The notes beneath the pieces were generated by a model. It was given only the letters and a program-made list of their open reading frames with translations. It ran no database searches and was not told the origin of the DNA. From contig JAJQHZ010000019.1 of NCBI GenBank assembly GCA_021199475.1, forward strand, positions 8,358 through 65,549: 57,192 bases of DNA, in the 5' to 3' direction. Position numbers and translations under genes: made by a program. Below, piece after piece: positions 1 to 57,192 of the stretch. Source of the DNA: Lachnospiraceae bacterium (lineage in GTDB: Bacteria; Bacillota; Clostridia; Lachnospirales; Lachnospiraceae). Each line of letters opens with the position of its first letter. Position 1 is the first letter of the stretch.

Positions 1-607
1 CGGCCTCTTCCGGCTCATCCTTCGCCGCGGCACCATTTTCCGTCTCCGGCGAATCCTCTGCCGCTTCGGCTTCCTTTGCCGTCTCCGGCGAATCCTCTGC
101 TGCTTCGGCTTCCTCCGCTGTCTCAGATAAATCTTCTGCTGTCTCGCCTTCCTCTGCATCGGCTTCCCCGCCGATCTCCGGTTCCTCAGACGCTGCATCA
201 TCCGCCTGTGCATTATCCTCGATCACCGACTCCTCTTCCATCTCAATCCGGTATTCCTCCGGCATCTTACAGCCGCAGTTCGAGCAAAAGCGCTCCATCA
301 CGCTGACTTCCATCTTGCAATTCGGACAGAGTGTTACACCCTTCGCCGCGCGGATCAGCCCCTGCAGCTCCTCGATCATTCCAAACGCCTGATCCAGCGA
401 ATGAAAATCCGACTCAAATCCTTCCAGAGGCTCCTCCTTGTAGCGGTCGTAGAGCTTCTTCCCCATCTCCGTGTACATTTCGCGAATCTTTTTCTTCTCC
501 GCGCTGATCTGCGAATTAAGGCCTCTGACCTCATTCATTTTCTGCACTTCTGCCATTGTCTCTTTGCTTATCTTTTTTACCCTTGCTGTTATATCATCAA
601 AAGTCAT
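1..607 (-). CDS. Coiled-coil zinc-ribbon protein, 3' end outside window
   Basis: The reading frame starts at an ATG at 607 preceded by GGAGG and runs off the left edge, so about 202 codons of the N-terminus are visible. Residues about 1-75 are charged and helical (coiled-coil-like). Two CxxC pairs (CPNC and CSNC, about residues 84-106) form a probable zinc ribbon. An acidic Glu/Ala-rich tail follows, built partly from a 13-residue repeat. Small bacterial zinc-ribbon proteins of this type are common in Lachnospiraceae and have no firm function. The tail is encoded by a 39-bp direct repeat near positions 40-120, so its length may vary between strains. The gene is clear; its role is unknown. Confidence 0.75.
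   Translation of the reverse strand, partial: MTFDDITARVKKISKETMAEVQKMNEVRGLNSQISAEKKKIREMYTEMGKKLYDRYKEEPLEGFESDFHSLDQAFGMIEELQGLIRAAKGVTLCPNCKMEVSVMERFCSNCGCKMPEEYRIEMEEESVIEDNAQADDAASEEPEIGGEADAEEGETAEDLSETAEEAEAAEDSPETAKEAEAAEDSPETENGAAAKDEPEEA
40..120. repeat. 39-bp in-frame tandem repeat in acidic tail
   Basis: A unit beginning CCGTCTCCGGCGAATCC recurs with a 39-bp period at about 40 and 79, with few mismatches and a third, more diverged stretch after it. It encodes an Ala/Glu/Asp/Ser-rich 13-residue repeat on the minus strand. Confidence 0.7.
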
Positions 608-869
608 CTCGGATTCCTCCAATCTCAAGCTCCATCGCCACCGCAGAAAACACTTACGTGCAGTTCCGGTACTCTCTGCAATGGCTCATGATATTTTTAC
701 GATAATCATCAAAATAACACCCATAAAGGATTGATTCATTTATAATCGCTATCTTAAATTAATCTATAAGAAATGTCAACCGCCAAACCGGAAACGTCCT
801 GCACCGGTCAGAAGCATGCGCCGCCAGGCAAACAATCAAATAGGAGGCGGCCTGCTGACTCCTACTCGT

Positions 870-922
870 CACGTGGGCCGGGTGCGGCTTTAGCCGCAAA
901 ACACCTTGCCTGCCCTGCACAC
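870..922 (-). repeat. Dispersed hairpin repeat, copy 1
   Basis: Read on the minus strand this carries the core GTTTTGCGGCTAAAGCCGC, a hairpin with an AA loop, flanked by G/C-rich arms. The same core is found near 46730 and, diverged, near 28290. It lies just downstream of the hairpin at 929-966. A second small hairpin (AGGAG/CTCCT, about 841-867) follows it, as a different stem follows the copy at 46713. The rest of the 608-1114 gap holds 14-bp TGATAAAAGAGT repeats at about 1003-1045 and no convincing gene. Confidence 0.7.
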
Positions 923-928
923 AACCAG

Positions 929-966
929 AAACGGGCTGCCATATTTCAACAATGACAGCCCGTTTT
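929..966 (-). terminator. Probable terminator after LTA-synthase-like gene
   Basis: AAACGGGCTG and CAGCCCGTTT pair across a 17-nt loop to give a perfect 10-bp stem, 150 bp downstream of the gene on the minus strand. The trailing T-run is short, so termination strength is uncertain. Confidence 0.55.
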
Positions 967-1114
967 GTCAACTATGTAATCCGCATATTTATTTTTATCA
1001 ACACTCTTTTATCAGTACTCTTTTATCAGCATTTTTATAACATTTATGTCAGCATTCCTCCTGCGGTGTGGTACATCCCTGCTGTATCACATGTGCATCG
1101 CCTCACCACAGTTT

Positions 1115-2125
1115 TCACTCCTCGCCCGCTAAAATTGCCTGAATTGTTTCCTCGGAATACCCTTCCGGCTCAGCCATGCCCGTATCAAGAGCGCTTGATG
1201 TAAAGCTGTAGACAAACCCATAATCCTTGTAGCCCTGCGCCAGATTCGAAAAATATTCCGCCAGGACATTGCTGCTTTTCGCGGCATCCGTCACCCCCGG
1301 AAGGATAAAAGCAATTACCACGAGTGCAAAAAACGCGCCGGTAAAGCGATGCGTCTTCCCCACGAATTTCGGCCCTTTCAGACACAGCCCCAGGAGCATC
1401 AGGCACAGGAGCACAACAATCACAATCGCAATGACCGCCTGCCAGTCCGTAAAATAGTTGCTCTTCATCGTGAGCAGGTCTCCGACCATACTCAGATCCG
1501 TCCAGCCAAACGGCGATACCCGGTTTGCAAGAATAATACCGTTGACCACCCCCAGGAACAGCCAGAACACGCTGATAAATGCACGAGCCGCCGCGCGCCG
1601 TTTTACTATGTACACGAGCATCAAAGTCGCCCATACGATAAACGCGTTATACAAAAAGACCAGGTTACGGTCAATGACGAACGCGCAGGCCTCCACAAAG
1701 GAATGCCTCGATACCCACTCGATCACAAAACAGATGGCGCAGGACAGCAATGCGTGAAACAAAAGGGAATATCGATTCAAAAAAGCAATGGTTTCATCAT
1801 GTTTCGGATTGTTTCTCCATTTTAAGAGAATCTGGCTTCTCTTCTCTTTTCTTCTTTCCATTCCCGCCTGGCATCTCGCCCGAAGGCCCGCTTTCATTCC
1901 TGTTTCTGAAGCGGCCATCATTTCTGTTCTCATTTCTGTCCTCATTCCTGTGCCTGCTTCTGTTTTTGCTTCTGCTTCTGTTTTTGCTTCTGCTTCTGTT
2001 TTTGCTTCTGCTTCCTTTTTTGCTTCTGTCTTTCTGGTTGACCCGGGTTTCTCCGCCGCTTTTATTCCCGGTCGCATCTCTGATCCCGACTCCGGCCGCA
2101 CCCTGTCACTCCTTCGTCCGAACAT
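1115..2125 (-). CDS. LTA-synthase-like membrane domain without sulfatase domain
   Basis: The 336-residue product opens with about 100 hydrophilic residues dominated by Glu-Ala-Lys-Thr repeats. Five hydrophobic segments follow (about residues 118-290), including the stretch FGWTDLSMVGDLL that resembles the membrane domain of clostridial lipoteichoic-acid synthase family proteins. In that family an extracellular sulfatase-type domain of about 300 residues follows; here a TGA stop comes shortly after the last membrane segment. The 150 bp beyond the stop shows no sulfatase sequence and leads into a hairpin. The start ATG has GGAGGGG upstream. It is either a truncated, inactive relic or a free-standing membrane domain. 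The family call is good; enzyme activity is not expected. Confidence 0.75.
   Translation of the reverse strand: MFGRRSDRVRPESGSEMRPGIKAAEKPGSTRKTEAKKEAEAKTEAEAKTEAEAKTEAGTGMRTEMRTEMMAASETGMKAGLRARCQAGMERRKEKRSQILLKWRNNPKHDETIAFLNRYSLLFHALLSCAICFVIEWVSRHSFVEACAFVIDRNLVFLYNAFIVWATLMLVYIVKRRAAARAFISVFWLFLGVVNGIILANRVSPFGWTDLSMVGDLLTMKSNYFTDWQAVIAIVIVVLLCLMLLGLCLKGPKFVGKTHRFTGAFFALVVIAFILPGVTDAAKSSNVLAEYFSNLAQGYKDYGFVYSFTSSALDTGMAEPEGYSEETIQAILAGEE
1953..2031. repeat. 18-bp minisatellite
   Basis: The unit TTTTTGCTTCTGCTTCTG is repeated head to tail about four times with few changes, encoding (Thr-Glu-Ala-Glu-Ala-Lys)n in the N-terminus of the LTA-synthase-like protein. Its near identity suggests recent slippage. 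Confidence 0.85.
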
Positions 2126-2443
2126 CTTAACCCCTCCTCTGAAGTTCCTCTGCAGTATTACAATTGCCTTCTGTCAGTGCATCACACTTCTGATCTTTCT
2201 GATCTGCATCGTGTCTCATTATATTCCATACATCCATACAGCATTCACTAAGCAGTTTCCGCTGCAATCATCCCGCACATTGTTATATATTTTATTCCGA
2301 TATATAGAATAAAATGCGTTTTTCTTCTAAAAATTTTTTTAATAAATTCTAAATTTTTAGTGTCCATAATCTTAGCAAAGAAAGCAGCTTTTTTCCATAT
2401 TTAATATGATGATTTTTTTGTCTGTTTTTCAAAATAATTGTGC
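2126..2443. other. AT-rich intergenic region
   Basis: This gap upstream of the leftward LTA-synthase-like gene is strongly AT-rich from about 2280 to 2440 and presumably contains its promoter, but no clear -35/-10 pair could be chosen. No gene or repeat was recognised. Confidence 0.4.
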
Positions 2444-2509
2444 AAAAAATCTCCCGTTTGCCCTCGCGCTCCATTTTACACGCGAAAAAGAAACAAAACA
2501 GGAGATTTT
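2444..2509 (-). terminator. Terminator of nagA
   Basis: On the minus strand an AAAATCTCC-type arm pairs with GGAGATTTT across a loop that contains a smaller CGCG stem, and the structure ends in a run of T. It begins about 35 bp downstream of the nagA stop. Confidence 0.75.
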
Positions 2510-2544
2510 GTAAAAGATTTTCAAAATTATTTCACGCCAGTTCC

Positions 2545-3795
2545 TTAGTACAGTAAGACTCCCTTATGTATCATATGGCAGATATCCAGATTCTCATTCA
2601 CAATAAGAATATTTGCGTAGCAGCCCGGCCGAAGACTGCCGTAAAGCCGGTCGACTCCAATACATCTGGCTGGATTCACAGCGGCCGCGCGGACCGCGCT
2701 CCCAAGCGGAATCCCCATCGAGCGCACGGCGGTGCGCAGACAGTCCATCAGGTTGGTCGCGCTGCCCGCGATGGTGTCCGGATCCTGCGTCAGCACCGCG
2801 CGGTTTCCCGTAACCGTCACATCCTGACCGCCGAGTGTATACTGCCCGTCCGGCAGGCCGGTCGCCATCATGCTGTCACTGATCAGAATGACACGGTCGT
2901 CTCCAAACAATTGAAACGTCAAACGCACCACCGCAGGATGGATATGAATCCCATCCGCAATCAACTCCACCTCCGCGCCTGCCTCCCACGCGGCCACGAT
3001 CGGTCCGGGCATCCGGTGTGAAATCCCCGGCATCGCGTTGTACAGATGCGTCATATGAGACGCACCCTCCGCAAATGCCTGTTTCGCGGTCTCATAGTCT
3101 GTGCAGGTATGCGCCAGTGACAATACCACCTGACCTCTGAGTTTCCGGATGCACTCCATCGCCCCGGGCTCCTCCGGCGCCAGATCGCAGAGCCGGAACA
3201 GACCGCCCGCTTCCTTTTGCAGACGCAGAAACATCTCCGCGTCCGGCCGGTGAATATAAGCCTCGTTCTGTGCTCCTTTTTTCTTCCGGCTGATGAATGG
3301 ACCTTCCATATTAATGCCGACCAGATCCGCCGCTGGACAGCGCCGGGCGTCCAATGGATATTCGCTCTGCACCGACCGGAACGAAGCAGATACGTTTTGT
3401 GCCGACTGAAGGGAAGTAGAACACGCTTCTGCTGCACACGCGCGATTCTTATAAGCGGCGGCTGCCCGCGCGATCTGCGTCAGCGTTTCCTCCCCGTACG
3501 TCATTGTCGCAGGGCAGATGGCGCCGATCCCCTCCCGCAGCTCATATGCGGCGATTTTTTCAATCGCTTCTTCCGTCCCATCGCAAAAATCGACCCCGTC
3601 GCACCCATGAAAATGAATATCGACAAGCATGGGGATTGCCTTCAGGCCGGAGAAATCCAATGAAGGTTCATCGGAAATATCGCGGCCCTGTTCCTTATAG
3701 TCCGCTTCCTCCACAATTCGATTCCCAAGAACGCAAATATCTTTCCTTACAAATGATCCATCTTCCTCAAATACTTCCGCGTTTTTAATAATCAT
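2545..3795 (-). CDS. nagA: N-acetylglucosamine-6-phosphate deacetylase
   Basis: This 416-residue amidohydrolase matches NagA, which removes acetate from GlcNAc-6-phosphate in amino-sugar catabolism and wall recycling. Visible motifs are the H61-F-H63 metal pair, GINMEGPFIS with metal ligand E164, H229 (SLAHT), H250 (HMTHLYNAMPG) and D308 (ISDSMMATG), a full catalytic set. Residues about 119-155 form a Ser/Gln/Cys-rich stretch just before the GINMEGP strand that is longer than usual for the family. The start at 3795 has AGAAAGGA upstream. No nagB or PTS gene is adjacent. A terminator follows, so it appears to be a single-gene unit. Confidence 0.95.
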   Translation of the reverse strand: MIIKNAEVFEEDGSFVRKDICVLGNRIVEEADYKEQGRDISDEPSLDFSGLKAIPMLVDIHFHGCDGVDFCDGTEEAIEKIAAYELREGIGAICPATMTYGEETLTQIARAAAAYKNRACAAEACSTSLQSAQNVSASFRSVQSEYPLDARRCPAADLVGINMEGPFISRKKKGAQNEAYIHRPDAEMFLRLQKEAGGLFRLCDLAPEEPGAMECIRKLRGQVVLSLAHTCTDYETAKQAFAEGASHMTHLYNAMPGISHRMPGPIVAAWEAGAEVELIADGIHIHPAVVRLTFQLFGDDRVILISDSMMATGLPDGQYTLGGQDVTVTGNRAVLTQDPDTIAGSATNLMDCLRTAVRSMGIPLGSAVRAAAVNPARCIGVDRLYGSLRPGCYANILIVNENLDICHMIHKGVLLY

Positions 3796-3928
3796 ATCCT
3801 GATCCTTTCTCTGTCTTTCCCCGGCTTTCTCATATTTTCTCTTACTTATTCTGTATTCCTGCGACAGCAGCCTCTATGGCCGAAGGTTTCCTTCGCATTT
3901 GATGTTTCCATTCTGGCATATTATCGTC

Positions 3929-3973
3929 AAAAAAGCAATTTATATTCCAAATTCGGAACATAAATTGCTTTAT
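3929..3973 (-). terminator. Terminator of subtilase gene
   Basis: AAGCAATTTAT pairs with ATAAATTGCTT across a loop of about 15 nt, and on the minus strand the stem is followed by six T. It lies 44 bp beyond the subtilase stop. Confidence 0.85.
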
Positions 3974-4016
3974 GTTCGTTTCCATTCCGAAGGCAAACCG
4001 CCGGAAAGCTTCCCAT

Positions 4017-5999
4017 CTACACCGGCAGGCTGTCCCGCACGCACAGCGCCCCATACCCGACCTGGTTGTTCGGCCACTGCGTGAAGCCGGGCAGCTGCCG
4101 GGCGCCGCGGCGCAGATACGCCCGCACTTTTTCGCCGTACAGATACGGGTCATTTCCGCGGACAATGCCCCACTCCATCAAAAGCGCCGCGGCTCCGGTC
4201 ACGAAAGGCGCGGCGAAGGAGGTGCCGGAGACGCTGACATAGCCGCCGCCCGCTGCCGTGGTCATGATGTCTACGCCCGGGGCGGCCAGATCCGGGCGGT
4301 TTTGCCAGCCATCCTCCGAATCCGGCCAGCCGCGCCCGGAAAAGGACGCGTAGGAATCGAGCCGGGCATCGTACGCGCCGACCGCGATCACGCCCGAAGC
4401 AGTGGATGGGATGGTCATCGTCGTATCGGGGGTTGCGCCAAGAAAACGGGTGCCGTTATTGCGGACACGCGCATCCGGCATCCAGATGGAGTATTCGCCC
4501 GAGATGACGCGGCGCGGGGTCAGCTCGATCCGCCAGATGCCGCTGTCGATATAGTCCGCCTCCGGAATGAAATCGATATAGATTTCCTGCTGTACCTGAT
4601 AGGGGGATGGCTCGCCGTAATAGATCAGCAGCGTCGTCGTCCCGAGACGGTAACGCGCGGTGCCAAGCTCCCCGCCGAACGGACCCGCCCGGCGGCCGTT
4701 TGGGTGTACAATCGCAATCTCAAACTCATCCGCGTAGTTCTTCCATATCTGCAAATTCATCGTCGTCTCAAAATCGTTGATGAGGAATTCGTTTTCCGCA
4801 GGATTATCTGTACCTCGACTGATGCTTTTGGAAATAACTTCTCCAAAGTTCACCGCACTTTCACCAGATGTTTTCGATGCAAAATCTGTTACACTATCAT
4901 TGTCGGCTTCTCCTCCAGAACCGGATACACGGTTACTGGCTGTTTCCGCTCCTATGCCAGGTATGTCAGCATCGGCAAATTTTGTTGTATCTTCAACCTT
5001 TTCATATGATTCCGTCGTAAGTTTCCCGGAGACATGCCCTCCGGAGTTTCCCTCATTGCCGGTACCGGCCACGATCACATTCTGTCCCCGCTGCGATAGC
5101 ATATCAATATACGTCTCCAGAAGAGAGGTCCCCCGGTGTGAGCCGTACACATTGCCGAAGCTCAGGTTGATGGCCACCGGCTGCGCAAATGCTTCCGCTT
5201 TTCGCACAACATATTCCAGCGCCTCCATCAGCTCCGTCGTGCTCGGAAACCCATCCGGCCGCGGGGTGCCAAGCTTCACCACCAGAATATCACTCTTTGG
5301 CGCGACGCCCCGGTAAGGATTGCCGGAGGAGCGCCCGTTGCCCGCCGCGATGCCGAGCACCTCTGTGCCATGCCCGCTCAGGTCCTGCTCCGGCACGAGG
5401 GCAATCCCCGCCTCGCGTGACCCCGCCGCAAGCGCTGCGTTGATCTCCGCCTGCGTATACTCCACGCCGCGCGCAAAACCAGTCGGCCTGTGTCCGAGAT
5501 GTCCTGCGCCCTCCAATACCGCACTCTGGTCCCACATCGCCCGGATGCGCGTCGTCCCGTCCTCTCTGCGAAAATCCGGATGGAAATAATCCACTCCCGA
5601 GTCAATCACCGCCACGAGTCCGCCCTCTCCGTACAATTCGAGCGGCGCAGCCTGCACCGCATAGAGGCAGGACGCTGACCGCCCGATGGACACACTAAAA
5701 TAGAGGCGTTTGGGCTTTTCCACAAATAAAATCTGCGGAAGCGCCGCAAGCGCCTCAATCTGATTTCGTGTACCGGTCAGGATCGCATAGCCGCCGGAAA
5801 GCCACACGCTCTCCATTGCCCCGGGAACCGCAGGAAAGGCCGCCAGCAATTCCTGACGACTGCCGCTGTAGCGCACGATCACCTCCCAGGTTCGCTCCTT
5901 CCGGTTGTACCCGGCATCCAGCTCCTCCGATTTCTCCAATTCCTCATTTGTCGCATCCAGCGCCAGATTCAGCAGGGTATCTATTTTCTGGTCTTCCAC
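4017..5999 (-). CDS. Subtilisin-like serine protease (S8 family, Csp-like)
   Basis: The 660-residue protein has the complete subtilase triad: D133 in AVIDSGVD, H210 in DLSGHGTEV and S593 in SGTSFAAP, with the oxyanion Asn in GTGNEG (N315). The N-terminal 100 residues resemble the prodomain of clostridial germination-type (Csp) and related Lachnospiraceae proteases. There is no signal peptide, so the enzyme may act inside the cell or leave by another route. The start is GTG at 5999 with GGAGTG upstream; a nearby ATG is out of frame. Residues about 326-405, just after the oxyanion hole, form a Ser/Thr/Asp-rich insertion encoded by DNA visibly less GC-rich than its flanks. Its substrate is not evident. 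Confidence 0.9.
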   Translation of the reverse strand: MEDQKIDTLLNLALDATNEELEKSEELDAGYNRKERTWEVIVRYSGSRQELLAAFPAVPGAMESVWLSGGYAILTGTRNQIEALAALPQILFVEKPKRLYFSVSIGRSASCLYAVQAAPLELYGEGGLVAVIDSGVDYFHPDFRREDGTTRIRAMWDQSAVLEGAGHLGHRPTGFARGVEYTQAEINAALAAGSREAGIALVPEQDLSGHGTEVLGIAAGNGRSSGNPYRGVAPKSDILVVKLGTPRPDGFPSTTELMEALEYVVRKAEAFAQPVAINLSFGNVYGSHRGTSLLETYIDMLSQRGQNVIVAGTGNEGNSGGHVSGKLTTESYEKVEDTTKFADADIPGIGAETASNRVSGSGGEADNDSVTDFASKTSGESAVNFGEVISKSISRGTDNPAENEFLINDFETTMNLQIWKNYADEFEIAIVHPNGRRAGPFGGELGTARYRLGTTTLLIYYGEPSPYQVQQEIYIDFIPEADYIDSGIWRIELTPRRVISGEYSIWMPDARVRNNGTRFLGATPDTTMTIPSTASGVIAVGAYDARLDSYASFSGRGWPDSEDGWQNRPDLAAPGVDIMTTAAGGGYVSVSGTSFAAPFVTGAAALLMEWGIVRGNDPYLYGEKVRAYLRRGARQLPGFTQWPNNQVGYGALCVRDSLPV

Positions 6000-6125
6000 A
6001 ACAGCACTCCGCTCATGTCTTTATTTTCTATTTTATGCCACACAGTTCTTCCACAATACGGTCTGCCTGATTTTTGACCAGAATTTCTCATCCTGCATCA
6101 CATCGCCTGATGTCTGCCAAAAGCT

Positions 6126-6167
6126 CTTCGCGGCAGTCTTTCCTCCCTGCACTGCCCGGCCGCGAAG
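6126..6167 (-). terminator. Terminator of AlbA_2-domain gene
   Basis: CTTCGCGGC pairs with GCCGCGAAG (perfect 9 bp) just downstream of the stop at 6180. On the minus strand it is followed by AGCTTTTGG, a short T-run. Confidence 0.6.
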
Positions 6168-6179
6168 TGACCGCTTGTT

Positions 6180-7622
6180 TCAGTTAAGTGTCACCATATC
6201 GGAATTTGTCTTATAATACATCGTCCTTGAGACTTTATTTTTCTCGAGATATTGATTTTTCTCAAGGTTCCCAAGCACCTGTTTCCTCAGATAGGTGGAA
6301 TTACTGATTCCCAGATATTCCGCAATCTCTGAAGCCTTACGTGCCTGATAATAACAGAAAGAAAGCACCTTATCATCATAAACCGTTCCTTGCGGCACAG
6401 GTGCAAATAGAAGTACAGGAATGCTGCCATCCTCCACTCCTTCCAGATAAGTCAGATCAGGCAAAACCAGCGTAAAATGATCCGATGTAGAATAAATATA
6501 CGGGCGATGTGCCTCACCCTTTCCGGTGTATTCTTCAATGATTTTATCAAACCCGGTGCCTGCAGCCTCCATTACATTACAGCTCACCAGCACTGCGGCA
6601 ATCAGTTCATTTCTTCTTTTTGAAATAATTCCAGGCAAATCATACGTTTTCCCTATTTTTTCTCCCCGGTAAAAGCTTCCTGGCGATGATATTTCCAATC
6701 TGTCTTTAAACATATCCACCTGGATCTGCGTCCCATCAAGAAAATAATCCCGGTGCGCCACCGCATTTATCACCCCTTCAAATAAAGCCCTTTGAGGATA
6801 CGCATCAATATTCTCCCTTGTATTCCCCTGTTTTATTATAGAGTGATTCATCCTCTGTGTTACAAATTCCATCATATAATTAATCACCGAAATAATATTT
6901 CCATGAAAACGATTCACCGTTACAATCCGCTCACTTCCCCTGGTAAACCCTGAGAACACGGAGCACTGAACTTCTGTTTTTTTCTCCTGATAGTGGTCCT
7001 CAAACAATACTGCTCCGTTCGCGAGCATTCCCTCTTCGTTATAAAATCCCATGGACTGCAGTGCTTTTTCCGACAGTTCTCTGCCATCATTATGAGAAGC
7101 ATAAAATTCCCGAAGCATTGTGTAATTTGCCGCTTCATATTTTTTATCAGAGAGCAGGACATCATACTGAGTGTTTTTGCTTTTTACACTCATCTCTATA
7201 ATTTCCTCATAAGTCGCGCCATTGGTAAACCCATCCCTTCTCATAAAAATAGAAGGAATGCCCTTATATTTCAAAATAACTGGTTTTATCATGGACTCTG
7301 GAATCTGCACGCGAATAACGAACCGTTCGTTGCTGTTTATCTCGTACCGGATAAACGATAGCTTCATCTGCGGTACCGGCACCAGATGCTCGTTTACCTG
7401 ATTGTTGAAATAATTGCGCTCATTGTCCGCCGACGCGCGGTCAAAACCAATCAATTTATTGGTCTTATCCTCAACACCAATATAAAATTCTCCTCCAGAT
7501 GCATTTGCAAAGCCGGCGATGCTTTTCAGCCAGCCAAGCACGTTTTCTCTGTTTAATTTACCTTTACTCTCAAATTTATCATTTTCCAATTGAATGTCAT
7601 GAACAATTTCTTCCAGATACAT
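6180..7622 (-). CDS. Schlafen AlbA_2-domain ATPase-like transcription regulator
   Basis: The 480-residue protein has an N-terminal AlbA_2 (Schlafen-type) domain with FANASGGEFYIGVED at about 38-52, a GHKL-type region like that of RecG-related regulators (ALFEGVINAVAHRDY, about 279-293), and a C-terminal winged-helix-like segment (ASEIAEYLGIS). This family is usually annotated as putative DNA-binding or helicase-related; few members have known targets. I place the start at 7622, not at the ATG at 7655. The earlier ATG overlaps a perfect TATAAT box, while the ATG at 7622 has GGAGTGG about 4 nt upstream. Seven phased repeats overlap the promoter, so autoregulation is likely. Confidence 0.85.
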   Translation of the reverse strand: MYLEEIVHDIQLENDKFESKGKLNRENVLGWLKSIAGFANASGGEFYIGVEDKTNKLIGFDRASADNERNYFNNQVNEHLVPVPQMKLSFIRYEINSNERFVIRVQIPESMIKPVILKYKGIPSIFMRRDGFTNGATYEEIIEMSVKSKNTQYDVLLSDKKYEAANYTMLREFYASHNDGRELSEKALQSMGFYNEEGMLANGAVLFEDHYQEKKTEVQCSVFSGFTRGSERIVTVNRFHGNIISVINYMMEFVTQRMNHSIIKQGNTRENIDAYPQRALFEGVINAVAHRDYFLDGTQIQVDMFKDRLEISSPGSFYRGEKIGKTYDLPGIISKRRNELIAAVLVSCNVMEAAGTGFDKIIEEYTGKGEAHRPYIYSTSDHFTLVLPDLTYLEGVEDGSIPVLLFAPVPQGTVYDDKVLSFCYYQARKASEIAEYLGISNSTYLRKQVLGNLEKNQYLEKNKVSRTMYYKTNSDMVTLN

Positions 7623-7653
7623 AGAACCACTCCAGATCCTTTTTATTTCTTCC

Positions 7654-7682
7654 ATTATAGTTCATGACCACTTCAATGTCAA
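7654..7682 (-). promoter_or_regulatory. Sigma-A promoter of AlbA_2-domain gene
   Basis: TTGACA (7677-7682) and TATAAT (7654-7659) are both consensus, separated by exactly 17 bp, reading leftward. The predicted transcript starts near 7647, giving a leader of about 25 nt to the ATG at 7622. Confidence 0.9.
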
Positions 7683-7743
7683 CTTCATCACTGTTTCAAT
7701 ATTACTTCAATATCACTTCATTTTCATTTCATTTTACTTCAAT
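7670..7743. repeat. Seven helically phased ACTTCAAT repeats (probable operator)
   Basis: Copies of an 8-mer close to ACTTCAAT begin at 7670, 7682, 7693, 7704, 7715, 7726 (degenerate, ATTTCATT) and 7736. Spacing is 12, 11, 11, 11, 11 and 10 bp, about one helical turn. The first copy overlaps the -35 box of the AlbA_2-domain gene, so a protein filament or oligomer on one DNA face is expected. Confidence 0.85.
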
Positions 7744-7835
7744 TCCACTGTCCTCATCCAAAGCCATATAGAGGTAATAGTAAGTGCTGCCGTTCTCCGT
7801 CACATCCGCTACCTGCCCGCATTTTTCATACACAT
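7729..7835 (-). pseudogene. C-terminal fragment of an unidentified protein
   Basis: A minus-strand frame without a start reads about 34 residues including GSTYYYLYMALDEDSG and ends in TGA inside the phased repeats. The composition looks protein-like, but no RBS or upstream continuation exists because an AraC-type remnant abuts it on the other strand. It is probably a leftover of a gene cut by rearrangement. No family was recognised. Confidence 0.35.
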
Positions 7836-8186
7836 CGTTTCTTTGAACTCACCTATGTCTTCGAAGGACAGTGCACCAATTATCTCGCAGATACCTCCCT
7901 CATCATGCAGACCGGCGACCTCTGCCTGACTGCCCCGGAAGCAAAGCATGCCATCAGTGCAGTCTCTGATGATTGCGTAATCCTCAACCTGCTCGTCCGG
8001 GCCAGTACCTTTGACACGGCTTTTTTCGACCTTCTTTCCGGCGCCGGTGACTCATACAACCAGCGAAAATTCTTCCATCCATATCAGCATCTCCCGGCTG
8101 CCCAGCTTCTAAATATGTCATGTCTTTCAAACGCACATAGTAAACTAAACCTCATGCCACTTGCTCCTCTCGTGATTCCATATTAG
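7833..8186 (+). pseudogene. AraC-family regulator remnant (sensor domain only)
   Basis: The open frame from about 7833 reads like the cupin-type sensor domain of AraC regulators: ELTYVFEGQ, then a GDLCLTAPEAKHAIS segment and NLLVRASTFDTAFF. There is no start codon or RBS at the 5' end, and the frame ends at 8186 with no trace of the two helix-turn-helix motifs that should follow. It is best read as an internal fragment of a decayed regulator. The 8187-8268 stretch beyond it shows nothing recognisable. Confidence 0.6.
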
Positions 8187-8268
8187 AGACAAGTATAGCA
8201 TCAGGTATGCAAATCCGAAATGGTATTTCCTGACATCCCCTTTTGGAAAAAGCAGTCATTTTTGAATT

Positions 8269-9618
8269 CTATATACGAAACCGATCCACCGACAAGTCGC
8301 CAAATTTGATTTCCTTCTCTTTCAGAAACATTACCATATAAATTGGCAGATAGGAGATCTTACCTTTATTATTTACATTTTCGTTCGTAAAGACAACTGC
8401 GTTCTCCATATGGTAAGTATCTTTACTCAAAACCTGTGTCAGAGCAGAATGCTTCTCATAATTCTTTCCGCTCTTCACCTCAATCGGAAGAATCTGTTCA
8501 TCCAGTTCAATCAGAAAATCCAGTTCTCCCATTTTTTTGCTGTTGTAATAGTATAATGAAAATCCATGCGCGGCCAGCTCCTGCGCGACCAGATTTTCAT
8601 ATATAGCGCCCTTATTGATATCCTGCTCTTTATTTAGTATTTTCAGCTTTGCAGCCTTGCCATAAAGCGTCGTAAGAATTCCGACATCTGACAGAAATAA
8701 CTTAAAAAGCGAACTTTTCTCATTTAGCATCAGGGGAACTGTCGGCTCAGTCACATTAAATGCAGGCAGCGCGACGCCCGCCTTCCATAGCCAGACAAAG
8801 CTGTCCTGGATCCTGTCAAAGCGAAGATCCTTTCGGATATCAGCAATCATAAAGCGCTTATTTTTTTCATTTAATTCTGCCGGAATCATCTCGTAAATAT
8901 GGGTAAGCACCAGCCTGTGGTTATCCTCCTCATATTGTGTAAAATCCAGCTTGTACTGCTCCACAATCGACAAATGCTCATCCATGACCGCGTTCATGTC
9001 GCCCGTCGTCCGGTATTTTTCTACTGCAGCAGGCATCCCGCCGACAAGCAGATACAGGTTGAACATTTCCATGATTTTTTTATGGATAAGATCATCCACC
9101 GGTATTCTTTCCTCGTAACATTTGGAAAGCATGGAAATTACGGCTTTGCTCACATCAAAAATCTGCAGAAATTCCTCAAAATCCAGAGGATACATGGTGA
9201 CAGATTTCAAATACCCCACAGGAGCGGATTTCAGGTTTGCAATCTCCACACCCAGCAGAGAGCCGCTCATAATATAACGGAATCTCCCATCCTCAACCAA
9301 AAACTTTATTTTGGTGACAATTTCTCTGTACCGCTGAATTTCATCGAAAAAAATCCAGGTCTGTCCCGGAACCATTTTCTTTTCAGAAATCAGAGAAAGT
9401 TTTAATATCATATCATCGATACTGGACGCGCCGTCTAAAAGAGCTGCGATCTCAGGCTGACGTATCAGATTAAACTCCACAAAATCGCATCCATTATCCT
9501 GCAGACACTTGCGGATAATAAATGTCTTTCCTGCCTGACGCACCCCGTAAACAAGAAGAGCCTTGTCCGGGCTGGCTATCCAGTCATTGATTTCTTTTTC
9601 AATTTTCCTCGCCAGCAT
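8269..9618 (-). CDS. AAA_14/DUF4143 P-loop ATPase with PD-(D/E)XK-like C-terminus
   Basis: From the chosen start the product is 449 residues. It has Walker A GVRQAGKT (25-32), Walker B FFDEIQ (91-95) and a C-terminal nuclease-like motif pair: GELDFLIEL followed by PIEVKSG. This is the widespread AAA_14-DUF4143 family, abundant in gut Firmicutes and Bacteroidetes; its physiological role is unsettled. The first in-frame ATG at 9717 lies upstream of a promoter (9656-9684), so translation more plausibly starts at 9618, which has GAGGTGA at good spacing. It lies next to two other unrelated ATPases with the same kind of C-terminal domain. Confidence 0.85.
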   Translation of the reverse strand: MLARKIEKEINDWIASPDKALLVYGVRQAGKTFIIRKCLQDNGCDFVEFNLIRQPEIAALLDGASSIDDMILKLSLISEKKMVPGQTWIFFDEIQRYREIVTKIKFLVEDGRFRYIMSGSLLGVEIANLKSAPVGYLKSVTMYPLDFEEFLQIFDVSKAVISMLSKCYEERIPVDDLIHKKIMEMFNLYLLVGGMPAAVEKYRTTGDMNAVMDEHLSIVEQYKLDFTQYEEDNHRLVLTHIYEMIPAELNEKNKRFMIADIRKDLRFDRIQDSFVWLWKAGVALPAFNVTEPTVPLMLNEKSSLFKLFLSDVGILTTLYGKAAKLKILNKEQDINKGAIYENLVAQELAAHGFSLYYYNSKKMGELDFLIELDEQILPIEVKSGKNYEKHSALTQVLSKDTYHMENAVVFTNENVNNKGKISYLPIYMVMFLKEKEIKFGDLSVDRFRI

Positions 9619-9655
9619 AATGTCACCTCGCAGCGTTTGTACGTTTTCCAGTGAA

Positions 9656-9684
9656 ATTATACCTCGGTTTTGTCGTTTTTCCAA
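9656..9684 (-). promoter_or_regulatory. Promoter of DUF4143 ATPase gene
   Basis: TTGGAA (9679-9684) and TATAAT (9656-9661) are separated by 17 bp on the minus strand. The promoter lies inside the longest possible reading frame and supports the downstream start at 9618. Confidence 0.75.
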
Positions 9685-9724
9685 GGCTATTTTAAGGTAA
9701 AAATGACATTTTTCCAAAAAACAA

Positions 9725-9764
9725 CCCCTTTCATGAGACGATGGATTTTGTCTAACAAAAGGGG
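9725..9764 (-). terminator. Terminator of PDDEXK ATPase gene
   Basis: CCCCTTT pairs with AAAGGGG, followed on the minus strand by TTGTTTTTT, starting 22 bp beyond the stop at 9787. Confidence 0.75.
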
Positions 9765-9786
9765 CCTCTGTTTTCTTATTGTAACT

Positions 9787-11634
9787 CTATTTCGTATCTG
9801 TCTCTCTTTCTGCTTCCGTCCCCGCCTCCTGTATCAGAACCTCTTTCCCGCGAAACGCAAACCCGTATTTTCGAACCTTCCCGATCCCCCGTGCCTTCAG
9901 ATCCGTCTCATATTTTTTCTCTTCAATCTGCTGCAGCGCCCGCTTCGCCGTATCCTCCAGGGTCTCTTCCTTTTTCGGGTCAAACACTTTAAATTCAATG
10001 ACAATCCCGTCTGTCTTACCGTTTCTTGGCTCAATCGAGACATCATAACGGCCAAACCCGCTCTCTCTGTTGGAGGTCAGGATATGAGTGCGGTCCAGAT
10101 CTGCGATCAGCCCCAGTGTAAATCCATGGTAAAACTGCTCCGCCGTCTCACTTTCAGATGCAGAGCCTCCTACATCGAAGAAGCTGAATGTCCGCAGGGT
10201 CACTTTTTCCATATAACGCTGCATGCCCTCCAGGTTCCCGGCAAGCAGCATCCGGATAAACTCCGTATACTCATCATATGACTCCGCAAACCACTTCTTC
10301 ACCAGCTTCCGAAGCGCCACCCGCACCTCAAAGTTCGTCAGCGCGATCTCATATCGTCCATCCGAATACTCCCATTCCAGAGACGACTCTGCGATGGTGT
10401 CCTGCGACCCGGAGGAATCCTGATCGGAGCCATGCAGCCAGGACGAATCGGCATCCGAGCCCCACATCCATTTATAATCCAAATCTGAAATGCGCTCAAA
10501 TTCCATCAGGCTTCGCACAATCTTTACATAGCCGGTCGTCAGAAACCAGCTCCAGATAGTCTTTGAGTCCCCACGAAGTTCTGCATAGGTGATCGATTCA
10601 TCAATTTCTGTCTCAATCGTACCACCCTGCAGCAGAGTCTCAAATTCATCCTTTATTTTCAGGGAACCTTTCCGCACCAGATTGCCCACCAGTGCGTTTC
10701 CGCTGGTATTCATCCAGTAGGGCTCCAGCCTTCCGCTTTTCAGAAAATTCAGAATCGACCAGGGATTGTAAATGCCCTCCTTTTTTCCAAACTGAAATCC
10801 GTCATACCAGTACTTCACCGCTTCCCTGCGGGCAGAAAATCCATAGGTTTCCAGTGCTTCAAAAACCTCACGCTCTGTAAATCCAAAACTGTCTTCATAC
10901 TGCTCCGTTGTAGTCGTCACAACCGACAGATTATTCAGATCGGAAAAAATGGACTCCTGCGTAATCCTCGTAATACCGGTCATCAGTCCCCGTCTCAGAT
11001 AGGGATTATCCTTAAACGCAGCGTGAAACATGCGGCGGATATATCGGATAGCCGATTCCCAGTATCCTTCTGTAAAGGCCTCCAGCATGGGGGTGTCATA
11101 TTCATCAATCAGAATCAGCACCGTCTCCCCATAATACTCATACATACACTGCGACAGAAACCGAACTGCATTCATACATTTCTCATCAGAGGCCTTCTGC
11201 GCCGTTATCTCTATAAAACTCTCTTTCTCTGCCTCCGATAATTTATCTGATTCCAATAGATAAGAATGCTGTTCAAACAACTGCGCTAACTCCAACCGTA
11301 TGGCCCGGCACATACTCTCATAGTTGTCCTGCTTCACGTTCGCCAGGCTCAGGTTAATCACCGGTAGCGTGCCCTGCATGGCCATGAGTTCCTCTTCTTC
11401 CGAGATACATAGACCATCAAAGAGATCCGACCGGTTCTGATAGCGGATGGAAAAAAAGGTTTCAACCATATTTAAAGTCAGCGTCTTTCCAAAGCGCCGC
11501 GGCCTTGTGATCAGCGTCACTTGATCCGCGCTGTCGTACCAGTCCTTGATAAAGCGCGTCTTATCTACGTAAAATACATCCCTGTCAATGATATCCTCAA
11601 ACCTCGTTATCCCCAAAGCGACTTTTTTCTTCAC
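9787..11634 (-). CDS. AAA-ATPase-like protein with PD-(D/E)XK nuclease domain
   Basis: This is a typical AAA-ATPase-like/PDDEXK_9 protein of about 615 residues. The N-terminus reads YVDKTRFI and then RPRRFGKT, the Walker A loop of this family. A DEYDTPM segment follows, and a C-terminal nuclease-like core has GRYDVSIEP then VIEFKV. Such genes occur in many near-identical copies in gut bacteria and their function is unknown. The ATG at 11640 sits directly against the AGGAGGG ribosome site. The GTG two codons on (11634) has normal spacing and is the better start. A Ser/Asp-rich insertion (about residues 395-425) interrupts the middle region. Confidence 0.88.
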   Translation of the reverse strand: MKKKVALGITRFEDIIDRDVFYVDKTRFIKDWYDSADQVTLITRPRRFGKTLTLNMVETFFSIRYQNRSDLFDGLCISEEEELMAMQGTLPVINLSLANVKQDNYESMCRAIRLELAQLFEQHSYLLESDKLSEAEKESFIEITAQKASDEKCMNAVRFLSQCMYEYYGETVLILIDEYDTPMLEAFTEGYWESAIRYIRRMFHAAFKDNPYLRRGLMTGITRITQESIFSDLNNLSVVTTTTEQYEDSFGFTEREVFEALETYGFSARREAVKYWYDGFQFGKKEGIYNPWSILNFLKSGRLEPYWMNTSGNALVGNLVRKGSLKIKDEFETLLQGGTIETEIDESITYAELRGDSKTIWSWFLTTGYVKIVRSLMEFERISDLDYKWMWGSDADSSWLHGSDQDSSGSQDTIAESSLEWEYSDGRYEIALTNFEVRVALRKLVKKWFAESYDEYTEFIRMLLAGNLEGMQRYMEKVTLRTFSFFDVGGSASESETAEQFYHGFTLGLIADLDRTHILTSNRESGFGRYDVSIEPRNGKTDGIVIEFKVFDPKKEETLEDTAKRALQQIEEKKYETDLKARGIGKVRKYGFAFRGKEVLIQEAGTEAERETDTK

Positions 11635-11670
11635 GGCCATCCCTCCTTAACTTTGGAAAGCTTTTAAAGC

Positions 11671-11679
11671 AGTATAACA
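11671..11679 (-). promoter_or_regulatory. Extended -10 promoter
   Basis: On the minus strand TGTTATACT forms an extended -10 element about 35 bp upstream of the start at 11634. No good -35 is visible. Confidence 0.5.
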
Positions 11680-11774
11680 CATTTTCAGAAAAGTGACTTT
11701 AAAATCAGCCAAAGTACCAATAAAGTACAAAATCTTCTTCGGCGCAGTCTTTTGCTTTTTTTCGCCAGATCTGT

Positions 11775-12632
11775 CTACAGCAGTGCCGCATACACCTCCC
11801 GCTTCGATATCCCCCGGTCCTTTGCCGCCTGTTTCATCGCGTCCTTGCGGTCCATTCCCTGCGACTCGTACAGGGCGACGTGCTCGGGGATGGTCATCGT
11901 TTCCCACTGCCGCTGTTCTTCCTGCTCCAGCTCGCGGCGGCTGCGGCCCTCCATGACGATCACGCACTCGCCGCGCGGCTCGTTCTGGCGGTACCATGCA
12001 AGCGCCTTCTCCAGCGTCGTCGCGAAGACGGTCTCATGCTTTTTGGTCAGCTCGCGGCAGATGGTGGCGCGTCGGTCGCCCAGCGCTTCGTATAGCTCCT
12101 CCAGCGTGCGGACAAGGCGGTGCGGCGCCTCATAGAGGATGGTCGTGCGCGTTTCCGTCTGCAGCTCCTCGAGAATCCTTCGCCGCTCTTTTTTGTCAGA
12201 TGGAAGGAACGCCTCAAAGCAGAAGCGCCGCGCCGGCAGCCCGGAAAGGGTCAGCGCGGTAACGCAGGCGCAGGCACCGGGCAGAGAAGTCACCTCAATC
12301 CCGGCCTCCATACACAGCCGCACCAGATCCTCGCCCGGATCAGAGATGGCGGGCGTGCCCGCGTCAGTGATCAGGGCAATATTTAAGCCTTCCTGCATTT
12401 TTGCTATCAGAGTGTGTGCTTTTTCAATCCGATTGTATTCGTGGTAGCTCGTCATCGGCGTATGAATGTCAAAGTGATTCAGCAGCTTGATGCTGCCGCG
12501 CGTATCTTCGGCGGCGATCAGATCGACCTCCTTCAGTGTGCGGATGACGCGGAAGGTGATATCCTCCAGATTGCCGATCGGGGTCGCACAGAGGTAAAGG
12601 CGGCCGACGGGTGTTGTTGTTTTTATTTCCAT
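11775..12632 (-). CDS. rsmI: 16S rRNA (cytidine1402-2'-O)-methyltransferase
   Basis: The 285-residue protein matches RsmI, which 2'-O-methylates C1402 in the ribosomal decoding centre using SAM. The tetrapyrrole-methylase-fold motifs are all present: ATPIGNLEDIT (16-26), AEDTR (41-45), TDAGTPAISDPG (89-100) and SLPGA (116-120). Length is normal for the family. In many Firmicutes rsmI directly follows trmN6; here a trmN6 3' end with the same orientation is found 44 kb upstream, and the immediate neighbours are ATPases of uncertain function. GGAG lies about 12 nt before the ATG, a weak ribosome site. No clear promoter was found in the 224 bp upstream. Confidence 0.95.
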   Translation of the reverse strand: MEIKTTTPVGRLYLCATPIGNLEDITFRVIRTLKEVDLIAAEDTRGSIKLLNHFDIHTPMTSYHEYNRIEKAHTLIAKMQEGLNIALITDAGTPAISDPGEDLVRLCMEAGIEVTSLPGACACVTALTLSGLPARRFCFEAFLPSDKKERRRILEELQTETRTTILYEAPHRLVRTLEELYEALGDRRATICRELTKKHETVFATTLEKALAWYRQNEPRGECVIVMEGRSRRELEQEEQRQWETMTIPEHVALYESQGMDRKDAMKQAAKDRGISKREVYAALL

Positions 12633-12767
12633 ATGAAATCTATGCTCCGTATTTACAGGAACGATTCACGAAACGAACCGCTCATAGTCTGAATCTATCC
12701 GTTTTCTATTTTATTGGACTTCGTTTGCTCTGCATGGCTGCCTCGTCCATTAAACAGAACATTCCGC

Positions 12768-12787
12768 GTGAAAAGCGCATTTTTCAC
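12768..12787. other. Small perfect stem-loop between ATPase gene and rsmI
   Basis: GTGAAAA and TTTTCAC pair across a 6-nt loop in the 224-bp gap downstream of the leftward ATPase gene. It could be a weak terminator, but it has no T-run of its own. Confidence 0.35.
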
Positions 12788-12856
12788 ACTTTTATGGTCT
12801 GCATTTCGCACATCCGGCGGTACAGGATGGATAAATCATTTCGCGGCAGCTCCTTA

Positions 12857-14323
12857 CTATCCATAAATCTCGTTCAGTCCAATCAGCCGTAGACTGACCC
12901 CGTCCTGTTTTTGCAGCAATATCTCTGCAAATCCGCTTTTGGAAAACAAGTAATAGTAGTAATTATCAAATCCGCCCATTGCGCTGGCATATTCTTTCAT
13001 CCGTTCCCACTCACTGGCAGGAATGTTTTCATTCCGAAACTTGCAGGAGCCAACGATTGCACTCCGCTCTTCATCGGAAACAGCAACCACGTCAATCTGC
13101 GCCTTCTTATGGGTCGCCGGATTTCCGCCCCACCACTGACCAATATCCTGAGGTTGAAATGGAAGCCTTTCATCATAATATAACAGATAATCCCGACTGA
13201 TTTTTTCAAATACCAGCCCCATATAATCCGACAGGCGGCTCTCCACTGCGGAGGCATAAACTCTCTCGAATCGGTCAGAGACAATCGCTGCCATATTTTT
13301 CGGAACAAATGTATACCAGAAGCGAAAAAACAAATCCTCCAGTTCATAAACCGGTCGTTTTGTATTACGATCTGTAACTGGTGTTTCACGCTTTACAATT
13401 CCCAATGTGATCAGATTTCCAATATATTTGGAGCAAAGTCCGCTTTCCATTCCAACGGCAGACGCAATTTCGATCAGTTTTGATTTCCCAGATGCGATCG
13501 CAGTAATGATTGCGTTATAAGCAGCAGGTTCCCGAAGCTCCTGTTTCAGCAGATTAGATGGCTCCTCAAACAGCATGGAATTGTTGTTAAATATACCATT
13601 TAACAGATTCTCCCGGATGGAACAATCCGGCGAAAACTGTTCCAGATACAACGGCACACCTCCGGTCACCCCATACATAATTGCTTTTTCCTCATTGGAA
13701 TACGCAGGGAACCAACGCCCGGTATCCCGGTAGTCAAACGGGAGTATTTTAAACTGGCCGGTCCGGCGGCCATACAAGGGACTTTGATAGCCCAATACCT
13801 GATGTTCCATAAAGCTCATAGAGGAACCGCAAAGGATCAGAAACAATCTGGTTTCTTTGTACTGATGATCCAGAAAATTCTGAAGAAGCGAGGAAATCGA
13901 CGGCTCTGCTTTCGCCAGATAAGGATATTCGTCAATCACAAAAATCAGACGCTCCCGCAACGCCATTTCCCGAATTTTTACAAACGCGTCCGAAAAACTC
14001 CTGAAAATGACCGTTGCCGCCGATGGCGCCATGCCAGCTTCAAAATGATTCTCCGTCTCAGATGGCACATCCGTCGAAGTATTCTGTGCCTTATGTGTCA
14101 TTTCCGCCTCAGCGGCCAGAATTGCACCGGACAGTGCCTCCAGATTCAGCTCACCCGAATTTTCCATCGCCGCAAAAAAAACCGTTCTTTTCCCTTTGCA
14201 AAACTCATTAATCAAGGTCGTCTTCCCAACTCTTCGTCTTCCATAAATAACGGCCATTTCGAGTTTATCACTTTTGTACATGGTATTGAGCCTTTTTAAT
14301 TCTTTCTCTCTTCCAATGAACAT
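12857..14323 (-). CDS. Archaeal-type ATPase with DUF234 domain
   Basis: The 488-residue product carries Walker A GRRRVGKT (28-35), Walker B VIDEYPYL (D131/E132), a helical middle region and a C-terminal DUF234 domain, a PD-(D/E)XK-like fold. In the usual C-terminal motif an acidic residue precedes the Cys-Lys pair; here it reads IVGSCKF, so the catalytic Glu position appears to hold Ser and nuclease activity is doubtful. Residues about 71-105 are a Thr/Glu/Ser-rich insertion ahead of Walker B. The start has GGAGGGAAAGG directly upstream. Its promoter overlaps a long palindrome (14441-14477), implying a dedicated repressor. Cellular role unknown. Confidence 0.85.
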   Translation of the reverse strand: MFIGREKELKRLNTMYKSDKLEMAVIYGRRRVGKTTLINEFCKGKRTVFFAAMENSGELNLEALSGAILAAEAEMTHKAQNTSTDVPSETENHFEAGMAPSAATVIFRSFSDAFVKIREMALRERLIFVIDEYPYLAKAEPSISSLLQNFLDHQYKETRLFLILCGSSMSFMEHQVLGYQSPLYGRRTGQFKILPFDYRDTGRWFPAYSNEEKAIMYGVTGGVPLYLEQFSPDCSIRENLLNGIFNNNSMLFEEPSNLLKQELREPAAYNAIITAIASGKSKLIEIASAVGMESGLCSKYIGNLITLGIVKRETPVTDRNTKRPVYELEDLFFRFWYTFVPKNMAAIVSDRFERVYASAVESRLSDYMGLVFEKISRDYLLYYDERLPFQPQDIGQWWGGNPATHKKAQIDVVAVSDEERSAIVGSCKFRNENIPASEWERMKEYASAMGGFDNYYYYLFSKSGFAEILLQKQDGVSLRLIGLNEIYG

Positions 14324-14440
14324 TCCTTTCCCTCCGTAGGGTCATGACGAAATAACGGATGTATCCTGCGCCGTTTTATACGCAAACCGCAGACTCTAAA
14401 GGCTTTATTCTCCGGCCTGGAAACCTTATGCAGCATCCAT

Positions 14441-14491
14441 TTGCGTCATTACGATATACTATATCATAATGACGCAAGTGCAGGCCGTCAA
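14441..14491 (-). promoter_or_regulatory. Promoter with overlapping 37-bp palindrome
   Basis: TTGCGTCATTACGATATA and its near-perfect inverse (17 of 18 positions) flank CTA at 14441-14477. On the minus strand TTGACG (14486-14491) and TATGAT (14463-14468), 17 bp apart, form a promoter whose -10 lies inside the palindrome. This is a textbook repressor layout upstream of the DUF234 ATPase gene. Confidence 0.8.
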
Positions 14492-14595
14492 GGGGCAATA
14501 ACTACTTCGTTCCGTCCGGAATAATTGCAAAACGTCTACAGGCTATGACGCTGCCTTTCCCATACACGATTGGAAAGGCATATATCATTCCCATT

Positions 14596-15216
14596 TCACA
14601 GCACCCGCAGAAAATTCAGCGAGCCGGGCGGGTTTCCGGTGCCGTTTTCCAGCAGGGAAATCAGCCCTACAATGGTGTTCTCAATCTCCTCCTGGGTGGA
14701 TGGCACGAGTGTGTTGTCCAGCTTCACCGCCAGTACGATCAGCACGATTTCCGCGAGCGCGGAAGGGTTATCAAAATGAATGTCGCCGCCGTCGATCCCC
14801 TGTTGAATGATCTCGGTCAGCGTCGGTGTCAGCTCCTGGATCAGGTACGTGATGTATCTCTGGTGGATAAAGGCCTTTTCCGGCGCCTCCGTCTGCGAAT
14901 CGGAGGTCTGGCGGATACCGAACTCCGTCGAGGAGGTCCGGCAGGCCTGGAAAATCATCGCCATGCGCGTAAACGGGGAAATCTCACGCTGTCCGGCGAG
15001 ACTTTTTGCCGTGTCCAGCGGCTTCTGGTAATCGCGCTCCACCAGCGCTTCCATGATGGCTTCTTTGGATGAAAAATAGTAGTAGATACTTCCTTTGCCG
15101 ATTCCGGCCTTTTCTGCGATCTCTCTCACCGAGATGGTTCCGATGCTCTTCTCCTCCAGAAGCGCCTGCAGCGCGTCCAGAATTTTGTTGTATTTTGCGT
15201 TCGTATTGTCCGGCAT
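14596..15216 (-). CDS. TetR/AcrR-family transcriptional regulator
   Basis: The 206-residue protein has the TetR N-terminal helix-turn-helix (TISVREIAEKAGIGKGSIY at about 27-45, then YYFSSKEAI) and a ligand-binding C-terminal half without recognised homologues. It is divergent from the SCP2-domain gene. The shared 438-bp gap contains two palindromes of the same sequence type, so this protein probably represses the SCP2/hydrolase unit and perhaps itself. GGAAGGGAAG precedes the ATG. A short GC-rich stem (GCCTTTCC/GGAAAGGC, about 14551-14579) follows the gene and may terminate it. Confidence 0.9.
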   Translation of the reverse strand: MPDNTNAKYNKILDALQALLEEKSIGTISVREIAEKAGIGKGSIYYYFSSKEAIMEALVERDYQKPLDTAKSLAGQREISPFTRMAMIFQACRTSSTEFGIRQTSDSQTEAPEKAFIHQRYITYLIQELTPTLTEIIQQGIDGGDIHFDNPSALAEIVLIVLAVKLDNTLVPSTQEEIENTIVGLISLLENGTGNPPGSLNFLRVL

Positions 15217-15501
15217 GTCTGTTCTTCCCTTCCGTACTCTTCCGTATTTCTCCCCTGTACTTTGCCTGGTTTCTTACATATTGTTCATTCTGCAATTCCG
15301 TTATCGCTTCTTCCTCATATACTCAACTCCGATTCCGCCACGTTCGCTGCTGCGCAATTCTTCCGCGCGATGCCCGCAAAATTTCTCAGCTATGCTTCTC
15401 CCTGATTTTTTTACAGTATAACACAGATGAATCCGGCCGAACAGTCAAATTTTTCACAGAACAAGCGCCGCACGGAGCATCTTTTTTGGTAATCCGCACG
15501 A

Positions 15502-15558
15502 TTGACCGACGGTCGAAAAAGTGCTAATTTATTTTTGTTTCAACTCGACCAGTGGTCG
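15502..15558 (+). promoter_or_regulatory. Promoter with two TetR-type operators
   Basis: GACCGACGGTC (15504-15514) and CGACCAGTGGTCG (15546-15558) are perfect odd-centred palindromes, each followed by GAAAA. The first overlaps a plus-strand -35 TTGACC (15502-15507), with -10 TAATTT (15525-15530) 17 bp away. The rest of the 15217-15654 gap shows no gene. Confidence 0.8.
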
Positions 15559-15654
15559 AAAATTGCTTTTATGTAAGTTTTTTGTAAAGAACACAGGGGG
15601 AATCCTGCTTCTGTCTCAGGGCAGGATCATCATAAAAAATCGGGAGGAAATCAC

Positions 15655-15984
15655 ATGACCTACGCAGAATTATTTTCAGATATCAAATCCCAGTTCATGG
15701 CTGCGGATGTGAGCGACATTCAGGAGCATCTTGCTTATCAGTTCAACATCACCGGCGAGGCTTCCGGCATCTTCTATGTCGAAGTAAAGGACGGAAAGCT
15801 GTATGTAGAGCCCTATGAATATTTTGACCGCGACGCGATGTTCACCTGCAGCGCGGACACGCTGAAAAAGCTGGCTGCGGGAACGCTGGATCCGGTATTC
15901 GCATTTACCATCCAGAAGCTGAAGGTCGAAGGCGACTTCGACAAGGCGCTGCGCTTTAAGGAACTGATTGACCGGAAACGCTAA
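15655..15984 (+). CDS. SCP2 sterol-binding-domain protein
   Basis: The 109-residue product is a single SCP2-type domain: GIFYVEVKDGKLYVEPYE and FTCSADTLKKLAAGTLDP are characteristic, and the C-terminal half has the usual hydrophobic helix. These small proteins form a lipid-binding tunnel; bacterial members are thought to bind fatty acids or acyl compounds, but few are characterised. It is preceded by GGGAGGAAA and controlled by the TetR-type operators upstream. An alpha/beta hydrolase gene lies 146 bp downstream on the same strand, suggesting a small lipid-handling unit. Confidence 0.88.
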   Translation: MTYAELFSDIKSQFMAADVSDIQEHLAYQFNITGEASGIFYVEVKDGKLYVEPYEYFDRDAMFTCSADTLKKLAAGTLDPVFAFTIQKLKVEGDFDKALRFKELIDRKR

Positions 15985-16130
15985 AAACAAACGAAGCGCC
16001 CTTTCATATCCACACGAAGCGATTTGCTTTAGACAGCTTTATAAGGTAAAAGCTTCCTGTAAAGTAAACTGGGCCGCCTTCTGCCGGACAGATACAGCGG
16101 TGCTCGGAGACGGCCAGAAAGGAAATGCCA

Positions 16131-17234
16131 ATGAAATCATTAAAAACAATGGGCGGACTGCTCGCGCTGCTGGGCGCGGCAGAGGCGGGCGGCACCGCTT
16201 ATTTTTACCGCAGGACCATGATCCGCGGAAACGCAGACCGGGATCGGACGATGAAAATGTCCGGCACGGACTGGAGCCAGTATTTCCCAATGATTGAGGA
16301 GCGCAAGGCGTATATGCTCGCGCAGCCGCACGAGGACGTCTATATTCAATCCGGGGACGGACTCCGGCTCCACGCAACGTGGTTCCCGAATACAGGCAAC
16401 TGCTCGGATGCTGTGCAGGATTCCGCTGCTGACATCTGCACTGACACAACGAAAGATTCCACCGCTGAGGGCTGCACTGACACAACAAAGGATTCCGCCA
16501 TTGCCGGCAGCGCTGACACGGCGCAGAATTCCGCCGACGCCGGACGCGGCAGCGCCCCGCATGCTGTCATCTGCTTCCACGGCTACACAAGCCAGGGAAT
16601 GAGCGATTACATCGGGCTGTCCGATTACTATCTGAAGCGGGGCTGGTCGATGCTTCTGGTTGACGAGCGGGCGCACGGGGACAGCGAGGGCAAATACATC
16701 GGATTCGGCTGTCTGGACCGCTATGACGCGCTGAAATGGATTGACTGGACCATCGCACAGCTCGGAGAAAACGCACAGCTTCTGCTGCATGGCACCTCGA
16801 TGGGCGGCGCGACGGTGCTGATGGCGAGCGGGCTCGGATTTCCGCCTCAGATAAAGGGCATCGTCTCCGACTGCGCGTTTACCTCGGCAAAGGAGGTCTT
16901 CACTCACGTGCTGCACTCGATGTACCACCTGCCGGCCTTTCCGATGATTCCGATTTCGAGTGCTTTTAATAAGAAGAAAGCCGGATACGGCCTCGGCGAC
17001 TGCAATGCGGCGGTCGAGGTGCGCAAGGCAGAAGTGCCAATCCTTTTTATCCACGGCAGCAATGATACCTTCGTTCCCTGCCGGATGTGCGACGAGCTCT
17101 ATGAGAACTGCGCCTCGCCGAAGGAGAAACTGATCATCGAAGGAGCAGCGCATGCGGAGAGCTATTATAAAAATCCGGAGGCCTATGAGCAGGCGCTGGA
17201 CAGTTTTATAAAAAATAAGGCAAATATTGCATAA
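16131..17234 (+). CDS. Membrane-anchored alpha/beta hydrolase
   Basis: An N-terminal hydrophobic segment (about residues 6-27) probably anchors the protein. The hydrolase fold follows, with HGTSMGG around the nucleophile (Ser225 counting from the upstream ATG at 16125), an Asp in GSNDTF and a His in GAAHAESY, a complete triad of the serine-aminopeptidase/hydrolase type. Residues about 91-141 are a Thr/Asp/Ser/Ala-rich insertion built from imperfect repeats around TDTTKDS, placed in a loop before the first core strand. The ATG at 16131 is better spaced from AAAGGA than that at 16125. Substrate unknown; the nearby SCP2 gene suggests a lipid ester. Confidence 0.85.
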   Translation: MKSLKTMGGLLALLGAAEAGGTAYFYRRTMIRGNADRDRTMKMSGTDWSQYFPMIEERKAYMLAQPHEDVYIQSGDGLRLHATWFPNTGNCSDAVQDSAADICTDTTKDSTAEGCTDTTKDSAIAGSADTAQNSADAGRGSAPHAVICFHGYTSQGMSDYIGLSDYYLKRGWSMLLVDERAHGDSEGKYIGFGCLDRYDALKWIDWTIAQLGENAQLLLHGTSMGGATVLMASGLGFPPQIKGIVSDCAFTSAKEVFTHVLHSMYHLPAFPMIPISSAFNKKKAGYGLGDCNAAVEVRKAEVPILFIHGSNDTFVPCRMCDELYENCASPKEKLIIEGAAHAESYYKNPEAYEQALDSFIKNKANIA

Positions 17235-17239
17235 TCCAA

Positions 17240-17292
17240 AAGCAGGCCATAGCTATGCCCCAATCCCTGATTACGGAGATGGGCAGCCTGCA
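17240..17292 (+). terminator. Possible terminator after hydrolase gene
   Basis: GCAGGC pairs with GCCTGC and, inside it, TGCCC with GGGCA; ATTTC follows. The T-run is poor. The remaining gap to 17442 has no clear promoter, though TTGACT near 17383 could be a -35. Confidence 0.4.
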
Positions 17293-17442
17293 TTTCGCCG
17301 GAATATCAGGAGCTTAAGAGCGATTGCCGGCACATTTTAGCAAAATTTCGGTTCCGACTTGTCCGGGTCAGGTCTTGGATATTTATTGACTGAAACTGTA
17401 ATGAAAATTGAAATTTGAGTTTAATATGGAGGATCCCATTTT

Positions 17443-18855
17443 ATGATGAGAAAACGAAAAGGATATCCCGTATATCCGCTGACGGCGGCGCAGAAGTTCC
17501 ATTTCTTCTATCAGAATTTCTGCCCGAAAAAAGAAGTGCTGAATATCGGCACGAGTGTGACCATTGAAAATGACCTGGACTGGGACGTACTGAGGGCGTC
17601 CATCTGCAAGGCCTACGAGCGCAATGAATCCCTGCGTGTCCGTTTCGCGCAGGACAAAGAGGGCGCCTGGTACCAGTATGTCGTAAGCGCCGAAGAAGGA
17701 AAACCGGAGGTCGAATTTGTTGATTTTTCGGAGAAGACCATGGAAGAGGCGGAACAGACGATGACCGCGTGGACGCGCGTGCCTTTCAAACCGGTCGATT
17801 CCCCGATGACACGCATCGTGATGATCAAAATGCCGGACGGCTCCTGCGGCGTCTACCTGCTCTCGGACCACCGGATTATGGACGCACAGTCTCTGATCGG
17901 CTTTTTGCAGGACGTCATCGAGCTGTACTGCAATTCTCTGTATGAGGGCGTTCCGTATCCGAAGGATATGGCTTCCTACATCGAACAGGTGCAGAAGGAC
18001 CTCGCCTACGAGGCGGGCAGCAAGGCACAGCAGCGTGACCGGGAATTTTTTGAGCATTTGATTGATAGTACAACCGAACCGATCTATACCGGTATTGACG
18101 GCACAGCCAAACTGGACGCAGAGCGCCAGCGCAGCGGCGACCCGAACGCGCGCGCGGCGGTCAATGTCTCCGATTCCGTGGATTCCGCGATTGACATCTT
18201 CCACCTGGAGGAGGAGCCGACCACACGGCTGATGAAGTTCTGCGAGGAGTATCATGTATCGCTGCAGTGCCTGCTCCTGATGGGCATCCGCACCTACTTC
18301 CAGAAAATGAACGGCATCGACGACGTCTCTGTCAATCTGGCCATCGCCAGAAGAGCGACGCTGAAGGAAAAGAAATGCGGCGGCACACGCATCCACTCGT
18401 TCCCGTTCCGCACGATTCTCTCCGAGGACAAAAGCTTCCTGGACGGCGTGTACCTGATCCGCGACCAGCAGAACGAATATTTCCGCCATGCCAATTATGA
18501 CCCGGTGGCTTACTTCGCCTACCGCGGCAGAAAATATCCGCACCAGGGCGGACAAACCTACGAGCCCATGTCGTTGACCTATCAACCAATGTCGCTCAAG
18601 AGCCAGGGTCTGGACAAGCTCGGCGACATCCATTACAAGACCAAATGGTATTCAAACGGCGCGACCACACAGGGAATGTACCTGACCGTCATGCACCGTC
18701 CCGAAGACAACGGACTGGACTTCAGCTTCGAGCACCAGGTAAAGGCCGTGAGCCGTGAGCAGCTGGAATATTTCTATTACTATCTGTGCAAGATCATGTT
18801 CAAGGGCGCGGAGAATCCGGGACTGAGCGTCGGAGATATTATGAAGCTTATCTAA
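17443..18855 (+). CDS. Stand-alone NRPS condensation-domain protein
   Basis: The 470-residue protein is a condensation-type acyltransferase. YPLTAAQKFHFFYQ at the start matches the first C-domain motif, and SDHRIMDA (141-148) stands where HHxxxDG normally lies. The catalytic second His (H143) and the structural Asp (D147) are kept, while the first His and the Gly are changed. Such proteins join an acyl group carried on a carrier protein to an amine. The next genes encode a carrier protein and an acyl ligase, so the three probably make an N-acyl amide. Gut clostridial clusters with this composition have, as I recall, been shown to produce fatty-acid amides. The final product here is not predictable. 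Confidence 0.8.
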   Translation: MMRKRKGYPVYPLTAAQKFHFFYQNFCPKKEVLNIGTSVTIENDLDWDVLRASICKAYERNESLRVRFAQDKEGAWYQYVVSAEEGKPEVEFVDFSEKTMEEAEQTMTAWTRVPFKPVDSPMTRIVMIKMPDGSCGVYLLSDHRIMDAQSLIGFLQDVIELYCNSLYEGVPYPKDMASYIEQVQKDLAYEAGSKAQQRDREFFEHLIDSTTEPIYTGIDGTAKLDAERQRSGDPNARAAVNVSDSVDSAIDIFHLEEEPTTRLMKFCEEYHVSLQCLLLMGIRTYFQKMNGIDDVSVNLAIARRATLKEKKCGGTRIHSFPFRTILSEDKSFLDGVYLIRDQQNEYFRHANYDPVAYFAYRGRKYPHQGGQTYEPMSLTYQPMSLKSQGLDKLGDIHYKTKWYSNGATTQGMYLTVMHRPEDNGLDFSFEHQVKAVSREQLEYFYYYLCKIMFKGAENPGLSVGDIMKLI

Positions 18856-19012
18856 GGACAGGACTGCGAAATGTATTGTACGAATTCGCGTGACTGCTGT
18901 TATTATATACGAATACAATGATTCGAGCGACAAAAGAGTATGAATGGGAACGCAGGCATTCCATTCCTGGCCTCATGTCTCTTGTATCATATAATGAAAG
19001 GCGGAATGAATT

Positions 19013-19234
19013 ATGTTTGAAAAATTAGTAGAAATCATTAGAAATTATGTGGATGTTGAGCCGGAGAGCATCCGGCCGGAATCCCGGTTCATCGAAGACC
19101 TGGGGCTTACGTCCTTTGACTTTATGAGTATGCTGGGCGAACTGGAGGAGGATCTGGACATCGAGGTCGACGCAAAGAGCGCCGCAGAAATCCGTACCGT
19201 GCAGGACGCGGTCAATTACCTGGAGACGCTGTAA
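19013..19234 (+). CDS. Acyl/peptidyl carrier protein
   Basis: The 73-residue product is a carrier protein: DLGLTSFDF places the phosphopantetheine-accepting Ser at about residue 34, and the four-helix pattern and acidic character fit. It lies between the condensation-domain gene (157 bp upstream) and the acyl ligase gene, so it presumably carries the activated acyl chain between them. It is not near fatty-acid synthesis genes and is unlikely to be the housekeeping AcpP. No phosphopantetheinyl transferase gene is in the window. A GGCGGA site precedes the ATG. Confidence 0.92.
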   Translation: MFEKLVEIIRNYVDVEPESIRPESRFIEDLGLTSFDFMSMLGELEEDLDIEVDAKSAAEIRTVQDAVNYLETL

Positions 19235-19241
19235 ACAACCT

Positions 19242-19269
19242 TGCGCCGGATTTCATTTTGTCCGGCGCA
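19242..19269 (+). other. Stem-loop between carrier protein and ligase genes
   Basis: TGCGCCGGA pairs perfectly with TCCGGCGCA across a 10-nt loop, beginning 8 bp after the carrier-protein stop. It has no T-run and may act as a processing or attenuation element that lowers ligase expression relative to carrier protein. Confidence 0.5.
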
Positions 19270-19275
19270 TATTTG

Positions 19276-19356
19276 CATGAAATACCGGATGAAATTAATT
19301 TTCATGAAATGACCGGCGAAATTGGCTTTCATGAGATGACAAATAAAACCGGCTTG
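19276..19356 (+). repeat. 27-bp imperfect tandem repeat in intergenic gap
   Basis: CATGAAATACCGG, CATGAAATGACCGG and CATGAGATGAC begin at 19276, 19303 and 19330, giving three 27-bp units. An open frame through them (Met-free start, no RBS) would encode HExxxExxF-like nonapeptides, but I do not consider it a gene. Confidence 0.55.
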
Positions 19357-19450
19357 CAGAGAAAAGCCGCACGTATATATGAAGCAAAGCTAATGAATTC
19401 CTCACTTCGTTCGGAAAAACTTTGCGCAGAAGATAAGGAGTACATTTTTT

Positions 19451-21184
19451 ATGACTTGCACTACCATTAAAGATATTTTAACACAGTCCGAGCAGCGCTG
19501 GGGCTCGATGGACGCGATTCGGTATAAGGTCTCAAAAAACACCATAGAAGCGAAGACCTATACCGATCTGAAAAAAGACAGTGAAAGCTTCTCCCTCACA
19601 ATACAGGCGCTTGGCGAGCAGGGCAGCCACATCGCGCTGACCGGCGCGACCTCTTATGGCTGGATTGCCGCGTATTTCGGCATTGTGGACGGCGGCAGCG
19701 TCGCGGTTCCGCTTGACGCTTCGCTTCCGGCAGAGGAGCTCTGCGAGCTCATCGACCGCTCGGACGCAACCGTCTTTGTGATGGACGACACCAGAAAAGA
19801 CGTGACGGAGCTGCTGAAGGAGCACTGCCCGAAGGTAAAGTACCTGATCCTGCTGGGGGATGGCAAGGATATTGTTTCTGTTAGCAGCGATACCAACCGC
19901 AGTCATAACGGCAGCAGCGGCAACAGCAGCACTGTCAATTCCGGCGCCAGCAGTAGCAACAGCAGCGCTGCCAATTCCAGCGCCAGCGGTGATAACAACA
20001 GTGCTGTTAATTGCAGTGTCAGCAGCGATAACAACAGTGCTGTTAATTGCAGTGTCAGCAGCGATAACAGCACCGCTGCGGGAGGTCAGTGCAGACTCAC
20101 CACCCTCTCCTTCTGGGAGCTCATCCGCGAGCATGCGGGCAGCTGCACATTTGAACCGGAGCCGGATATGCTGGCGACCATCATGTTCACATCCGGCACG
20201 ACCGGAAAGAGCAAGGGCGTCATGCTCACGCACCGGAATCTCGCGGAAAACGCGACCTGCCTGGATATGAAATTCCCGGAGCGGACCGTGCTTCTGTCGG
20301 TGCTTCCGATTCACCACGCCTACTGCCTGTCCATGGATATTCTGAAGGGGCTTTCTGTGGGCAGCATCATCTGCATCAATGATTCGCTGATGCGCGTGGC
20401 GAAGAACATCAAGCTCTTCGAGCCGAACGTCATCCTGATGGTGCCGCTGATCATCGAGACCATGGCGAAAAAGCTGCAGGATACGGTCGGCGTCCCCCCC
20501 GCGGTTGTCAAGCGCATGGTCTTTGGAAAACAGCTCCACACCATCTGCAGCGGCGGCGCCTACCTCGCGCCGGATCTGCTGGATCTGTTTCAAAAATACG
20601 ACATCACGATTCTGCAGGGCTACGGCATGACCGAATGCTCGCCGGTCATCAGCACGACGTTAAGCTGGAACATCCGCAAGGGTTCCGTCGGACAGCTTCT
20701 GCCGAACTGCGAGGCGAAGACCGTCGACGAAGAGCTCTGGGTGCGCGGCAGCAGCGTCATGCAGGGCTATTACAAGATGCCCGAAGAGACCGCCGAAACC
20801 CTGACAGATGGCTGGCTGCACACCGGCGACCTCGGCTATGCGGACGAGGAGGGCTTCGTCTATCTGACCGGACGCAAAAAGAACCTGATCATCACGAAAA
20901 ACGGCGAAAATGTCTCTCCGGAGGAACTCGAAAACAAGCTCGTTGAGCATCGGCTCGTACAGGAAATTCTGGTGCACGAAAGCGAAGGCCTCATCGAAGC
21001 GGAAATCTTCCCGGATCTGGAATATGCAAAGAAAAAGCACGTCAAAGACGTGCCGGCCGCACTCCAGGAGCTCGTCGATCAATACAATCAGACTGCGCCG
21101 CTTTACAAGCGGATCTATAAGCTGACCGTGCGCGAGACAGAATTTGAGAAAACGACCTCAAAGAAAATAAAGCGATACAAATAA
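19451..21184 (+). CDS. AMP-dependent acyl ligase
   Basis: The 577-residue enzyme belongs to the adenylate-forming family. It has the P-loop MFTSGTTGKSKG (245-256), the YGMTECSPV motif, WLHTGDLGY, the hinge GRKKNLI and a C-terminal KTTSKKIKRYK with the catalytic Lys. It most resembles long-chain fatty acyl ligases, and its position after a carrier protein suggests it loads an acyl-AMP onto that carrier. Residues about 142-214 are a Ser/Asn/Ala-rich insertion containing 12-residue repeats, inserted between two ordinary strands of the N-terminal subdomain; the core motifs are intact. AAGGAG precedes the ATG. A stem-loop at 21281-21345 may end the unit. Confidence 0.9.
   Translation: MTCTTIKDILTQSEQRWGSMDAIRYKVSKNTIEAKTYTDLKKDSESFSLTIQALGEQGSHIALTGATSYGWIAAYFGIVDGGSVAVPLDASLPAEELCELIDRSDATVFVMDDTRKDVTELLKEHCPKVKYLILLGDGKDIVSVSSDTNRSHNGSSGNSSTVNSGASSSNSSAANSSASGDNNSAVNCSVSSDNNSAVNCSVSSDNSTAAGGQCRLTTLSFWELIREHAGSCTFEPEPDMLATIMFTSGTTGKSKGVMLTHRNLAENATCLDMKFPERTVLLSVLPIHHAYCLSMDILKGLSVGSIICINDSLMRVAKNIKLFEPNVILMVPLIIETMAKKLQDTVGVPPAVVKRMVFGKQLHTICSGGAYLAPDLLDLFQKYDITILQGYGMTECSPVISTTLSWNIRKGSVGQLLPNCEAKTVDEELWVRGSSVMQGYYKMPEETAETLTDGWLHTGDLGYADEEGFVYLTGRKKNLIITKNGENVSPEELENKLVEHRLVQEILVHESEGLIEAEIFPDLEYAKKKHVKDVPAALQELVDQYNQTAPLYKRIYKLTVRETEFEKTTSKKIKRYK
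19991..20080. repeat. 36-bp repeat inside ligase gene
   Basis: Units beginning GATAACAACAGTGCTG start at 19991 and 20027, with a partial unit at 20063. The first two appear identical over 36 bp, encoding SerAspAsnAsn-type dodecapeptides. Confidence 0.85.
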
Positions 21185-21280
21185 CCCGTCAACGATTCTC
21201 ATCCGAAGGACGAAAATACCAATGGCGGGCAAGCGCCAGTCAGAAAATCTCCTGCGCAGGACTGTGCAAAATACAACACA

Positions 21281-21345
21281 AAAGCCGCGGCCCGAGTTCC
21301 GTAAAGTGATAGTTCTACCTCTGGACTCAAAAGCCGCAGCTTTCT
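21281..21345 (+). terminator. Possible terminator of acyl-amide cluster
   Basis: GCCGCGGC and GCCGCAGC pair (7 of 8 positions) with a smaller GAGTTCC/GGACTC stem inside, followed by TTTCT. It lies about 100 bp after the ligase stop; the rest of 21185-21477 is featureless. Confidence 0.45.
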
Positions 21346-21477
21346 CTGAAGGTATGTAAGGATTAATGGCTATAACGCCATCAAAACCAGCTAAGAACCT
21401 GTGCGAAACAGCTTATGCACCCCGCACTGCCTGACACGCGAACCGCAGACAGGCCATAAAAGCCCTGATGCAGCGAA

Positions 21478-22617
21478 CTACACCATTTGCATCGCGCCGG
21501 ACGCCGCCGCGCTTCGATAAATCGCATCGATGATTTCCACCTGCTCCACCGCGTGGTCGATGCTCACTCCCTGATTGCTAAACGGATCCACGCCTACCAT
21601 GTTATTCGGAGTTCCGTGTACCATCATTTCCACCCAGTAGCACACATGCCGCGTCGGGGAAGGAGGAAGTGCGTCCCCCTCCAGGATGGTTCGCCCGCCG
21701 GCCTCCGTCTGCAGGATCAGCTGCTCCTCTCTCATCCTATCCCCGCCAAGTGTGACCATGGCGCTTCCGGCCGTTCCATACACGGTCTGCATATTTGTCT
21801 GCACGCCGCTGACCCAACTGCATTCCAGTGAGACAAGCTTCCCGTCCGGATACTGCATGGTAACAAAAGCCAGCTCCTCTACGTTCTTCTTCCGGCCTTC
21901 TTCTGTCAGACAACTGAGCACAGCGGAAAGCTTTTCCGGCTTTCCAAACAGATAATGTGCCTGGTGGATCGCGTGCCCGCCAATGTCCACCATAACACCT
22001 CCACAGATCCGCCCATCGCGAAGCGATTCTACATGGGCGGATCGTTCTGCCGCCGAACCTTGCGAGGGGGCGTTTCCATGTATCCGCCCATCACGAAGCG
22101 ATTCTGCCCCATATGTCTGTTCTTTGCAGTAATTTGCGAATCCTTTCAGTGCGCTTGCGGAGCCGAAATGAAACATGGCAGCTGTGATTGATCCAAGTGA
22201 GCCATCCGAAATCAGTTTCTTCATTTTCATCGTTCCCGCACTTACAAACGGATCCGTCATATAAAAGACTACGCCTGCCTCATGAACGGCAGCCTGAATC
22301 TCTTTTGCATCCTCCACAGAAACACAGAGCGGCTTTTCCACAAAAATATTGATTTTATGGCGGACGGCTTTCAATATCAGTTCCTTATGAAGGGCATTTT
22401 CTGCCACGATGACAACGCCGTCCAGACTATAATCCGATACGAGACGGTCATAATCCCGCTCGCAGACGCAGCCCAGGTGTTCCGAAATGCGTTCTCCGCG
22501 CCCATCTACATTGTCCCAGACCGCCACGACCTCGCTTTCCTCGTAGCTGTTGAGCAATTCTCCGAACATTTCCGCATGCCCCCAGCATCCGCAGAGGGCG
22601 ATTCTCAATTTTTCCAT
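21478..22617 (-). CDS. Gfo/Idh/MocA-family NAD(P)-dependent oxidoreductase
   Basis: The 379-residue protein has an N-terminal Rossmann domain (IALCGCWGHAEMF), the family signature VEKPLC with Lys95, and the C-terminal GGVMVDIGGHAIHQ segment holding catalytic residues. Members oxidise or reduce sugars, inositols and related alcohols. Residues about 171-204 are an insertion before GGVMVD that contains the octapeptide ESLRDGRI twice, 25 codons apart. The DNA there holds an 11-bp perfect inverted repeat and a 21-bp direct repeat. The ribosome site is weak (AAAGCGGTAG). It may be the last gene of the flavoprotein operon 233 bp upstream or an independent unit; substrate unknown. Confidence 0.88.
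   Translation of the reverse strand: MEKLRIALCGCWGHAEMFGELLNSYEESEVVAVWDNVDGRGERISEHLGCVCERDYDRLVSDYSLDGVVIVAENALHKELILKAVRHKINIFVEKPLCVSVEDAKEIQAAVHEAGVVFYMTDPFVSAGTMKMKKLISDGSLGSITAAMFHFGSASALKGFANYCKEQTYGAESLRDGRIHGNAPSQGSAAERSAHVESLRDGRICGGVMVDIGGHAIHQAHYLFGKPEKLSAVLSCLTEEGRKKNVEELAFVTMQYPDGKLVSLECSWVSGVQTNMQTVYGTAGSAMVTLGGDRMREEQLILQTEAGGRTILEGDALPPSPTRHVCYWVEMMVHGTPNNMVGVDPFSNQGVSIDHAVEQVEIIDAIYRSAAASGAMQMV
22006..22105. repeat. Inverted and direct repeats inside oxidoreductase gene
   Basis: GATCCGCCCAT (22006-22016) is perfectly inverted at 22033-22043. CGCCCATCGCGAAGCGATTC at 22010 recurs at 22085 with one change, 75 bp away and in frame. This looks like a small palindromic element taken into the coding sequence. 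Confidence 0.75.
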
Positions 22618-22849
22618 AATTCTACCGCTTTCCCATTTTCAGATACATTCATCCTGCAGAAACACAAATGTACGTATTTCTCGCTTACATGCATTTCCCC
22701 TTATTCTTCAGGAAACACACTTTTGCCGCGTCGATACACATATGTCACAGGGTCTGCAGACACAAACGGAGAATTCCGAATGACTTCGTATCATCAGCCT
22801 CCATATGTGCAGCGTACGCATAGATGGTTGTACGGTCTGCTAACGACTG

Positions 22850-24379
22850 CTAACGCTCCAGGCTGTCCGCGCTGGTGTATCTCGGCGCACCGCCCTGGAT
22901 CTGTTCATCCGTGTATGGCTGCGCATAGATGTAATCCGCCGGGCACGCACCCTCTGTCACCTTGTCCAGCACCGCACGCACTTTTGCAAGACCATACAGG
23001 GAAACAGCATTTTGGCTCACATCGCCGACTGTCAACCGGATACTCTCTCTCTCGATATCCGCCGACAAAGTTGCCGCTGGCAAAGCATCCGCCGATACGG
23101 TATCTGTCAACAGCGTATCGGCCGACACAGCCCCCGCAGGAGAATCCGGAGACTCATCTGCCAGCACGCCCGCAAGGGAATCCAGAGGCTCATCCGCCAG
23201 CTGTTCGCGCCACACTTTCATCGCTGTAAACCGGCTGACGGAGGCGCGGCGGAACATTGCCGCCAGCTCGTATGTGGTCAGCGTCATCAGACCGTCTGTC
23301 TGCTCTGTTTTCCCCGACAAATCATTACTGATATAAACCGCCAGAATATCCTCCTTTGGCATACCGCTCTCATCTGCATATGCTTTTCTCGCCAGATTCG
23401 CGCACATCGCCTGCAGGGTTCCCTTTCCGGAAAGGTTTTTCTTAAGCTGCGGATAATGCTTCTCCACAAGATTCACGATCGCGGGGCTCATCTCTGAAAT
23501 CAGGGGAAGAGCGGCGCCGGTTTCTTTTCTTGACTCCAGCTCTCTGCGGTCTGCCGCAAACAGTGCCGTTTTCGCCGCGGTTTCCGGATAAACACGCTTC
23601 ATGCCAAGCTTGCGCAGCATTGCGGCGATTTTCCCGAGATGATCCTCCGGTTTCTTTTCATAAAACAGCTTTGCAAAGCCCTCACCCACACCCGGCGCGA
23701 CAACCGCTACGACCTGTTTCTTTTTCTGGCGGATGATGTTCCGAAGCTCTGCGGTATCATCCTTCACGGACAGCGCTCCGGTCGGGCAGGCAGCCACACA
23801 CTGGCCGCATCCGACACAGCCAGTCTGGGCCAGCGGCAGCGGAGGCGCGACCTTTTTGTTTCGCCCGCGGTTAAATACCGCGATGATGTCCATCCCCTGC
23901 TCATGACAGGCTGCAACACATCTCTGGCAGAGAACGCACTTCGAAGTATCACGAACCAGATGCGGCGCACTTTCATCCTTAGCTGCATCCATGACATAGG
24001 GGTTATAGTCGCGCTCACTGATTCCGTATCTCCGGCAGAGTGCATGGAATTCGCAGTCAGAATATCTGCTGCACTGATCACAGATCATGCGGTGGTTTTT
24101 GCACAACATATCCAGCGTGATACGCCGGGCCTTCTGAATCCGCTCACTTTCCGTCTGAACCTCCATGCCTTCCGCCACCTTCGTCACGCAGGAAGGCACG
24201 ACGCCCCGTCTGCCAGTCACCTCCACAACGCAGATCCGGCAGGCTGCGATCTGATTGCAGTCCTTCATAAAACACAGCGTCGGGATGGTAATGCCATTTT
24301 TCGCGGCGGCCGTGAGGATGGTATCATCGGACGATGCTGTTATTCCCTGTCCGTTTATCGTCAGTTTTACTTCTGCCAT
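22850..24379 (-). CDS. [FeFe]-hydrogenase/NuoG-like iron-sulfur protein lacking H-cluster ligands
   Basis: The N-terminal third matches the electron-wire part of NuoG and HydA: a [2Fe-2S] set (C36, C47, C50, C64), the His-liganded cluster (H96, C100, C103, C109) and two ferredoxin clusters (C148/151/154/158 and C188/191/194/198). The C-terminal part aligns with the hydrogenase H-domain (APGVGEGFA, then VEKHYPQLKKNLS, then LYGLAKVRAVLDKV). However, the positions of TSCCPxW, MPCTAKK and the final CxxxC motif read ISEMSPAI, AVYISNDLSG and an AQPYTDEQIQGG stretch. No H-cluster cysteine remains, so it cannot make H2 and probably relays electrons. Residues about 396-445 are an Ala/Asp/Ser repeat insertion. 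Its ATG overlaps the NuoF-like stop (TAATG). Confidence 0.88.
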   Translation of the reverse strand: MAEVKLTINGQGITASSDDTILTAAAKNGITIPTLCFMKDCNQIAACRICVVEVTGRRGVVPSCVTKVAEGMEVQTESERIQKARRITLDMLCKNHRMICDQCSRYSDCEFHALCRRYGISERDYNPYVMDAAKDESAPHLVRDTSKCVLCQRCVAACHEQGMDIIAVFNRGRNKKVAPPLPLAQTGCVGCGQCVAACPTGALSVKDDTAELRNIIRQKKKQVVAVVAPGVGEGFAKLFYEKKPEDHLGKIAAMLRKLGMKRVYPETAAKTALFAADRRELESRKETGAALPLISEMSPAIVNLVEKHYPQLKKNLSGKGTLQAMCANLARKAYADESGMPKEDILAVYISNDLSGKTEQTDGLMTLTTYELAAMFRRASVSRFTAMKVWREQLADEPLDSLAGVLADESPDSPAGAVSADTLLTDTVSADALPAATLSADIERESIRLTVGDVSQNAVSLYGLAKVRAVLDKVTEGACPADYIYAQPYTDEQIQGGAPRYTSADSLER

Positions 24380-25794
24380 TATGCCTCACCTCCCACACTG
24401 TTTTCCTTTTTTTCACCGAATTCCTCTGGAAAGAGCCGCATCGCAGAGAGCATTACTGTCGAGGCTGCCGCTCCAAACGCGCAGCGCGCATTGTCCGTCA
24501 GATAGGTACTCATCTCGCGCAGTTCGGCTGCTGTTTCCGCCGTTCCTCTTCCTTCTGTGAGATCTGTGAGCAGACTGGCAATCTGACCGGTGCCAAACCG
24601 GCACGGCGTACATTTTCCGCAGGATTCATCCGCAAAAAATTCTGCCACATCCCGGCACAGGGCTGCCATATTCGCCTTTTGGCCGAACACGCGAATGCTG
24701 CCTGTGCCAAGCGACCCGCCTGCTGCAGCCATCCCTTCAATATCCAGCGTCGCGTCCAGCTGATCCGATCCAATCAGGCCGCCCGAGACACCGCCGCCCA
24801 CCTGCAGCGCCTTGATCTGTTTCGTGTCACAGCCGACAGCTTCCAGAACGGTGCGGATCGGGATCCCGACCGGAAATTCATAGACTCCCGGATGATCCAC
24901 GAGTCCGCAGACGGTATAAAGCTTCGTCCCCGTGTGTTTTTCTGTCCCGTATTTTCTGTACTCCTCTGGGCCTTCCCGCAGGATCAGCGGCACATTCGCC
25001 ATGGTCTCCGTATTATTAATGACCGTCGGCATCTGAAAGAGTCCGGCCACCCCCGGGAATGGCGGCTTCAGCCTCGGCTCGCCGCGCTGGCCCTCCAACG
25101 AAGACAGCAGTGCGGTCTCTTCCCCGCAGACATAAGAACCCGCTCCGAATACAACCTCTACATCAAATGCAAAATCGGTACCGCAGATATGATTCCCCAG
25201 GTATCCTTCGCTTCGGGCACGGGTTACCTCGTCCTCCAGAATCCTCCGCGCCTCTGGATATTCCGCGCGGATATATACATACCCTTTCTCTGCGCCCACG
25301 CACAGAGCACAGATCGCCATTCCTTCAATCACCGCGTGAGGGATCCGCCGCAGGATTTCTCCGTCCTTTGCAGTATCCGGCTCTCCCTCGTCCGCATTCA
25401 CGACCACATACTTGATCGGTGCGTCCACATCCTTTGTCGTTTTCCACTTCATCCCCACCGGGAATCCCGCACCGCCGCGGCCGCGGAGACCGGAAGCCGT
25501 GATTTTCTCCAGAATCCCTTCCGGATCCTCCAACGCTGCCTTCAATCCCTCATAGTCACGGGGCTGGGATAAAATCCGCCGTACCTCTCCCGGCAATGGA
25601 CGCTCCGGTACCCGGCATGACGAAACCTGTCCCATTTTACCGTGCTGAAACTTCGAATAAAAGGAAGCCGTCCCGGCCAGCTGAGAAAGAGGAATGTCAT
25701 ACTGCTTCGAGAGTGTCTCCAGCTGTCCCCGGCTAAGAGACTGCGTTTTCTCATATTCTTCCTCAAGAATCGACAAAATCTTTGTATGATCCAT
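24379..25794 (-). CDS. NuoF-like NAD(P)H-oxidising flavo-iron-sulfur subunit
   Basis: The 471-residue protein is NuoF/HydB-like: GLRGRGGAGFPVGMKW (about 102-117) binds FMN, VVNADEGEP and AGSYVCGEETAL are family signatures, and CGKCTPCRFG plus a later Cys ligate a [4Fe-4S] cluster. The first 55 residues resemble the helical start of NuoE (LSKQYDIPLSQLAGTASFYSKF), but the [2Fe-2S] thioredoxin-like domain that should follow is absent, so a partial NuoE is fused to NuoF. It would take electrons from NAD(P)H and pass them to the hydrogenase-like neighbour. GGAGGGCGGTC precedes the ATG, 12 bp after the ferredoxin stop. Confidence 0.92.
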   Translation of the reverse strand: MDHTKILSILEEEYEKTQSLSRGQLETLSKQYDIPLSQLAGTASFYSKFQHGKMGQVSSCRVPERPLPGEVRRILSQPRDYEGLKAALEDPEGILEKITASGLRGRGGAGFPVGMKWKTTKDVDAPIKYVVVNADEGEPDTAKDGEILRRIPHAVIEGMAICALCVGAEKGYVYIRAEYPEARRILEDEVTRARSEGYLGNHICGTDFAFDVEVVFGAGSYVCGEETALLSSLEGQRGEPRLKPPFPGVAGLFQMPTVINNTETMANVPLILREGPEEYRKYGTEKHTGTKLYTVCGLVDHPGVYEFPVGIPIRTVLEAVGCDTKQIKALQVGGGVSGGLIGSDQLDATLDIEGMAAAGGSLGTGSIRVFGQKANMAALCRDVAEFFADESCGKCTPCRFGTGQIASLLTDLTEGRGTAETAAELREMSTYLTDNARCAFGAAASTVMLSAMRLFPEEFGEKKENSVGGEA

Positions 25795-25806
25795 GACCGC
25801 CCTCCT

Positions 25807-26187
25807 TTACCGCCAGCCATATGGCTCTTTGAAATACGTTTTTTCAGGTCCGTCCGCCTGACCGAGGCGGAAAATCTCACCGGTTTCTTTCCGTTTAAAC
25901 AGAATACGCTGATTAATCGGAAGATGCATCTGCAGAGCGCCCGTTCTGCAGGCCTCCACGCAGCAGGCGCAATACCAGCACTCATCCGGAAAGACGACTA
26001 CCGGCGGCTTTCCGGGCTCCGGGTTCGGCATAATCGTCTGCGTCCGGCATATATTTGCACAGGCATTGCATCCCACACAGATATCCGGGTCAATGCTCAC
26101 CGCTTCCGTCGGACCGGTGGGATTCGGGACAATACAGACTTCTTCCAGCGCATTGGTAAACTCTTCCATCTTCTTTGCAGTCTCCAT
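25807..26187 (-). CDS. AprB-like ferredoxin subunit, two [4Fe-4S] clusters
   Basis: The 126-residue protein starts at 26187 with AAGGAGGG upstream; its ATG shares one base with the flavoprotein stop. Two CxxCxxCxxxC sets are present (C37/40/43/47 and C70/73/76/80), with the aromatic-rich PDECWYCACCVEAC spacing typical of the beta subunit of APS-reductase-like enzymes. Such subunits dock on the AprA-type flavoprotein and feed it electrons. No sulfate-activation gene (sat) is near, so a true APS reductase is unlikely; the pair probably reduces an organic acceptor. Confidence 0.9.
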   Translation of the reverse strand: METAKKMEEFTNALEEVCIVPNPTGPTEAVSIDPDICVGCNACANICRTQTIMPNPEPGKPPVVVFPDECWYCACCVEACRTGALQMHLPINQRILFKRKETGEIFRLGQADGPEKTYFKEPYGWR

Positions 26188-28223
26188 TATAATCCCTCCT
26201 TCGCTTCCCCTGCCCCACAGCAATTCTGCATGGACGGCTCCTCCTGCTCCTGTACCCCGCGGCAGGACACCTCTTTCGCGCGGCATCTCTCGTAATTTTC
26301 CAGATATGTCGGCGCATTTTTCCCTTTCAGCCAGTATTTGGGTTCCTCGTAGGTCGTCCGAAGCTCTCCGTCTACCTGCTGATTGAATATGTAGGTACCC
26401 TCCGGCAAATCGGATTTGTCTGTTTTTATTTTCACAATGCATGCCTGCAAAAACATTTCGGATACTGTAATGCGGCTCTCGTCCTCCATCAGGCGCGCCA
26501 GCTCATGCGGATTCCGCGCGTAGGTCATCTGCATCTCACTTTTTTTGATGCTGTCCAGCCAGCTTAACCCCTGCTCCAGGATCGGTATCGTCTTAAAATC
26601 TCCGCAGCACTGCTGCATCACGCGGGCCGAACCGCCCCACAGCTCTTTCCAGCTTACATAGGCCTTCGGATCCCCGGCGCGTTTTACCGGTGCATATACC
26701 CGGTCAAATTCCGCCTGAAGCTGCTTCTGGTCAATTCCTCCGCGTTCCACGCCGTCACTGAATTCAGCCGCGCGGTTCCCGGCATAAAATCCGGATGAGC
26801 ACGCATAAGAGCAGCCCTCCAGCCCGCTCGAGGCGCCGGCCACAAACAGTCCGTCCAGACTGCTCATCAGATTCCAGTCCACCGCCGGTTCTCCCTGACA
26901 GCCGAAGGTTTCCGATCTCCACGGCTTTGCGGCATTCGGCTCTCCCTGGAACCAGCCGCCGGACAGATAACCTTCCGGAACCATAATCGGCGCCATCAGC
27001 ATATCGGTATCCGGGTTAAAGCCCTCACGCGTGTATAAATCATAAATGGTATAGCGGCTCTTGCCCTCATTTCCAATCATAACGCCCCAGATCGAGCGGC
27101 GTTCATCCTCCGGCATCGCGGACAGATCCGCCCACAGCGGCAGTTCAAATTCGCCGCTTCGGATCCGCTCCGGCAGATCATGAATCAGGTTCGGCGGTGC
27201 TACTGACTTCAGGACATCGCTGATGGTCGAACCGCAGTAGGCCTGATGCTCGGTCGGCAGGTTCCGCGCCTCTATACTGGTCAGGATTTTTCCGTCCGCA
27301 TCCTCCCACGGCACTTCTTTTCCATTGTTATCGACAATCGTGCATGGGAACCAGGTATTCGACGGATTTCCTACGCCAAAGCGCGGCCACGCAAATGGAT
27401 GCGCCGCCTTTGTATTTCCGGCCTTGTGCATGCCAAAGACCTTCGCTCCCGCCTTCCAGGCCATCGCCAGACCGTCTCCGATGTCATTCGGATCCCAGCG
27501 GTAGCTGTTTCCGGTAATCTCTGTACTGTAGGTCCAGATCGTACAGGCATAGCCGCTTGAAATGATCGTACTCTTCGCGCTGAACACGTAAAACTCGCCC
27601 GTCTCCATGGATAATCCGGTCGCACCAATCACCCGCGCGCCGCATTTCCCACCCTCGGTCAAAAGGCTGGTCACCATCACACGCTCATACAGCTGTGCGC
27701 CCTCACGTTTCAGGCCTTCATAGATGACCGGCTTGATATACTGCCCGCCTCTCAATTTCACCGCTACCAGGTCTTTATAATTGTAAGCCTTCAGAAGATT
27801 CGTCTTCTCATCCAGCGTTGCAGTCCCTGTAAAATCGCCGTCAACGTCCCGAATCGGAAGTCCCAGCTTCTCCAGCTCCATCAGAGCATCCCAGGTTCCC
27901 TTCACTGCAATATAATCGCGGTGTCCCTGACGGGCAGATGTATTTCCTTTTTCCAGGTTTTCCTCCGGGCTCATCGGAGAGCCTTCATAATTTAACACAT
28001 TATTCCAGTGATCCATCCCGGCTCCGCCGCAGCCGCTGCGCTTGATCGGCGCCTTATCCACGACAGCTACACTGCAGCCCCGGCGTACGGCTCCGAGCCC
28101 CGCACAGCCGCCGGCCAGTCCGCCGCCAATCACCAGTACATCCACTGTGACCTGATTCACTTTACCGTAGTGCACCGGGTATGGCCACGCCAGGCGTTTC
28201 TGGGCACTTGCCTGATATTCCAT
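26187..28223 (-). CDS. AprA/fumarate-reductase-type FAD oxidoreductase
   Basis: About 678 residues from the ATG at 28223, which has GGGAG in good position. A GxGxxG dinucleotide-binding segment (VLVIGGGLAGGCAG) lies about 30 residues from the start, followed by KRSGCGGAGMDHW and the C-terminal GLEGCSYACSSG, resembling adenylylsulfate reductase alpha and related fumarate-reductase-family flavoproteins. With the AprB-like ferredoxin, NuoF-like and hydrogenase-like subunits it forms an apparent NAD(P)H-driven reductase in the cytoplasm. The acceptor is unknown; absence of sat and qmo genes argues against APS. A promoter lies at 28352-28381 and a dispersed hairpin repeat occupies the leader. Confidence 0.88.
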   Translation of the reverse strand: MEYQASAQKRLAWPYPVHYGKVNQVTVDVLVIGGGLAGGCAGLGAVRRGCSVAVVDKAPIKRSGCGGAGMDHWNNVLNYEGSPMSPEENLEKGNTSARQGHRDYIAVKGTWDALMELEKLGLPIRDVDGDFTGTATLDEKTNLLKAYNYKDLVAVKLRGGQYIKPVIYEGLKREGAQLYERVMVTSLLTEGGKCGARVIGATGLSMETGEFYVFSAKSTIISSGYACTIWTYSTEITGNSYRWDPNDIGDGLAMAWKAGAKVFGMHKAGNTKAAHPFAWPRFGVGNPSNTWFPCTIVDNNGKEVPWEDADGKILTSIEARNLPTEHQAYCGSTISDVLKSVAPPNLIHDLPERIRSGEFELPLWADLSAMPEDERRSIWGVMIGNEGKSRYTIYDLYTREGFNPDTDMLMAPIMVPEGYLSGGWFQGEPNAAKPWRSETFGCQGEPAVDWNLMSSLDGLFVAGASSGLEGCSYACSSGFYAGNRAAEFSDGVERGGIDQKQLQAEFDRVYAPVKRAGDPKAYVSWKELWGGSARVMQQCCGDFKTIPILEQGLSWLDSIKKSEMQMTYARNPHELARLMEDESRITVSEMFLQACIVKIKTDKSDLPEGTYIFNQQVDGELRTTYEEPKYWLKGKNAPTYLENYERCRAKEVSCRGVQEQEEPSMQNCCGAGEAKEGL

Positions 28224-28269
28224 ATCGCATGTCTCCCTTCCCGCAGTACTGCCTGTACTGCTTTTTTTA

Positions 28270-28322
28270 TGCACAGGGGCACGTAAGGTGTTTTGTGGCT
28301 TGCGCCACACGCGCCCCGCGCA
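28270..28322 (+). repeat. Dispersed hairpin repeat, copy 2
   Basis: ATGCACAGGGGCACGTAAGG then TGTTTTGTGGC is a diverged copy of the element at 46713, in plus orientation. It lies in the 5' leader of the flavoprotein operon. A plus-strand terminator-like hairpin (GCAGTAC/GTACTGC then seven T, about 28244-28269) abuts it. Confidence 0.6.
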
Positions 28323-28351
28323 AAATAAAATTGACTAAAGCTGTTTCCTAT

Positions 28352-28381
28352 AGTATAGCAAAACGGGGTTTCCAGGCTCAA
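28352..28381 (-). promoter_or_regulatory. Promoter of flavoprotein operon
   Basis: On the minus strand TTGAGC (28376-28381) and TATACT (28352-28357) are separated by 18 bp. The leader to the ATG at 28223 is about 120 nt and holds the hairpin repeat. Confidence 0.7.
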
Positions 28382-28432
28382 TTCCAATTTCATCCTCTGG
28401 ATTCCGGTATGGAAATCCGGAAAAAAGAAAAC

Positions 28433-28464
28433 GGATCCGCTTCCATAAGCCCGTAAGCGGATCC
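28433..28464 (-). terminator. Terminator of esterase operon
   Basis: GGATCCGCTT pairs perfectly with AAGCGGATCC; on the minus strand GTTTTCTTTTTT follows. It separates the esterase operon from the flavoprotein operon. Confidence 0.9.
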
Positions 28465-28491
28465 AAATTTTCCGAAACAGGACGGAAAATA

Positions 28492-31092
28492 TTATCTGTG
28501 CTGTGCCAGCAGCCATTCCCGTGCCGCCTCCAGCTGATAGGTCAGCTCCCAGCCTCTATTATGATGCTGTATCATCGGATGAGCTTCCCCGTCATCCGGG
28601 AACGCCGTCTCTTTATCAAAAATAACATAGACCACCTGCGCATTTGCCGGTGCTACAGCTGCAGCCCGTGCATTGTTCACTTCCCAGCCATCCTGATAAT
28701 TCAAATGGATGCGGTTCACCGGCACACCTTTTGCGGCGAGTCCGTTTGTGATCGCGTTAAAGCTCGGAAATTCCTTCAATCCTCCTGAGCTTAAACCGAA
28801 GAAGAATTTCTTTTTCGTCAGGGACGTCATTTTTTCCAGATCCCAGTGTGCAGAAACCAGCAGGGACGCCGCGAAATAATCCGGATAGCGGCAATTCAGC
28901 TCACAGGATGCCATACAGCCCTGTGACTGACCGGTCGTGTAGACCCGATCCGGATCGACATTGTTTTCCGCCACGATCTTATCGAGCAGTTCTTTGATCG
29001 TCTCCAGCTCCGGCGCACAGGTATATTCATCGGTTGTCAGCGCGATTTCTCTCGGAACCTGGATGGCGAGCACATAGCAGGGGCGCTTCTTCTGCTCCTC
29101 CGGCTGTGCCCAGATCGTCGCTCCGATCCCCTGCGCGAGCGCAATCTTCGGATCCGATCCGTTCACGCCCGCGTCCGGAATAAACATCACAAGCGGATAT
29201 TTCTCCCCGGGCTTCTGTCCCTTTGGAGTATACAGGTTATATGGAATCGACCCGTACTGTCCCTGTACAAAATCATCAATCACCGGCTCGATTTTCTGGG
29301 AAGAGACATAAGTCCCGCTGCCCGGGATCTCCACCGTTACCTGTACCGGCAGCAGCTTGACGGCCGGGAATTTTGGTCCTCGTCCCTTTCCTCCGGGACC
29401 ACCCGGACCTCCGGGACCGCCTGGACCTCCAGGGCCGCCTGGGCCTCCAGGACCACCTGGGCCTCCGGGGCCTCCGGGGCCGCCTGGGCCTCCAGGACCG
29501 CCTGGGCCTCCAGGGCCATGTTCAATTGGCGGTATCAAAAAAGATGCCCGGTCTTTTTCAGACAGGTTCAGCACGACTGCATGATCATATACCTCGCGTG
29601 AAAGAATCGTGCGGTCTTTTACCGTAATACGATCAATCTCCTCACGTTCCGGCATAGGATCGCTGAATTCAATAATGGCCTTTGTAATCCGTTCTCCATC
29701 CGGTCTGGATTCTCCGACCGCTGTAATGGTCGGCTTCCCCGATGTACTCATGGCTATTCCCCCTTTTTTCATGGCAAGCAGCTCCTCTTTGGCCGCTTCC
29801 ACCCATTTTTCCGCGCTTCCGGGCATCAGCATAGAGTTCTGGGATTCCCAGGTCACCCGCTCATAAGCCGAAAGATCCGGCATATATTTCATCCCGCCAT
29901 TTACCATACTCATCAAAAGTGTATGCGCATAGGGAGATACTTCCCATAATTCCTGTTCGGTGCGTACATTCGTCTCAGGTTTTACTGCTACCAGCGCGAG
30001 ATCCCCGATTGCGATAACATCTCCGCCCAATTCGATTTCTTCGCCGTCCGATTCATATACCGCCTGCTTTGTCAGGGTCACCGGAACCCGGCTTCTGGAT
30101 GGTACGGAGACGGAAAATTTCCTTCTTTTTATCACAGGCGCTTCTTCGCTGCACACAACAGAGTCAATAATTGTCGAGACTGCCTCTGCCATCTCGCAGC
30201 CCAGCCGCTCTACAATCTCCAGACCATTCTGTACACCCAGATCATATTTTCCTACCGTTCCATCCTCGTTGACAACATCTCCCCATGTCTGCTCCTTCGG
30301 CACCTGATCTCCTGCAGCGCTGACAGCAAAGAGGCAGGGAACCCCATATTTTTCTTCCAATATCCGACATGCCTCACCCGGAACATCGCTGGATACCAGC
30401 CTGGTATTTTTCTCCTGCTCCGAATTATCAATTGCACTCGGCTTAAGCCCGTAGCTGATCAGGATACCGATTGATCTTCCATCCATTCCATCTACACGCA
30501 CAACGCTCGCAGTTTTATTGGACGGGCCATCCCGATTAATTCCAATCCACCAGCCAAAAGGCGTCTCAATATCCCGGTTCGTATTTACGTCGCAGAATCC
30601 GGAGCCAAATCCAAGCACCGCTGGCTGTATGCTTTTTGCTGTCTGTTCCGCTGCCTCGGTCACTGCCTGCATAATGGCCGCGATAAACAGCTTCCTCTTT
30701 CTCGGCCCGTCAGGGTCCATCGGCGGTCTTGCGCCTTTTTTTTCATCCGGTTTGGGCATTCCCTTCGGCTTTTTGCCAGGTCTGGGACCCATCGGGATTG
30801 ATGGATCCAACGGAGCATGCGGTGTAGAAATTGCATGAGTCGCGTGAATCCAGATATTTTCCATCGCGGTTCCTGTTTTTGCACTGATTATCCGTTTACT
30901 TTCCTCCATCGCGTCATCCGGCACATTCACCAGCTCAATCGCCGCGATCGCTACACGGATGCCGCAGTCCAACACCAAAATGCGCGCATGAGGCGCATCA
31001 TGAACACCGCAAAGGCCGTCTGTGGGAAACATCTCCGCAGGGAAATGAATCTCGGCACTGCCTGCTCCTGCTTTTAACTTCACATCATCCAT
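28492..31092 (-). CDS. Ceramidase-like domain fused through collagen-like linker to alpha/beta esterase
   Basis: From the ATG at 31092 (GGAGGTAAAGG upstream) the product is about 866 residues. Residues 1-435 resemble the N-terminal catalytic domain of neutral/alkaline ceramidases, with a His-containing [14 protein letters not shown] segment. Residues about 436-520 form a small beta-rich domain. Residues about 524-565 are roughly 14 Gly-Pro-Gly triplets. The final 300 residues are an alpha/beta hydrolase with GQSQGC nucleophile elbow and a late His in HHNRGW. The C-terminal half is a paralogue of the next upstream gene and the N-terminal half a paralogue of the gene at 45376. No signal peptide is seen. 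The protein may cleave both an amide and an ester; substrates unknown. Last gene of its operon. Confidence 0.85.
29391..29520. repeat. Collagen-like Gly-Pro-Gly codon repeat
   Basis: A 9-bp periodic GC-rich tract encodes about 14 GPG triplets. Codons vary synonymously between units, so the tract is maintained at the protein level rather than being a fresh DNA expansion. Confidence 0.85.
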
Positions 31093-31120
31093 TCCTTTAC
31101 CTCCGATATCAGACTTCTGT

Positions 31121-32401
31121 TCAGTCTTTCTTCTGACTGAAAATCCATTCCCGCGCACTCTCCAGCTGATATGTCAGTTCCCAGCCCCGATTGTGATTCA
31201 GGATCTGTCCGCGTACCTTTCCGTCATCCGGAAAGATTGTCGCCGCGTCAAACACGGTATAAACAACATTTGCATTTCCCTGCGCCTCACGGATTTTCTC
31301 ATTATTAACATCCCATCCGTCGCGGTAATTTAACGATACCCGCGCGATCTGTGCGCCATTCTTTTCAAGCTCCTCCGTAATCGCATTCATTCCCGGGAAT
31401 TCCCGCATTCCTCCGGAGCTCAGTCCGATAAAGAACTTATGATCTGCGAGCTTTCCTACCCGAACCGGATCCCACTGCCCGGAGACGAGCAGCGATGCGG
31501 CAAACAGATCCGGGTACCGGCAATTCATCTCACACATAGACATGCATCCCTGGGACTGTCCGGTCGCATAGACGCGCTTCGTATCGATCGGATTTTCCTC
31601 AATTACCTTATCGATGATTTCTTTTATTACATCAAACTGGGGTGTTGTCGTATAACCGGCGCCCGTGATCGGCAGCCGGGATGGCACCTGAACCGCCAGC
31701 ACATAGCATGGGCGCCTTGCCTGCTCTTCCGGCTCTGCCCAGATAGTCGCGCCAATTCCCTGCACCAGCGCCGCGGTCGCATCCGGTCCGTTTACCGAAG
31801 CATCCGGGATAAACACCACCAGCGGATAGGTCTTTTGATCCCCCCTGTTTTCCGGGGAGAAGAGGTTGTATGGCATTCCTTTATACTCATTTTGCACAAA
31901 GTCATCAATTACCGGACACTCTGCCTGTGTGGATGTGATCTCGCCATATCCCGGAATCGTTACGGTAACCTGTACCGGACGTACCGAGCGCATCGGCGAA
32001 TCCGACCCGCGGGAGCCTCTCGGACCCGAACCATTTGGGCCTCCCGGACCTCCTGGACCTCCTGGGCCTGGACCATCTGGACCTCCTGGGCCTGGGCCAT
32101 CTGGTCCTCCCGGACCTGGACCATTTGGGCCTCCCGGACCCGGACCGCCGGGGCCTTCTCCGAAATGAGGCGGCTGTGGGAAAACCTCCGCCGCTTCGTC
32201 CGTCTCGGACAGCTGCAGGATGATCTGATTTCCTTCTGCGGCAGCAGAAAGGACTGTCCGGTCTTTCACCGTGATCGTGGCAGGATCCGGGACTTCTCCG
32301 TCGAACTGAATCACTGCCCGGTTAATTTTGGCGCCCTCCGGCCTTGCTTCCGCAATTGCGGTTATCACCGGCGCCGGACTGCTGCATTTCCCGTCGTTCA
32401 T
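31121..32401 (-). CDS. Alpha/beta-hydrolase esterase with collagen-like linker
   Basis: The 426-residue protein has a beta-rich N-terminal domain (about 1-75), a Gly-Pro-rich tract (about 79-130, units such as GPGGPDGPGP) and an alpha/beta hydrolase with GQSQGC at the nucleophile and HNRGW near the end. It is closely related to the C-terminal half of the downstream fusion gene, so the two arose by duplication. The hydrolase core resembles prolyl-oligopeptidase/PHB-depolymerase-type esterases. No signal peptide is present, so a cytoplasmic role on imported esters is likely. GGAGATC precedes the ATG; gaps to its neighbours are 16 and 28 bp. Confidence 0.87.
   Translation of the reverse strand: MNDGKCSSPAPVITAIAEARPEGAKINRAVIQFDGEVPDPATITVKDRTVLSAAAEGNQIILQLSETDEAAEVFPQPPHFGEGPGGPGPGGPNGPGPGGPDGPGPGGPDGPGPGGPGGPGGPNGSGPRGSRGSDSPMRSVRPVQVTVTIPGYGEITSTQAECPVIDDFVQNEYKGMPYNLFSPENRGDQKTYPLVVFIPDASVNGPDATAALVQGIGATIWAEPEEQARRPCYVLAVQVPSRLPITGAGYTTTPQFDVIKEIIDKVIEENPIDTKRVYATGQSQGCMSMCEMNCRYPDLFAASLLVSGQWDPVRVGKLADHKFFIGLSSGGMREFPGMNAITEELEKNGAQIARVSLNYRDGWDVNNEKIREAQGNANVVYTVFDAATIFPDDGKVRGQILNHNRGWELTYQLESAREWIFSQKKD
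32030..32160. repeat. Collagen-like Gly-Pro tract in esterase gene
   Basis: Repeated GGPxGPGP units (x = Asn or Asp) over about 50 residues, partly as 24-bp DNA repeats. It is similar in place and composition to the tract at 29391 but different in sequence. Confidence 0.8.
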
Positions 32402-32417
32402 TTTCTGATCTCCTTTC

Positions 32418-33272
32418 TCACAGTGTATTGGCGTCGTATGCCAGGCAAACGCTGCCGCACCTTTGCTCCATCATCCGCTTATTGGAAGCAGATTTTCTTT
32501 TTGCAAACCGGTTTATGCTCTCCGTATCGTTTTCCGTTTTTCCGTCCAAAACTTCATTGCAGGCCTGCAGCATATCCTTCAGAATCGCATGATCTACGGG
32601 CACATTGCTGTGTCCCCAGTAAAGCAGCGTATCTTCTTCTATTGCATCTGCAAATCTTGCCAGTCCATCCCGATACGCGGTAAGTCCCACGCGTTTCTCG
32701 GGCGGCAGTGTTGACAGCGCGGTGCGGCGGCTGAACGCATCACTGATCAGTGCGTAATTATCCGCCCGGTTCAGAAGCGCGACAGAGCCCTGGGTATGCC
32801 CCGGAATCGCATATACCTCCAGTTTCTTTCCACCAAGGTCAACCACATCGCCCTGATCGATATTTTTGTAATTCAGCTTTTCTGTCATTACGATATGCTT
32901 CTCGCAGTAAGGCTTCAGCTCCGGGTCATAGCCCTCGCGTCCAAACACATCTCCCATGCGTCTCTCATAGGAAAGGGAACCTGCAAGCAGCTCCTCATCC
33001 CTGCTGTTCATATATATATCATCAAAAAGCGATGCAGCCCCGGCATGATCCGGATGTCCATGCGCGGCAATGCAGACAATCGGCTTTTTGGTAATGCTCT
33101 CCACAACCGTGCGCAGATGATCTACTACGCCAAATCCGGTATCGATCAACGCTGCGCGTTCTTCCCCCTCAACCAGATACATATGTACAGACATATCGCC
33201 ATCCGGGCGATGGCATTCCATAATATTCCAAAGTCCTTCCCTTAACTGTTTTTTCGTGTATACTTCCAACAT
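32418..33272 (-). CDS. Metallo-beta-lactamase-fold hydrolase
   Basis: The 284-residue product has the MBL metal motif HGHPDHAG, a later PGHTQGS with another ligand His, and SDAFS for the bridging Asp. It is closest in pattern to small cytoplasmic MBL hydrolases (glyoxalase II or lactonase type). Its neighbours are another MBL protein, an FMN oxidase and two esterases, so it may hydrolyse an ester or lactone intermediate of the same pathway. It is spaced 16 bp from the esterase gene downstream. Substrate unknown. Confidence 0.88.
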   Translation of the reverse strand: MLEVYTKKQLREGLWNIMECHRPDGDMSVHMYLVEGEERAALIDTGFGVVDHLRTVVESITKKPIVCIAAHGHPDHAGAASLFDDIYMNSRDEELLAGSLSYERRMGDVFGREGYDPELKPYCEKHIVMTEKLNYKNIDQGDVVDLGGKKLEVYAIPGHTQGSVALLNRADNYALISDAFSRRTALSTLPPEKRVGLTAYRDGLARFADAIEEDTLLYWGHSNVPVDHAILKDMLQACNEVLDGKTENDTESINRFAKRKSASNKRMMEQRCGSVCLAYDANTL

Positions 33273-33348
33273 ACTGTCCCTCTCCGATTCCTGTGGATTT
33301 TTTCAGGGTTTCTCATCCTGCAGCGGTTTCCCGTCCGGCGGCACTTCC

Positions 33349-34440
33349 TCATCCGGCGGCGGTTTCCCGTCCAGCGACGATTTCTAATTCTGCGGCGGTT
33401 TCCCCTTCCGGCAGCGCTTTCTCACCCTCTGGCGGCTTCTCATCCAGCGCAACCTCCGCCTTCCCATAGACTGCCACTTTTATGGTTCGTCCGTGCAGCA
33501 CCTTCTCCTTCACAACGGCCGTCCCATCCGCAATCGACTGGTATGCCCGGATTACATCCGGCAGCAGCTGGGGACTCTGGCTGAAATTAGCCGTATTTGC
33601 CCCGACCGCCGTATGCCCCGGAAACATCCGGTCAAACTCACTGCAATGCTTCTGCAGCTTCTTCAGAAGCTTCACATTCTCAGCTGCCGTGTTGCCGGCC
33701 AGACGAAAACTCTGATTGAAGGAGTCTCCCGTAAATGCGATTCTTGTTTTCGGATCAATAAATACGGCACAGCCCCTTGTATGCCCCGGCATGTGCAGCA
33801 CTTCAACCCTCCTCCCGCCAAGGTCAAATACCTGGCCATCCTTCAGCTCCTGCATTTCGGGCAGATGCTCCGGATCGATTCCCATAAACGTCAGATTTGT
33901 ATAATCGTAATATACTTTCCCACCCGCCGTACAGCCCGGAGCGTCCATCGGCGTTCCATCCGGATATCTGGCGGGAAATGACCCCCATATGTTCGGATTT
34001 TCCCAGAGCTGCTGATTGACACGGAACCCATCGCGAATCAGCGGAATATCCTCCGGAAAAATCCATACCTTCTCAAACTGACACATAGAACCACAGTGAT
34101 CTCCATGTCCATGCGTAATTGCCACATCATACGGCAGCGGACAAAGATGCTCAATCAGGCTCTTCGCGTCGATGGAACCGCAGCCGCAGTCAATGACCAG
34201 TCCCCGTTCCCTGCCTGCCAGCACGTAAAAGCTGGACATGCCGAATTCATTTACCTGCCAGGTGTGATCCGCGATCTCATAGATAATCGGAAACGCCGGA
34301 ATCACTCGCCTCTTTTCTTCTTTTACAAAGTCCGGCGTACTGTGAGGGTCGACGTAAATGCTATACTCCTTACATTTTCCCGGCCCCATCATATCTTCGC
34401 TGATTTTGCTCATATCAGAAAGAATCGGCTTATTTTTCAT
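33349..34440 (-). CDS. Metallo-beta-lactamase-fold hydrolase with repetitive C-terminal tail
   Basis: The start is placed at 34440 (GAGGGAAATTC upstream); a longer frame to 34596 lacks a ribosome site. The roughly 363-residue protein has HGHGDHCG, PGHTRGC and FTGDSFNQS, the MBL ligand set. It is a distant paralogue of the MBL gene downstream. The last 28 residues are a Pro/Glu/Gly/Ala-rich tail from imperfect repeats. Just beyond the stop the same repeat continues, and in another frame reads on as a similar Pro/Lys/Asp-rich tail, so length and frame of this end are probably variable. Role presumed in the same pathway as its operon neighbours. Confidence 0.85.
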   Translation of the reverse strand: MKNKPILSDMSKISEDMMGPGKCKEYSIYVDPHSTPDFVKEEKRRVIPAFPIIYEIADHTWQVNEFGMSSFYVLAGRERGLVIDCGCGSIDAKSLIEHLCPLPYDVAITHGHGDHCGSMCQFEKVWIFPEDIPLIRDGFRVNQQLWENPNIWGSFPARYPDGTPMDAPGCTAGGKVYYDYTNLTFMGIDPEHLPEMQELKDGQVFDLGGRRVEVLHMPGHTRGCAVFIDPKTRIAFTGDSFNQSFRLAGNTAAENVKLLKKLQKHCSEFDRMFPGHTAVGANTANFSQSPQLLPDVIRAYQSIADGTAVVKEKVLHGRTIKVAVYGKAEVALDEKPPEGEKALPEGETAAELEIVAGRETAAG

Positions 34441-34606
34441 TCGAATTTCCCTCTTATCAGATCGGTTCATCTCCCGGCAATTTTTACACAGATGAGTCAT
34501 CCGGCCCCAGGTTCCTGCCCCCAGATCAGCCAGAGCCAAAATTTTGCCAAATGTGCAGGAAATGGCTCTTAAGCGCCTGTACGGGAGCTTCTTCATCCGC
34601 GGCTAT

Positions 34607-35569
34607 TTACAGCCTGACAATCACATCCGGCGTCATATGCTGCATATCGCAGATTCCGCAGCGGGCCATGATGCCGCGCAGCTGATCATTCATTTCCGTC
34701 AGATAATTGTATACACCGTCTTCTCCCTCTGTGTTGATCGGCTTCATCAGCGGGCGTGCTACCAGAACGCCGTCCGCTCCGAGGGCAAGCGCTTTCATCG
34801 CGTCATAGCCATCGCGGATCATGCAGTCCACAAGAATGGTCATGTCCTTACCGACAGCAGCCCGGATTTCCGGCAATACCATAATCGGCGGAACTGCAAA
34901 CGGATAGATTCCATGATGATGGGAAAGCACGATCGCGGAAACCCCGGCCTCTTTGCAGAGCAAAGCATCCTCTACGCTTAAGACGCCCTTCATCACAAAC
35001 GGCGTATCTCCCGCCGTTTTGACCGCTTCCTTCACATCTTCAAATGACATGCAGCGCATGGAAACCGTCCCGTTGCGCCCTGTGTCATAATAACCATTAT
35101 CGCCGAAGGCATGAATAAAATCCGTTCCGAACGCCACACAGCCCTTCGCCTTGCCCTTCTCGATTCTGGCAAGAAATTCATCCGCGTCTGAAATGGGCTT
35201 CGTAATTTCCACAATCGGTACGCCCATTTCCACCAGATCCGGTCCGACCATGCCCGTCCACATCATGCTTCCCAGACGCTTCACCGCACCGGCGATACAG
35301 ATCTCCGGTTTTACCTTCGGACTCGGAAAACCGACCGGCCCCGGCATAATCGGGGATTCCAGCTCCACGCCGAACATTTTGGTCTTCAGACTCGGGACCG
35401 TGCTGCCGATCAGCCTCTGCTTAAACACCAGCGAATCATAATAATCTCTTGTAATCGTGTCCGAATTGCCCTTTGCATTTTTGGCCACGTACGTCTTTGC
35501 GGCAGCTTTTTCCTCTGTCGGCTGCTTCTTTTCCTCCATACCCGGCCCCGGCTGTTTCATTTCTTCCAT
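34607..35569 (-). CDS. FMN-dependent alpha-hydroxy-acid oxidizing protein
   Basis: The product (about 320 residues from the ATG at 35569; GAGGAGACG upstream) belongs to the lactate-oxidase/glycolate-oxidase TIM-barrel family. MPGPVGFPSP, PFVMKGVLSVEDALL and VDCMIRDGYDAMKALALGADGVLVARPL are the FMN-binding and phosphate-binding segments. The usual active-site SNHGGR reads SHHHGI, keeping a His. The family oxidises 2-hydroxy acids or, in clostridia, acts in related flavin reactions. It lies after the solute-binding-protein gene and before the MBL hydrolases. The N-terminal 35 residues are Lys/Glu/Pro-rich and variable. Confidence 0.87.
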   Translation of the reverse strand: MEEMKQPGPGMEEKKQPTEEKAAAKTYVAKNAKGNSDTITRDYYDSLVFKQRLIGSTVPSLKTKMFGVELESPIMPGPVGFPSPKVKPEICIAGAVKRLGSMMWTGMVGPDLVEMGVPIVEITKPISDADEFLARIEKGKAKGCVAFGTDFIHAFGDNGYYDTGRNGTVSMRCMSFEDVKEAVKTAGDTPFVMKGVLSVEDALLCKEAGVSAIVLSHHHGIYPFAVPPIMVLPEIRAAVGKDMTILVDCMIRDGYDAMKALALGADGVLVARPLMKPINTEGEDGVYNYLTEMNDQLRGIMARCGICDMQHMTPDVIVRL

Positions 35570-35663
35570 ACCATCGTCTCCTCGTATCATAAGTTCAGGG
35601 CTGCGGAACGCAGCCAAAGAACCCCTTCTCTCATCCAGCAGGCGTACCTGATCCCCCTGCCTT

Positions 35664-35700
35664 CCTGCCGGTCTCCGTATTCAAAACGGAGACCGGCAGG
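35664..35700 (-). other. Perfect 15-bp stem-loop after solute-binding-protein gene
   Basis: CCTGCCGGTCTCCGT pairs perfectly with ACGGAGACCGGCAGG across 7 nt and has no T-run on either side. In ABC transporter operons such stems often protect the binding-protein mRNA and lower downstream expression; that role is inferred. Confidence 0.7.
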
Positions 35701-35801
35701 AATCCGTCACTTCTTACCTGTACTTATCACCTTCATCCTGATTCCATGTGCCTTCTGCCGATTTTTCCGACCGATTGCACACAACAGGTTTGTCAGCATG
35801 A

Positions 35802-37481
35802 TCAGTCAAGATAGAATTCACATGCGCCCCACGCATAGCTCTTATGTCCGTGGAAGGTGGTCAGACGCGCCAGAGATTTGCCATAGGCCGTATAGGTCAC
35901 CTGTCCATACATACTGTAGGACATGCAGTTTTCTGTAATGTACGCCTGAATCTCATCAATCAGCTCCTGTGAGTAACCGGACGCCGTCTGCACTTCCTCG
36001 ATCATCTCCTGAAGAGTTTCGTCATTGATACCGGCTTCATTCGCGCCATGAGAGTAATTGTTCATGTCAAACTGACGTCCCCACTGCTGTGAGATCGGAT
36101 CGCCGTTCCAGCTGAAGAACCACATATCCCAGTAGTCCAGATTGTAAAGATACGTATCTACAATCGCGTGATCATAAAACTCAATCGTAACATTTATGCC
36201 CACCTGCGCAAGCATCTGCTGCACCACCTGGCAGCACAGAGCGTCTGCGTCATTTCCGGACTGTGCGATCAGGACAAGCTCCTCGCCATTATAATCGGTC
36301 TGTGCAAGATATTCCTTAGCAAGGTCCGGATCATAAACGGTGTAATAGTTTTCCAGTGTATCCCACTCGCTGTTGTAGCCGTCTACACCGGCGCCGCCTT
36401 CCCCATAGACAGAGATATAAGAATCGGAGCCGATTGCAGCTACGATGCTGTCACCGTCAATTGCATAGGAAACAGCAAGACGCATATTGACATCGTTCAT
36501 AATGGAGTCGCCAGCCTGGTTGTAGGAGAATCCCATACGTCCGCTGCCCTTTTCATAGACAACCGAGTACTGGTCATAGTAAACGCCGCCTTCTTTGAAA
36601 TCATCAATATTATCTGAAGCAATCGTATAGTTATAGATCTCATTGGACTGGAAGGAAATGTATGCCATGGAAGAGTCAGAGATTACCTTGTAATCCAGAA
36701 TTTCCACGTTCTGCAGAGATTCCTCTGCGCGCAGCTCCTCATCGGTCTGCCAGTAATCCTCATTCACCGCCATGATATACTCAGCGCCTGTCTGCATTGA
36801 CTGAAGATAATAAGCGCCGGTACCAACCGGGTCGGTCGTGAAATCATGATCGTTAAACGCCTGCTGTGTATAGACGGAGGTCTCCATCATGGTAGCAAGG
36901 GCCGTGATACTGTCAATCGGCTCCTTCCAGGTAAAGCGAACCGTATAGTCATCAATCGCCTCTGAGGACTCATAATAGTCAAAATCGCTGGCGTTACCGG
37001 ACGCTACAAAGTAATCAAATGACTCCACAACATCCTGTGCCGTCAGATTGTTGCCGTCTGTATCATAGATATAATCATAAATCTCTACTACGAAATGCGT
37101 ATCATCTTCCTCATACCAGTCTTTTGCAAGGCAGGCCTCCATCTCATAGCCGTCATGATAATAGAACAGCGGCTCAAATACGATAGTGATAATGCCTTCG
37201 CGTCCCTGACCTGCCTGCCACGGCGTCCAGGATGTGATCTCATTTCCGATATAGACCGTGAGCTGATCCAGACGCTCGTCTGTGTTATAAGTGGATTTTC
37301 TTGACGTATCAATGTAGTCATAATCGCCGATCACCAGGCTGTCGATAAACCCATTTGCCTCCATCGTCGACAGGGTAGAATTCATCGCGACGGTTGCGCT
37401 GCTGCTCTCTTCTGCGGAAACGGAAATTCCGCCCAGCACCATTGCGAGAGATAACGATACTGCTACTGCTTTTTTCATCAT
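35802..37481 (-). CDS. ABC-transporter solute-binding protein (family 5) without lipobox
   Basis: The 559-residue protein is a DppA/OppA/NikA-type binding protein, with DPVGTGAYYL and the AVSYAIDGDSIV segment typical of the family. It has a Sec signal (MMKKAVAVSLSLAMVLGG) followed by ISVSAEES, a type-I cleavage site. There is no Cys in the first 40 residues, so it is not lipid-anchored as such proteins normally are in Gram-positive bacteria. It probably serves the DppBCDF-like genes at 38.9-42.7 kb, although a plus-strand gene and a Cys-rich gene lie between. AAAGGAG precedes the ATG. It appears to head an operon with FMN oxidase, MBL and esterase genes. Confidence 0.92.
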   Translation of the reverse strand: MMKKAVAVSLSLAMVLGGISVSAEESSSATVAMNSTLSTMEANGFIDSLVIGDYDYIDTSRKSTYNTDERLDQLTVYIGNEITSWTPWQAGQGREGIITIVFEPLFYYHDGYEMEACLAKDWYEEDDTHFVVEIYDYIYDTDGNNLTAQDVVESFDYFVASGNASDFDYYESSEAIDDYTVRFTWKEPIDSITALATMMETSVYTQQAFNDHDFTTDPVGTGAYYLQSMQTGAEYIMAVNEDYWQTDEELRAEESLQNVEILDYKVISDSSMAYISFQSNEIYNYTIASDNIDDFKEGGVYYDQYSVVYEKGSGRMGFSYNQAGDSIMNDVNMRLAVSYAIDGDSIVAAIGSDSYISVYGEGGAGVDGYNSEWDTLENYYTVYDPDLAKEYLAQTDYNGEELVLIAQSGNDADALCCQVVQQMLAQVGINVTIEFYDHAIVDTYLYNLDYWDMWFFSWNGDPISQQWGRQFDMNNYSHGANEAGINDETLQEMIEEVQTASGYSQELIDEIQAYITENCMSYSMYGQVTYTAYGKSLARLTTFHGHKSYAWGACEFYLD

Positions 37482-37542
37482 GTCTTTGTACTCCTTTCAT
37501 TTTTCCTTTTTGTTTGCTTATTTTCATAAAAATACCACCATG

Positions 37543-37571
37543 TTGACAAGCCTGTTTTTGGGTGATATATT
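37543..37571 (+). promoter_or_regulatory. Promoter of four-helix membrane protein gene
   Basis: TTGACA (37543-37548) and TATATT (37566-37571), 17 bp apart, read toward the gene at 37607. The binding-protein promoter must lie in the same short gap on the other strand but is not obvious. Confidence 0.8.
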
Positions 37572-37606
37572 TAATGACAAATTTTTGAAATAAGGGTGAT
37601 CCGGTT

Positions 37607-38296
37607 ATGTCTATAAAAGATAATCTTAAAAATCGCATCAGTAAAATCGATAAACAGCAGCGGGAAGAAGATACCGCCATGCGCGGAAGATTCTTTAACA
37701 GAGCCTACCATAAGAATTTCGAGGATTATGCGGAATACATGGTGCAAAAGCCGAATGGCAAAGGCAAAATCGTCCGCGTCTATACCGGGAAATACTACAG
37801 CCAGCAGGTTTCTTCTTCCCAGTATATTCTTGTCCGCCTGCTGTTTACTCTGCTTACAGCTGCGGTGATCACTCTTTTCATATTCGGATGCACAAGGGAT
37901 CTCGCTTACAATTATGTGCGCTACGTCGCGCTCTTCGAAGCGTTATGCATCCCGTTTCTGTTTTACCAGGTCATCCTGTTGATTGGTTACGTCTTCGCCG
38001 ACCGCAAAATGAATATTCACAGCTACAGGCTGTATCATGAGCAATTCCTGACTGTCACCAGATACGGCAGTATTCTGCACGTCCTGACCGCAGGAGTCAT
38101 GCTCCTTTATCTCCTGCTTCATCAGTCATTCTCTGCGAAATTGTTCATGCCCATCGTACTTTTCCTGATTTCCGCCGCATGTCTGCTCGCGATCAATCGA
38201 ATCGAAAATGCGATAGAATATGTCCACACGGACAGCGATGCTGTCCCGCCGCCAGGAAGCATCCGGATCAGTGATGCCTCCAGACGGCGCAGATAA
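37607..38296 (+). CDS. Four-helix membrane protein, unknown function
   Basis: The 229-residue protein has a charged N-terminal 70 residues, then four hydrophobic segments (about 74-95, 105-130, 150-172, 178-198) and a basic tail. No family was recognised. It is the only plus-strand gene between the binding protein and the transporter genes, with its own consensus promoter and an AAGGGTGAT ribosome site, and it converges on the Cys-rich gene. It may be a regulator or accessory of the transporter, or simply an insertion between two halves of a former operon. Confidence 0.75.
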   Translation: MSIKDNLKNRISKIDKQQREEDTAMRGRFFNRAYHKNFEDYAEYMVQKPNGKGKIVRVYTGKYYSQQVSSSQYILVRLLFTLLTAAVITLFIFGCTRDLAYNYVRYVALFEALCIPFLFYQVILLIGYVFADRKMNIHSYRLYHEQFLTVTRYGSILHVLTAGVMLLYLLLHQSFSAKLFMPIVLFLISAACLLAINRIENAIEYVHTDSDAVPPPGSIRISDASRRRR

Positions 38297-38301
38297 CCAG
38301 C

Positions 38302-38877
38302 TTATCGAAAATCACCCAGCTGTGCCAGCCGGAGGCATTCCGGCAGCCAGTCTGTAGACTTTCTCATCTCTTCACCCATTTTATCCCAGAGATCCTTTCG
38401 CTCCTGAATGTGGTGCCTGGTGCAGTCGCAGCAGCGGCCGTGCAGCGGACATTTTCGCACGCAGGGGCAGTTTTTCATTCTCGGGCTCGAACAGGGTCCC
38501 TTGTGCATGATTGCCAGTTTTTGTTCCATCGGCGACGGCAGCGGCTTCCCATCCGGTCCGACCGGACCATGCCCCGGTTCAATCGGCCCGTTCGGCGGAC
38601 CTCCCGGTCCCCCTGGGCCTCCCGGACCTCCTGGAAATCCCGGCGCTCCCGGACCCCCTGGAAACCCTGGTGCTCCCGGACCTCCCGGAAATCCCGGCGC
38701 TCCCGGACCTCCCGGAAATCCCGGCGCCCCCGGACCTCTCGGTGTTTCCGGATCTCCCGGTATCTCAGACTCTCCCGGTGCTTCCAGGACATCTGTTTCC
38801 TCAGAAATCTCCATATCCTCAGACTCTCTGGCTATCTCTTCCGTTGCCTGTGTCTCTTTTCTGTCTTTGTCATCCAT
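38302..38877 (-). CDS. Collagen-like, Cys-rich putative metal-binding protein
   Basis: The 191-residue product has an acidic N-terminus (about 1-38), a collagen-like region (about 40-100, dominated by GAPGFPGGP repeats with Gly at every third position), and a C-terminal Cys/His-rich domain with [16 protein letters not shown] then TRHH. That domain resembles small clostridial Cys-rich proteins (DUF6485 type) that presumably bind zinc or iron. It is 30 bp downstream of the DppF-like gene and so probably co-transcribed with the importer. No signal peptide is seen. A trimeric cytoplasmic metal-binding scaffold is conceivable but unproven. Confidence 0.8.
38590..38745. repeat. 27-bp tandem repeat encoding GAPGFPGGP
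   Basis: About four near-identical 27-bp units followed by degenerate Gly-Pro codons. This is the third independent collagen-like tract within about 10 kb. Confidence 0.85.
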
Positions 38878-38907
38878 TCCTTATCCTCCGCCTCCTTCCC
38901 CGGATTC

Positions 38908-39870
38908 TCACAGATCGTTGATTTCGCGTACGCGGCAGCAGGACACAAAATGGTTCGGCTTGATTTCCTCCAGCTGCTGCGGCTGCCCGCACTTCTCAGT
39001 CGCATAGGGGCAGCGGGCCCGGAACCGGCAGCCCGGCTCCGGATCAATCGCAGATGTGATCTCGCCCTTTAACTGCAGCCGATGCATCGGATGATCCAGA
39101 TCCGTAGACGGGATAGCAGAAAACAGTACCTTCGTGTACGGATGAAGCATGTTCCGGAACAGTTCCTTCGTAGGTCCTTTTTCCACTGCCTGTCCGAGGT
39201 ACATTACCAGAATATCATCGGAAATATGCTTTACCACGGAAAGGTCATGGGTAACAAACATATACGCTACCTTCAACTCCTCCTGCAGATCCATCAGCAG
39301 GTTCAGAACCTGCGCCTGAATCGATACATCCAGCGCCGATACCGGCTCATCACACATGATAAACGAAGGATTCAGAGCCAGGGCGCGGGCAATGCCGACA
39401 CGCTGCCGGCGTCCGCCGTCCAGCTCATGCGGATAAGAATGCCGCAGCCGGTCATCAATTCCCACCAGCTTCATCAGCCGGTCAACCTCATCGTTCAGCT
39501 CTGCTTTGGAATGGAACCGTCCACTGCGCTTCAGAGGCTCTGTGATGGTCGCTTCCACACTCATTCTGGGGTTCAGGGACGAATACGGATCCTGAAAAAC
39601 GATCTGCATCTGTTCGCGCGCCTTGTGAAGCTTTCTCCCCTTCACATGCGTAATATCCTCACCGTTCAGCAGAACCTGGCCGTCCGTCGCCTCCTGCAGG
39701 CGGATAATTGTTCTTCCCAGCGTCGACTTCCCGCAGCCGGATTCTCCTACCACGCCAAGTGTCTCTCCCTGATTGATCACAAAGGAAATATCATCCACGG
39801 CATGATTCATGCCGCCAGGAACGTCAAAATATTTTTTCAGATTTTTCACTTCAATTAATGGCGCCATCAC
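38908..39870 (-). CDS. Dipeptide/oligopeptide ABC transporter ATPase, DppF-like
   Basis: The 320-residue ATPase has Walker A GESGCGKST (42-50), Walker B FIMCDEP and the oligopeptide-transporter C-terminal Cys motif (CRFRARCPYATEKC). The ABC signature reads LDGGRRQRV rather than LSGGQRQRV; replacing the Ser that contacts the ATP gamma-phosphate is unusual, so ATP hydrolysis may rely on the DppD-like partner. Its start overlaps the DppD-like stop by 4 bp. It is part of an importer operon that starts with an esterase gene. Confidence 0.93.
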   Translation of the reverse strand: MMAPLIEVKNLKKYFDVPGGMNHAVDDISFVINQGETLGVVGESGCGKSTLGRTIIRLQEATDGQVLLNGEDITHVKGRKLHKAREQMQIVFQDPYSSLNPRMSVEATITEPLKRSGRFHSKAELNDEVDRLMKLVGIDDRLRHSYPHELDGGRRQRVGIARALALNPSFIMCDEPVSALDVSIQAQVLNLLMDLQEELKVAYMFVTHDLSVVKHISDDILVMYLGQAVEKGPTKELFRNMLHPYTKVLFSAIPSTDLDHPMHRLQLKGEITSAIDPEPGCRFRARCPYATEKCGQPQQLEEIKPNHFVSCCRVREINDL

Positions 39871-40853
39871 TTATCCCCCCTGTTCAGATTGCAACACTTG
39901 CAGACATGTCCCGGCGTGAGTTCCGTCACGGGTATCTCTTTGTTTCTACACGCATCTGTCGCATATTTGCAGCGCGGATTGAACTTACAGCCCTTCGGCA
40001 GCTTCGCCGGGTTTGGCGGCATTCCGTCAATCGGCGTCAGTCTTGCGTTATCCTCCACCATATTCGGAAGAGAGTTGAACAGGCCGATCGTATACGGGTG
40101 CGACGGATTTTTGAACACGTCCCGCACGGTTCCCATCTCAACAATCTCTCCGGCATAGATGACCGCAACCCGCTCACAGGTCTCCGCGACAATGCCCAGA
40201 TCATGGGTGATCATAATCATGGAGGTCTGATATTTTTTCTGAAGGTCCTTGATCAGCTCCAGCACCTGTGCCTGAATCGTTACATCCAGAGCCGTGGTGG
40301 GCTCATCCGCGAGGATCAGGCTCGGATTGCAGGCCAGAGCCATCGCGATTACCACACGCTGCTTCATTCCACCGGAAAACTGGTGCGGATACTCGACAAA
40401 CCGCCGTCTCGCGATTCCCACCATCTCCAGCATCTTACAGGCCTCTTCCTCCGCCTCTTTACGGCTGAGATTCTTATTGTGGAGCTGAATACCTTCCACA
40501 ATCTGATCCCCTACCGTCATCAGAGGGTTCAGCGCTGTCATCGGATCCTGGAAAATCATGGCGATATCATTTCCGCGCCGCTTTCTCATGTCATCCTCCG
40601 GAAGCGTTGTCAGGTTTACGCCGTTCATATATACCTCGCCGCCGATCATTTTCGCGGGCGGGTCAGGAAGGATTCTGAGAATGGTTTTCGCGATTGTGGT
40701 CTTCCCGGCGCCGGTTTCTCCCACCAGGCCCAGGCTTTCTCCTTTCTCCAGATCAAAAGATACGTCATTCACTGCATGAATGATATCTCCGCCAGATGTA
40801 TATTCCACAACGATATTCTTCACAGAAAGGAAGCTATTGTTCTCTGTACTCAT
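39867..40853 (-). CDS. Dipeptide/oligopeptide ABC transporter ATPase, DppD-like
   Basis: The ATPase of about 328 residues has Walker A GETGAGKTT, a canonical signature FSGGMKQRV, Walker B LILADEP and the C-terminal CKFNPRCKYATDAC iron-sulfur-type Cys motif. I choose the ATG at 40853, which has AAGGAGAAG upstream; the ATG at 40871 overlaps the permease stop but has no ribosome site. It pairs with the DppF-like ATPase to power the two permeases. Confidence 0.93.
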   Translation of the reverse strand: MSTENNSFLSVKNIVVEYTSGGDIIHAVNDVSFDLEKGESLGLVGETGAGKTTIAKTILRILPDPPAKMIGGEVYMNGVNLTTLPEDDMRKRRGNDIAMIFQDPMTALNPLMTVGDQIVEGIQLHNKNLSRKEAEEEACKMLEMVGIARRRFVEYPHQFSGGMKQRVVIAMALACNPSLILADEPTTALDVTIQAQVLELIKDLQKKYQTSMIMITHDLGIVAETCERVAVIYAGEIVEMGTVRDVFKNPSHPYTIGLFNSLPNMVEDNARLTPIDGMPPNPAKLPKGCKFNPRCKYATDACRNKEIPVTELTPGHVCKCCNLNRGDK

Positions 40854-40870
40854 TTTCTTCTCCTTCCTCA

Positions 40871-41761
40871 TCAGTCTCTCAGCTTCGGATCCATCGCGTC
40901 ACGAACGCCATCACCCATCAGATTGATTGCCAGTACGGTGATACCAATGACAAGGCCAGGATACAGAAGCAGGTGCGGATAAGAGTTAATATAGGTCGTA
41001 CCATCGCTGAGCAGGGCGCCCCACTCCGGTGTCGGAGGCTGGATGCCAAGTCCGAGGTAGGAAAGTCCCGCCGCAGCCGTTATGTTTCCGCCAATCGCCA
41101 TCGTCGTGCTGACAATGGTCGGTGAAATGACATTCGGCAGCAAATGCTTGAACATGATACTGGTTTTGGATGCGTTGATGGACTCAGCCGCCTCCAGATA
41201 TTCCTTGCTCCGCTCTGCGAGGATCTGGCCTCTCGTCATCCGGGCGCCGCCCGGAAATGTACCGATACTCATCGCCAGGATCGTATTAAAGAAGCCGGTA
41301 CCCAGACAGGCGGAAATGACGATGTTCAGCAGCATACCCGGGATGGCTCCCCAGATGTCGCAGAATCTCATAATGATGGTCTCAACAATTCCGCCGAAGT
41401 ATCCCGCCAGGCTTCCCAGAACCACACCAAGCATCGTTCCGATAAAGGCTGTAAACAGACCCAGTGCCAGAGAATATTTTGCACCATACAGCACACGTGA
41501 GAACACATCTCTGCCCATCGCATCCGTGCCAAACAGGTGCTTCAGCGTCGGTGTCGCGAACAAATCGGTCAGATCCATGGTGTATGGATCATAGGGTGCG
41601 ATCAGAGGCGCAAAAACTGCGCAGAAGATAATGATTGCCATCAGAACGCCGCCAAGCTTTGCGCTCGGAGTTTTAAAGACCCGCTTAAATGTCTTCCAGG
41701 CCTCATTCGGTCTTTTCTTTTTCCCATGCTTCGGGACATGATTACTGTCTGCTTTTCCCAT
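40871..41761 (-). CDS. Dipeptide/oligopeptide ABC transporter permease, DppC-like
   Basis: The 296-residue membrane protein has the N-terminal DppC extension with one helix, LKHLFGTDAMGRDVFSRV, and the EAA-loop region (YLEAAESINASKTSIMFKHLLPN) that contacts the ATPases. The ending LNLMGDGVRDAMDPK-type motif (here INLMGDGVRDAMDPKLRD) is typical. Five bp separate it from the DppB-like gene. The importer class covers peptides, nickel, opines and small sugars. Confidence 0.94.
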   Translation of the reverse strand: MGKADSNHVPKHGKKKRPNEAWKTFKRVFKTPSAKLGGVLMAIIIFCAVFAPLIAPYDPYTMDLTDLFATPTLKHLFGTDAMGRDVFSRVLYGAKYSLALGLFTAFIGTMLGVVLGSLAGYFGGIVETIIMRFCDIWGAIPGMLLNIVISACLGTGFFNTILAMSIGTFPGGARMTRGQILAERSKEYLEAAESINASKTSIMFKHLLPNVISPTIVSTTMAIGGNITAAAGLSYLGLGIQPPTPEWGALLSDGTTYINSYPHLLLYPGLVIGITVLAINLMGDGVRDAMDPKLRD

Positions 41762-41766
41762 ATGCT

Positions 41767-42711
41767 CTACCCTCTCTTTCCGCTCTGATACTGCGCTTTG
41801 ATTCTCGGATCAAGCCACGCATAACACAAGTCTGTCAGCAGCGTACAAACTGCCGCAAACGCTGCGAAGAACAGGGTACATCCGCGGATGATCGGGTAGT
41901 CACGATAGCTGATACCATTGAGCATGTACAGGCCGATTCCCGGGATAGAGAAAATCCGTTCTGTGATGGCAGAACCCGCAACAATATGGGTCAGACTGCC
42001 GCCCAGCATGGTAATCATCGGCATCATCGCGTTCGGAAGAATATGCTTCATGACAATCGTATTTTCATCCTGCCCTTTCGCGCGCGCCGTTGTCACAAAA
42101 TCCGCACGGATGACCTCCAGCATGGCCGAACGCGCCTGTCTGGAGTTTCCTGCAATACCGGCCAGAGAACCGGTAATTACCGGGAGGATATAATATTGAA
42201 TTCCTCCGATACCGCTTGAAGGAAGCCATCCGAGCTGTACGGAAAACAGAAGCACGAACATCAGCGCGACCCAGAAGCCCGGCATCGAAATGAGTACAAT
42301 ACTCAGCCCGATCACACCATAATCCTGCCATTTTCCCTGATTGCGGGCTGCCATGATACCCATCGGAAAACCAATGATAATCGTAATGATCATACTTGCC
42401 AGATTCATGAACACCGTTCTCGGAAGACGCTCCGCCATCTGCTGAACTACCGGTGTCTCATAAATCCAGGAGGTTCCGAGATCAAACTTGATAAAGGTCT
42501 GGTAAAAATAATTGCCCAGCTGTACCAGATAAGGCTGATCAACGCCCAGGATTGCACGTTTTGCTGCCTTTTCCGCTTCTGTTGCCTGTGTTCCCAAAAG
42601 CATCTCCGCCGGGTCGCCCGGGGTGAGGTACATAATCGTAAAAATGATGAAGGCAACGCCCAGCAAAACAACAATCATCCACAATAAACGTTTCACTACA
42701 TATCTCCACAT
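41767..42711 (-). CDS. Dipeptide/oligopeptide ABC transporter permease, DppB-like
   Basis: The 314-residue permease has six predicted helices, the N-terminal MWRYVVKRLLWMIVVLLGV segment, LTPGDPAEMLLG and an EAA loop (VTTARAKGQDENTIVMKHILPN). It is the first transporter gene of its operon, 51 bp after the esterase. The ribosome site (AAAAGGC) is modest. With the DppC-, DppD- and DppF-like proteins and the binding protein at 35802 it completes an importer. Confidence 0.94.
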   Translation of the reverse strand: MWRYVVKRLLWMIVVLLGVAFIIFTIMYLTPGDPAEMLLGTQATEAEKAAKRAILGVDQPYLVQLGNYFYQTFIKFDLGTSWIYETPVVQQMAERLPRTVFMNLASMIITIIIGFPMGIMAARNQGKWQDYGVIGLSIVLISMPGFWVALMFVLLFSVQLGWLPSSGIGGIQYYILPVITGSLAGIAGNSRQARSAMLEVIRADFVTTARAKGQDENTIVMKHILPNAMMPMITMLGGSLTHIVAGSAITERIFSIPGIGLYMLNGISYRDYPIIRGCTLFFAAFAAVCTLLTDLCYAWLDPRIKAQYQSGKRG

Positions 42712-42762
42712 TTGCCTTTTTATCTCTCCTTTCCGTATTTTTGCAGGATCTTCGTCCTTTTT

Positions 42763-43938
42763 TCATCTGAATACCACCTGAGCGAACTCATACATGGCTC
42801 TGCGCCAGCAATTCCAGTTGTGCGTCTGGCCGGGAATGATTTTCCGCACATAGCCGCTCCAGCCATCCAGGCCGCATCCGGCAATAAAACGATCATCCTC
42901 CTCGAACTCATTCAGGTGCCATTCCGCACCCCCGATACTCCGGAACAGCAGTTTATAGTCCTTTTTAAACTGCTCCGCATCCTTCAACGCGTTCAGGTGC
43001 GGATTCCCTTCGTACGTATTGTCCTTATCTCTGCATCTCAGATAGGTAAAGGATCCGATGCTTCCAAACAGTTCCGGGTGCCGCATTCCGATATAGCTTG
43101 CCTGCATAGAGCCCAGAGAGAGACCGGCAATCGCCCGATTCCACTTGTCTGTTTTAACCCGATACTTACTTTCTATGTACGCCCGGCAATCCTTTGTGAT
43201 GATTCCCTCTATGCCGTCAAAGTCATTGATGCCGGTATCTCCCGGTTTCATCAGCAGGCCATTGTTCATGACGACAAGAAGCGGCACCGCTTTTCCTTCC
43301 GCAATTGCGTTGTCAAGAATATAAGGAAGCTTCCCGTTAAAAATCCAGCAGGTCTCGTTTTCTCCGCCGCCGTGCTGCAGATACAGAACCGGATATTCTC
43401 CGCCCCTCTCGTAACCAGGAGGCGTATATACCATACATCTCGCCCACTGTCCGATGGTCTCCGAGTAAAAAATCTCGCGGGTCACCGCGCCATGCGGCTC
43501 ATCCTGCAGCAATATGTAAGGCGTTTCCGGATCGGCGACATCAATATAGTTTACCAGCTTCGATCCAAAGACCTCCATCGGGAGCCACGGATTCAGAACC
43601 GGAATCCCGTCCGCGGTAAAATTCAGCACAATGTTTCCTCTCAGCTTCAGATCCGCGGGAAGCACCGCCTCAAAAATTCCTTCTTCCGTTTCTTTCATCT
43701 GAAAATCGAAATGAAAGACCGTGAGCTTCCCTGTCGCCACATGCACATCCTTCGCTCCGGGCAGCGCAATCCGAACTGTGATTGCTCCGTCTGCGCCATA
43801 TTCCAGCGGCGGTCCCTTCGATCCCCGCTCCGGGCCGCCTCCCGGATTTCCCAGCTGTGGCAGATAATCAAAGGCGGAAACTCTTTCATAAAGCGCCTTG
43901 TTTTCAGCCACGCAGTCAGGTGTTCTGTCCACACCCAT
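42763..43938 (-). CDS. CE1/enterochelin-esterase-like hydrolase
   Basis: The 391-residue protein has an N-terminal immunoglobulin-like early-set domain (about 1-160) and a C-terminal esterase domain with nucleophile GLSLGSM (S274) and terminal His in GQTHNW (H373). This architecture is shared by feruloyl/acetylxylan esterases of family CE1 and by Fes-like esterases. No signal peptide is visible, so it probably acts on an imported ester. It is the first gene of the importer operon (AAGGAGGG before the ATG), suggesting that the importer's cargo is an ester, perhaps plant-derived; that last step is inference. Confidence 0.87.
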   Translation of the reverse strand: MGVDRTPDCVAENKALYERVSAFDYLPQLGNPGGGPERGSKGPPLEYGADGAITVRIALPGAKDVHVATGKLTVFHFDFQMKETEEGIFEAVLPADLKLRGNIVLNFTADGIPVLNPWLPMEVFGSKLVNYIDVADPETPYILLQDEPHGAVTREIFYSETIGQWARCMVYTPPGYERGGEYPVLYLQHGGGENETCWIFNGKLPYILDNAIAEGKAVPLLVVMNNGLLMKPGDTGINDFDGIEGIITKDCRAYIESKYRVKTDKWNRAIAGLSLGSMQASYIGMRHPELFGSIGSFTYLRCRDKDNTYEGNPHLNALKDAEQFKKDYKLLFRSIGGAEWHLNEFEEDDRFIAGCGLDGWSGYVRKIIPGQTHNWNCWRRAMYEFAQVVFR

Positions 43939-44160
43939 CCATATCCCTCCTTACTTACACGCATTTGTAAATAATGCATGATTTGTGTTTCAAAATCATA
44001 GTTTCATTTGCAAAAGCGTCTATACTTTTTATTATTTGCCATTTTAACATACGCGTTTTGCACAAGCAATTCGATTATCAGGCCATCGATTCCAAATGAG
44101 AAACGATAAAACTGACGGAAACAGAAAGGAATGTGGCTCTGCGCATTTTCGCAAAGCGGT

Positions 44161-44192
44161 TTCTTTACAGGAACCGTGTTTCCTGTAAAGAA
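44161..44192. other. Perfect 13-bp palindrome
   Basis: TTCTTTACAGGAA is perfectly inverted after a 6-nt spacer, within the 373-bp gap between the esterase and LysR genes. It adjoins the LysR terminator. Either a protein-binding site or a second hairpin. The rest of 43939-44311 has no gene; a weak promoter (TTAAAA then TATAGA) for the esterase lies about 44013-44041. Confidence 0.6.
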
Positions 44193-44232
44193 AAAAGCAC
44201 CTGTGCTGCAAAAGTTCACACAGATGCTTTTC
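44191..44232 (-). terminator. Terminator of LysR gene
   Basis: On the minus strand AAAAGCATCTGTG pairs with CACAGGTGCTTTT (one mismatch) and six T follow. It lies about 80 bp after the LysR stop. Confidence 0.8.
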
Positions 44233-44311
44233 TATTTTGCGCTGAGGCGCATAAGGAAATTTACAGCTTTCCACTCCCTGTCCAATCGGGTAGACGGACA
44301 ACAGCTTGCAG

Positions 44312-45241
44312 CTATGACTTTGACGGGCCTTCCCCGGGCGGATTCTCCTTTTCCGAGATCGAAGCGCTGCGAATGCGGAGGTACTCCAGCACCGCGCGAA
44401 TTGCACTGCGCCCGCTGTTTTCCTTTTTATATAGAAGAAAAATCGATATTTGCGGGGATACATCCAGATCGACGAAAACGACCGCGTCGGTCTTGAAGCT
44501 CATCGCAGCGGTTTTTGGCAGAATGGAAATTCCAAATCCTTCCTCCACAAAATTAATCGCCTGCGCGCAGTGCGATACCATAATGGTCGGGGCCCGAAGG
44601 ACTTCACTGTTAAAATTCAGCGTATTCCCATTTAGCATATTTCCGAGATGAATGTACGGGTCATCCTTCAGCTCTTCGATCGCGACACAGTCCCGTCCGG
44701 CAAGCCGGTGGTTCGCCGGAACCACCACGATCAGACGGTCTGCAAGAAAGCGCTCCGCCTGTATCTCCCCGGAGTTTCCCACATCTATCCCCTCGTAAAA
44801 TTCCGTGATGACCATATCCGCCTCATCTTTTTTCAGCATCTCCGTCAGCTGCCTCGCTTCCTGCTCAATGATCTGAATCCTGTGGTTGGGATTGCTTTTT
44901 TTCAGAGTGGGCATCAGGGTCATCAGATTATAGACCGTTACCTTAAAAGAGACTCCGATGGTAATGACGTTCTCGTTTTCCTCCGGGCGCGCCAGAAGCT
45001 TATCGGTATACTCTCTCTGCAGCTCAACCATTTTCATGGCATAGGGCAGAAAATCCGAGCCAAAGCGGGTCAGCTCGACCAGCCGGCTGGTCCGTTTAAA
45101 CAGCGGCTTGCCAAACTCATTTTCCATCGCCCTGATATGTTTGGATAAGGAAGAGGTCGAAATATAGAGCAATTCCGAGGCCTCATGGTATTTACAGACC
45201 TGCGCCAGCACAACAAATTCGTTCAGATAACTCAGTATCAT
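44312..45241 (-). CDS. LysR-family transcriptional regulator
   Basis: From the ATG at 45241 (GAGAGGACGG upstream; an earlier in-frame ATG has no ribosome site) the product is 309 residues. The N-terminal winged helix reads LNEFVVLAQVCKYHEASELL and STSSLSKHIRAME, followed by the periplasmic-binding-protein-like effector domain. It diverges from the ceramidase-like gene at 45376 across 134 bp, the usual LysR-target layout, so it probably controls that gene. It is a paralogue of the LysR gene at 47594. Confidence 0.92.
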   Translation of the reverse strand: MILSYLNEFVVLAQVCKYHEASELLYISTSSLSKHIRAMENEFGKPLFKRTSRLVELTRFGSDFLPYAMKMVELQREYTDKLLARPEENENVITIGVSFKVTVYNLMTLMPTLKKSNPNHRIQIIEQEARQLTEMLKKDEADMVITEFYEGIDVGNSGEIQAERFLADRLIVVVPANHRLAGRDCVAIEELKDDPYIHLGNMLNGNTLNFNSEVLRAPTIMVSHCAQAINFVEEGFGISILPKTAAMSFKTDAVVFVDLDVSPQISIFLLYKKENSGRSAIRAVLEYLRIRSASISEKENPPGEGPSKS

Positions 45242-45310
45242 TGTCCGTCCTCTCTTTCTGTTTCTGTTCTTTTGTTTCCTTACTCGAAACAATCCGCAGT
45301 AAATCGATGT

Positions 45311-45340
45311 TGATTTTCCTCTTTCAGCTGAATTACAATA
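45311..45340 (+). promoter_or_regulatory. Promoter of ceramidase-like gene
   Basis: TTGATT (45311-45316) and TACAAT (45335-45340), spaced 18 bp, lie 36 bp upstream of the start at 45376 within the LysR intergenic region. Confidence 0.65.
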
Positions 45341-45375
45341 TGAAAAACAACTGATTTTATATTAAGGAGGTTATT

Positions 45376-46656
45376 ATGCACAAATCATTACTTGCCGGTG
45401 CGGGCAAAGCAGAAATTATTTTCAATGAGACCTGCTTCCCGACATCCGGTTTTACCAAAATTCACGATCCCCTTCACATCCGTGCCCTGATTTTAAAGGG
45501 GGATCTTGAGATTCTGATTCTCTCCGTTGAGATTACATCCCTCTTCCCTGATGTTGAAAACCGCCTGCGCGAAATCGCCAGCGAGGAGAGCGGCATCAGT
45601 ATTGAACATGTGTGGATCACACTGACCCACTCCTTCGGCGGCCCGCATATGTGGCCGGAGGGCGGACACGGCCCCGGTCCGGCGATGTTCCTGCGGACGG
45701 AAGAAGACCGTCAGAAAAATACCGCGCTCAAGCAGGCGCATTTTGAGGCTGCGAAAAAAGCGGTGCAGCGGGCGGTTGACAACCTGCAGCCGGCCGTCAT
45801 CGGCCGTGGGAAAGGGCAGTGTACCATCAACGCGAGCAGAAATGTCCGGACGGATCAGGGCTGGTGGATTGGCACTAACTGCGAAGAGCCCTGCGACCAC
45901 AGCGTCTCTGTCCTGAGCATTCGGACGCCGGACGGGAAACAGCTGGCATTTCTGTTTGAATATGGCATCCGCTCCTGCGTCATTACCGGCGTCGCAGCTC
46001 CGGACGGAGGCAATTATGTGTCCTCCGATCTGGCCGGCGCAGCCTGCACGCATCTGGAGAAAGAATTCGGGAACGATGCAACCGCCATTTTCCTCTGCGG
46101 CGCCTGCGGCGATCAGGAACCGGTACTGAAGGGCTGCTATGATGAACAGGATGCCGCCGGCAAGCTGCACAGCGTCAGTCTCGGTGCGGGAGCCTTTACC
46201 CTGCTCGAGGCACAGGGAAGATGCCTGGCCTCCGAGGTTCTTCAGATTAACCGTGATATCAAAATCCTGAATGACGCCCCGTCCATGCAGATCGGGAAAA
46301 AAGATTTTATCTGTCAGACAATGCCGCGCAGCGGACGGCCGGAGCCGACGAAACACAAGGAATTCATCAGCGATGGGGAACGGACGCTGTCGGTACACGC
46401 GCTCTGCATCGACGACTTTAATCTCATCGGCGTCCAGCCGGAAATCAACGGTACGACCTCTGTCCAGATTACAGAAGCGTTCAGAGAGAACTGCACAGCA
46501 GTAGCCACGATGGTAAACGGCGGCGACAAATGTATGCCGGAAAAAGAAGCCTATGATCAGTGTAAATATCAGAGTCTGAATTCCAACGTTATGCCCGGTT
46601 CCGCGGAGCTCCTGCGCGATACCGCCATAGAACTGATCCGCGATCTGCGCGCTTAA
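45376..46656 (+). CDS. Neutral/alkaline ceramidase-like amidohydrolase domain protein
   Basis: The 426-residue protein corresponds to the N-terminal domain of neutral ceramidase-like proteins and to the first half of the fusion protein at 28492. LTHSFGGPHMWPEGG (H85, H91) contains probable zinc ligands, and LFLCGACGDQEP-type sequence (here IFLCGACGDQEP) matches the conserved ceramidase core. It lacks the C-terminal domain of true ceramidases and any signal peptide. The family cleaves N-acyl amides, so an amide substrate is plausible. AAGGAGG precedes the ATG; a divergent LysR gene and a strong terminator frame it as a single-gene unit. Confidence 0.85.
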   Translation: MHKSLLAGAGKAEIIFNETCFPTSGFTKIHDPLHIRALILKGDLEILILSVEITSLFPDVENRLREIASEESGISIEHVWITLTHSFGGPHMWPEGGHGPGPAMFLRTEEDRQKNTALKQAHFEAAKKAVQRAVDNLQPAVIGRGKGQCTINASRNVRTDQGWWIGTNCEEPCDHSVSVLSIRTPDGKQLAFLFEYGIRSCVITGVAAPDGGNYVSSDLAGAACTHLEKEFGNDATAIFLCGACGDQEPVLKGCYDEQDAAGKLHSVSLGAGAFTLLEAQGRCLASEVLQINRDIKILNDAPSMQIGKKDFICQTMPRSGRPEPTKHKEFISDGERTLSVHALCIDDFNLIGVQPEINGTTSVQITEAFRENCTAVATMVNGGDKCMPEKEAYDQCKYQSLNSNVMPGSAELLRDTAIELIRDLRA

Positions 46657-46665
46657 CCAGCCCAA

Positions 46666-46710
46666 AGCGGTACCTGCTCTTTTCAGGAGCCGGTACCGCT
46701 TTTTCTTTTT
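46666..46710 (+). terminator. Terminator of ceramidase-like gene
   Basis: AGCGGTACC pairs with GGTACCGCT, followed by TTTTTCTTTTT, ten bp after the stop. Confidence 0.92.
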
Positions 46711-46712
46711 AT

Positions 46713-46759
46713 GCACAGAGCCGGGCAAGGCGTTTTGCGGCTAAAGCCGCACCCGGCTC
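46713..46759 (+). repeat. Dispersed hairpin repeat, copy 3
   Basis: GAGCCGGG and CCCGGCTC flank an inner GCGGCTAAAGCCGC hairpin. The 40-bp core nearly matches copy 1 (870-922, opposite strand) and resembles copy 2 (28270). It starts two bp after the terminator above. Confidence 0.8.
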
Positions 46760-46766
46760 GCGCAGG

Positions 46767-46925
46767 CGGATAGGGGAGAGGCCTCCCCCTATCCGATTAC
46801 GCAAAGCCCGGCGAGGGAATATCCCATGCGAAGCGTGGGTTGCCCACGCCCCACAATCGAAGATTGGGGGCAACCCACGGCGAGGGCCAGACGTGGCCCG
46901 CGCAGACGGGCTACTGGTAGCCCGA
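46767..46925. repeat. Mosaic of consecutive hairpins
   Basis: Four further stems follow the repeat: CGGATAGGGG/CCCCTATCCG; GTGGGTTGCCC/GGGGCAACCCAC with alternative inner pairings (GCGTGGG/CCCACGC); GGGCCA/TGGCCC; and CGGGCTA/TAGCCCG. Short G/C linkers resembling GCGCAGRCGG or GGCGAGGG separate them. No reading frame or family match was recognised. Confidence 0.75.
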
Positions 46926-46928
46926 TTT

Positions 46929-47393
46929 TCACTGACCATTCAGGACTTCCAGTATGCCATCATACAAAGCGCTGGTATCCTGAGTCCCCGACCAGTTGAA
47001 GACGGCACAGGTTCCATCCGTTCGCTTAACCAGTAGATAATTGTCTGCTTTTGAAGTGATACAAAGCGTATACTCTCCAAGATCTTCGCTCTCATATTCT
47101 CCGTACTGATAATCCCCAATCGTGCCACCCGAGAGGCAGGTTCCCGACTCCAGCTCGTCCATCAGCTGTATCTCTTCGATCTCATCATATACAATTGAAA
47201 GCGAAAAGTCCTCGTATGTCATGGTAATACCGCTGTCGTCCGCCGAAAGCTTCATGGTGGATTTCCCACTTCTCCTGCCAAATACAAGTGCAATCACAGC
47301 TACGACGGCAATGATCGCAACGATCTGTTTTAACCAGCTATACTTCGATTTTTCTGTCTGTCCGCCCTGCTGACTTTCCTGAAACTGTGCCAT
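46929..47393 (-). CDS. Small membrane-anchored protein, possible PH-like domain
   Basis: From the ATG at 47393 (GGAGGGAGCGC upstream) the product is 154 residues. A hydrophilic start is followed by one hydrophobic helix (IVAIIAVVAVIALVFG, about 24-40) and a beta-rich domain of about 110 residues (ITMTYEDFSLSIVYDEIEEIQL ending in a C-terminal helix). The pattern resembles bacterial PH-like domains seen in small envelope proteins. It is divergent from the LysR gene and shares a compact promoter region. Function unknown. Confidence 0.75.
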   Translation of the reverse strand: MAQFQESQQGGQTEKSKYSWLKQIVAIIAVVAVIALVFGRRSGKSTMKLSADDSGITMTYEDFSLSIVYDEIEEIQLMDELESGTCLSGGTIGDYQYGEYESEDLGEYTLCITSKADNYLLVKRTDGTCAVFNWSGTQDTSALYDGILEVLNGQ

Positions 47394-47478
47394 TGCGCTC
47401 CCTCCTGCCATGCATTCCTGTTTTCTGTACCGTATCAAAACGCTTGTTTCCTGTCCGTATTCTATGCCCTTGTTTTTT

Positions 47479-47507
47479 TTGACATTATATCACTTATTTG
47501 TTATACT
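47479..47507 (+). promoter_or_regulatory. LysR promoter overlapping a divergent promoter
   Basis: TTGACA (47479-47484) and TATACT (47502-47507) are 17 bp apart, reading to the LysR gene. On the other strand TATAAT occupies 47485-47490 inside this spacer, with TAGAAA 17 bp upstream of it, so the two promoters overlap face to face. Confidence 0.8.
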
Positions 47508-47593
47508 TTCTATATCATTTATCGTGTTCGAAGCAGCTGCATTTTATCATTGCGCCGTCCTGTCGACGCTTTGCCCGGAAATGAGGTGTTTTC

Positions 47594-48457
47594 ATGGAAC
47601 TAAACTATATCAACGAATTCATTGTTCTCGCACGTGTGCTGCACTTTCAGGAAGCAGCCGATCAGCTTTTTATCGGTCAGTCTTCCCTCTCCAAGCACAT
47701 CAAGTCCATTGAGATGGAACTGGGAAATGATCTGTTTATTCGCTCAAAAAAAGGCGTCACCCTGTCCGATTTTGGAAAAGCATGGCTGCCTTACGCAGAA
47801 CAGATTTCAAATACACAGCGCGAATACACGCAGAACCTGCTTGGCAAAGAATCCATCATACCGGAGGTCAACATCGGATACATTCCTCTTGTGACGCTCT
47901 ACAATTTCATGCCCTTTTTTAAGGATTACAAGAAAAAAAATCCCCATTGCCGGTATTCCTTCCTGCAGGGAAGCTCCCGCGAGCTGCTCGACTGGCTTCA
48001 GCAGAAGAAGGTCGATTTCGTCCTGACCGGCGATTCGGATTTCCCGGAGGAATTATACAAAAAGCAATTCTATACCTGCGATACCCTCTCTGTGGTATTG
48101 CCCGAGTCACATCCGCTCGCAGAGAAAAAGGCGGTCACACTGGAGGAATTAAAAACCGAGTCCCTGATCGAATTTCCCCACATGAATGCGCTTCGCCGTT
48201 TGATTCAGAATGCGGAACCCTCGTTTGATCTCCATACCTCTATCGCGGTGGACAAAGCGTCGGTATTGTTCGATCTGGTACAAAAAGGACTGGGGCTTTC
48301 CATCCTTACCAATAATATGGCTTCACATCTGAAGCTGGACGGCACAGTGATCCGCCCGATCACCCCGAACATTTTTTATGAAATTTATATGGTCTACCCG
48401 TTCAAAAAGACCGCTGCGGTGGCAAAGGAGTTTGCCGCTTATCTACAGGATCTGTAG
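47594..48457 (+). CDS. LysR-family transcriptional regulator
   Basis: The 287-residue protein has the LysR winged helix (YINEFIVLARVLHFQEAADQLF, GQSSLSKHIKSIEMELG) and an effector domain (VNIGYIPLVTLYNFMP). It is a paralogue of the LysR protein at 44312. Its neighbours are a small membrane protein on the divergent side and the NIF3/ferredoxin/flavoprotein series converging on it, so it may control one of these; the overlapping divergent promoters at 47479 would allow autoregulation. Confidence 0.93.
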   Translation: MELNYINEFIVLARVLHFQEAADQLFIGQSSLSKHIKSIEMELGNDLFIRSKKGVTLSDFGKAWLPYAEQISNTQREYTQNLLGKESIIPEVNIGYIPLVTLYNFMPFFKDYKKKNPHCRYSFLQGSSRELLDWLQQKKVDFVLTGDSDFPEELYKKQFYTCDTLSVVLPESHPLAEKKAVTLEELKTESLIEFPHMNALRRLIQNAEPSFDLHTSIAVDKASVLFDLVQKGLGLSILTNNMASHLKLDGTVIRPITPNIFYEIYMVYPFKKTAAVAKEFAAYLQDL

Positions 48458-48540
48458 AATCCGCAGACTTTGTAGATTCTGCTGAGGACCGACCCCTATG
48501 ATTATCAATCGGAATGTCTCCCTGCCCGGCTCTATGCAGT

Positions 48541-48578
48541 CAGTCGGACAGGGGGAGTTCTTTTTTCCTGTCCGACTG
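48541..48578. terminator. Intergenic stem-loop between convergent genes
   Basis: CAGTCGGACAGG pairs perfectly with CCTGTCCGACTG across a 14-nt loop that contains six T, between the LysR stop and the converging NIF3-family stop. A bidirectional terminator is likely, though neither flank has a long T-run. Confidence 0.6.
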
Positions 48579-48601
48579 CAGCTCCAAATGGCGGGGTTCC
48601 T

Positions 48602-49447
48602 TTATTTTGTAATATACGAAAAACTGTCTCCGGACTGCACATATTTCATCGGAACATCCGATCCGATCACCCTTGGAAGATACTGAATCATATAGCGCAT
48701 TCCGAGCTCCTCCACATTAAAATGTCCCATCTCCAGAATGGTTTTCGGCATATTCTCCGCACAGGAATCGCGGATGTAGGCGCTCACCGTCCAGTCGATA
48801 ATTTCAAATGGAATCAGCACATCTGCCTGCTCTCTGCGCACCCTTTTGATCGTCTCATTATCCGGGATTTCTTTTTTGTTTCCAAACGGCCTTGCCCCCT
48901 GCACATGCTCACAGAAGAAGACTCTGCGCACGATGGTATCGCGGCTTCCGACTACACGGATTCCGGATATATTCAGCTTTTCCATCAGGAACTTAGCCAG
49001 TTCGGGGACCGTCGTCTGCGGAATCTCATACAGCAGCGGTTTTTTCATATCGCCAATGACATAATCCTTCCAGCCAAGCTCATTCATAATTCCGTAGAAA
49101 ATGCCGTCCGTATTCTGTCCGCCATGGCCGCCGTGAATATGGTCGTGGTCTCTGTAAACCACAATCTGATGATCTTCCAGCAGCTTTTTCTTTTCCTCAT
49201 ACACCGGGTCGCCGTTCAGCCAGTCGGTCGTGTCCTCATGACTGTAGAAAAGCGGCTCATGGCAGATGATCAGGTTGGCCTTCTCTTCGATCGCCTTCCG
49301 AATCACTTCAGTGGAGGCAAAGCAGGTCACGATAATCCCGGTGCATTCTGCCGAGGCATCTCCGATTTTTACTACATCACAGGTTTCCGGCCGCTCAAGC
49401 GGCGGGTGGAATTCTTCCAGCTTCTGAATAATTTCTGCTATTTTCAT
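48602..49447 (-). CDS. NIF3/DUF34-family metal-binding protein
   Basis: The 281-residue protein has NIF3-family marks: ICHEPLFY (H63) and, near the end, ILEMGHFNVEE, which together ligate a dinuclear metal centre in the family's toroidal hexamer. NIF3 proteins are widespread with poorly known function; GTP cyclohydrolase-like and metallochaperone roles have been proposed. This copy lies downstream of a flavoprotein-ferredoxin pair (103-bp gap), unlike the usual housekeeping location near rpoD/trmK, and is rather diverged, so it may be a pathway-specific hydrolase. Confidence 0.87.
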   Translation of the reverse strand: MKIAEIIQKLEEFHPPLERPETCDVVKIGDASAECTGIIVTCFASTEVIRKAIEEKANLIICHEPLFYSHEDTTDWLNGDPVYEEKKKLLEDHQIVVYRDHDHIHGGHGGQNTDGIFYGIMNELGWKDYVIGDMKKPLLYEIPQTTVPELAKFLMEKLNISGIRVVGSRDTIVRRVFFCEHVQGARPFGNKKEIPDNETIKRVRREQADVLIPFEIIDWTVSAYIRDSCAENMPKTILEMGHFNVEELGMRYMIQYLPRVIGSDVPMKYVQSGDSFSYITK

Positions 49448-49550
49448 GATTGTATTCTCCTTTATGTAAAAATGACTTGCTTCGTTTCAGCATTTCCTTC
49501 CGTCTGCTGCTTATTATACTGTATTCCTGCAAAATTTACCATGGAATTGT

Positions 49551-49853
49551 TCACGGCAGTTTTCCGTTTGTCAGCTCTGTCAGCACGCCCGGTTCTGTGA
49601 CTACCATGCGGTTCATCGGCGAAGTCGTCACCCCGCGAAATGCTGTGATCGGATACCCGTAGGTGTCATTTGAAATCCCCAGACAGTGTCCTTTACAGTT
49701 CAGATAACACTGTCCGCAGCTCTGGCAGTTCTCCGGATATGCCAGCACAGATTTATGTGCCGCCTCGTCAAAATAAAACACATCCAGCGGGCAGATCTCT
49801 ACACAGGTCTGACAGCCAATGCACCGGTTTAAATCAATTCTTACTACACTCAT
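49551..49853 (-). CDS. Ferredoxin-type protein, two [4Fe-4S] clusters
   Basis: The 100-residue product starts at 49853 with GGGGGAAG upstream. Two CxxCxxCxxxC sets (C11/14/17/21 and C43/46/49/53) are followed by a 45-residue tail unlike standard ferredoxins, possibly a docking extension. Its ATG overlaps the flavoprotein stop by four bases (ATGA), indicating translational coupling. It is the presumed electron donor or acceptor subunit of that flavoprotein. Confidence 0.92.
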   Translation of the reverse strand: MSVVRIDLNRCIGCQTCVEICPLDVFYFDEAAHKSVLAYPENCQSCGQCYLNCKGHCLGISNDTYGYPITAFRGVTTSPMNRMVVTEPGVLTELTNGKLP

Positions 49854-51763
49854 GATCTTCCCCCCTGGCCCCATTGTTTTTTCGGCGCTTCAAATCCTTT
49901 GATCTCCGGCTCGCCCGGGAAATAATAAATGTATCTGGAATTATATGCTTCCTCCCGGTTGCCGGCCCACTCATCCGGAAGCGGAATTTTCTCGGCAGAA
50001 ATCGTGCCGTCCACTGCCCTTCTCTGCACGATGTAGCAAAGATAGTTCTCATCATCCCGATACGGATAATCTTCCCGGTACATGCCGCCCCGGCTCTCTT
50101 TCCGCTCCAGGCTTGCGCGGAGCTTCAATTCCGCCGAGAGAACCTTATGCTTCATTTCGATGCAGAGCCTCAGATCATGGCTTGTCCCGGCCTGCAGCTT
50201 CGGCACCACATGGTCACGCATATATTCCACCTGCACCAGCGCCGCTTTGAGCGTTTCCTCACTTTTTGCCACACTGACCCAGTACGGCGCCATGATCGAA
50301 TGCAGCACATCGCGCGCCCAGTTCGGGTCAAATCCGCTCTTGCGCTTCAGCGGCTCCAGAATCTCTTCCTTCTTCGCCGCGATCTGTTCTGCCGGAACCT
50401 CAGAGAATTCCTCCTCTGCTGCATATGCTGCCGCCGCTTTCCCGGCGTGATCTCCGTCGATGGAGGTAAAGCAGGAGGTAAAACCAACGCCGCAGGGATA
50501 CGCCGCACCGGAAGGCGACGTTGCATGAATTCCATCGCCGGCTACGTAGAGTCCGGCGAGCCCGGTGGCTCCATCGGTATCCTCCAGCCCGCAGAATACC
50601 CCGGATGTCAGATGGCAGCACATACCAGTCGCCGCTCCGGCCAGCGCACTCGCCGCCACCGGCGTGCTCATTTTGCCGGAACGGATTTCCTCCGGATCTG
50701 TCTCATAGACGCGGGAGCCTCCCCGTCTGGTGTAGCTGGCGGTCGCGACATCCTGTATCTCACTTCCATCGGCCTGCGCGACGCCGTTGACCGCCTTTCT
50801 TACGCGGCCCATCGCCATAATGTTTCCCTTTGACGCCGCATAATCCACCACATTGGATTTATCCACATCGCCGCCGCAAAGCCAGATATTCTCCAGATAT
50901 TGCCAGTGATTGTCCAAAAATACATTTCCGGGCGCCTGGCTGGAGGTGGTATGGAAATCTTCAAACTCCTTCCCCATAATCGGAAGTCCGTGCTCATAAG
51001 CCATATATTCGCCGTCAAACGTATCTCCCCCGACCGGATACCCGGTCGGCTTATAGCTTCCGCCTCCGGTCGCCATCACAACGGCTTTTGCCCGGACGGT
51101 AATGACCTGACCACTCGGTACATGCAAAGCCATCACGCCGCAGATTTTCTCCGGCTGCTCCCCCTCTCTGGCGGACGCCTCACCTGCCGCGAGGCCGTTT
51201 GAAACCAGATCTCCAGGGGCGGTCACAAGATCCGTTGCCATCGTATGCTCCAGATAGGGGATTTCATATCGATCCAGAACTTCCACCCATCGTTTATGAC
51301 GGTCAAATTTATCAAACATCTCGCGGTATCCGGCAAAATCCTCCCGCTCATAAAAATCACCCGCCTCCGATGCCTTCGGATACTGGGCTAAAATTCCCCA
51401 TTCCGAAAGGCGCTGATAAATCCCTTTCGATTCCTTCAGCCAGCAGTCATACCAGCGCAGATTGCAGAGATAATCCCCGCCTCTCATCATTGCTTCTTTA
51501 AAAGCATCCTCATCATCTCCGCGCTCCGGGTCAAACCAGCGAAAGCTGGACGGCCAGGGAGACAGTCCCGAATATCCCGGTTTTCCCTTATCAAGCACAA
51601 TCACCGTCTGCCCCGCTTCCCTTGCGGATACTGCCGCGTTCAGCCCCGCAAATCCGCAGCCGATCACTGCAACGTCTGCCTGATACTGCTCCTTATAAGG
51701 GCACTTTACTTCCTTCGGCCTTGGCAGCTCCATCACGCGCGGCGCTCCCTCTTTTCCATTCAT
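49850..51763 (-). CDS. Fumarate-reductase/succinate-dehydrogenase-type FAD flavoprotein
   Basis: The 637-residue protein starts with GAAAGGAGCGC upstream. VAVIGCGFAGLNAAVSA (about 31-47) binds FAD, VVMATGGGSYKPTG and GLYVAGDGIHATSPSG are the other FAD contacts, and the C-terminal helical region is SDH-like. It differs from the AprA-like protein at 26187 throughout, so the two are not recent duplicates. With the overlapping ferredoxin gene it forms a two-subunit reductase or dehydrogenase for an unknown organic acid or enoate. There is no secretion signal or haem motif, so it acts in the cytoplasm. Confidence 0.88.
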   Translation of the reverse strand: MNGKEGAPRVMELPRPKEVKCPYKEQYQADVAVIGCGFAGLNAAVSAREAGQTVIVLDKGKPGYSGLSPWPSSFRWFDPERGDDEDAFKEAMMRGGDYLCNLRWYDCWLKESKGIYQRLSEWGILAQYPKASEAGDFYEREDFAGYREMFDKFDRHKRWVEVLDRYEIPYLEHTMATDLVTAPGDLVSNGLAAGEASAREGEQPEKICGVMALHVPSGQVITVRAKAVVMATGGGSYKPTGYPVGGDTFDGEYMAYEHGLPIMGKEFEDFHTTSSQAPGNVFLDNHWQYLENIWLCGGDVDKSNVVDYAASKGNIMAMGRVRKAVNGVAQADGSEIQDVATASYTRRGGSRVYETDPEEIRSGKMSTPVAASALAGAATGMCCHLTSGVFCGLEDTDGATGLAGLYVAGDGIHATSPSGAAYPCGVGFTSCFTSIDGDHAGKAAAAYAAEEEFSEVPAEQIAAKKEEILEPLKRKSGFDPNWARDVLHSIMAPYWVSVAKSEETLKAALVQVEYMRDHVVPKLQAGTSHDLRLCIEMKHKVLSAELKLRASLERKESRGGMYREDYPYRDDENYLCYIVQRRAVDGTISAEKIPLPDEWAGNREEAYNSRYIYYFPGEPEIKGFEAPKKQWGQGGRS

Positions 51764-51941
51764 CCTGCGCTCCTTTCGTTGCTCAAATCTGATTTATCAG
51801 TTTGTTCTCCGTTCTTCCATTCTTTTTTATCTGTATGTGATGAAAGCCAGTTTCCATTCATCCAGATGCAGTTCTGTGCCATCGTCCATTTCGCCCGACA
51901 CCATTCTGTATCTTCATCCATTTCTCGTGCGCCATGCAATA

Positions 51942-54443
51942 TCAAAACAGTTCTCCGTGCCGTGCGTGTTCTTTTACCGCCTGCGTCACCGCTGTTGTTT
52001 TATCCGGGCGCCCGATGATCACCGCCCCCTGCAGGGAGCCTCCCGCAAACCAGTACTGCTCCTGACTCTTTGAAACTTCATCCGTTACCCTTACCAGATG
52101 GCAGGGGATTTCGCTCTGTTTGCCCGGATCACCGATTGCAAACAGCGTCGTTCCAAAGCCCTCCAGATTCAGCCCGAAGATCTGAGACTGATATGCGACT
52201 TTTTCGCCCGCCGCATTTGCCCCGGCTGTGCGCCCCTGATCGGACGCCTCCGCCCAGAGCTGATAATTCACACCGTCATACTGTGCGCAGTCTCCGCAGG
52301 CATAGATATCCGGAAGATTCGTTTCCATAAACTGATTCACGACAATCGCGCGGTCTGTCCGGACACCGGCCTCCCTGGCCGCCTGTATGTTCGCCCGGTT
52401 GCCGCAGGATACGATCACAAAGTCTGCCGGGAAGGTCTCTCCCGTTTTTAACTGCACCCCGGCCGCCTGATCCTCGCCCAGGATTCCTTCGATCTGAACG
52501 CCCTCCAGACAGGCGACGCCCAGACCCGCCATCTTCTTTCGCAGCACCGCCGCGGAATCCGCATCTGCCTGGCGTCCGATGATCTGCGGAGCCGCCTCCA
52601 GAACGGTCACATGGATTCCATTTCGAAGCAGCTCATTCGCAGCCTCCAGCCCCAGGACACCGCCGCCAATCACCACCGCATTTTTCGCCTTCGGGATCCG
52701 GTTCCTGATTTTTCTGCTGTCGCCCAGATGCCGGATCGTCACAACACCTTCCTTTTCCCAGCCGCCGAACGGCGGGATGAAGCATTCCGCCCCTGTCGCA
52801 AAAATCAGGCGGTCATATGGAATCGCTTCCTTTGAAGTACGAACGATCTTCCTTTCCGGATCAACCGCTTCCGCCGATTCGCCGAGCTTCAGGCGGATCC
52901 CTTTTTCCTCAAACCATTCTGCCGGATGAATATAGAGCTCCTCCGGCGAAGCCTCCGCGATGTCCAGATTTTTCGTCAGCATCGGACGGTTAATCGGCAG
53001 ATACTCCTCTGCGGACACGATCAGAATGCTCCCCGTCCGGTCTCTCTTTCGGATGGCTTCCGCGGCACACACACCGGCTGTTCCGCCGCCCAGAATGACA
53101 TACTGTAATTCCGAATCCCGACGATACCCCGTTTCTTCCTCCTCAACCGGCACACACTGATCCAGCCCTACGCCGCATACCGGGCAGGTGCCGAGCGACG
53201 CGTCAAAAATCTCTCCGCAGACGAGACATTTTACCAGCTTCGGCTGCCTCGGATTCGGCACTTTTCTCGCACTGCAGCCGACACCAAAGCCATAATTTCC
53301 GGCATTCGTCAGGTCATTTTCCGTCAGCTCTCCTGTAAAAAAGCTATCCTGGACGCTCGTGTCAAATCCCAGAAAGTTCAGATGCGCCAGAAGCACATCC
53401 GCATTGTCCTGTATCGTGGAAAGCTTATAAAATACTGACGCCAGCTTCCCCTTACAGTCCTCCGGCCTCAGGGATGTCAGAATATCCCAGATTGCCTTTG
53501 ACGGATTCCCGCCGGAAATCGTTGTGCCAAAGAGCAGGACATCCGCGGACTGCATCCCGCGTATCACCTGATTACGGTCTTCTGCAGAGAGATTGTAGCT
53601 TGTAATATTCATCACCAGTGCTTCTCTGAGTCCCTTTTCCACCTGCCCGGCGAAATCGATGAGCTCATTGATCCCCTCATAGACAATCGCCACATTCGGA
53701 TGCTCCGCGTCCCTCCGGTCCTGCCGCTGATAATAGTCCAGCATCCGTTTCAGGTGTCCGCCTGTCACTACAGGGCCTGCGGCCGGGCAAATGGCAGCCG
53801 CATTCTGCTCCCGCACAAACGCAACTGCATTTTTTTGCTGCTCCAGTCTGCCGGCAAAACAGATGTTATCGCAGAAGTCCTTCATGCCCTGCTCCCACTG
53901 GATATCCCTTTCACTTCCAGTTTCCGGAAGTTCCAGACCACTGTACAGGGAACCAAACATAGTCGCCGTATACACGCAGTGGTCCGCCTGATCCAGCACG
54001 AACAGCTCCGGGCAGAATTTCTTATCACCGATCATTCGGAACTGAAAGCTATCCCCGGAGAGGAGCAGACTTCGACTGCTTCGGATCTCCACACTTCTGG
54101 TGTGAGCCGGCAGAAATTTCTTTAACTGATACATAACCGGATACGCTGCGATGACTTCCATCTGACTGTTTTTCTGCAAAATCTGCTGTATGGACGCTCT
54201 GCTGTTTTCCGAAGTAAATACTATCACCCGCTCAATCCGGTCTAAAGGAGCAATGCGCGCGATATTCTCTATCCAGTAACCGGTATATGCATCCGGAACC
54301 GTTCCAATCAGAGCAAACGTCTCCCCCGCCTGAACCAGATAGGAGCTCCAGGCCATGCCATTCCCGGCATAAGACTGTCCCTGGAACATGCGCAGGCCAA
54401 AATCAACCACACCGACATTCCAGACCTTATGTTTTCCGTCCAT
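51942..54443 (-). CDS. Flavodiiron-like/flavodoxin/rubredoxin/NADH-reductase fusion with degenerate diiron site
   Basis: The 833-residue protein shows, in order, a metallo-beta-lactamase-like domain (about 1-245), a flavodoxin domain (about 250-395), a short rubredoxin (C406, C409, C420, C423) and an NADH:rubredoxin-oxidoreductase-type FAD/NAD domain (GGGTAG at 452-457; YACGDCAQ near the end). Such fusions are known in clostridia as oxygen or NO reductases. Here the motif that should read HxExDH reads FTSENSRAS (76-84), and the later His position (AAGPVV) is also lost, so the diiron centre cannot form. It is probably an NADH-to-flavin electron-delivery protein for the flavoprotein downstream. 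GAGGTGG precedes the ATG. Confidence 0.88.
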   Translation of the reverse strand: MDGKHKVWNVGVVDFGLRMFQGQSYAGNGMAWSSYLVQAGETFALIGTVPDAYTGYWIENIARIAPLDRIERVIVFTSENSRASIQQILQKNSQMEVIAAYPVMYQLKKFLPAHTRSVEIRSSRSLLLSGDSFQFRMIGDKKFCPELFVLDQADHCVYTATMFGSLYSGLELPETGSERDIQWEQGMKDFCDNICFAGRLEQQKNAVAFVREQNAAAICPAAGPVVTGGHLKRMLDYYQRQDRRDAEHPNVAIVYEGINELIDFAGQVEKGLREALVMNITSYNLSAEDRNQVIRGMQSADVLLFGTTISGGNPSKAIWDILTSLRPEDCKGKLASVFYKLSTIQDNADVLLAHLNFLGFDTSVQDSFFTGELTENDLTNAGNYGFGVGCSARKVPNPRQPKLVKCLVCGEIFDASLGTCPVCGVGLDQCVPVEEEETGYRRDSELQYVILGGGTAGVCAAEAIRKRDRTGSILIVSAEEYLPINRPMLTKNLDIAEASPEELYIHPAEWFEEKGIRLKLGESAEAVDPERKIVRTSKEAIPYDRLIFATGAECFIPPFGGWEKEGVVTIRHLGDSRKIRNRIPKAKNAVVIGGGVLGLEAANELLRNGIHVTVLEAAPQIIGRQADADSAAVLRKKMAGLGVACLEGVQIEGILGEDQAAGVQLKTGETFPADFVIVSCGNRANIQAAREAGVRTDRAIVVNQFMETNLPDIYACGDCAQYDGVNYQLWAEASDQGRTAGANAAGEKVAYQSQIFGLNLEGFGTTLFAIGDPGKQSEIPCHLVRVTDEVSKSQEQYWFAGGSLQGAVIIGRPDKTTAVTQAVKEHARHGELF

Positions 54444-54529
54444 TTTACCACCTCATCTTTCTTTTTTTACTTTTATGATCCTGTCCTGATTTTACGCTCT
54501 TGTTCTCTGATTTTATATTCCAATCCGGT

Positions 54530-55981
54530 TTAAAATCCGGCTTTCTTTTTCAGTTCTTTGCGAATGCTGATCAGGCTGTAGATAAATGCCAGCACCTCCG
54601 AAATCCACATCGCGTACCAGGTATAAGAAATTCCCAGGAAATTTGTGAACAGCCATACCAGCGGCACCAGCACAACCAGCTGACGGATTGCCCCGCCAAC
54701 CATATTGATCACGCCGTTGCCAAGGCCGGAAGCAAAGTAGCCGAATATAATTGTCATCGTTGCAAAAACAAAGGTCAGCGAAATAATGCGCAGAGCCGGC
54801 ACACCAATCGCAAGCATCTCCTCGCTCGCGGCGAACAGTCCGAGCAGTGGGCCGGGGATTGCAAGAAAGATAACGGTTCCGATCACTGCCATCACGATTC
54901 CGGCAGGAACCACACATTTCCACGCCTGCCGGATCCGGTCTTTATTGCCGGAGCCAAAGTTGAATCCGACAATCGGGATTGTCGCCTGGCCAAGGCCGTT
55001 CATCGGCATCATCAGGAAATTCTGCAGCTTATAGTAAACACCGAAAAACGCAACCGCTGTTGTGGATACCGTCATCAGCACCGCGTTCACAGCGAATGTC
55101 ATCACACTGCCGATCGCCTGCATCACAATCGTCGGCATTCCGACGCGGTAAATCGCCTTCACATCATCCAGGTTGAAATGATAGCCTTTAAAATGTACAT
55201 GAATCACCGGGTTCTTCGTTTTATTCAGCACCAGTGCCACAACCGCGCCTGTGCACTGTCCGATAACAGTAGCAATTGCCGCACCGCGGATTCCCATTTC
55301 CGGGCAGCCAAGCAGGCCGAAGATCATAATCGGATCCAGAATGATATTAATGATCGCGCCGGAAATCAGTGAAACCATGCTCAGAATTGTATCACCAACC
55401 GCCTGCAAAAGCCTCTGCCCGTAGGTCTGAATAAACGTGCCATAGCAGAAAATCACACATACCTGCATATACTGAATGCAGAGTTTTTTCAGCTCGGGAT
55501 CACTGGTCATCAGGCCGGCAATCGGCTTCGAAAAGAAGAGACCAACCAGTGAAAATACAAGCGCTGACGCAATGTTCAGAATCAGGCCTGTCGTGGCCGC
55601 CCGACAGGCGTCCTCATTTTTCTTCGCGCCGACATACCGGGACAAAAGCGAATTCAGACCCACATTTGTACCAACACCAACTGCAATCATCAAAAACTGA
55701 ATCGCGTAAACCAGCGAGGTAGCGGTCAGTGCCTGTTCCGAATAGCGGGATACAAAAATACTGTCCACGATATTATAAAGCGACTGCACCAGCAAAGACA
55801 GCATCAGCGGAATCGACATCGTCAAAAGCAGCGTATTCATTGGCATAACCGCCATTTTATTCTGTCCCGCCGCGTCCTTTTTAGCCGCAGGCTGTCCATT
55901 ACCGGTTCCGCCATTTGTCATTTGCTGTGATTTTTTCATGGCATTTCCTTTCTGTCCTGATTTATTCTTTCCCATTCTCAT
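54530..55981 (-). CDS. MATE-family multidrug/sodium antiporter
   Basis: The 483-residue membrane protein has about 12 helices in two similar halves, and IPLMLSLLVQSLYNIVDSIFVSRYSE near the start is the clostridial MATE signature. Residues 1-45 are a Gly/Asn/Gln/Lys-rich extension. MATE pumps export cationic drugs or metabolites using Na+ or H+. It is the first gene of the leftward series MATE-fusion-flavoprotein-ferredoxin-NIF3, 86 bp before the fusion gene, so it may export a pathway product. AAAGGAGAG precedes the ATG. Confidence 0.93.
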   Translation of the reverse strand: MRMGKNKSGQKGNAMKKSQQMTNGGTGNGQPAAKKDAAGQNKMAVMPMNTLLLTMSIPLMLSLLVQSLYNIVDSIFVSRYSEQALTATSLVYAIQFLMIAVGVGTNVGLNSLLSRYVGAKKNEDACRAATTGLILNIASALVFSLVGLFFSKPIAGLMTSDPELKKLCIQYMQVCVIFCYGTFIQTYGQRLLQAVGDTILSMVSLISGAIINIILDPIMIFGLLGCPEMGIRGAAIATVIGQCTGAVVALVLNKTKNPVIHVHFKGYHFNLDDVKAIYRVGMPTIVMQAIGSVMTFAVNAVLMTVSTTAVAFFGVYYKLQNFLMMPMNGLGQATIPIVGFNFGSGNKDRIRQAWKCVVPAGIVMAVIGTVIFLAIPGPLLGLFAASEEMLAIGVPALRIISLTFVFATMTIIFGYFASGLGNGVINMVGGAIRQLVVLVPLVWLFTNFLGISYTWYAMWISEVLAFIYSLISIRKELKKKAGF

Positions 55982-56088
55982 TCTCTCCTTTCACAATCTC
56001 AATGGCTCCGTGTCTGAAATCAGATTATTTCGTTTATAAGAATCCGGTTGCCATAGAATTCCTGAATTTAATTTTATTTTACTAAAAA

Positions 56089-56120
56089 CACCCGGAAAAA
56101 CAATTCGATTTTTCCGGGTG
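56089..56120 (-). terminator. Terminator of toxin-antitoxin operon
   Basis: CACCCGGAAAAA pairs perfectly with TTTTTCCGGGTG across an 8-nt loop; on the minus strand TTTTTAG follows. It lies about 165 bp beyond the toxin stop; the remaining 55982-56285 sequence holds no gene and must include the MATE promoter, which I could not define. Confidence 0.88.
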
Positions 56121-56285
56121 CTATTCCTGTTCGGAATACTGTATTATTTTAATTCTGAATGCTATTGGGGAGAAAATTTCCGAATTTACAGGCTAACCGT
56201 GTGAGTTGTCCTCAGCGCCAGTCGAAAAACACGCTGTGCAGCCGTGCGCATAAAAGCCACCTTCCATGTTACTGTGTGGTTTTCC

Positions 56286-56606
56286 TCATAAAATATTTTC
56301 ATAATCTCTCATCCCATAGAGAACCCGCACAACCTGAATTTCCTTTTTCAACTCCATGGGGCGATAGAAAATAATATAGTTTTTTACTATAAGCTTGCGA
56401 AGCGTCTTGTCCTTTATCAAACGGCTTCTTACCAGCGGGCGCATAAAAGGATTCTGGCAAACGCGGTCAAGTGCCTCTTCCATATCACCCACCAGCGCGA
56501 GCGCCGCATCCGGATTACACAATTCCTCCGATATATAACGAAAAATGTCCTCCATATCCGCTCTCGCAAGCGGATATATATTGAGTGTGTACGTGTTATT
56601 TCCCAT
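56286..56606 (-). CDS. RelE/ParE-family toxin
   Basis: The 106-residue protein matches the RelE/ParE superfamily: an N-terminal YPLARADMEDIFRYI helix pair, then a basic sheet region (RKLIVKNYIIFYRP) and a terminal VVRVLYGMRDYENIL strand-helix. Members either cleave ribosome-bound mRNA or inhibit gyrase; which applies is not decided by sequence alone. The gene overlaps the antitoxin gene by 11 bp and follows it, the usual order. It lies immediately downstream of trmN6 at one edge of the proposed island. Confidence 0.92.
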   Translation of the reverse strand: MGNNTYTLNIYPLARADMEDIFRYISEELCNPDAALALVGDMEEALDRVCQNPFMRPLVRSRLIKDKTLRKLIVKNYIIFYRPMELKKEIQVVRVLYGMRDYENIL

Positions 56607-56871
56607 ACCGCTCCCTCATAGACGCAAAGAATGTGTGCCCCTCCTCCGCCTGTGCGCCTGCATCAATCTCATCCAGTGCTTCATTGATAAGCCCCGCCGC
56701 ATGGGCCTCGGCCATCGTTTTTTCATAAAGCGGTATGCTCATAAGAACCATTTCCCCATAACCATTTTTGGTAACAATAATAGGAACGCTGCTTTCCTTA
56801 CAGACCTGAGTAATCTGTGCCGTATTTTTTAATTCATTGATTGGTATTACCTTGGGCAATGTTTGCATCAT
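56596..56871 (-). CDS. Phd/YefM-family antitoxin
   Basis: From the ATG at 56871 (GGAGGCGCATTTT upstream; the in-frame ATG at 56928 lacks a ribosome site) the product is 91 residues. IPINELKNTAQITQVCKE and VPIIVTKNGYGEMVLMS form the Phd/YefM DNA-binding fold, and an acidic C-terminal helix would wrap the toxin. It should neutralise the RelE/ParE toxin and repress the promoter at 56965-56992. Confidence 0.92.
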   Translation of the reverse strand: MMQTLPKVIPINELKNTAQITQVCKESSVPIIVTKNGYGEMVLMSIPLYEKTMAEAHAAGLINEALDEIDAGAQAEEGHTFFASMRERYGK

Positions 56872-56964
56872 AAAATGCGCCTCCAAATTCCGTGTTTGTT
56901 TCGTTTTTAATTCCGTTGTTATTTGCATATGTTTCGCGCTTAATTTTGTACTTATTTTTCTCTA

Positions 56965-56992
56965 ATTATACCACAATCCGCCCATACGTCAA
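56965..56992 (-). promoter_or_regulatory. Promoter of toxin-antitoxin operon
   Basis: TTGACG (56987-56992) and TATAAT (56965-56970) are 16 bp apart, with an extended TGG before TATAAT. The -35 box contains the TGA stop codon of trmN6, so the operon is joined to trmN6 without a gap. Confidence 0.85.
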
Positions 56993-57192
56993 TACCCGTA
57001 AATCTCCGTGATCTCCCGGCTGTACACGCCGGGGCGGTCGTACACGACCAGCGGTTTTTCCACGGTCATCCGCGGGCGGCCGCCGCGCACGGCCTCGATG
57101 AGAACCATGTTCGGCTCTTTGTCGATGGACGGGTATACGAGCCCGGGTCTTCGACAGTTAAACTGAATTCAAATCGCCGCAAAGCCTTGATT
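56989..57192 (-). CDS. trmN6: 3' end of tRNA1(Val) (adenine37-N6)-methyltransferase, apparent frameshift
   Basis: The last 52 codons read LVYPSIDKEPNMVLIEAVRG and end VVYDRPGVYSREITEIYGY, matching the C-terminus of TrmN6/YabB-type methyltransferases that modify A37 of tRNA-Val. Upstream, the expected sequence (IKALRRFEF) continues in a different frame; adding one T to the short T-run at 57160-57162 (AAA on the plus strand) would join them. The gene is thus frameshifted in this sequence, by mutation or sequencing error. The catalytic part is outside the window. Usually rsmI follows directly. Confidence 0.7.

What the first reader, a model, noticed from the sequence alone, without database searches (positions are those of the whole stretch)
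22850..54443. Two parallel flavoprotein-ferredoxin reductases, each beside its own NADH input built from a metal-stripped enzyme
Module A: AprA-like flavoprotein + AprB-like ferredoxin + NuoF-like + hydrogenase-like protein without H-cluster ligands. Module B: fumarate-reductase-like flavoprotein + ferredoxin + flavodiiron/rubredoxin/NADH-reductase fusion without diiron ligands. In both, a classic clostridial redox enzyme seems to have lost its terminal catalytic metal site and kept its electron-transfer cofactors. I suggest both deliver NAD(P)H electrons to flavoproteins that reduce organic acceptors.
Basis: partly seen in the sequence, partly recalled or inferred. Interest (0 to 1): 0.85.

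Follow-up and report, generated by a model that had tools for sequence, protein, structure and literature searches.

The report
NADH-fed flavoprotein complexes with gutted hydrogenase
An anaerobic bacterium seems to have turned a hydrogen-making enzyme and an oxygen-reducing enzyme into mere NADH adaptors for two flavin enzymes that probably reduce organic acids, which hints at how anaerobes may rewire old metal enzymes for new electron sinks.

Summary
Module A (22850-28223) encodes an AprA-like flavoprotein, AprB-like ferredoxin, NuoF-like protein and a hydrogenase-like protein with no H-cluster cysteine left. Module B (49551-54443) encodes a flavoprotein, a ferredoxin and a flavodiiron-rubredoxin-NADH-reductase fusion with six of seven diiron ligands gone. 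Corrections: the fusion also lost its FMN loop; NuoF carries only a NuoE stub. Module A is a tightly packed operon kept in three other genera and a near relative (close AprA: 4 of 250 family genomes, own included). In those genera the hydrogenase domain lacks the GGVMEAA segment and the L1 proton cysteine but keeps four cubane cysteines: graded loss. NuoF fits published non-bifurcating criteria (5 of 5; 26 of 26 NuoF beside the nearest ordinary HydA look bifurcating). In two genera a TRAP importer follows. Module B's flavoprotein-ferredoxin pair recurs in one other genus beside another input: a molybdenum-hydroxylase-type FAD/GltD hybrid without a molybdenum subunit on that contig. dN/dS below 1 argues against decay. 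Best reading: NADH-driven reductases of organic acids on recruited input modules. Complex, substrate and direction are inferred. New variant of a known kind.

The parts
26187..28223 (-). AprA_A: FAD flavoprotein, AprA/FrdA superfamily (678 aa)
   Evidence: FAD_binding_2; closest solved 8a8o PAPS reductase and 1jnr AprA, aligned at both ends, middle not aligned
25807..26193 (-). AprB_A: ferredoxin with two 4Cys motifs and CWxC
24379..25794 (-). NuoE stub fused to NuoF (FMN, NADH, one [4Fe-4S])
   Evidence: Complex1_51K, NADH_4Fe-4S; non-bifurcating residues
22850..24379 (-). HydA-like protein: iron-sulfur arm intact, H-cluster domain degenerate
51942..54443 (-). FDP_B: MBL-like and flavodoxin-like domains without metal and FMN sites, rubredoxin, NADH:rubredoxin reductase
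49850..51763 (-). Frd_B: FAD flavoprotein, Frd/Sdh/Apr superfamily (637 aa)
49551..49874 (-). Fd_B: ferredoxin with two 4Cys motifs
   Evidence: sequence; 64% homolog beside the Frd_B homolog of G198
48602..49447 (-). DUF34/NIF3 protein downstream of Fd_B
   Evidence: same place in L005
47594..48457 (+). LysR regulator, divergent from module B
54530..55981 (-). MATE exporter upstream of FDP_B
   Evidence: same place in L005
35802..42711 (-). SBP5 and DppBCDF importer between the modules (38302-38877 is a Gly-Pro-rich protein); homologs at 53-80% on the contig of the G198 Frd_B homolog
   Evidence: SBP5; DppBCDF named by eye; homologs:
28492..34596 (-). esterase-like and MBL-fold hydrolases upstream of AprA_A
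   Evidence: Esterase_PHB match of 28492-31158 is below cut-off; 31121-32401 has no Pfam match
34607..35617 (-). FMN-dependent alpha-hydroxyacid dehydrogenase-like protein
   Evidence: PF01070

Best explanation
Module A is one soluble complex in which NADH reduces the NuoF FMN, electrons run through the NuoF [4Fe-4S] and the iron-sulfur arm of the hydrogenase-like subunit, then through the AprB-like ferredoxin to the FAD of the AprA-like flavoprotein, which reduces an imported or ester-released organic acid. The hydrogenase domain is kept as a scaffold (in relatives perhaps with a cubane cluster). Module B does the same for a second flavoprotein, with NADH-FAD-rubredoxin as input; its flavodiiron core is a scaffold only. 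Shown: genes, motifs, losses, conservation, selection. Inferred: complex formation, electron path, direction, substrate.
For: Quartet AprA-AprB-(NuoE-)NuoF-HydA with gaps of -41 to +12 bp in the 4 genera holding it (the -41 rests on a chosen NuoE start) and the same order in near relative G645. The four HydA-like proteins form one side of a 100/100 branch among 33 rows (the tool warns of long branches). GGVMEAA: 0 of 4 module-A proteins, 29 of 29 other HydA compared (26 TSCSP and 3 TSCCP type). NuoF: Thr/Lys, Tyr, no GGPSG in 5 of 5; control: 26 of 26 NuoF beside the 26 nearest other HydA have Phe, GGPSG and two 4Cys motifs. TRAP DctQMP follows the quartet in 2 of 3 other genera. dN/dS window against G645: NuoF part 0.065, AprA 0.077, Frd_B 0.057, degenerate H-domain 0.25, MBL-like 0.19, Rd 0.08, NROR 0.10. 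Frd_B homologs in 2 of 250 family genomes (own and G198), both with module A.
Against: No biochemistry. Module A is patchy: 1 of 9, 1 of 7 and 1 of 4 genomes in the three genera (several genomes incomplete), and the one other genome of the window's own genus in the family sample (G152) has only a 36% AprA relative, no Frd_B and no HydA-like match at the limits used. Of 15 more distant AprA relatives (34-44%), 13 have AprB next to them and 0 show NuoF or HydA in the stretch fetched (some stretches end at contig ends), so the flavoprotein family does not need this input. In module B the rubredoxin-to-ferredoxin step is unproven and may be uphill; the degenerate fusion was seen only in G000 and G645. 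Reverse flow is not excluded. The diagnostic NuoF residues were placed by motif, not by alignment to T. maritima HydB.
Confidence: 0.55

Rival explanations
1. The complexes run the other way: the flavoproteins oxidise a substrate and pass electrons to NAD+.
For: All carriers can run backwards; the quartet sits near esterase-like genes and an alpha-hydroxyacid dehydrogenase-like gene.
Against: The Frd/Apr superfamily is mostly reductive in anaerobes (recalled, not tested).
Confidence: 0.25
2. The hydrogenase-like and flavodiiron-like parts are decaying remnants and only the flavoproteins matter.
For: Degenerate parts evolve fastest: H-domain dN/dS 0.25, MBL-like 0.19; longest tree branch for the window HydA.
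Against: Values stay below 1, frames are open, iron-sulfur ligands intact, same losses in G645, operon kept in four genera.
Confidence: 0.12
3. Module A is an electron-bifurcating (Bfu-type) enzyme using ferredoxin as a third partner.
For: NuoF/HydA are BfuB/BfuA homologs and Bfu enzymes plug onto many third-substrate subunits (PMC9304861).
Against: No GGPSG, Tyr and Thr/Lys at the diagnostic sites in 5 of 5, no C-terminal 4Cys pair as in 26 of 26 controls; NuoE cysteines missing in window, G645, G229 and G103.
Confidence: 0.05
4. In the other genera the hydrogenase-like subunit still makes or uses H2 and only the window lineage is inert.
For: Four cubane cysteines kept in G198, G229, G103.
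Against: All three lack the L1 proton cysteine and the GGVMEAA segment; K358 (recalled numbering) is lost in G198 and G229, kept in G103. G198 and G103 each hold a separate ordinary HydA.
Confidence: 0.05

Closest known systems
[quoted passage not shown] PMC7311640, passages and section 17)
   Same: NuoF-type beta subunit with the non-bifurcating residues; HydA iron-sulfur arm
   Different: H-cluster lost; AprBA-type flavoprotein in place of proton reduction
Bfu family, e.g. Type 2 with BfuA lacking an H-cluster (Wor-Bfu, Bam-Bfu; PMC9304861, section 5 parts 1-2 and passages)
   Same: NuoF/HydA-type core joined to extra substrate subunits
   Different: lacks GGPSG and the C-terminal clusters; keeps a degenerate H-domain; no AprBA-type partner in the parts read
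AprBA APS reductase / MtPAPSR (8a8o; PMC10322725, passages)
   Same: flavoprotein plus 2x[4Fe-4S] ferredoxin; CWxC in the AprB-like protein
   Different: middle of AprA_A not aligned; no PF01747 ATP sulfurylase in the genome
Class F flavodiiron protein, C. difficile FDP_F (PMC6033852, passages)
   Same: domain order MBL-flavodoxin-Rd-NROR
   Different: 6 of 7 diiron ligands and the FMN loop lost
Cyanobacterial Flv1/Flv2 (PMC4390876, passages)
   Same: flavodiiron proteins without canonical metal ligands
   Different: other domain layout and partners; FMN site there not examined

Membership tests
[FeFe]-hydrogenase | H-cluster cysteines (L1, L2, L3 motifs) | tested here: not met
   0 of 5 in window; four kept in each of 3 other genera. 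The C300 column is Ser in 26 of 29 other HydA compared, so it is not diagnostic alone
[FeFe]-hydrogenase | GGVMEAA segment of the H-domain (role recalled) | tested here: not met
   0 of 4 module-A proteins versus 29 of 29 other HydA
[FeFe]-hydrogenase | N-terminal iron-sulfur arm | tested here: met
Bfu electron-bifurcating family | BfuB with extra clusters B2-B5 and GGPSG motif | tested here: not met
   0 of 5 module-A NuoF have GGPSG; 26 of 26 controls do
AprBA / APS reductase | AprB with 8 Cys | tested here: met
   20 of 20 AprB-like proteins found; CWxC in 12 of 20; none found for L058
AprBA / APS reductase | AprA substrate domain | tested here: inconclusive
   only the two ends align to 1jnr and 8a8o
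AprBA / APS reductase | sulfate activation by ATP sulfurylase PF01747 | tested here: not met
   no match in G000; CysDN type not tested
Fumarate reductase / succinate dehydrogenase (Frd_B) | active-site His positions and the arginine of the NRLG stretch (roles recalled) | tested here: not met
   His271 and His384 align to His of 7d6v, the Arg aligns to Tyr
Class F flavodiiron protein | seven diiron ligands | tested here: not met
   1 of 7 kept; 26 of 26 other genes keep the motifs
Class F flavodiiron protein | FMN phosphate loop | tested here: not met
Class F flavodiiron protein | rubredoxin Cys4 and NADH reductase domain | tested here: met
any of these | catalytic activity | not testable with these tools
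   needs purified protein

The most novel reading that the evidence does not exclude
Apr/Frd-type flavoproteins of this family repeatedly recruit NAD(P)H input modules by gutting metalloenzymes: an [FeFe]-hydrogenase (four genera), a class F flavodiiron protein (window lineage) and a molybdenum-hydroxylase-type FAD/[2Fe-2S] unit without its molybdenum subunit (G198), with intermediates caught mid-way (hydrogenase domains that may hold only a cubane).
Probability: 0.35. Interest if true: 0.78.

Novelty: new variant of a known kind. Interest (0 to 1): 0.6.

Why it matters
It would give a NADH-linked, cytosolic way to dump electrons on organic acids, built from parts that look like hydrogenase or oxygen reductase. 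Such genes are easily misread: the window protein still scores 94.4 bits against the Pfam hydrogenase domain (cut-off 22.1), which could inflate predicted H2 metabolism. The graded loss of H-cluster residues makes the step from hydrogenase to electron adaptor testable.

Tried and rejected
The single-protein scan of genome contigs found only L005 and a weak L006. Literature: 10 searches; among the titles and abstract starts listed, none described an AprBA-type flavoprotein with NuoF plus an H-cluster-less HydA, or a class F fusion without diiron ligands next to a flavoprotein; the library is partial, so this is not proof of absence. The motif search TSCSP gave 5 unrelated papers. Plasmid search with AprA_A: 51 records, all under 60% identity, none covering 80% of the query; the 8 listed have 24-32% identity. 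A single-sequence fold of AprA_A had mean pLDDT 31.4 and was discarded; no fold search was made. My first regex for ordinary HydA motifs was too narrow (0 of 30) and was replaced by the alignment. The first bifurcating control failed (the two ORFs chosen matched neither the NADH nor the FMN motif); it was replaced by the 26 loci, where the Thr/Lys pattern was not read (regex gave no match) but the Tyr/Phe and GGPSG tests worked. Promoter/terminator scans: a terminator-like (28444-28427) and a promoter-like (28381-28352) minus-strand site lie between the esterase-like gene and AprA_A, so the quartet may be its own unit; promoter-like sites there are no more frequent than in shuffles. An earlier count said all diiron ligands were lost; the right count is 6 of 7. 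The bit-score gap (676-820 for module A, next 455) is partly by construction, since the model A3 was built from those rows.
Full report
Names. L005, whose fusion protein is 91% identical, is titled Lachnospiraceae bacterium, so I take G000's family (f1) to be Lachnospiraceae; G645 is the genome behind L005. G645 is called a near relative; its rank is not told.

Observation. The ORFs of both modules are at the stated places. Pfam and NCBIfam give hydrogenase C-terminal domain plus NuoG-type iron-sulfur domains, NuoF, 4Fe-4S ferredoxin and FAD_binding_2 for module A, and FAD_binding_2/Succ_DH_flav_C, ferredoxin and pyridine-nucleotide reductase for module B; of the 25 of 72 NCBIfam matches listed for the fusion, only flavorubredoxin NF008887 (59.5 bits, cut-off 635) covers its N-terminal half.

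Loss of the H-cluster. Against the genome's own other HydA (L004), the window protein has M297-S298 at the L1 pair, D353 at the L2 cysteine and Q487 and D491 at the L3 pair, while the cysteines of the [2Fe-2S], the His-Cys3 cluster and the two [4Fe-4S] clusters are kept (CpI names of residues recalled). G645 (HydA 90%) has the same state. The three other genera with the operon (G198, G229, G103) keep the four cubane cysteines but lack the L1 proton cysteine, and all four genera lack the GGVMEAA segment that 29 of 29 other HydA compared keep. K358 is lost in window, G198 and G229, kept in G103. So the loss is graded. A result that cuts the other way: the 26 nearest family HydA have TSCSP, i.e. 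Ser in the column of the second L1 cysteine, so that single site is not diagnostic.

NADH input. The NuoF-like proteins of window, G645, G229, G198 and G103 show the residues that Losey et al. (PMC7311640; section 17 read) give for non-bifurcating enzymes: Thr and Lys near the NADH site, Tyr near FMN, no GGPSG (5 of 5, placed by motif). As a control, 26 of 26 NuoF-like ORFs beside the 26 nearest other HydA have Phe, GGPSG and two 4Cys motifs. The extra clusters that define Bfu enzymes (PMC9304861, section 5 parts 1 and 2 of 3) are thus absent in module A. G198 has a separate NuoE with its cysteines; in the window the NuoE part is a stub with one Cys in 80 residues.

Conservation of module A. 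AprA_A at E<=1e-60 matched 14 of 250 family genomes, 4 of them (own included) at 64-100% identity. In all 4 the order AprA-AprB-(NuoE)-NuoF-HydA is kept with gaps of -41 to +12 bp (the -41 depends on the start chosen for NuoE). Of the 10 other family loci (34-38%), 0 show NuoF or HydA in the stretch fetched (L059 and L062 are short contigs), 9 have AprB next to AprA (not L058), and 5 sit beside Dpp importer genes (L056, L057, L058, L060, L063). In the phylum 7 of 398 genomes matched at E<=1e-80 (own included). The closest (G455, 56%) has AprB next to AprA, but its contig ends there. The other five (37-44%) show no NuoF or HydA in the stretch fetched, and 4 of 5 have AprB adjacent. Within the three genera the module is in 1 of 9, 1 of 7 and 1 of 4 genomes, and G152, of the window's genus, lacks it, so it is accessory. 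In G229 and G103 the quartet is followed by DctQ, DctM and DctP of a TRAP importer and preceded by a divergent LysR-like gene. TRAP importers carry mostly carboxylates (recalled), hence the inferred organic-acid substrate.

Module B. Of 250 family genomes 2 hold Frd_B at E<=1e-40, own and G198; of 398 phylum genomes own and a weak G382 (33-34%). In G198 the Frd_B homolog (43%) is followed by a 64% Fd_B homolog, a 166-aa Fer2-type [2Fe-2S] protein and a 791-aa protein that combines a molybdopterin-dehydrogenase FAD domain (PF00941, PF03450) with a GltD-like part (PF14691, PF07992). The whole contig was fetched in two overlapping stretches; its only ORFs of 600 aa or more are these 632-aa and 791-aa ones, so no molybdenum subunit (700 aa or more as a rule, recalled) lies on it; other contigs were not searched for one. 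The same contig carries SBP5 (53%), DppB (77%), DppC (70%), DppD (72%), DppF (80%) and esterase-like homologs (37-39%); another contig carries the module A operon, a NIF3 (44%) and MBL-fold genes (25-31%). Thus the surroundings are shared while the input module differs. G198 is not among the 90 of 250 genomes with a match to the fusion at E<=1e-30. The fusion is degenerate in window and L005 only; 26 of 26 other fusion genes checked keep ligand motifs and FMN loop.

Selection. Nei-Gojobori dN/dS between G000 and G645: AprA 0.077, NuoF part 0.065, HydA iron-sulfur part 0.176 (only 3 and 5 changes; low dS), degenerate H-domain 0.25, Frd_B 0.057, MBL-like 0.19, flavodoxin-like 0.12, Rd 0.08 (2 and 7 changes), NROR 0.10, Fd_B no amino-acid change. 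The gutted parts are relaxed but not neutral; the NuoE stub (0.62 on 2 and 1 changes) says nothing.

What it is not. AprA_A aligns with AprA and the methanogen PAPS reductase only at its two ends (PMC10322725, passages); no PF01747 ATP sulfurylase was found. Frd_B keeps two histidines of the Sdh/Frd active site but not the arginine (roles recalled).

Mechanism. Most likely NADH -> FMN -> FeS arm of HydA-like subunit -> AprB -> AprA FAD -> organic acid for module A; NADH -> FAD -> rubredoxin -> (Fd_B) -> Frd_B FAD for module B. The carriers are read from motifs; assembly, direction and substrate are inference. Esterase-like hydrolases around the modules would fit release of an acid from an ester, but the substrate is open.

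Verdict. A real, conserved and unusual arrangement; not categorically new, because H-cluster-less HydA homologs (Bfu Type 2) and ligand-poor flavodiiron proteins (Flv1/Flv2) are known. New, as far as my searches show, are the pairing with Apr/Frd-type flavoproteins, the graded loss and the exchange of input modules.

Noticed in passing
L122-L147 (26 family loci): The HydA proteins nearest to module A carry TSCSP instead of TSCCP in the L1 motif, 26 of 26; a search for this motif name gave nothing relevant.
   Followed up: partly
L056, L057, L058, L060, L063, L092, L095: Remote AprA-like genes sit beside Dpp/SBP5 importer genes, suggesting a wider family of importer-linked AprAB-like enzymes with unknown substrates.
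   Followed up: partly
28492-31158, 45376-46656: Two proteins share an N-terminal domain that looks by eye like neutral ceramidase (no Pfam match for it); the first is fused to an esterase-like part through a long PGG repeat linker.
   Followed up: no
38302-38877: Gly-Pro-rich repeat protein with a Cys-rich C-terminus between the importer genes.
   Followed up: no
L094: AprAB-like pair between a transporter and what look by eye like butyrate kinase, phosphotransbutyrylase and indolepyruvate oxidoreductase genes.
   Followed up: no
L092: AprAB-like pair near what look by eye like two uroporphyrinogen decarboxylase-type and two enolase-superfamily proteins.
   Followed up: no
19451-21184: AMP-ligase-like ORF (by eye) with a long Ser/Asn-rich repeat insert.
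   Followed up: no
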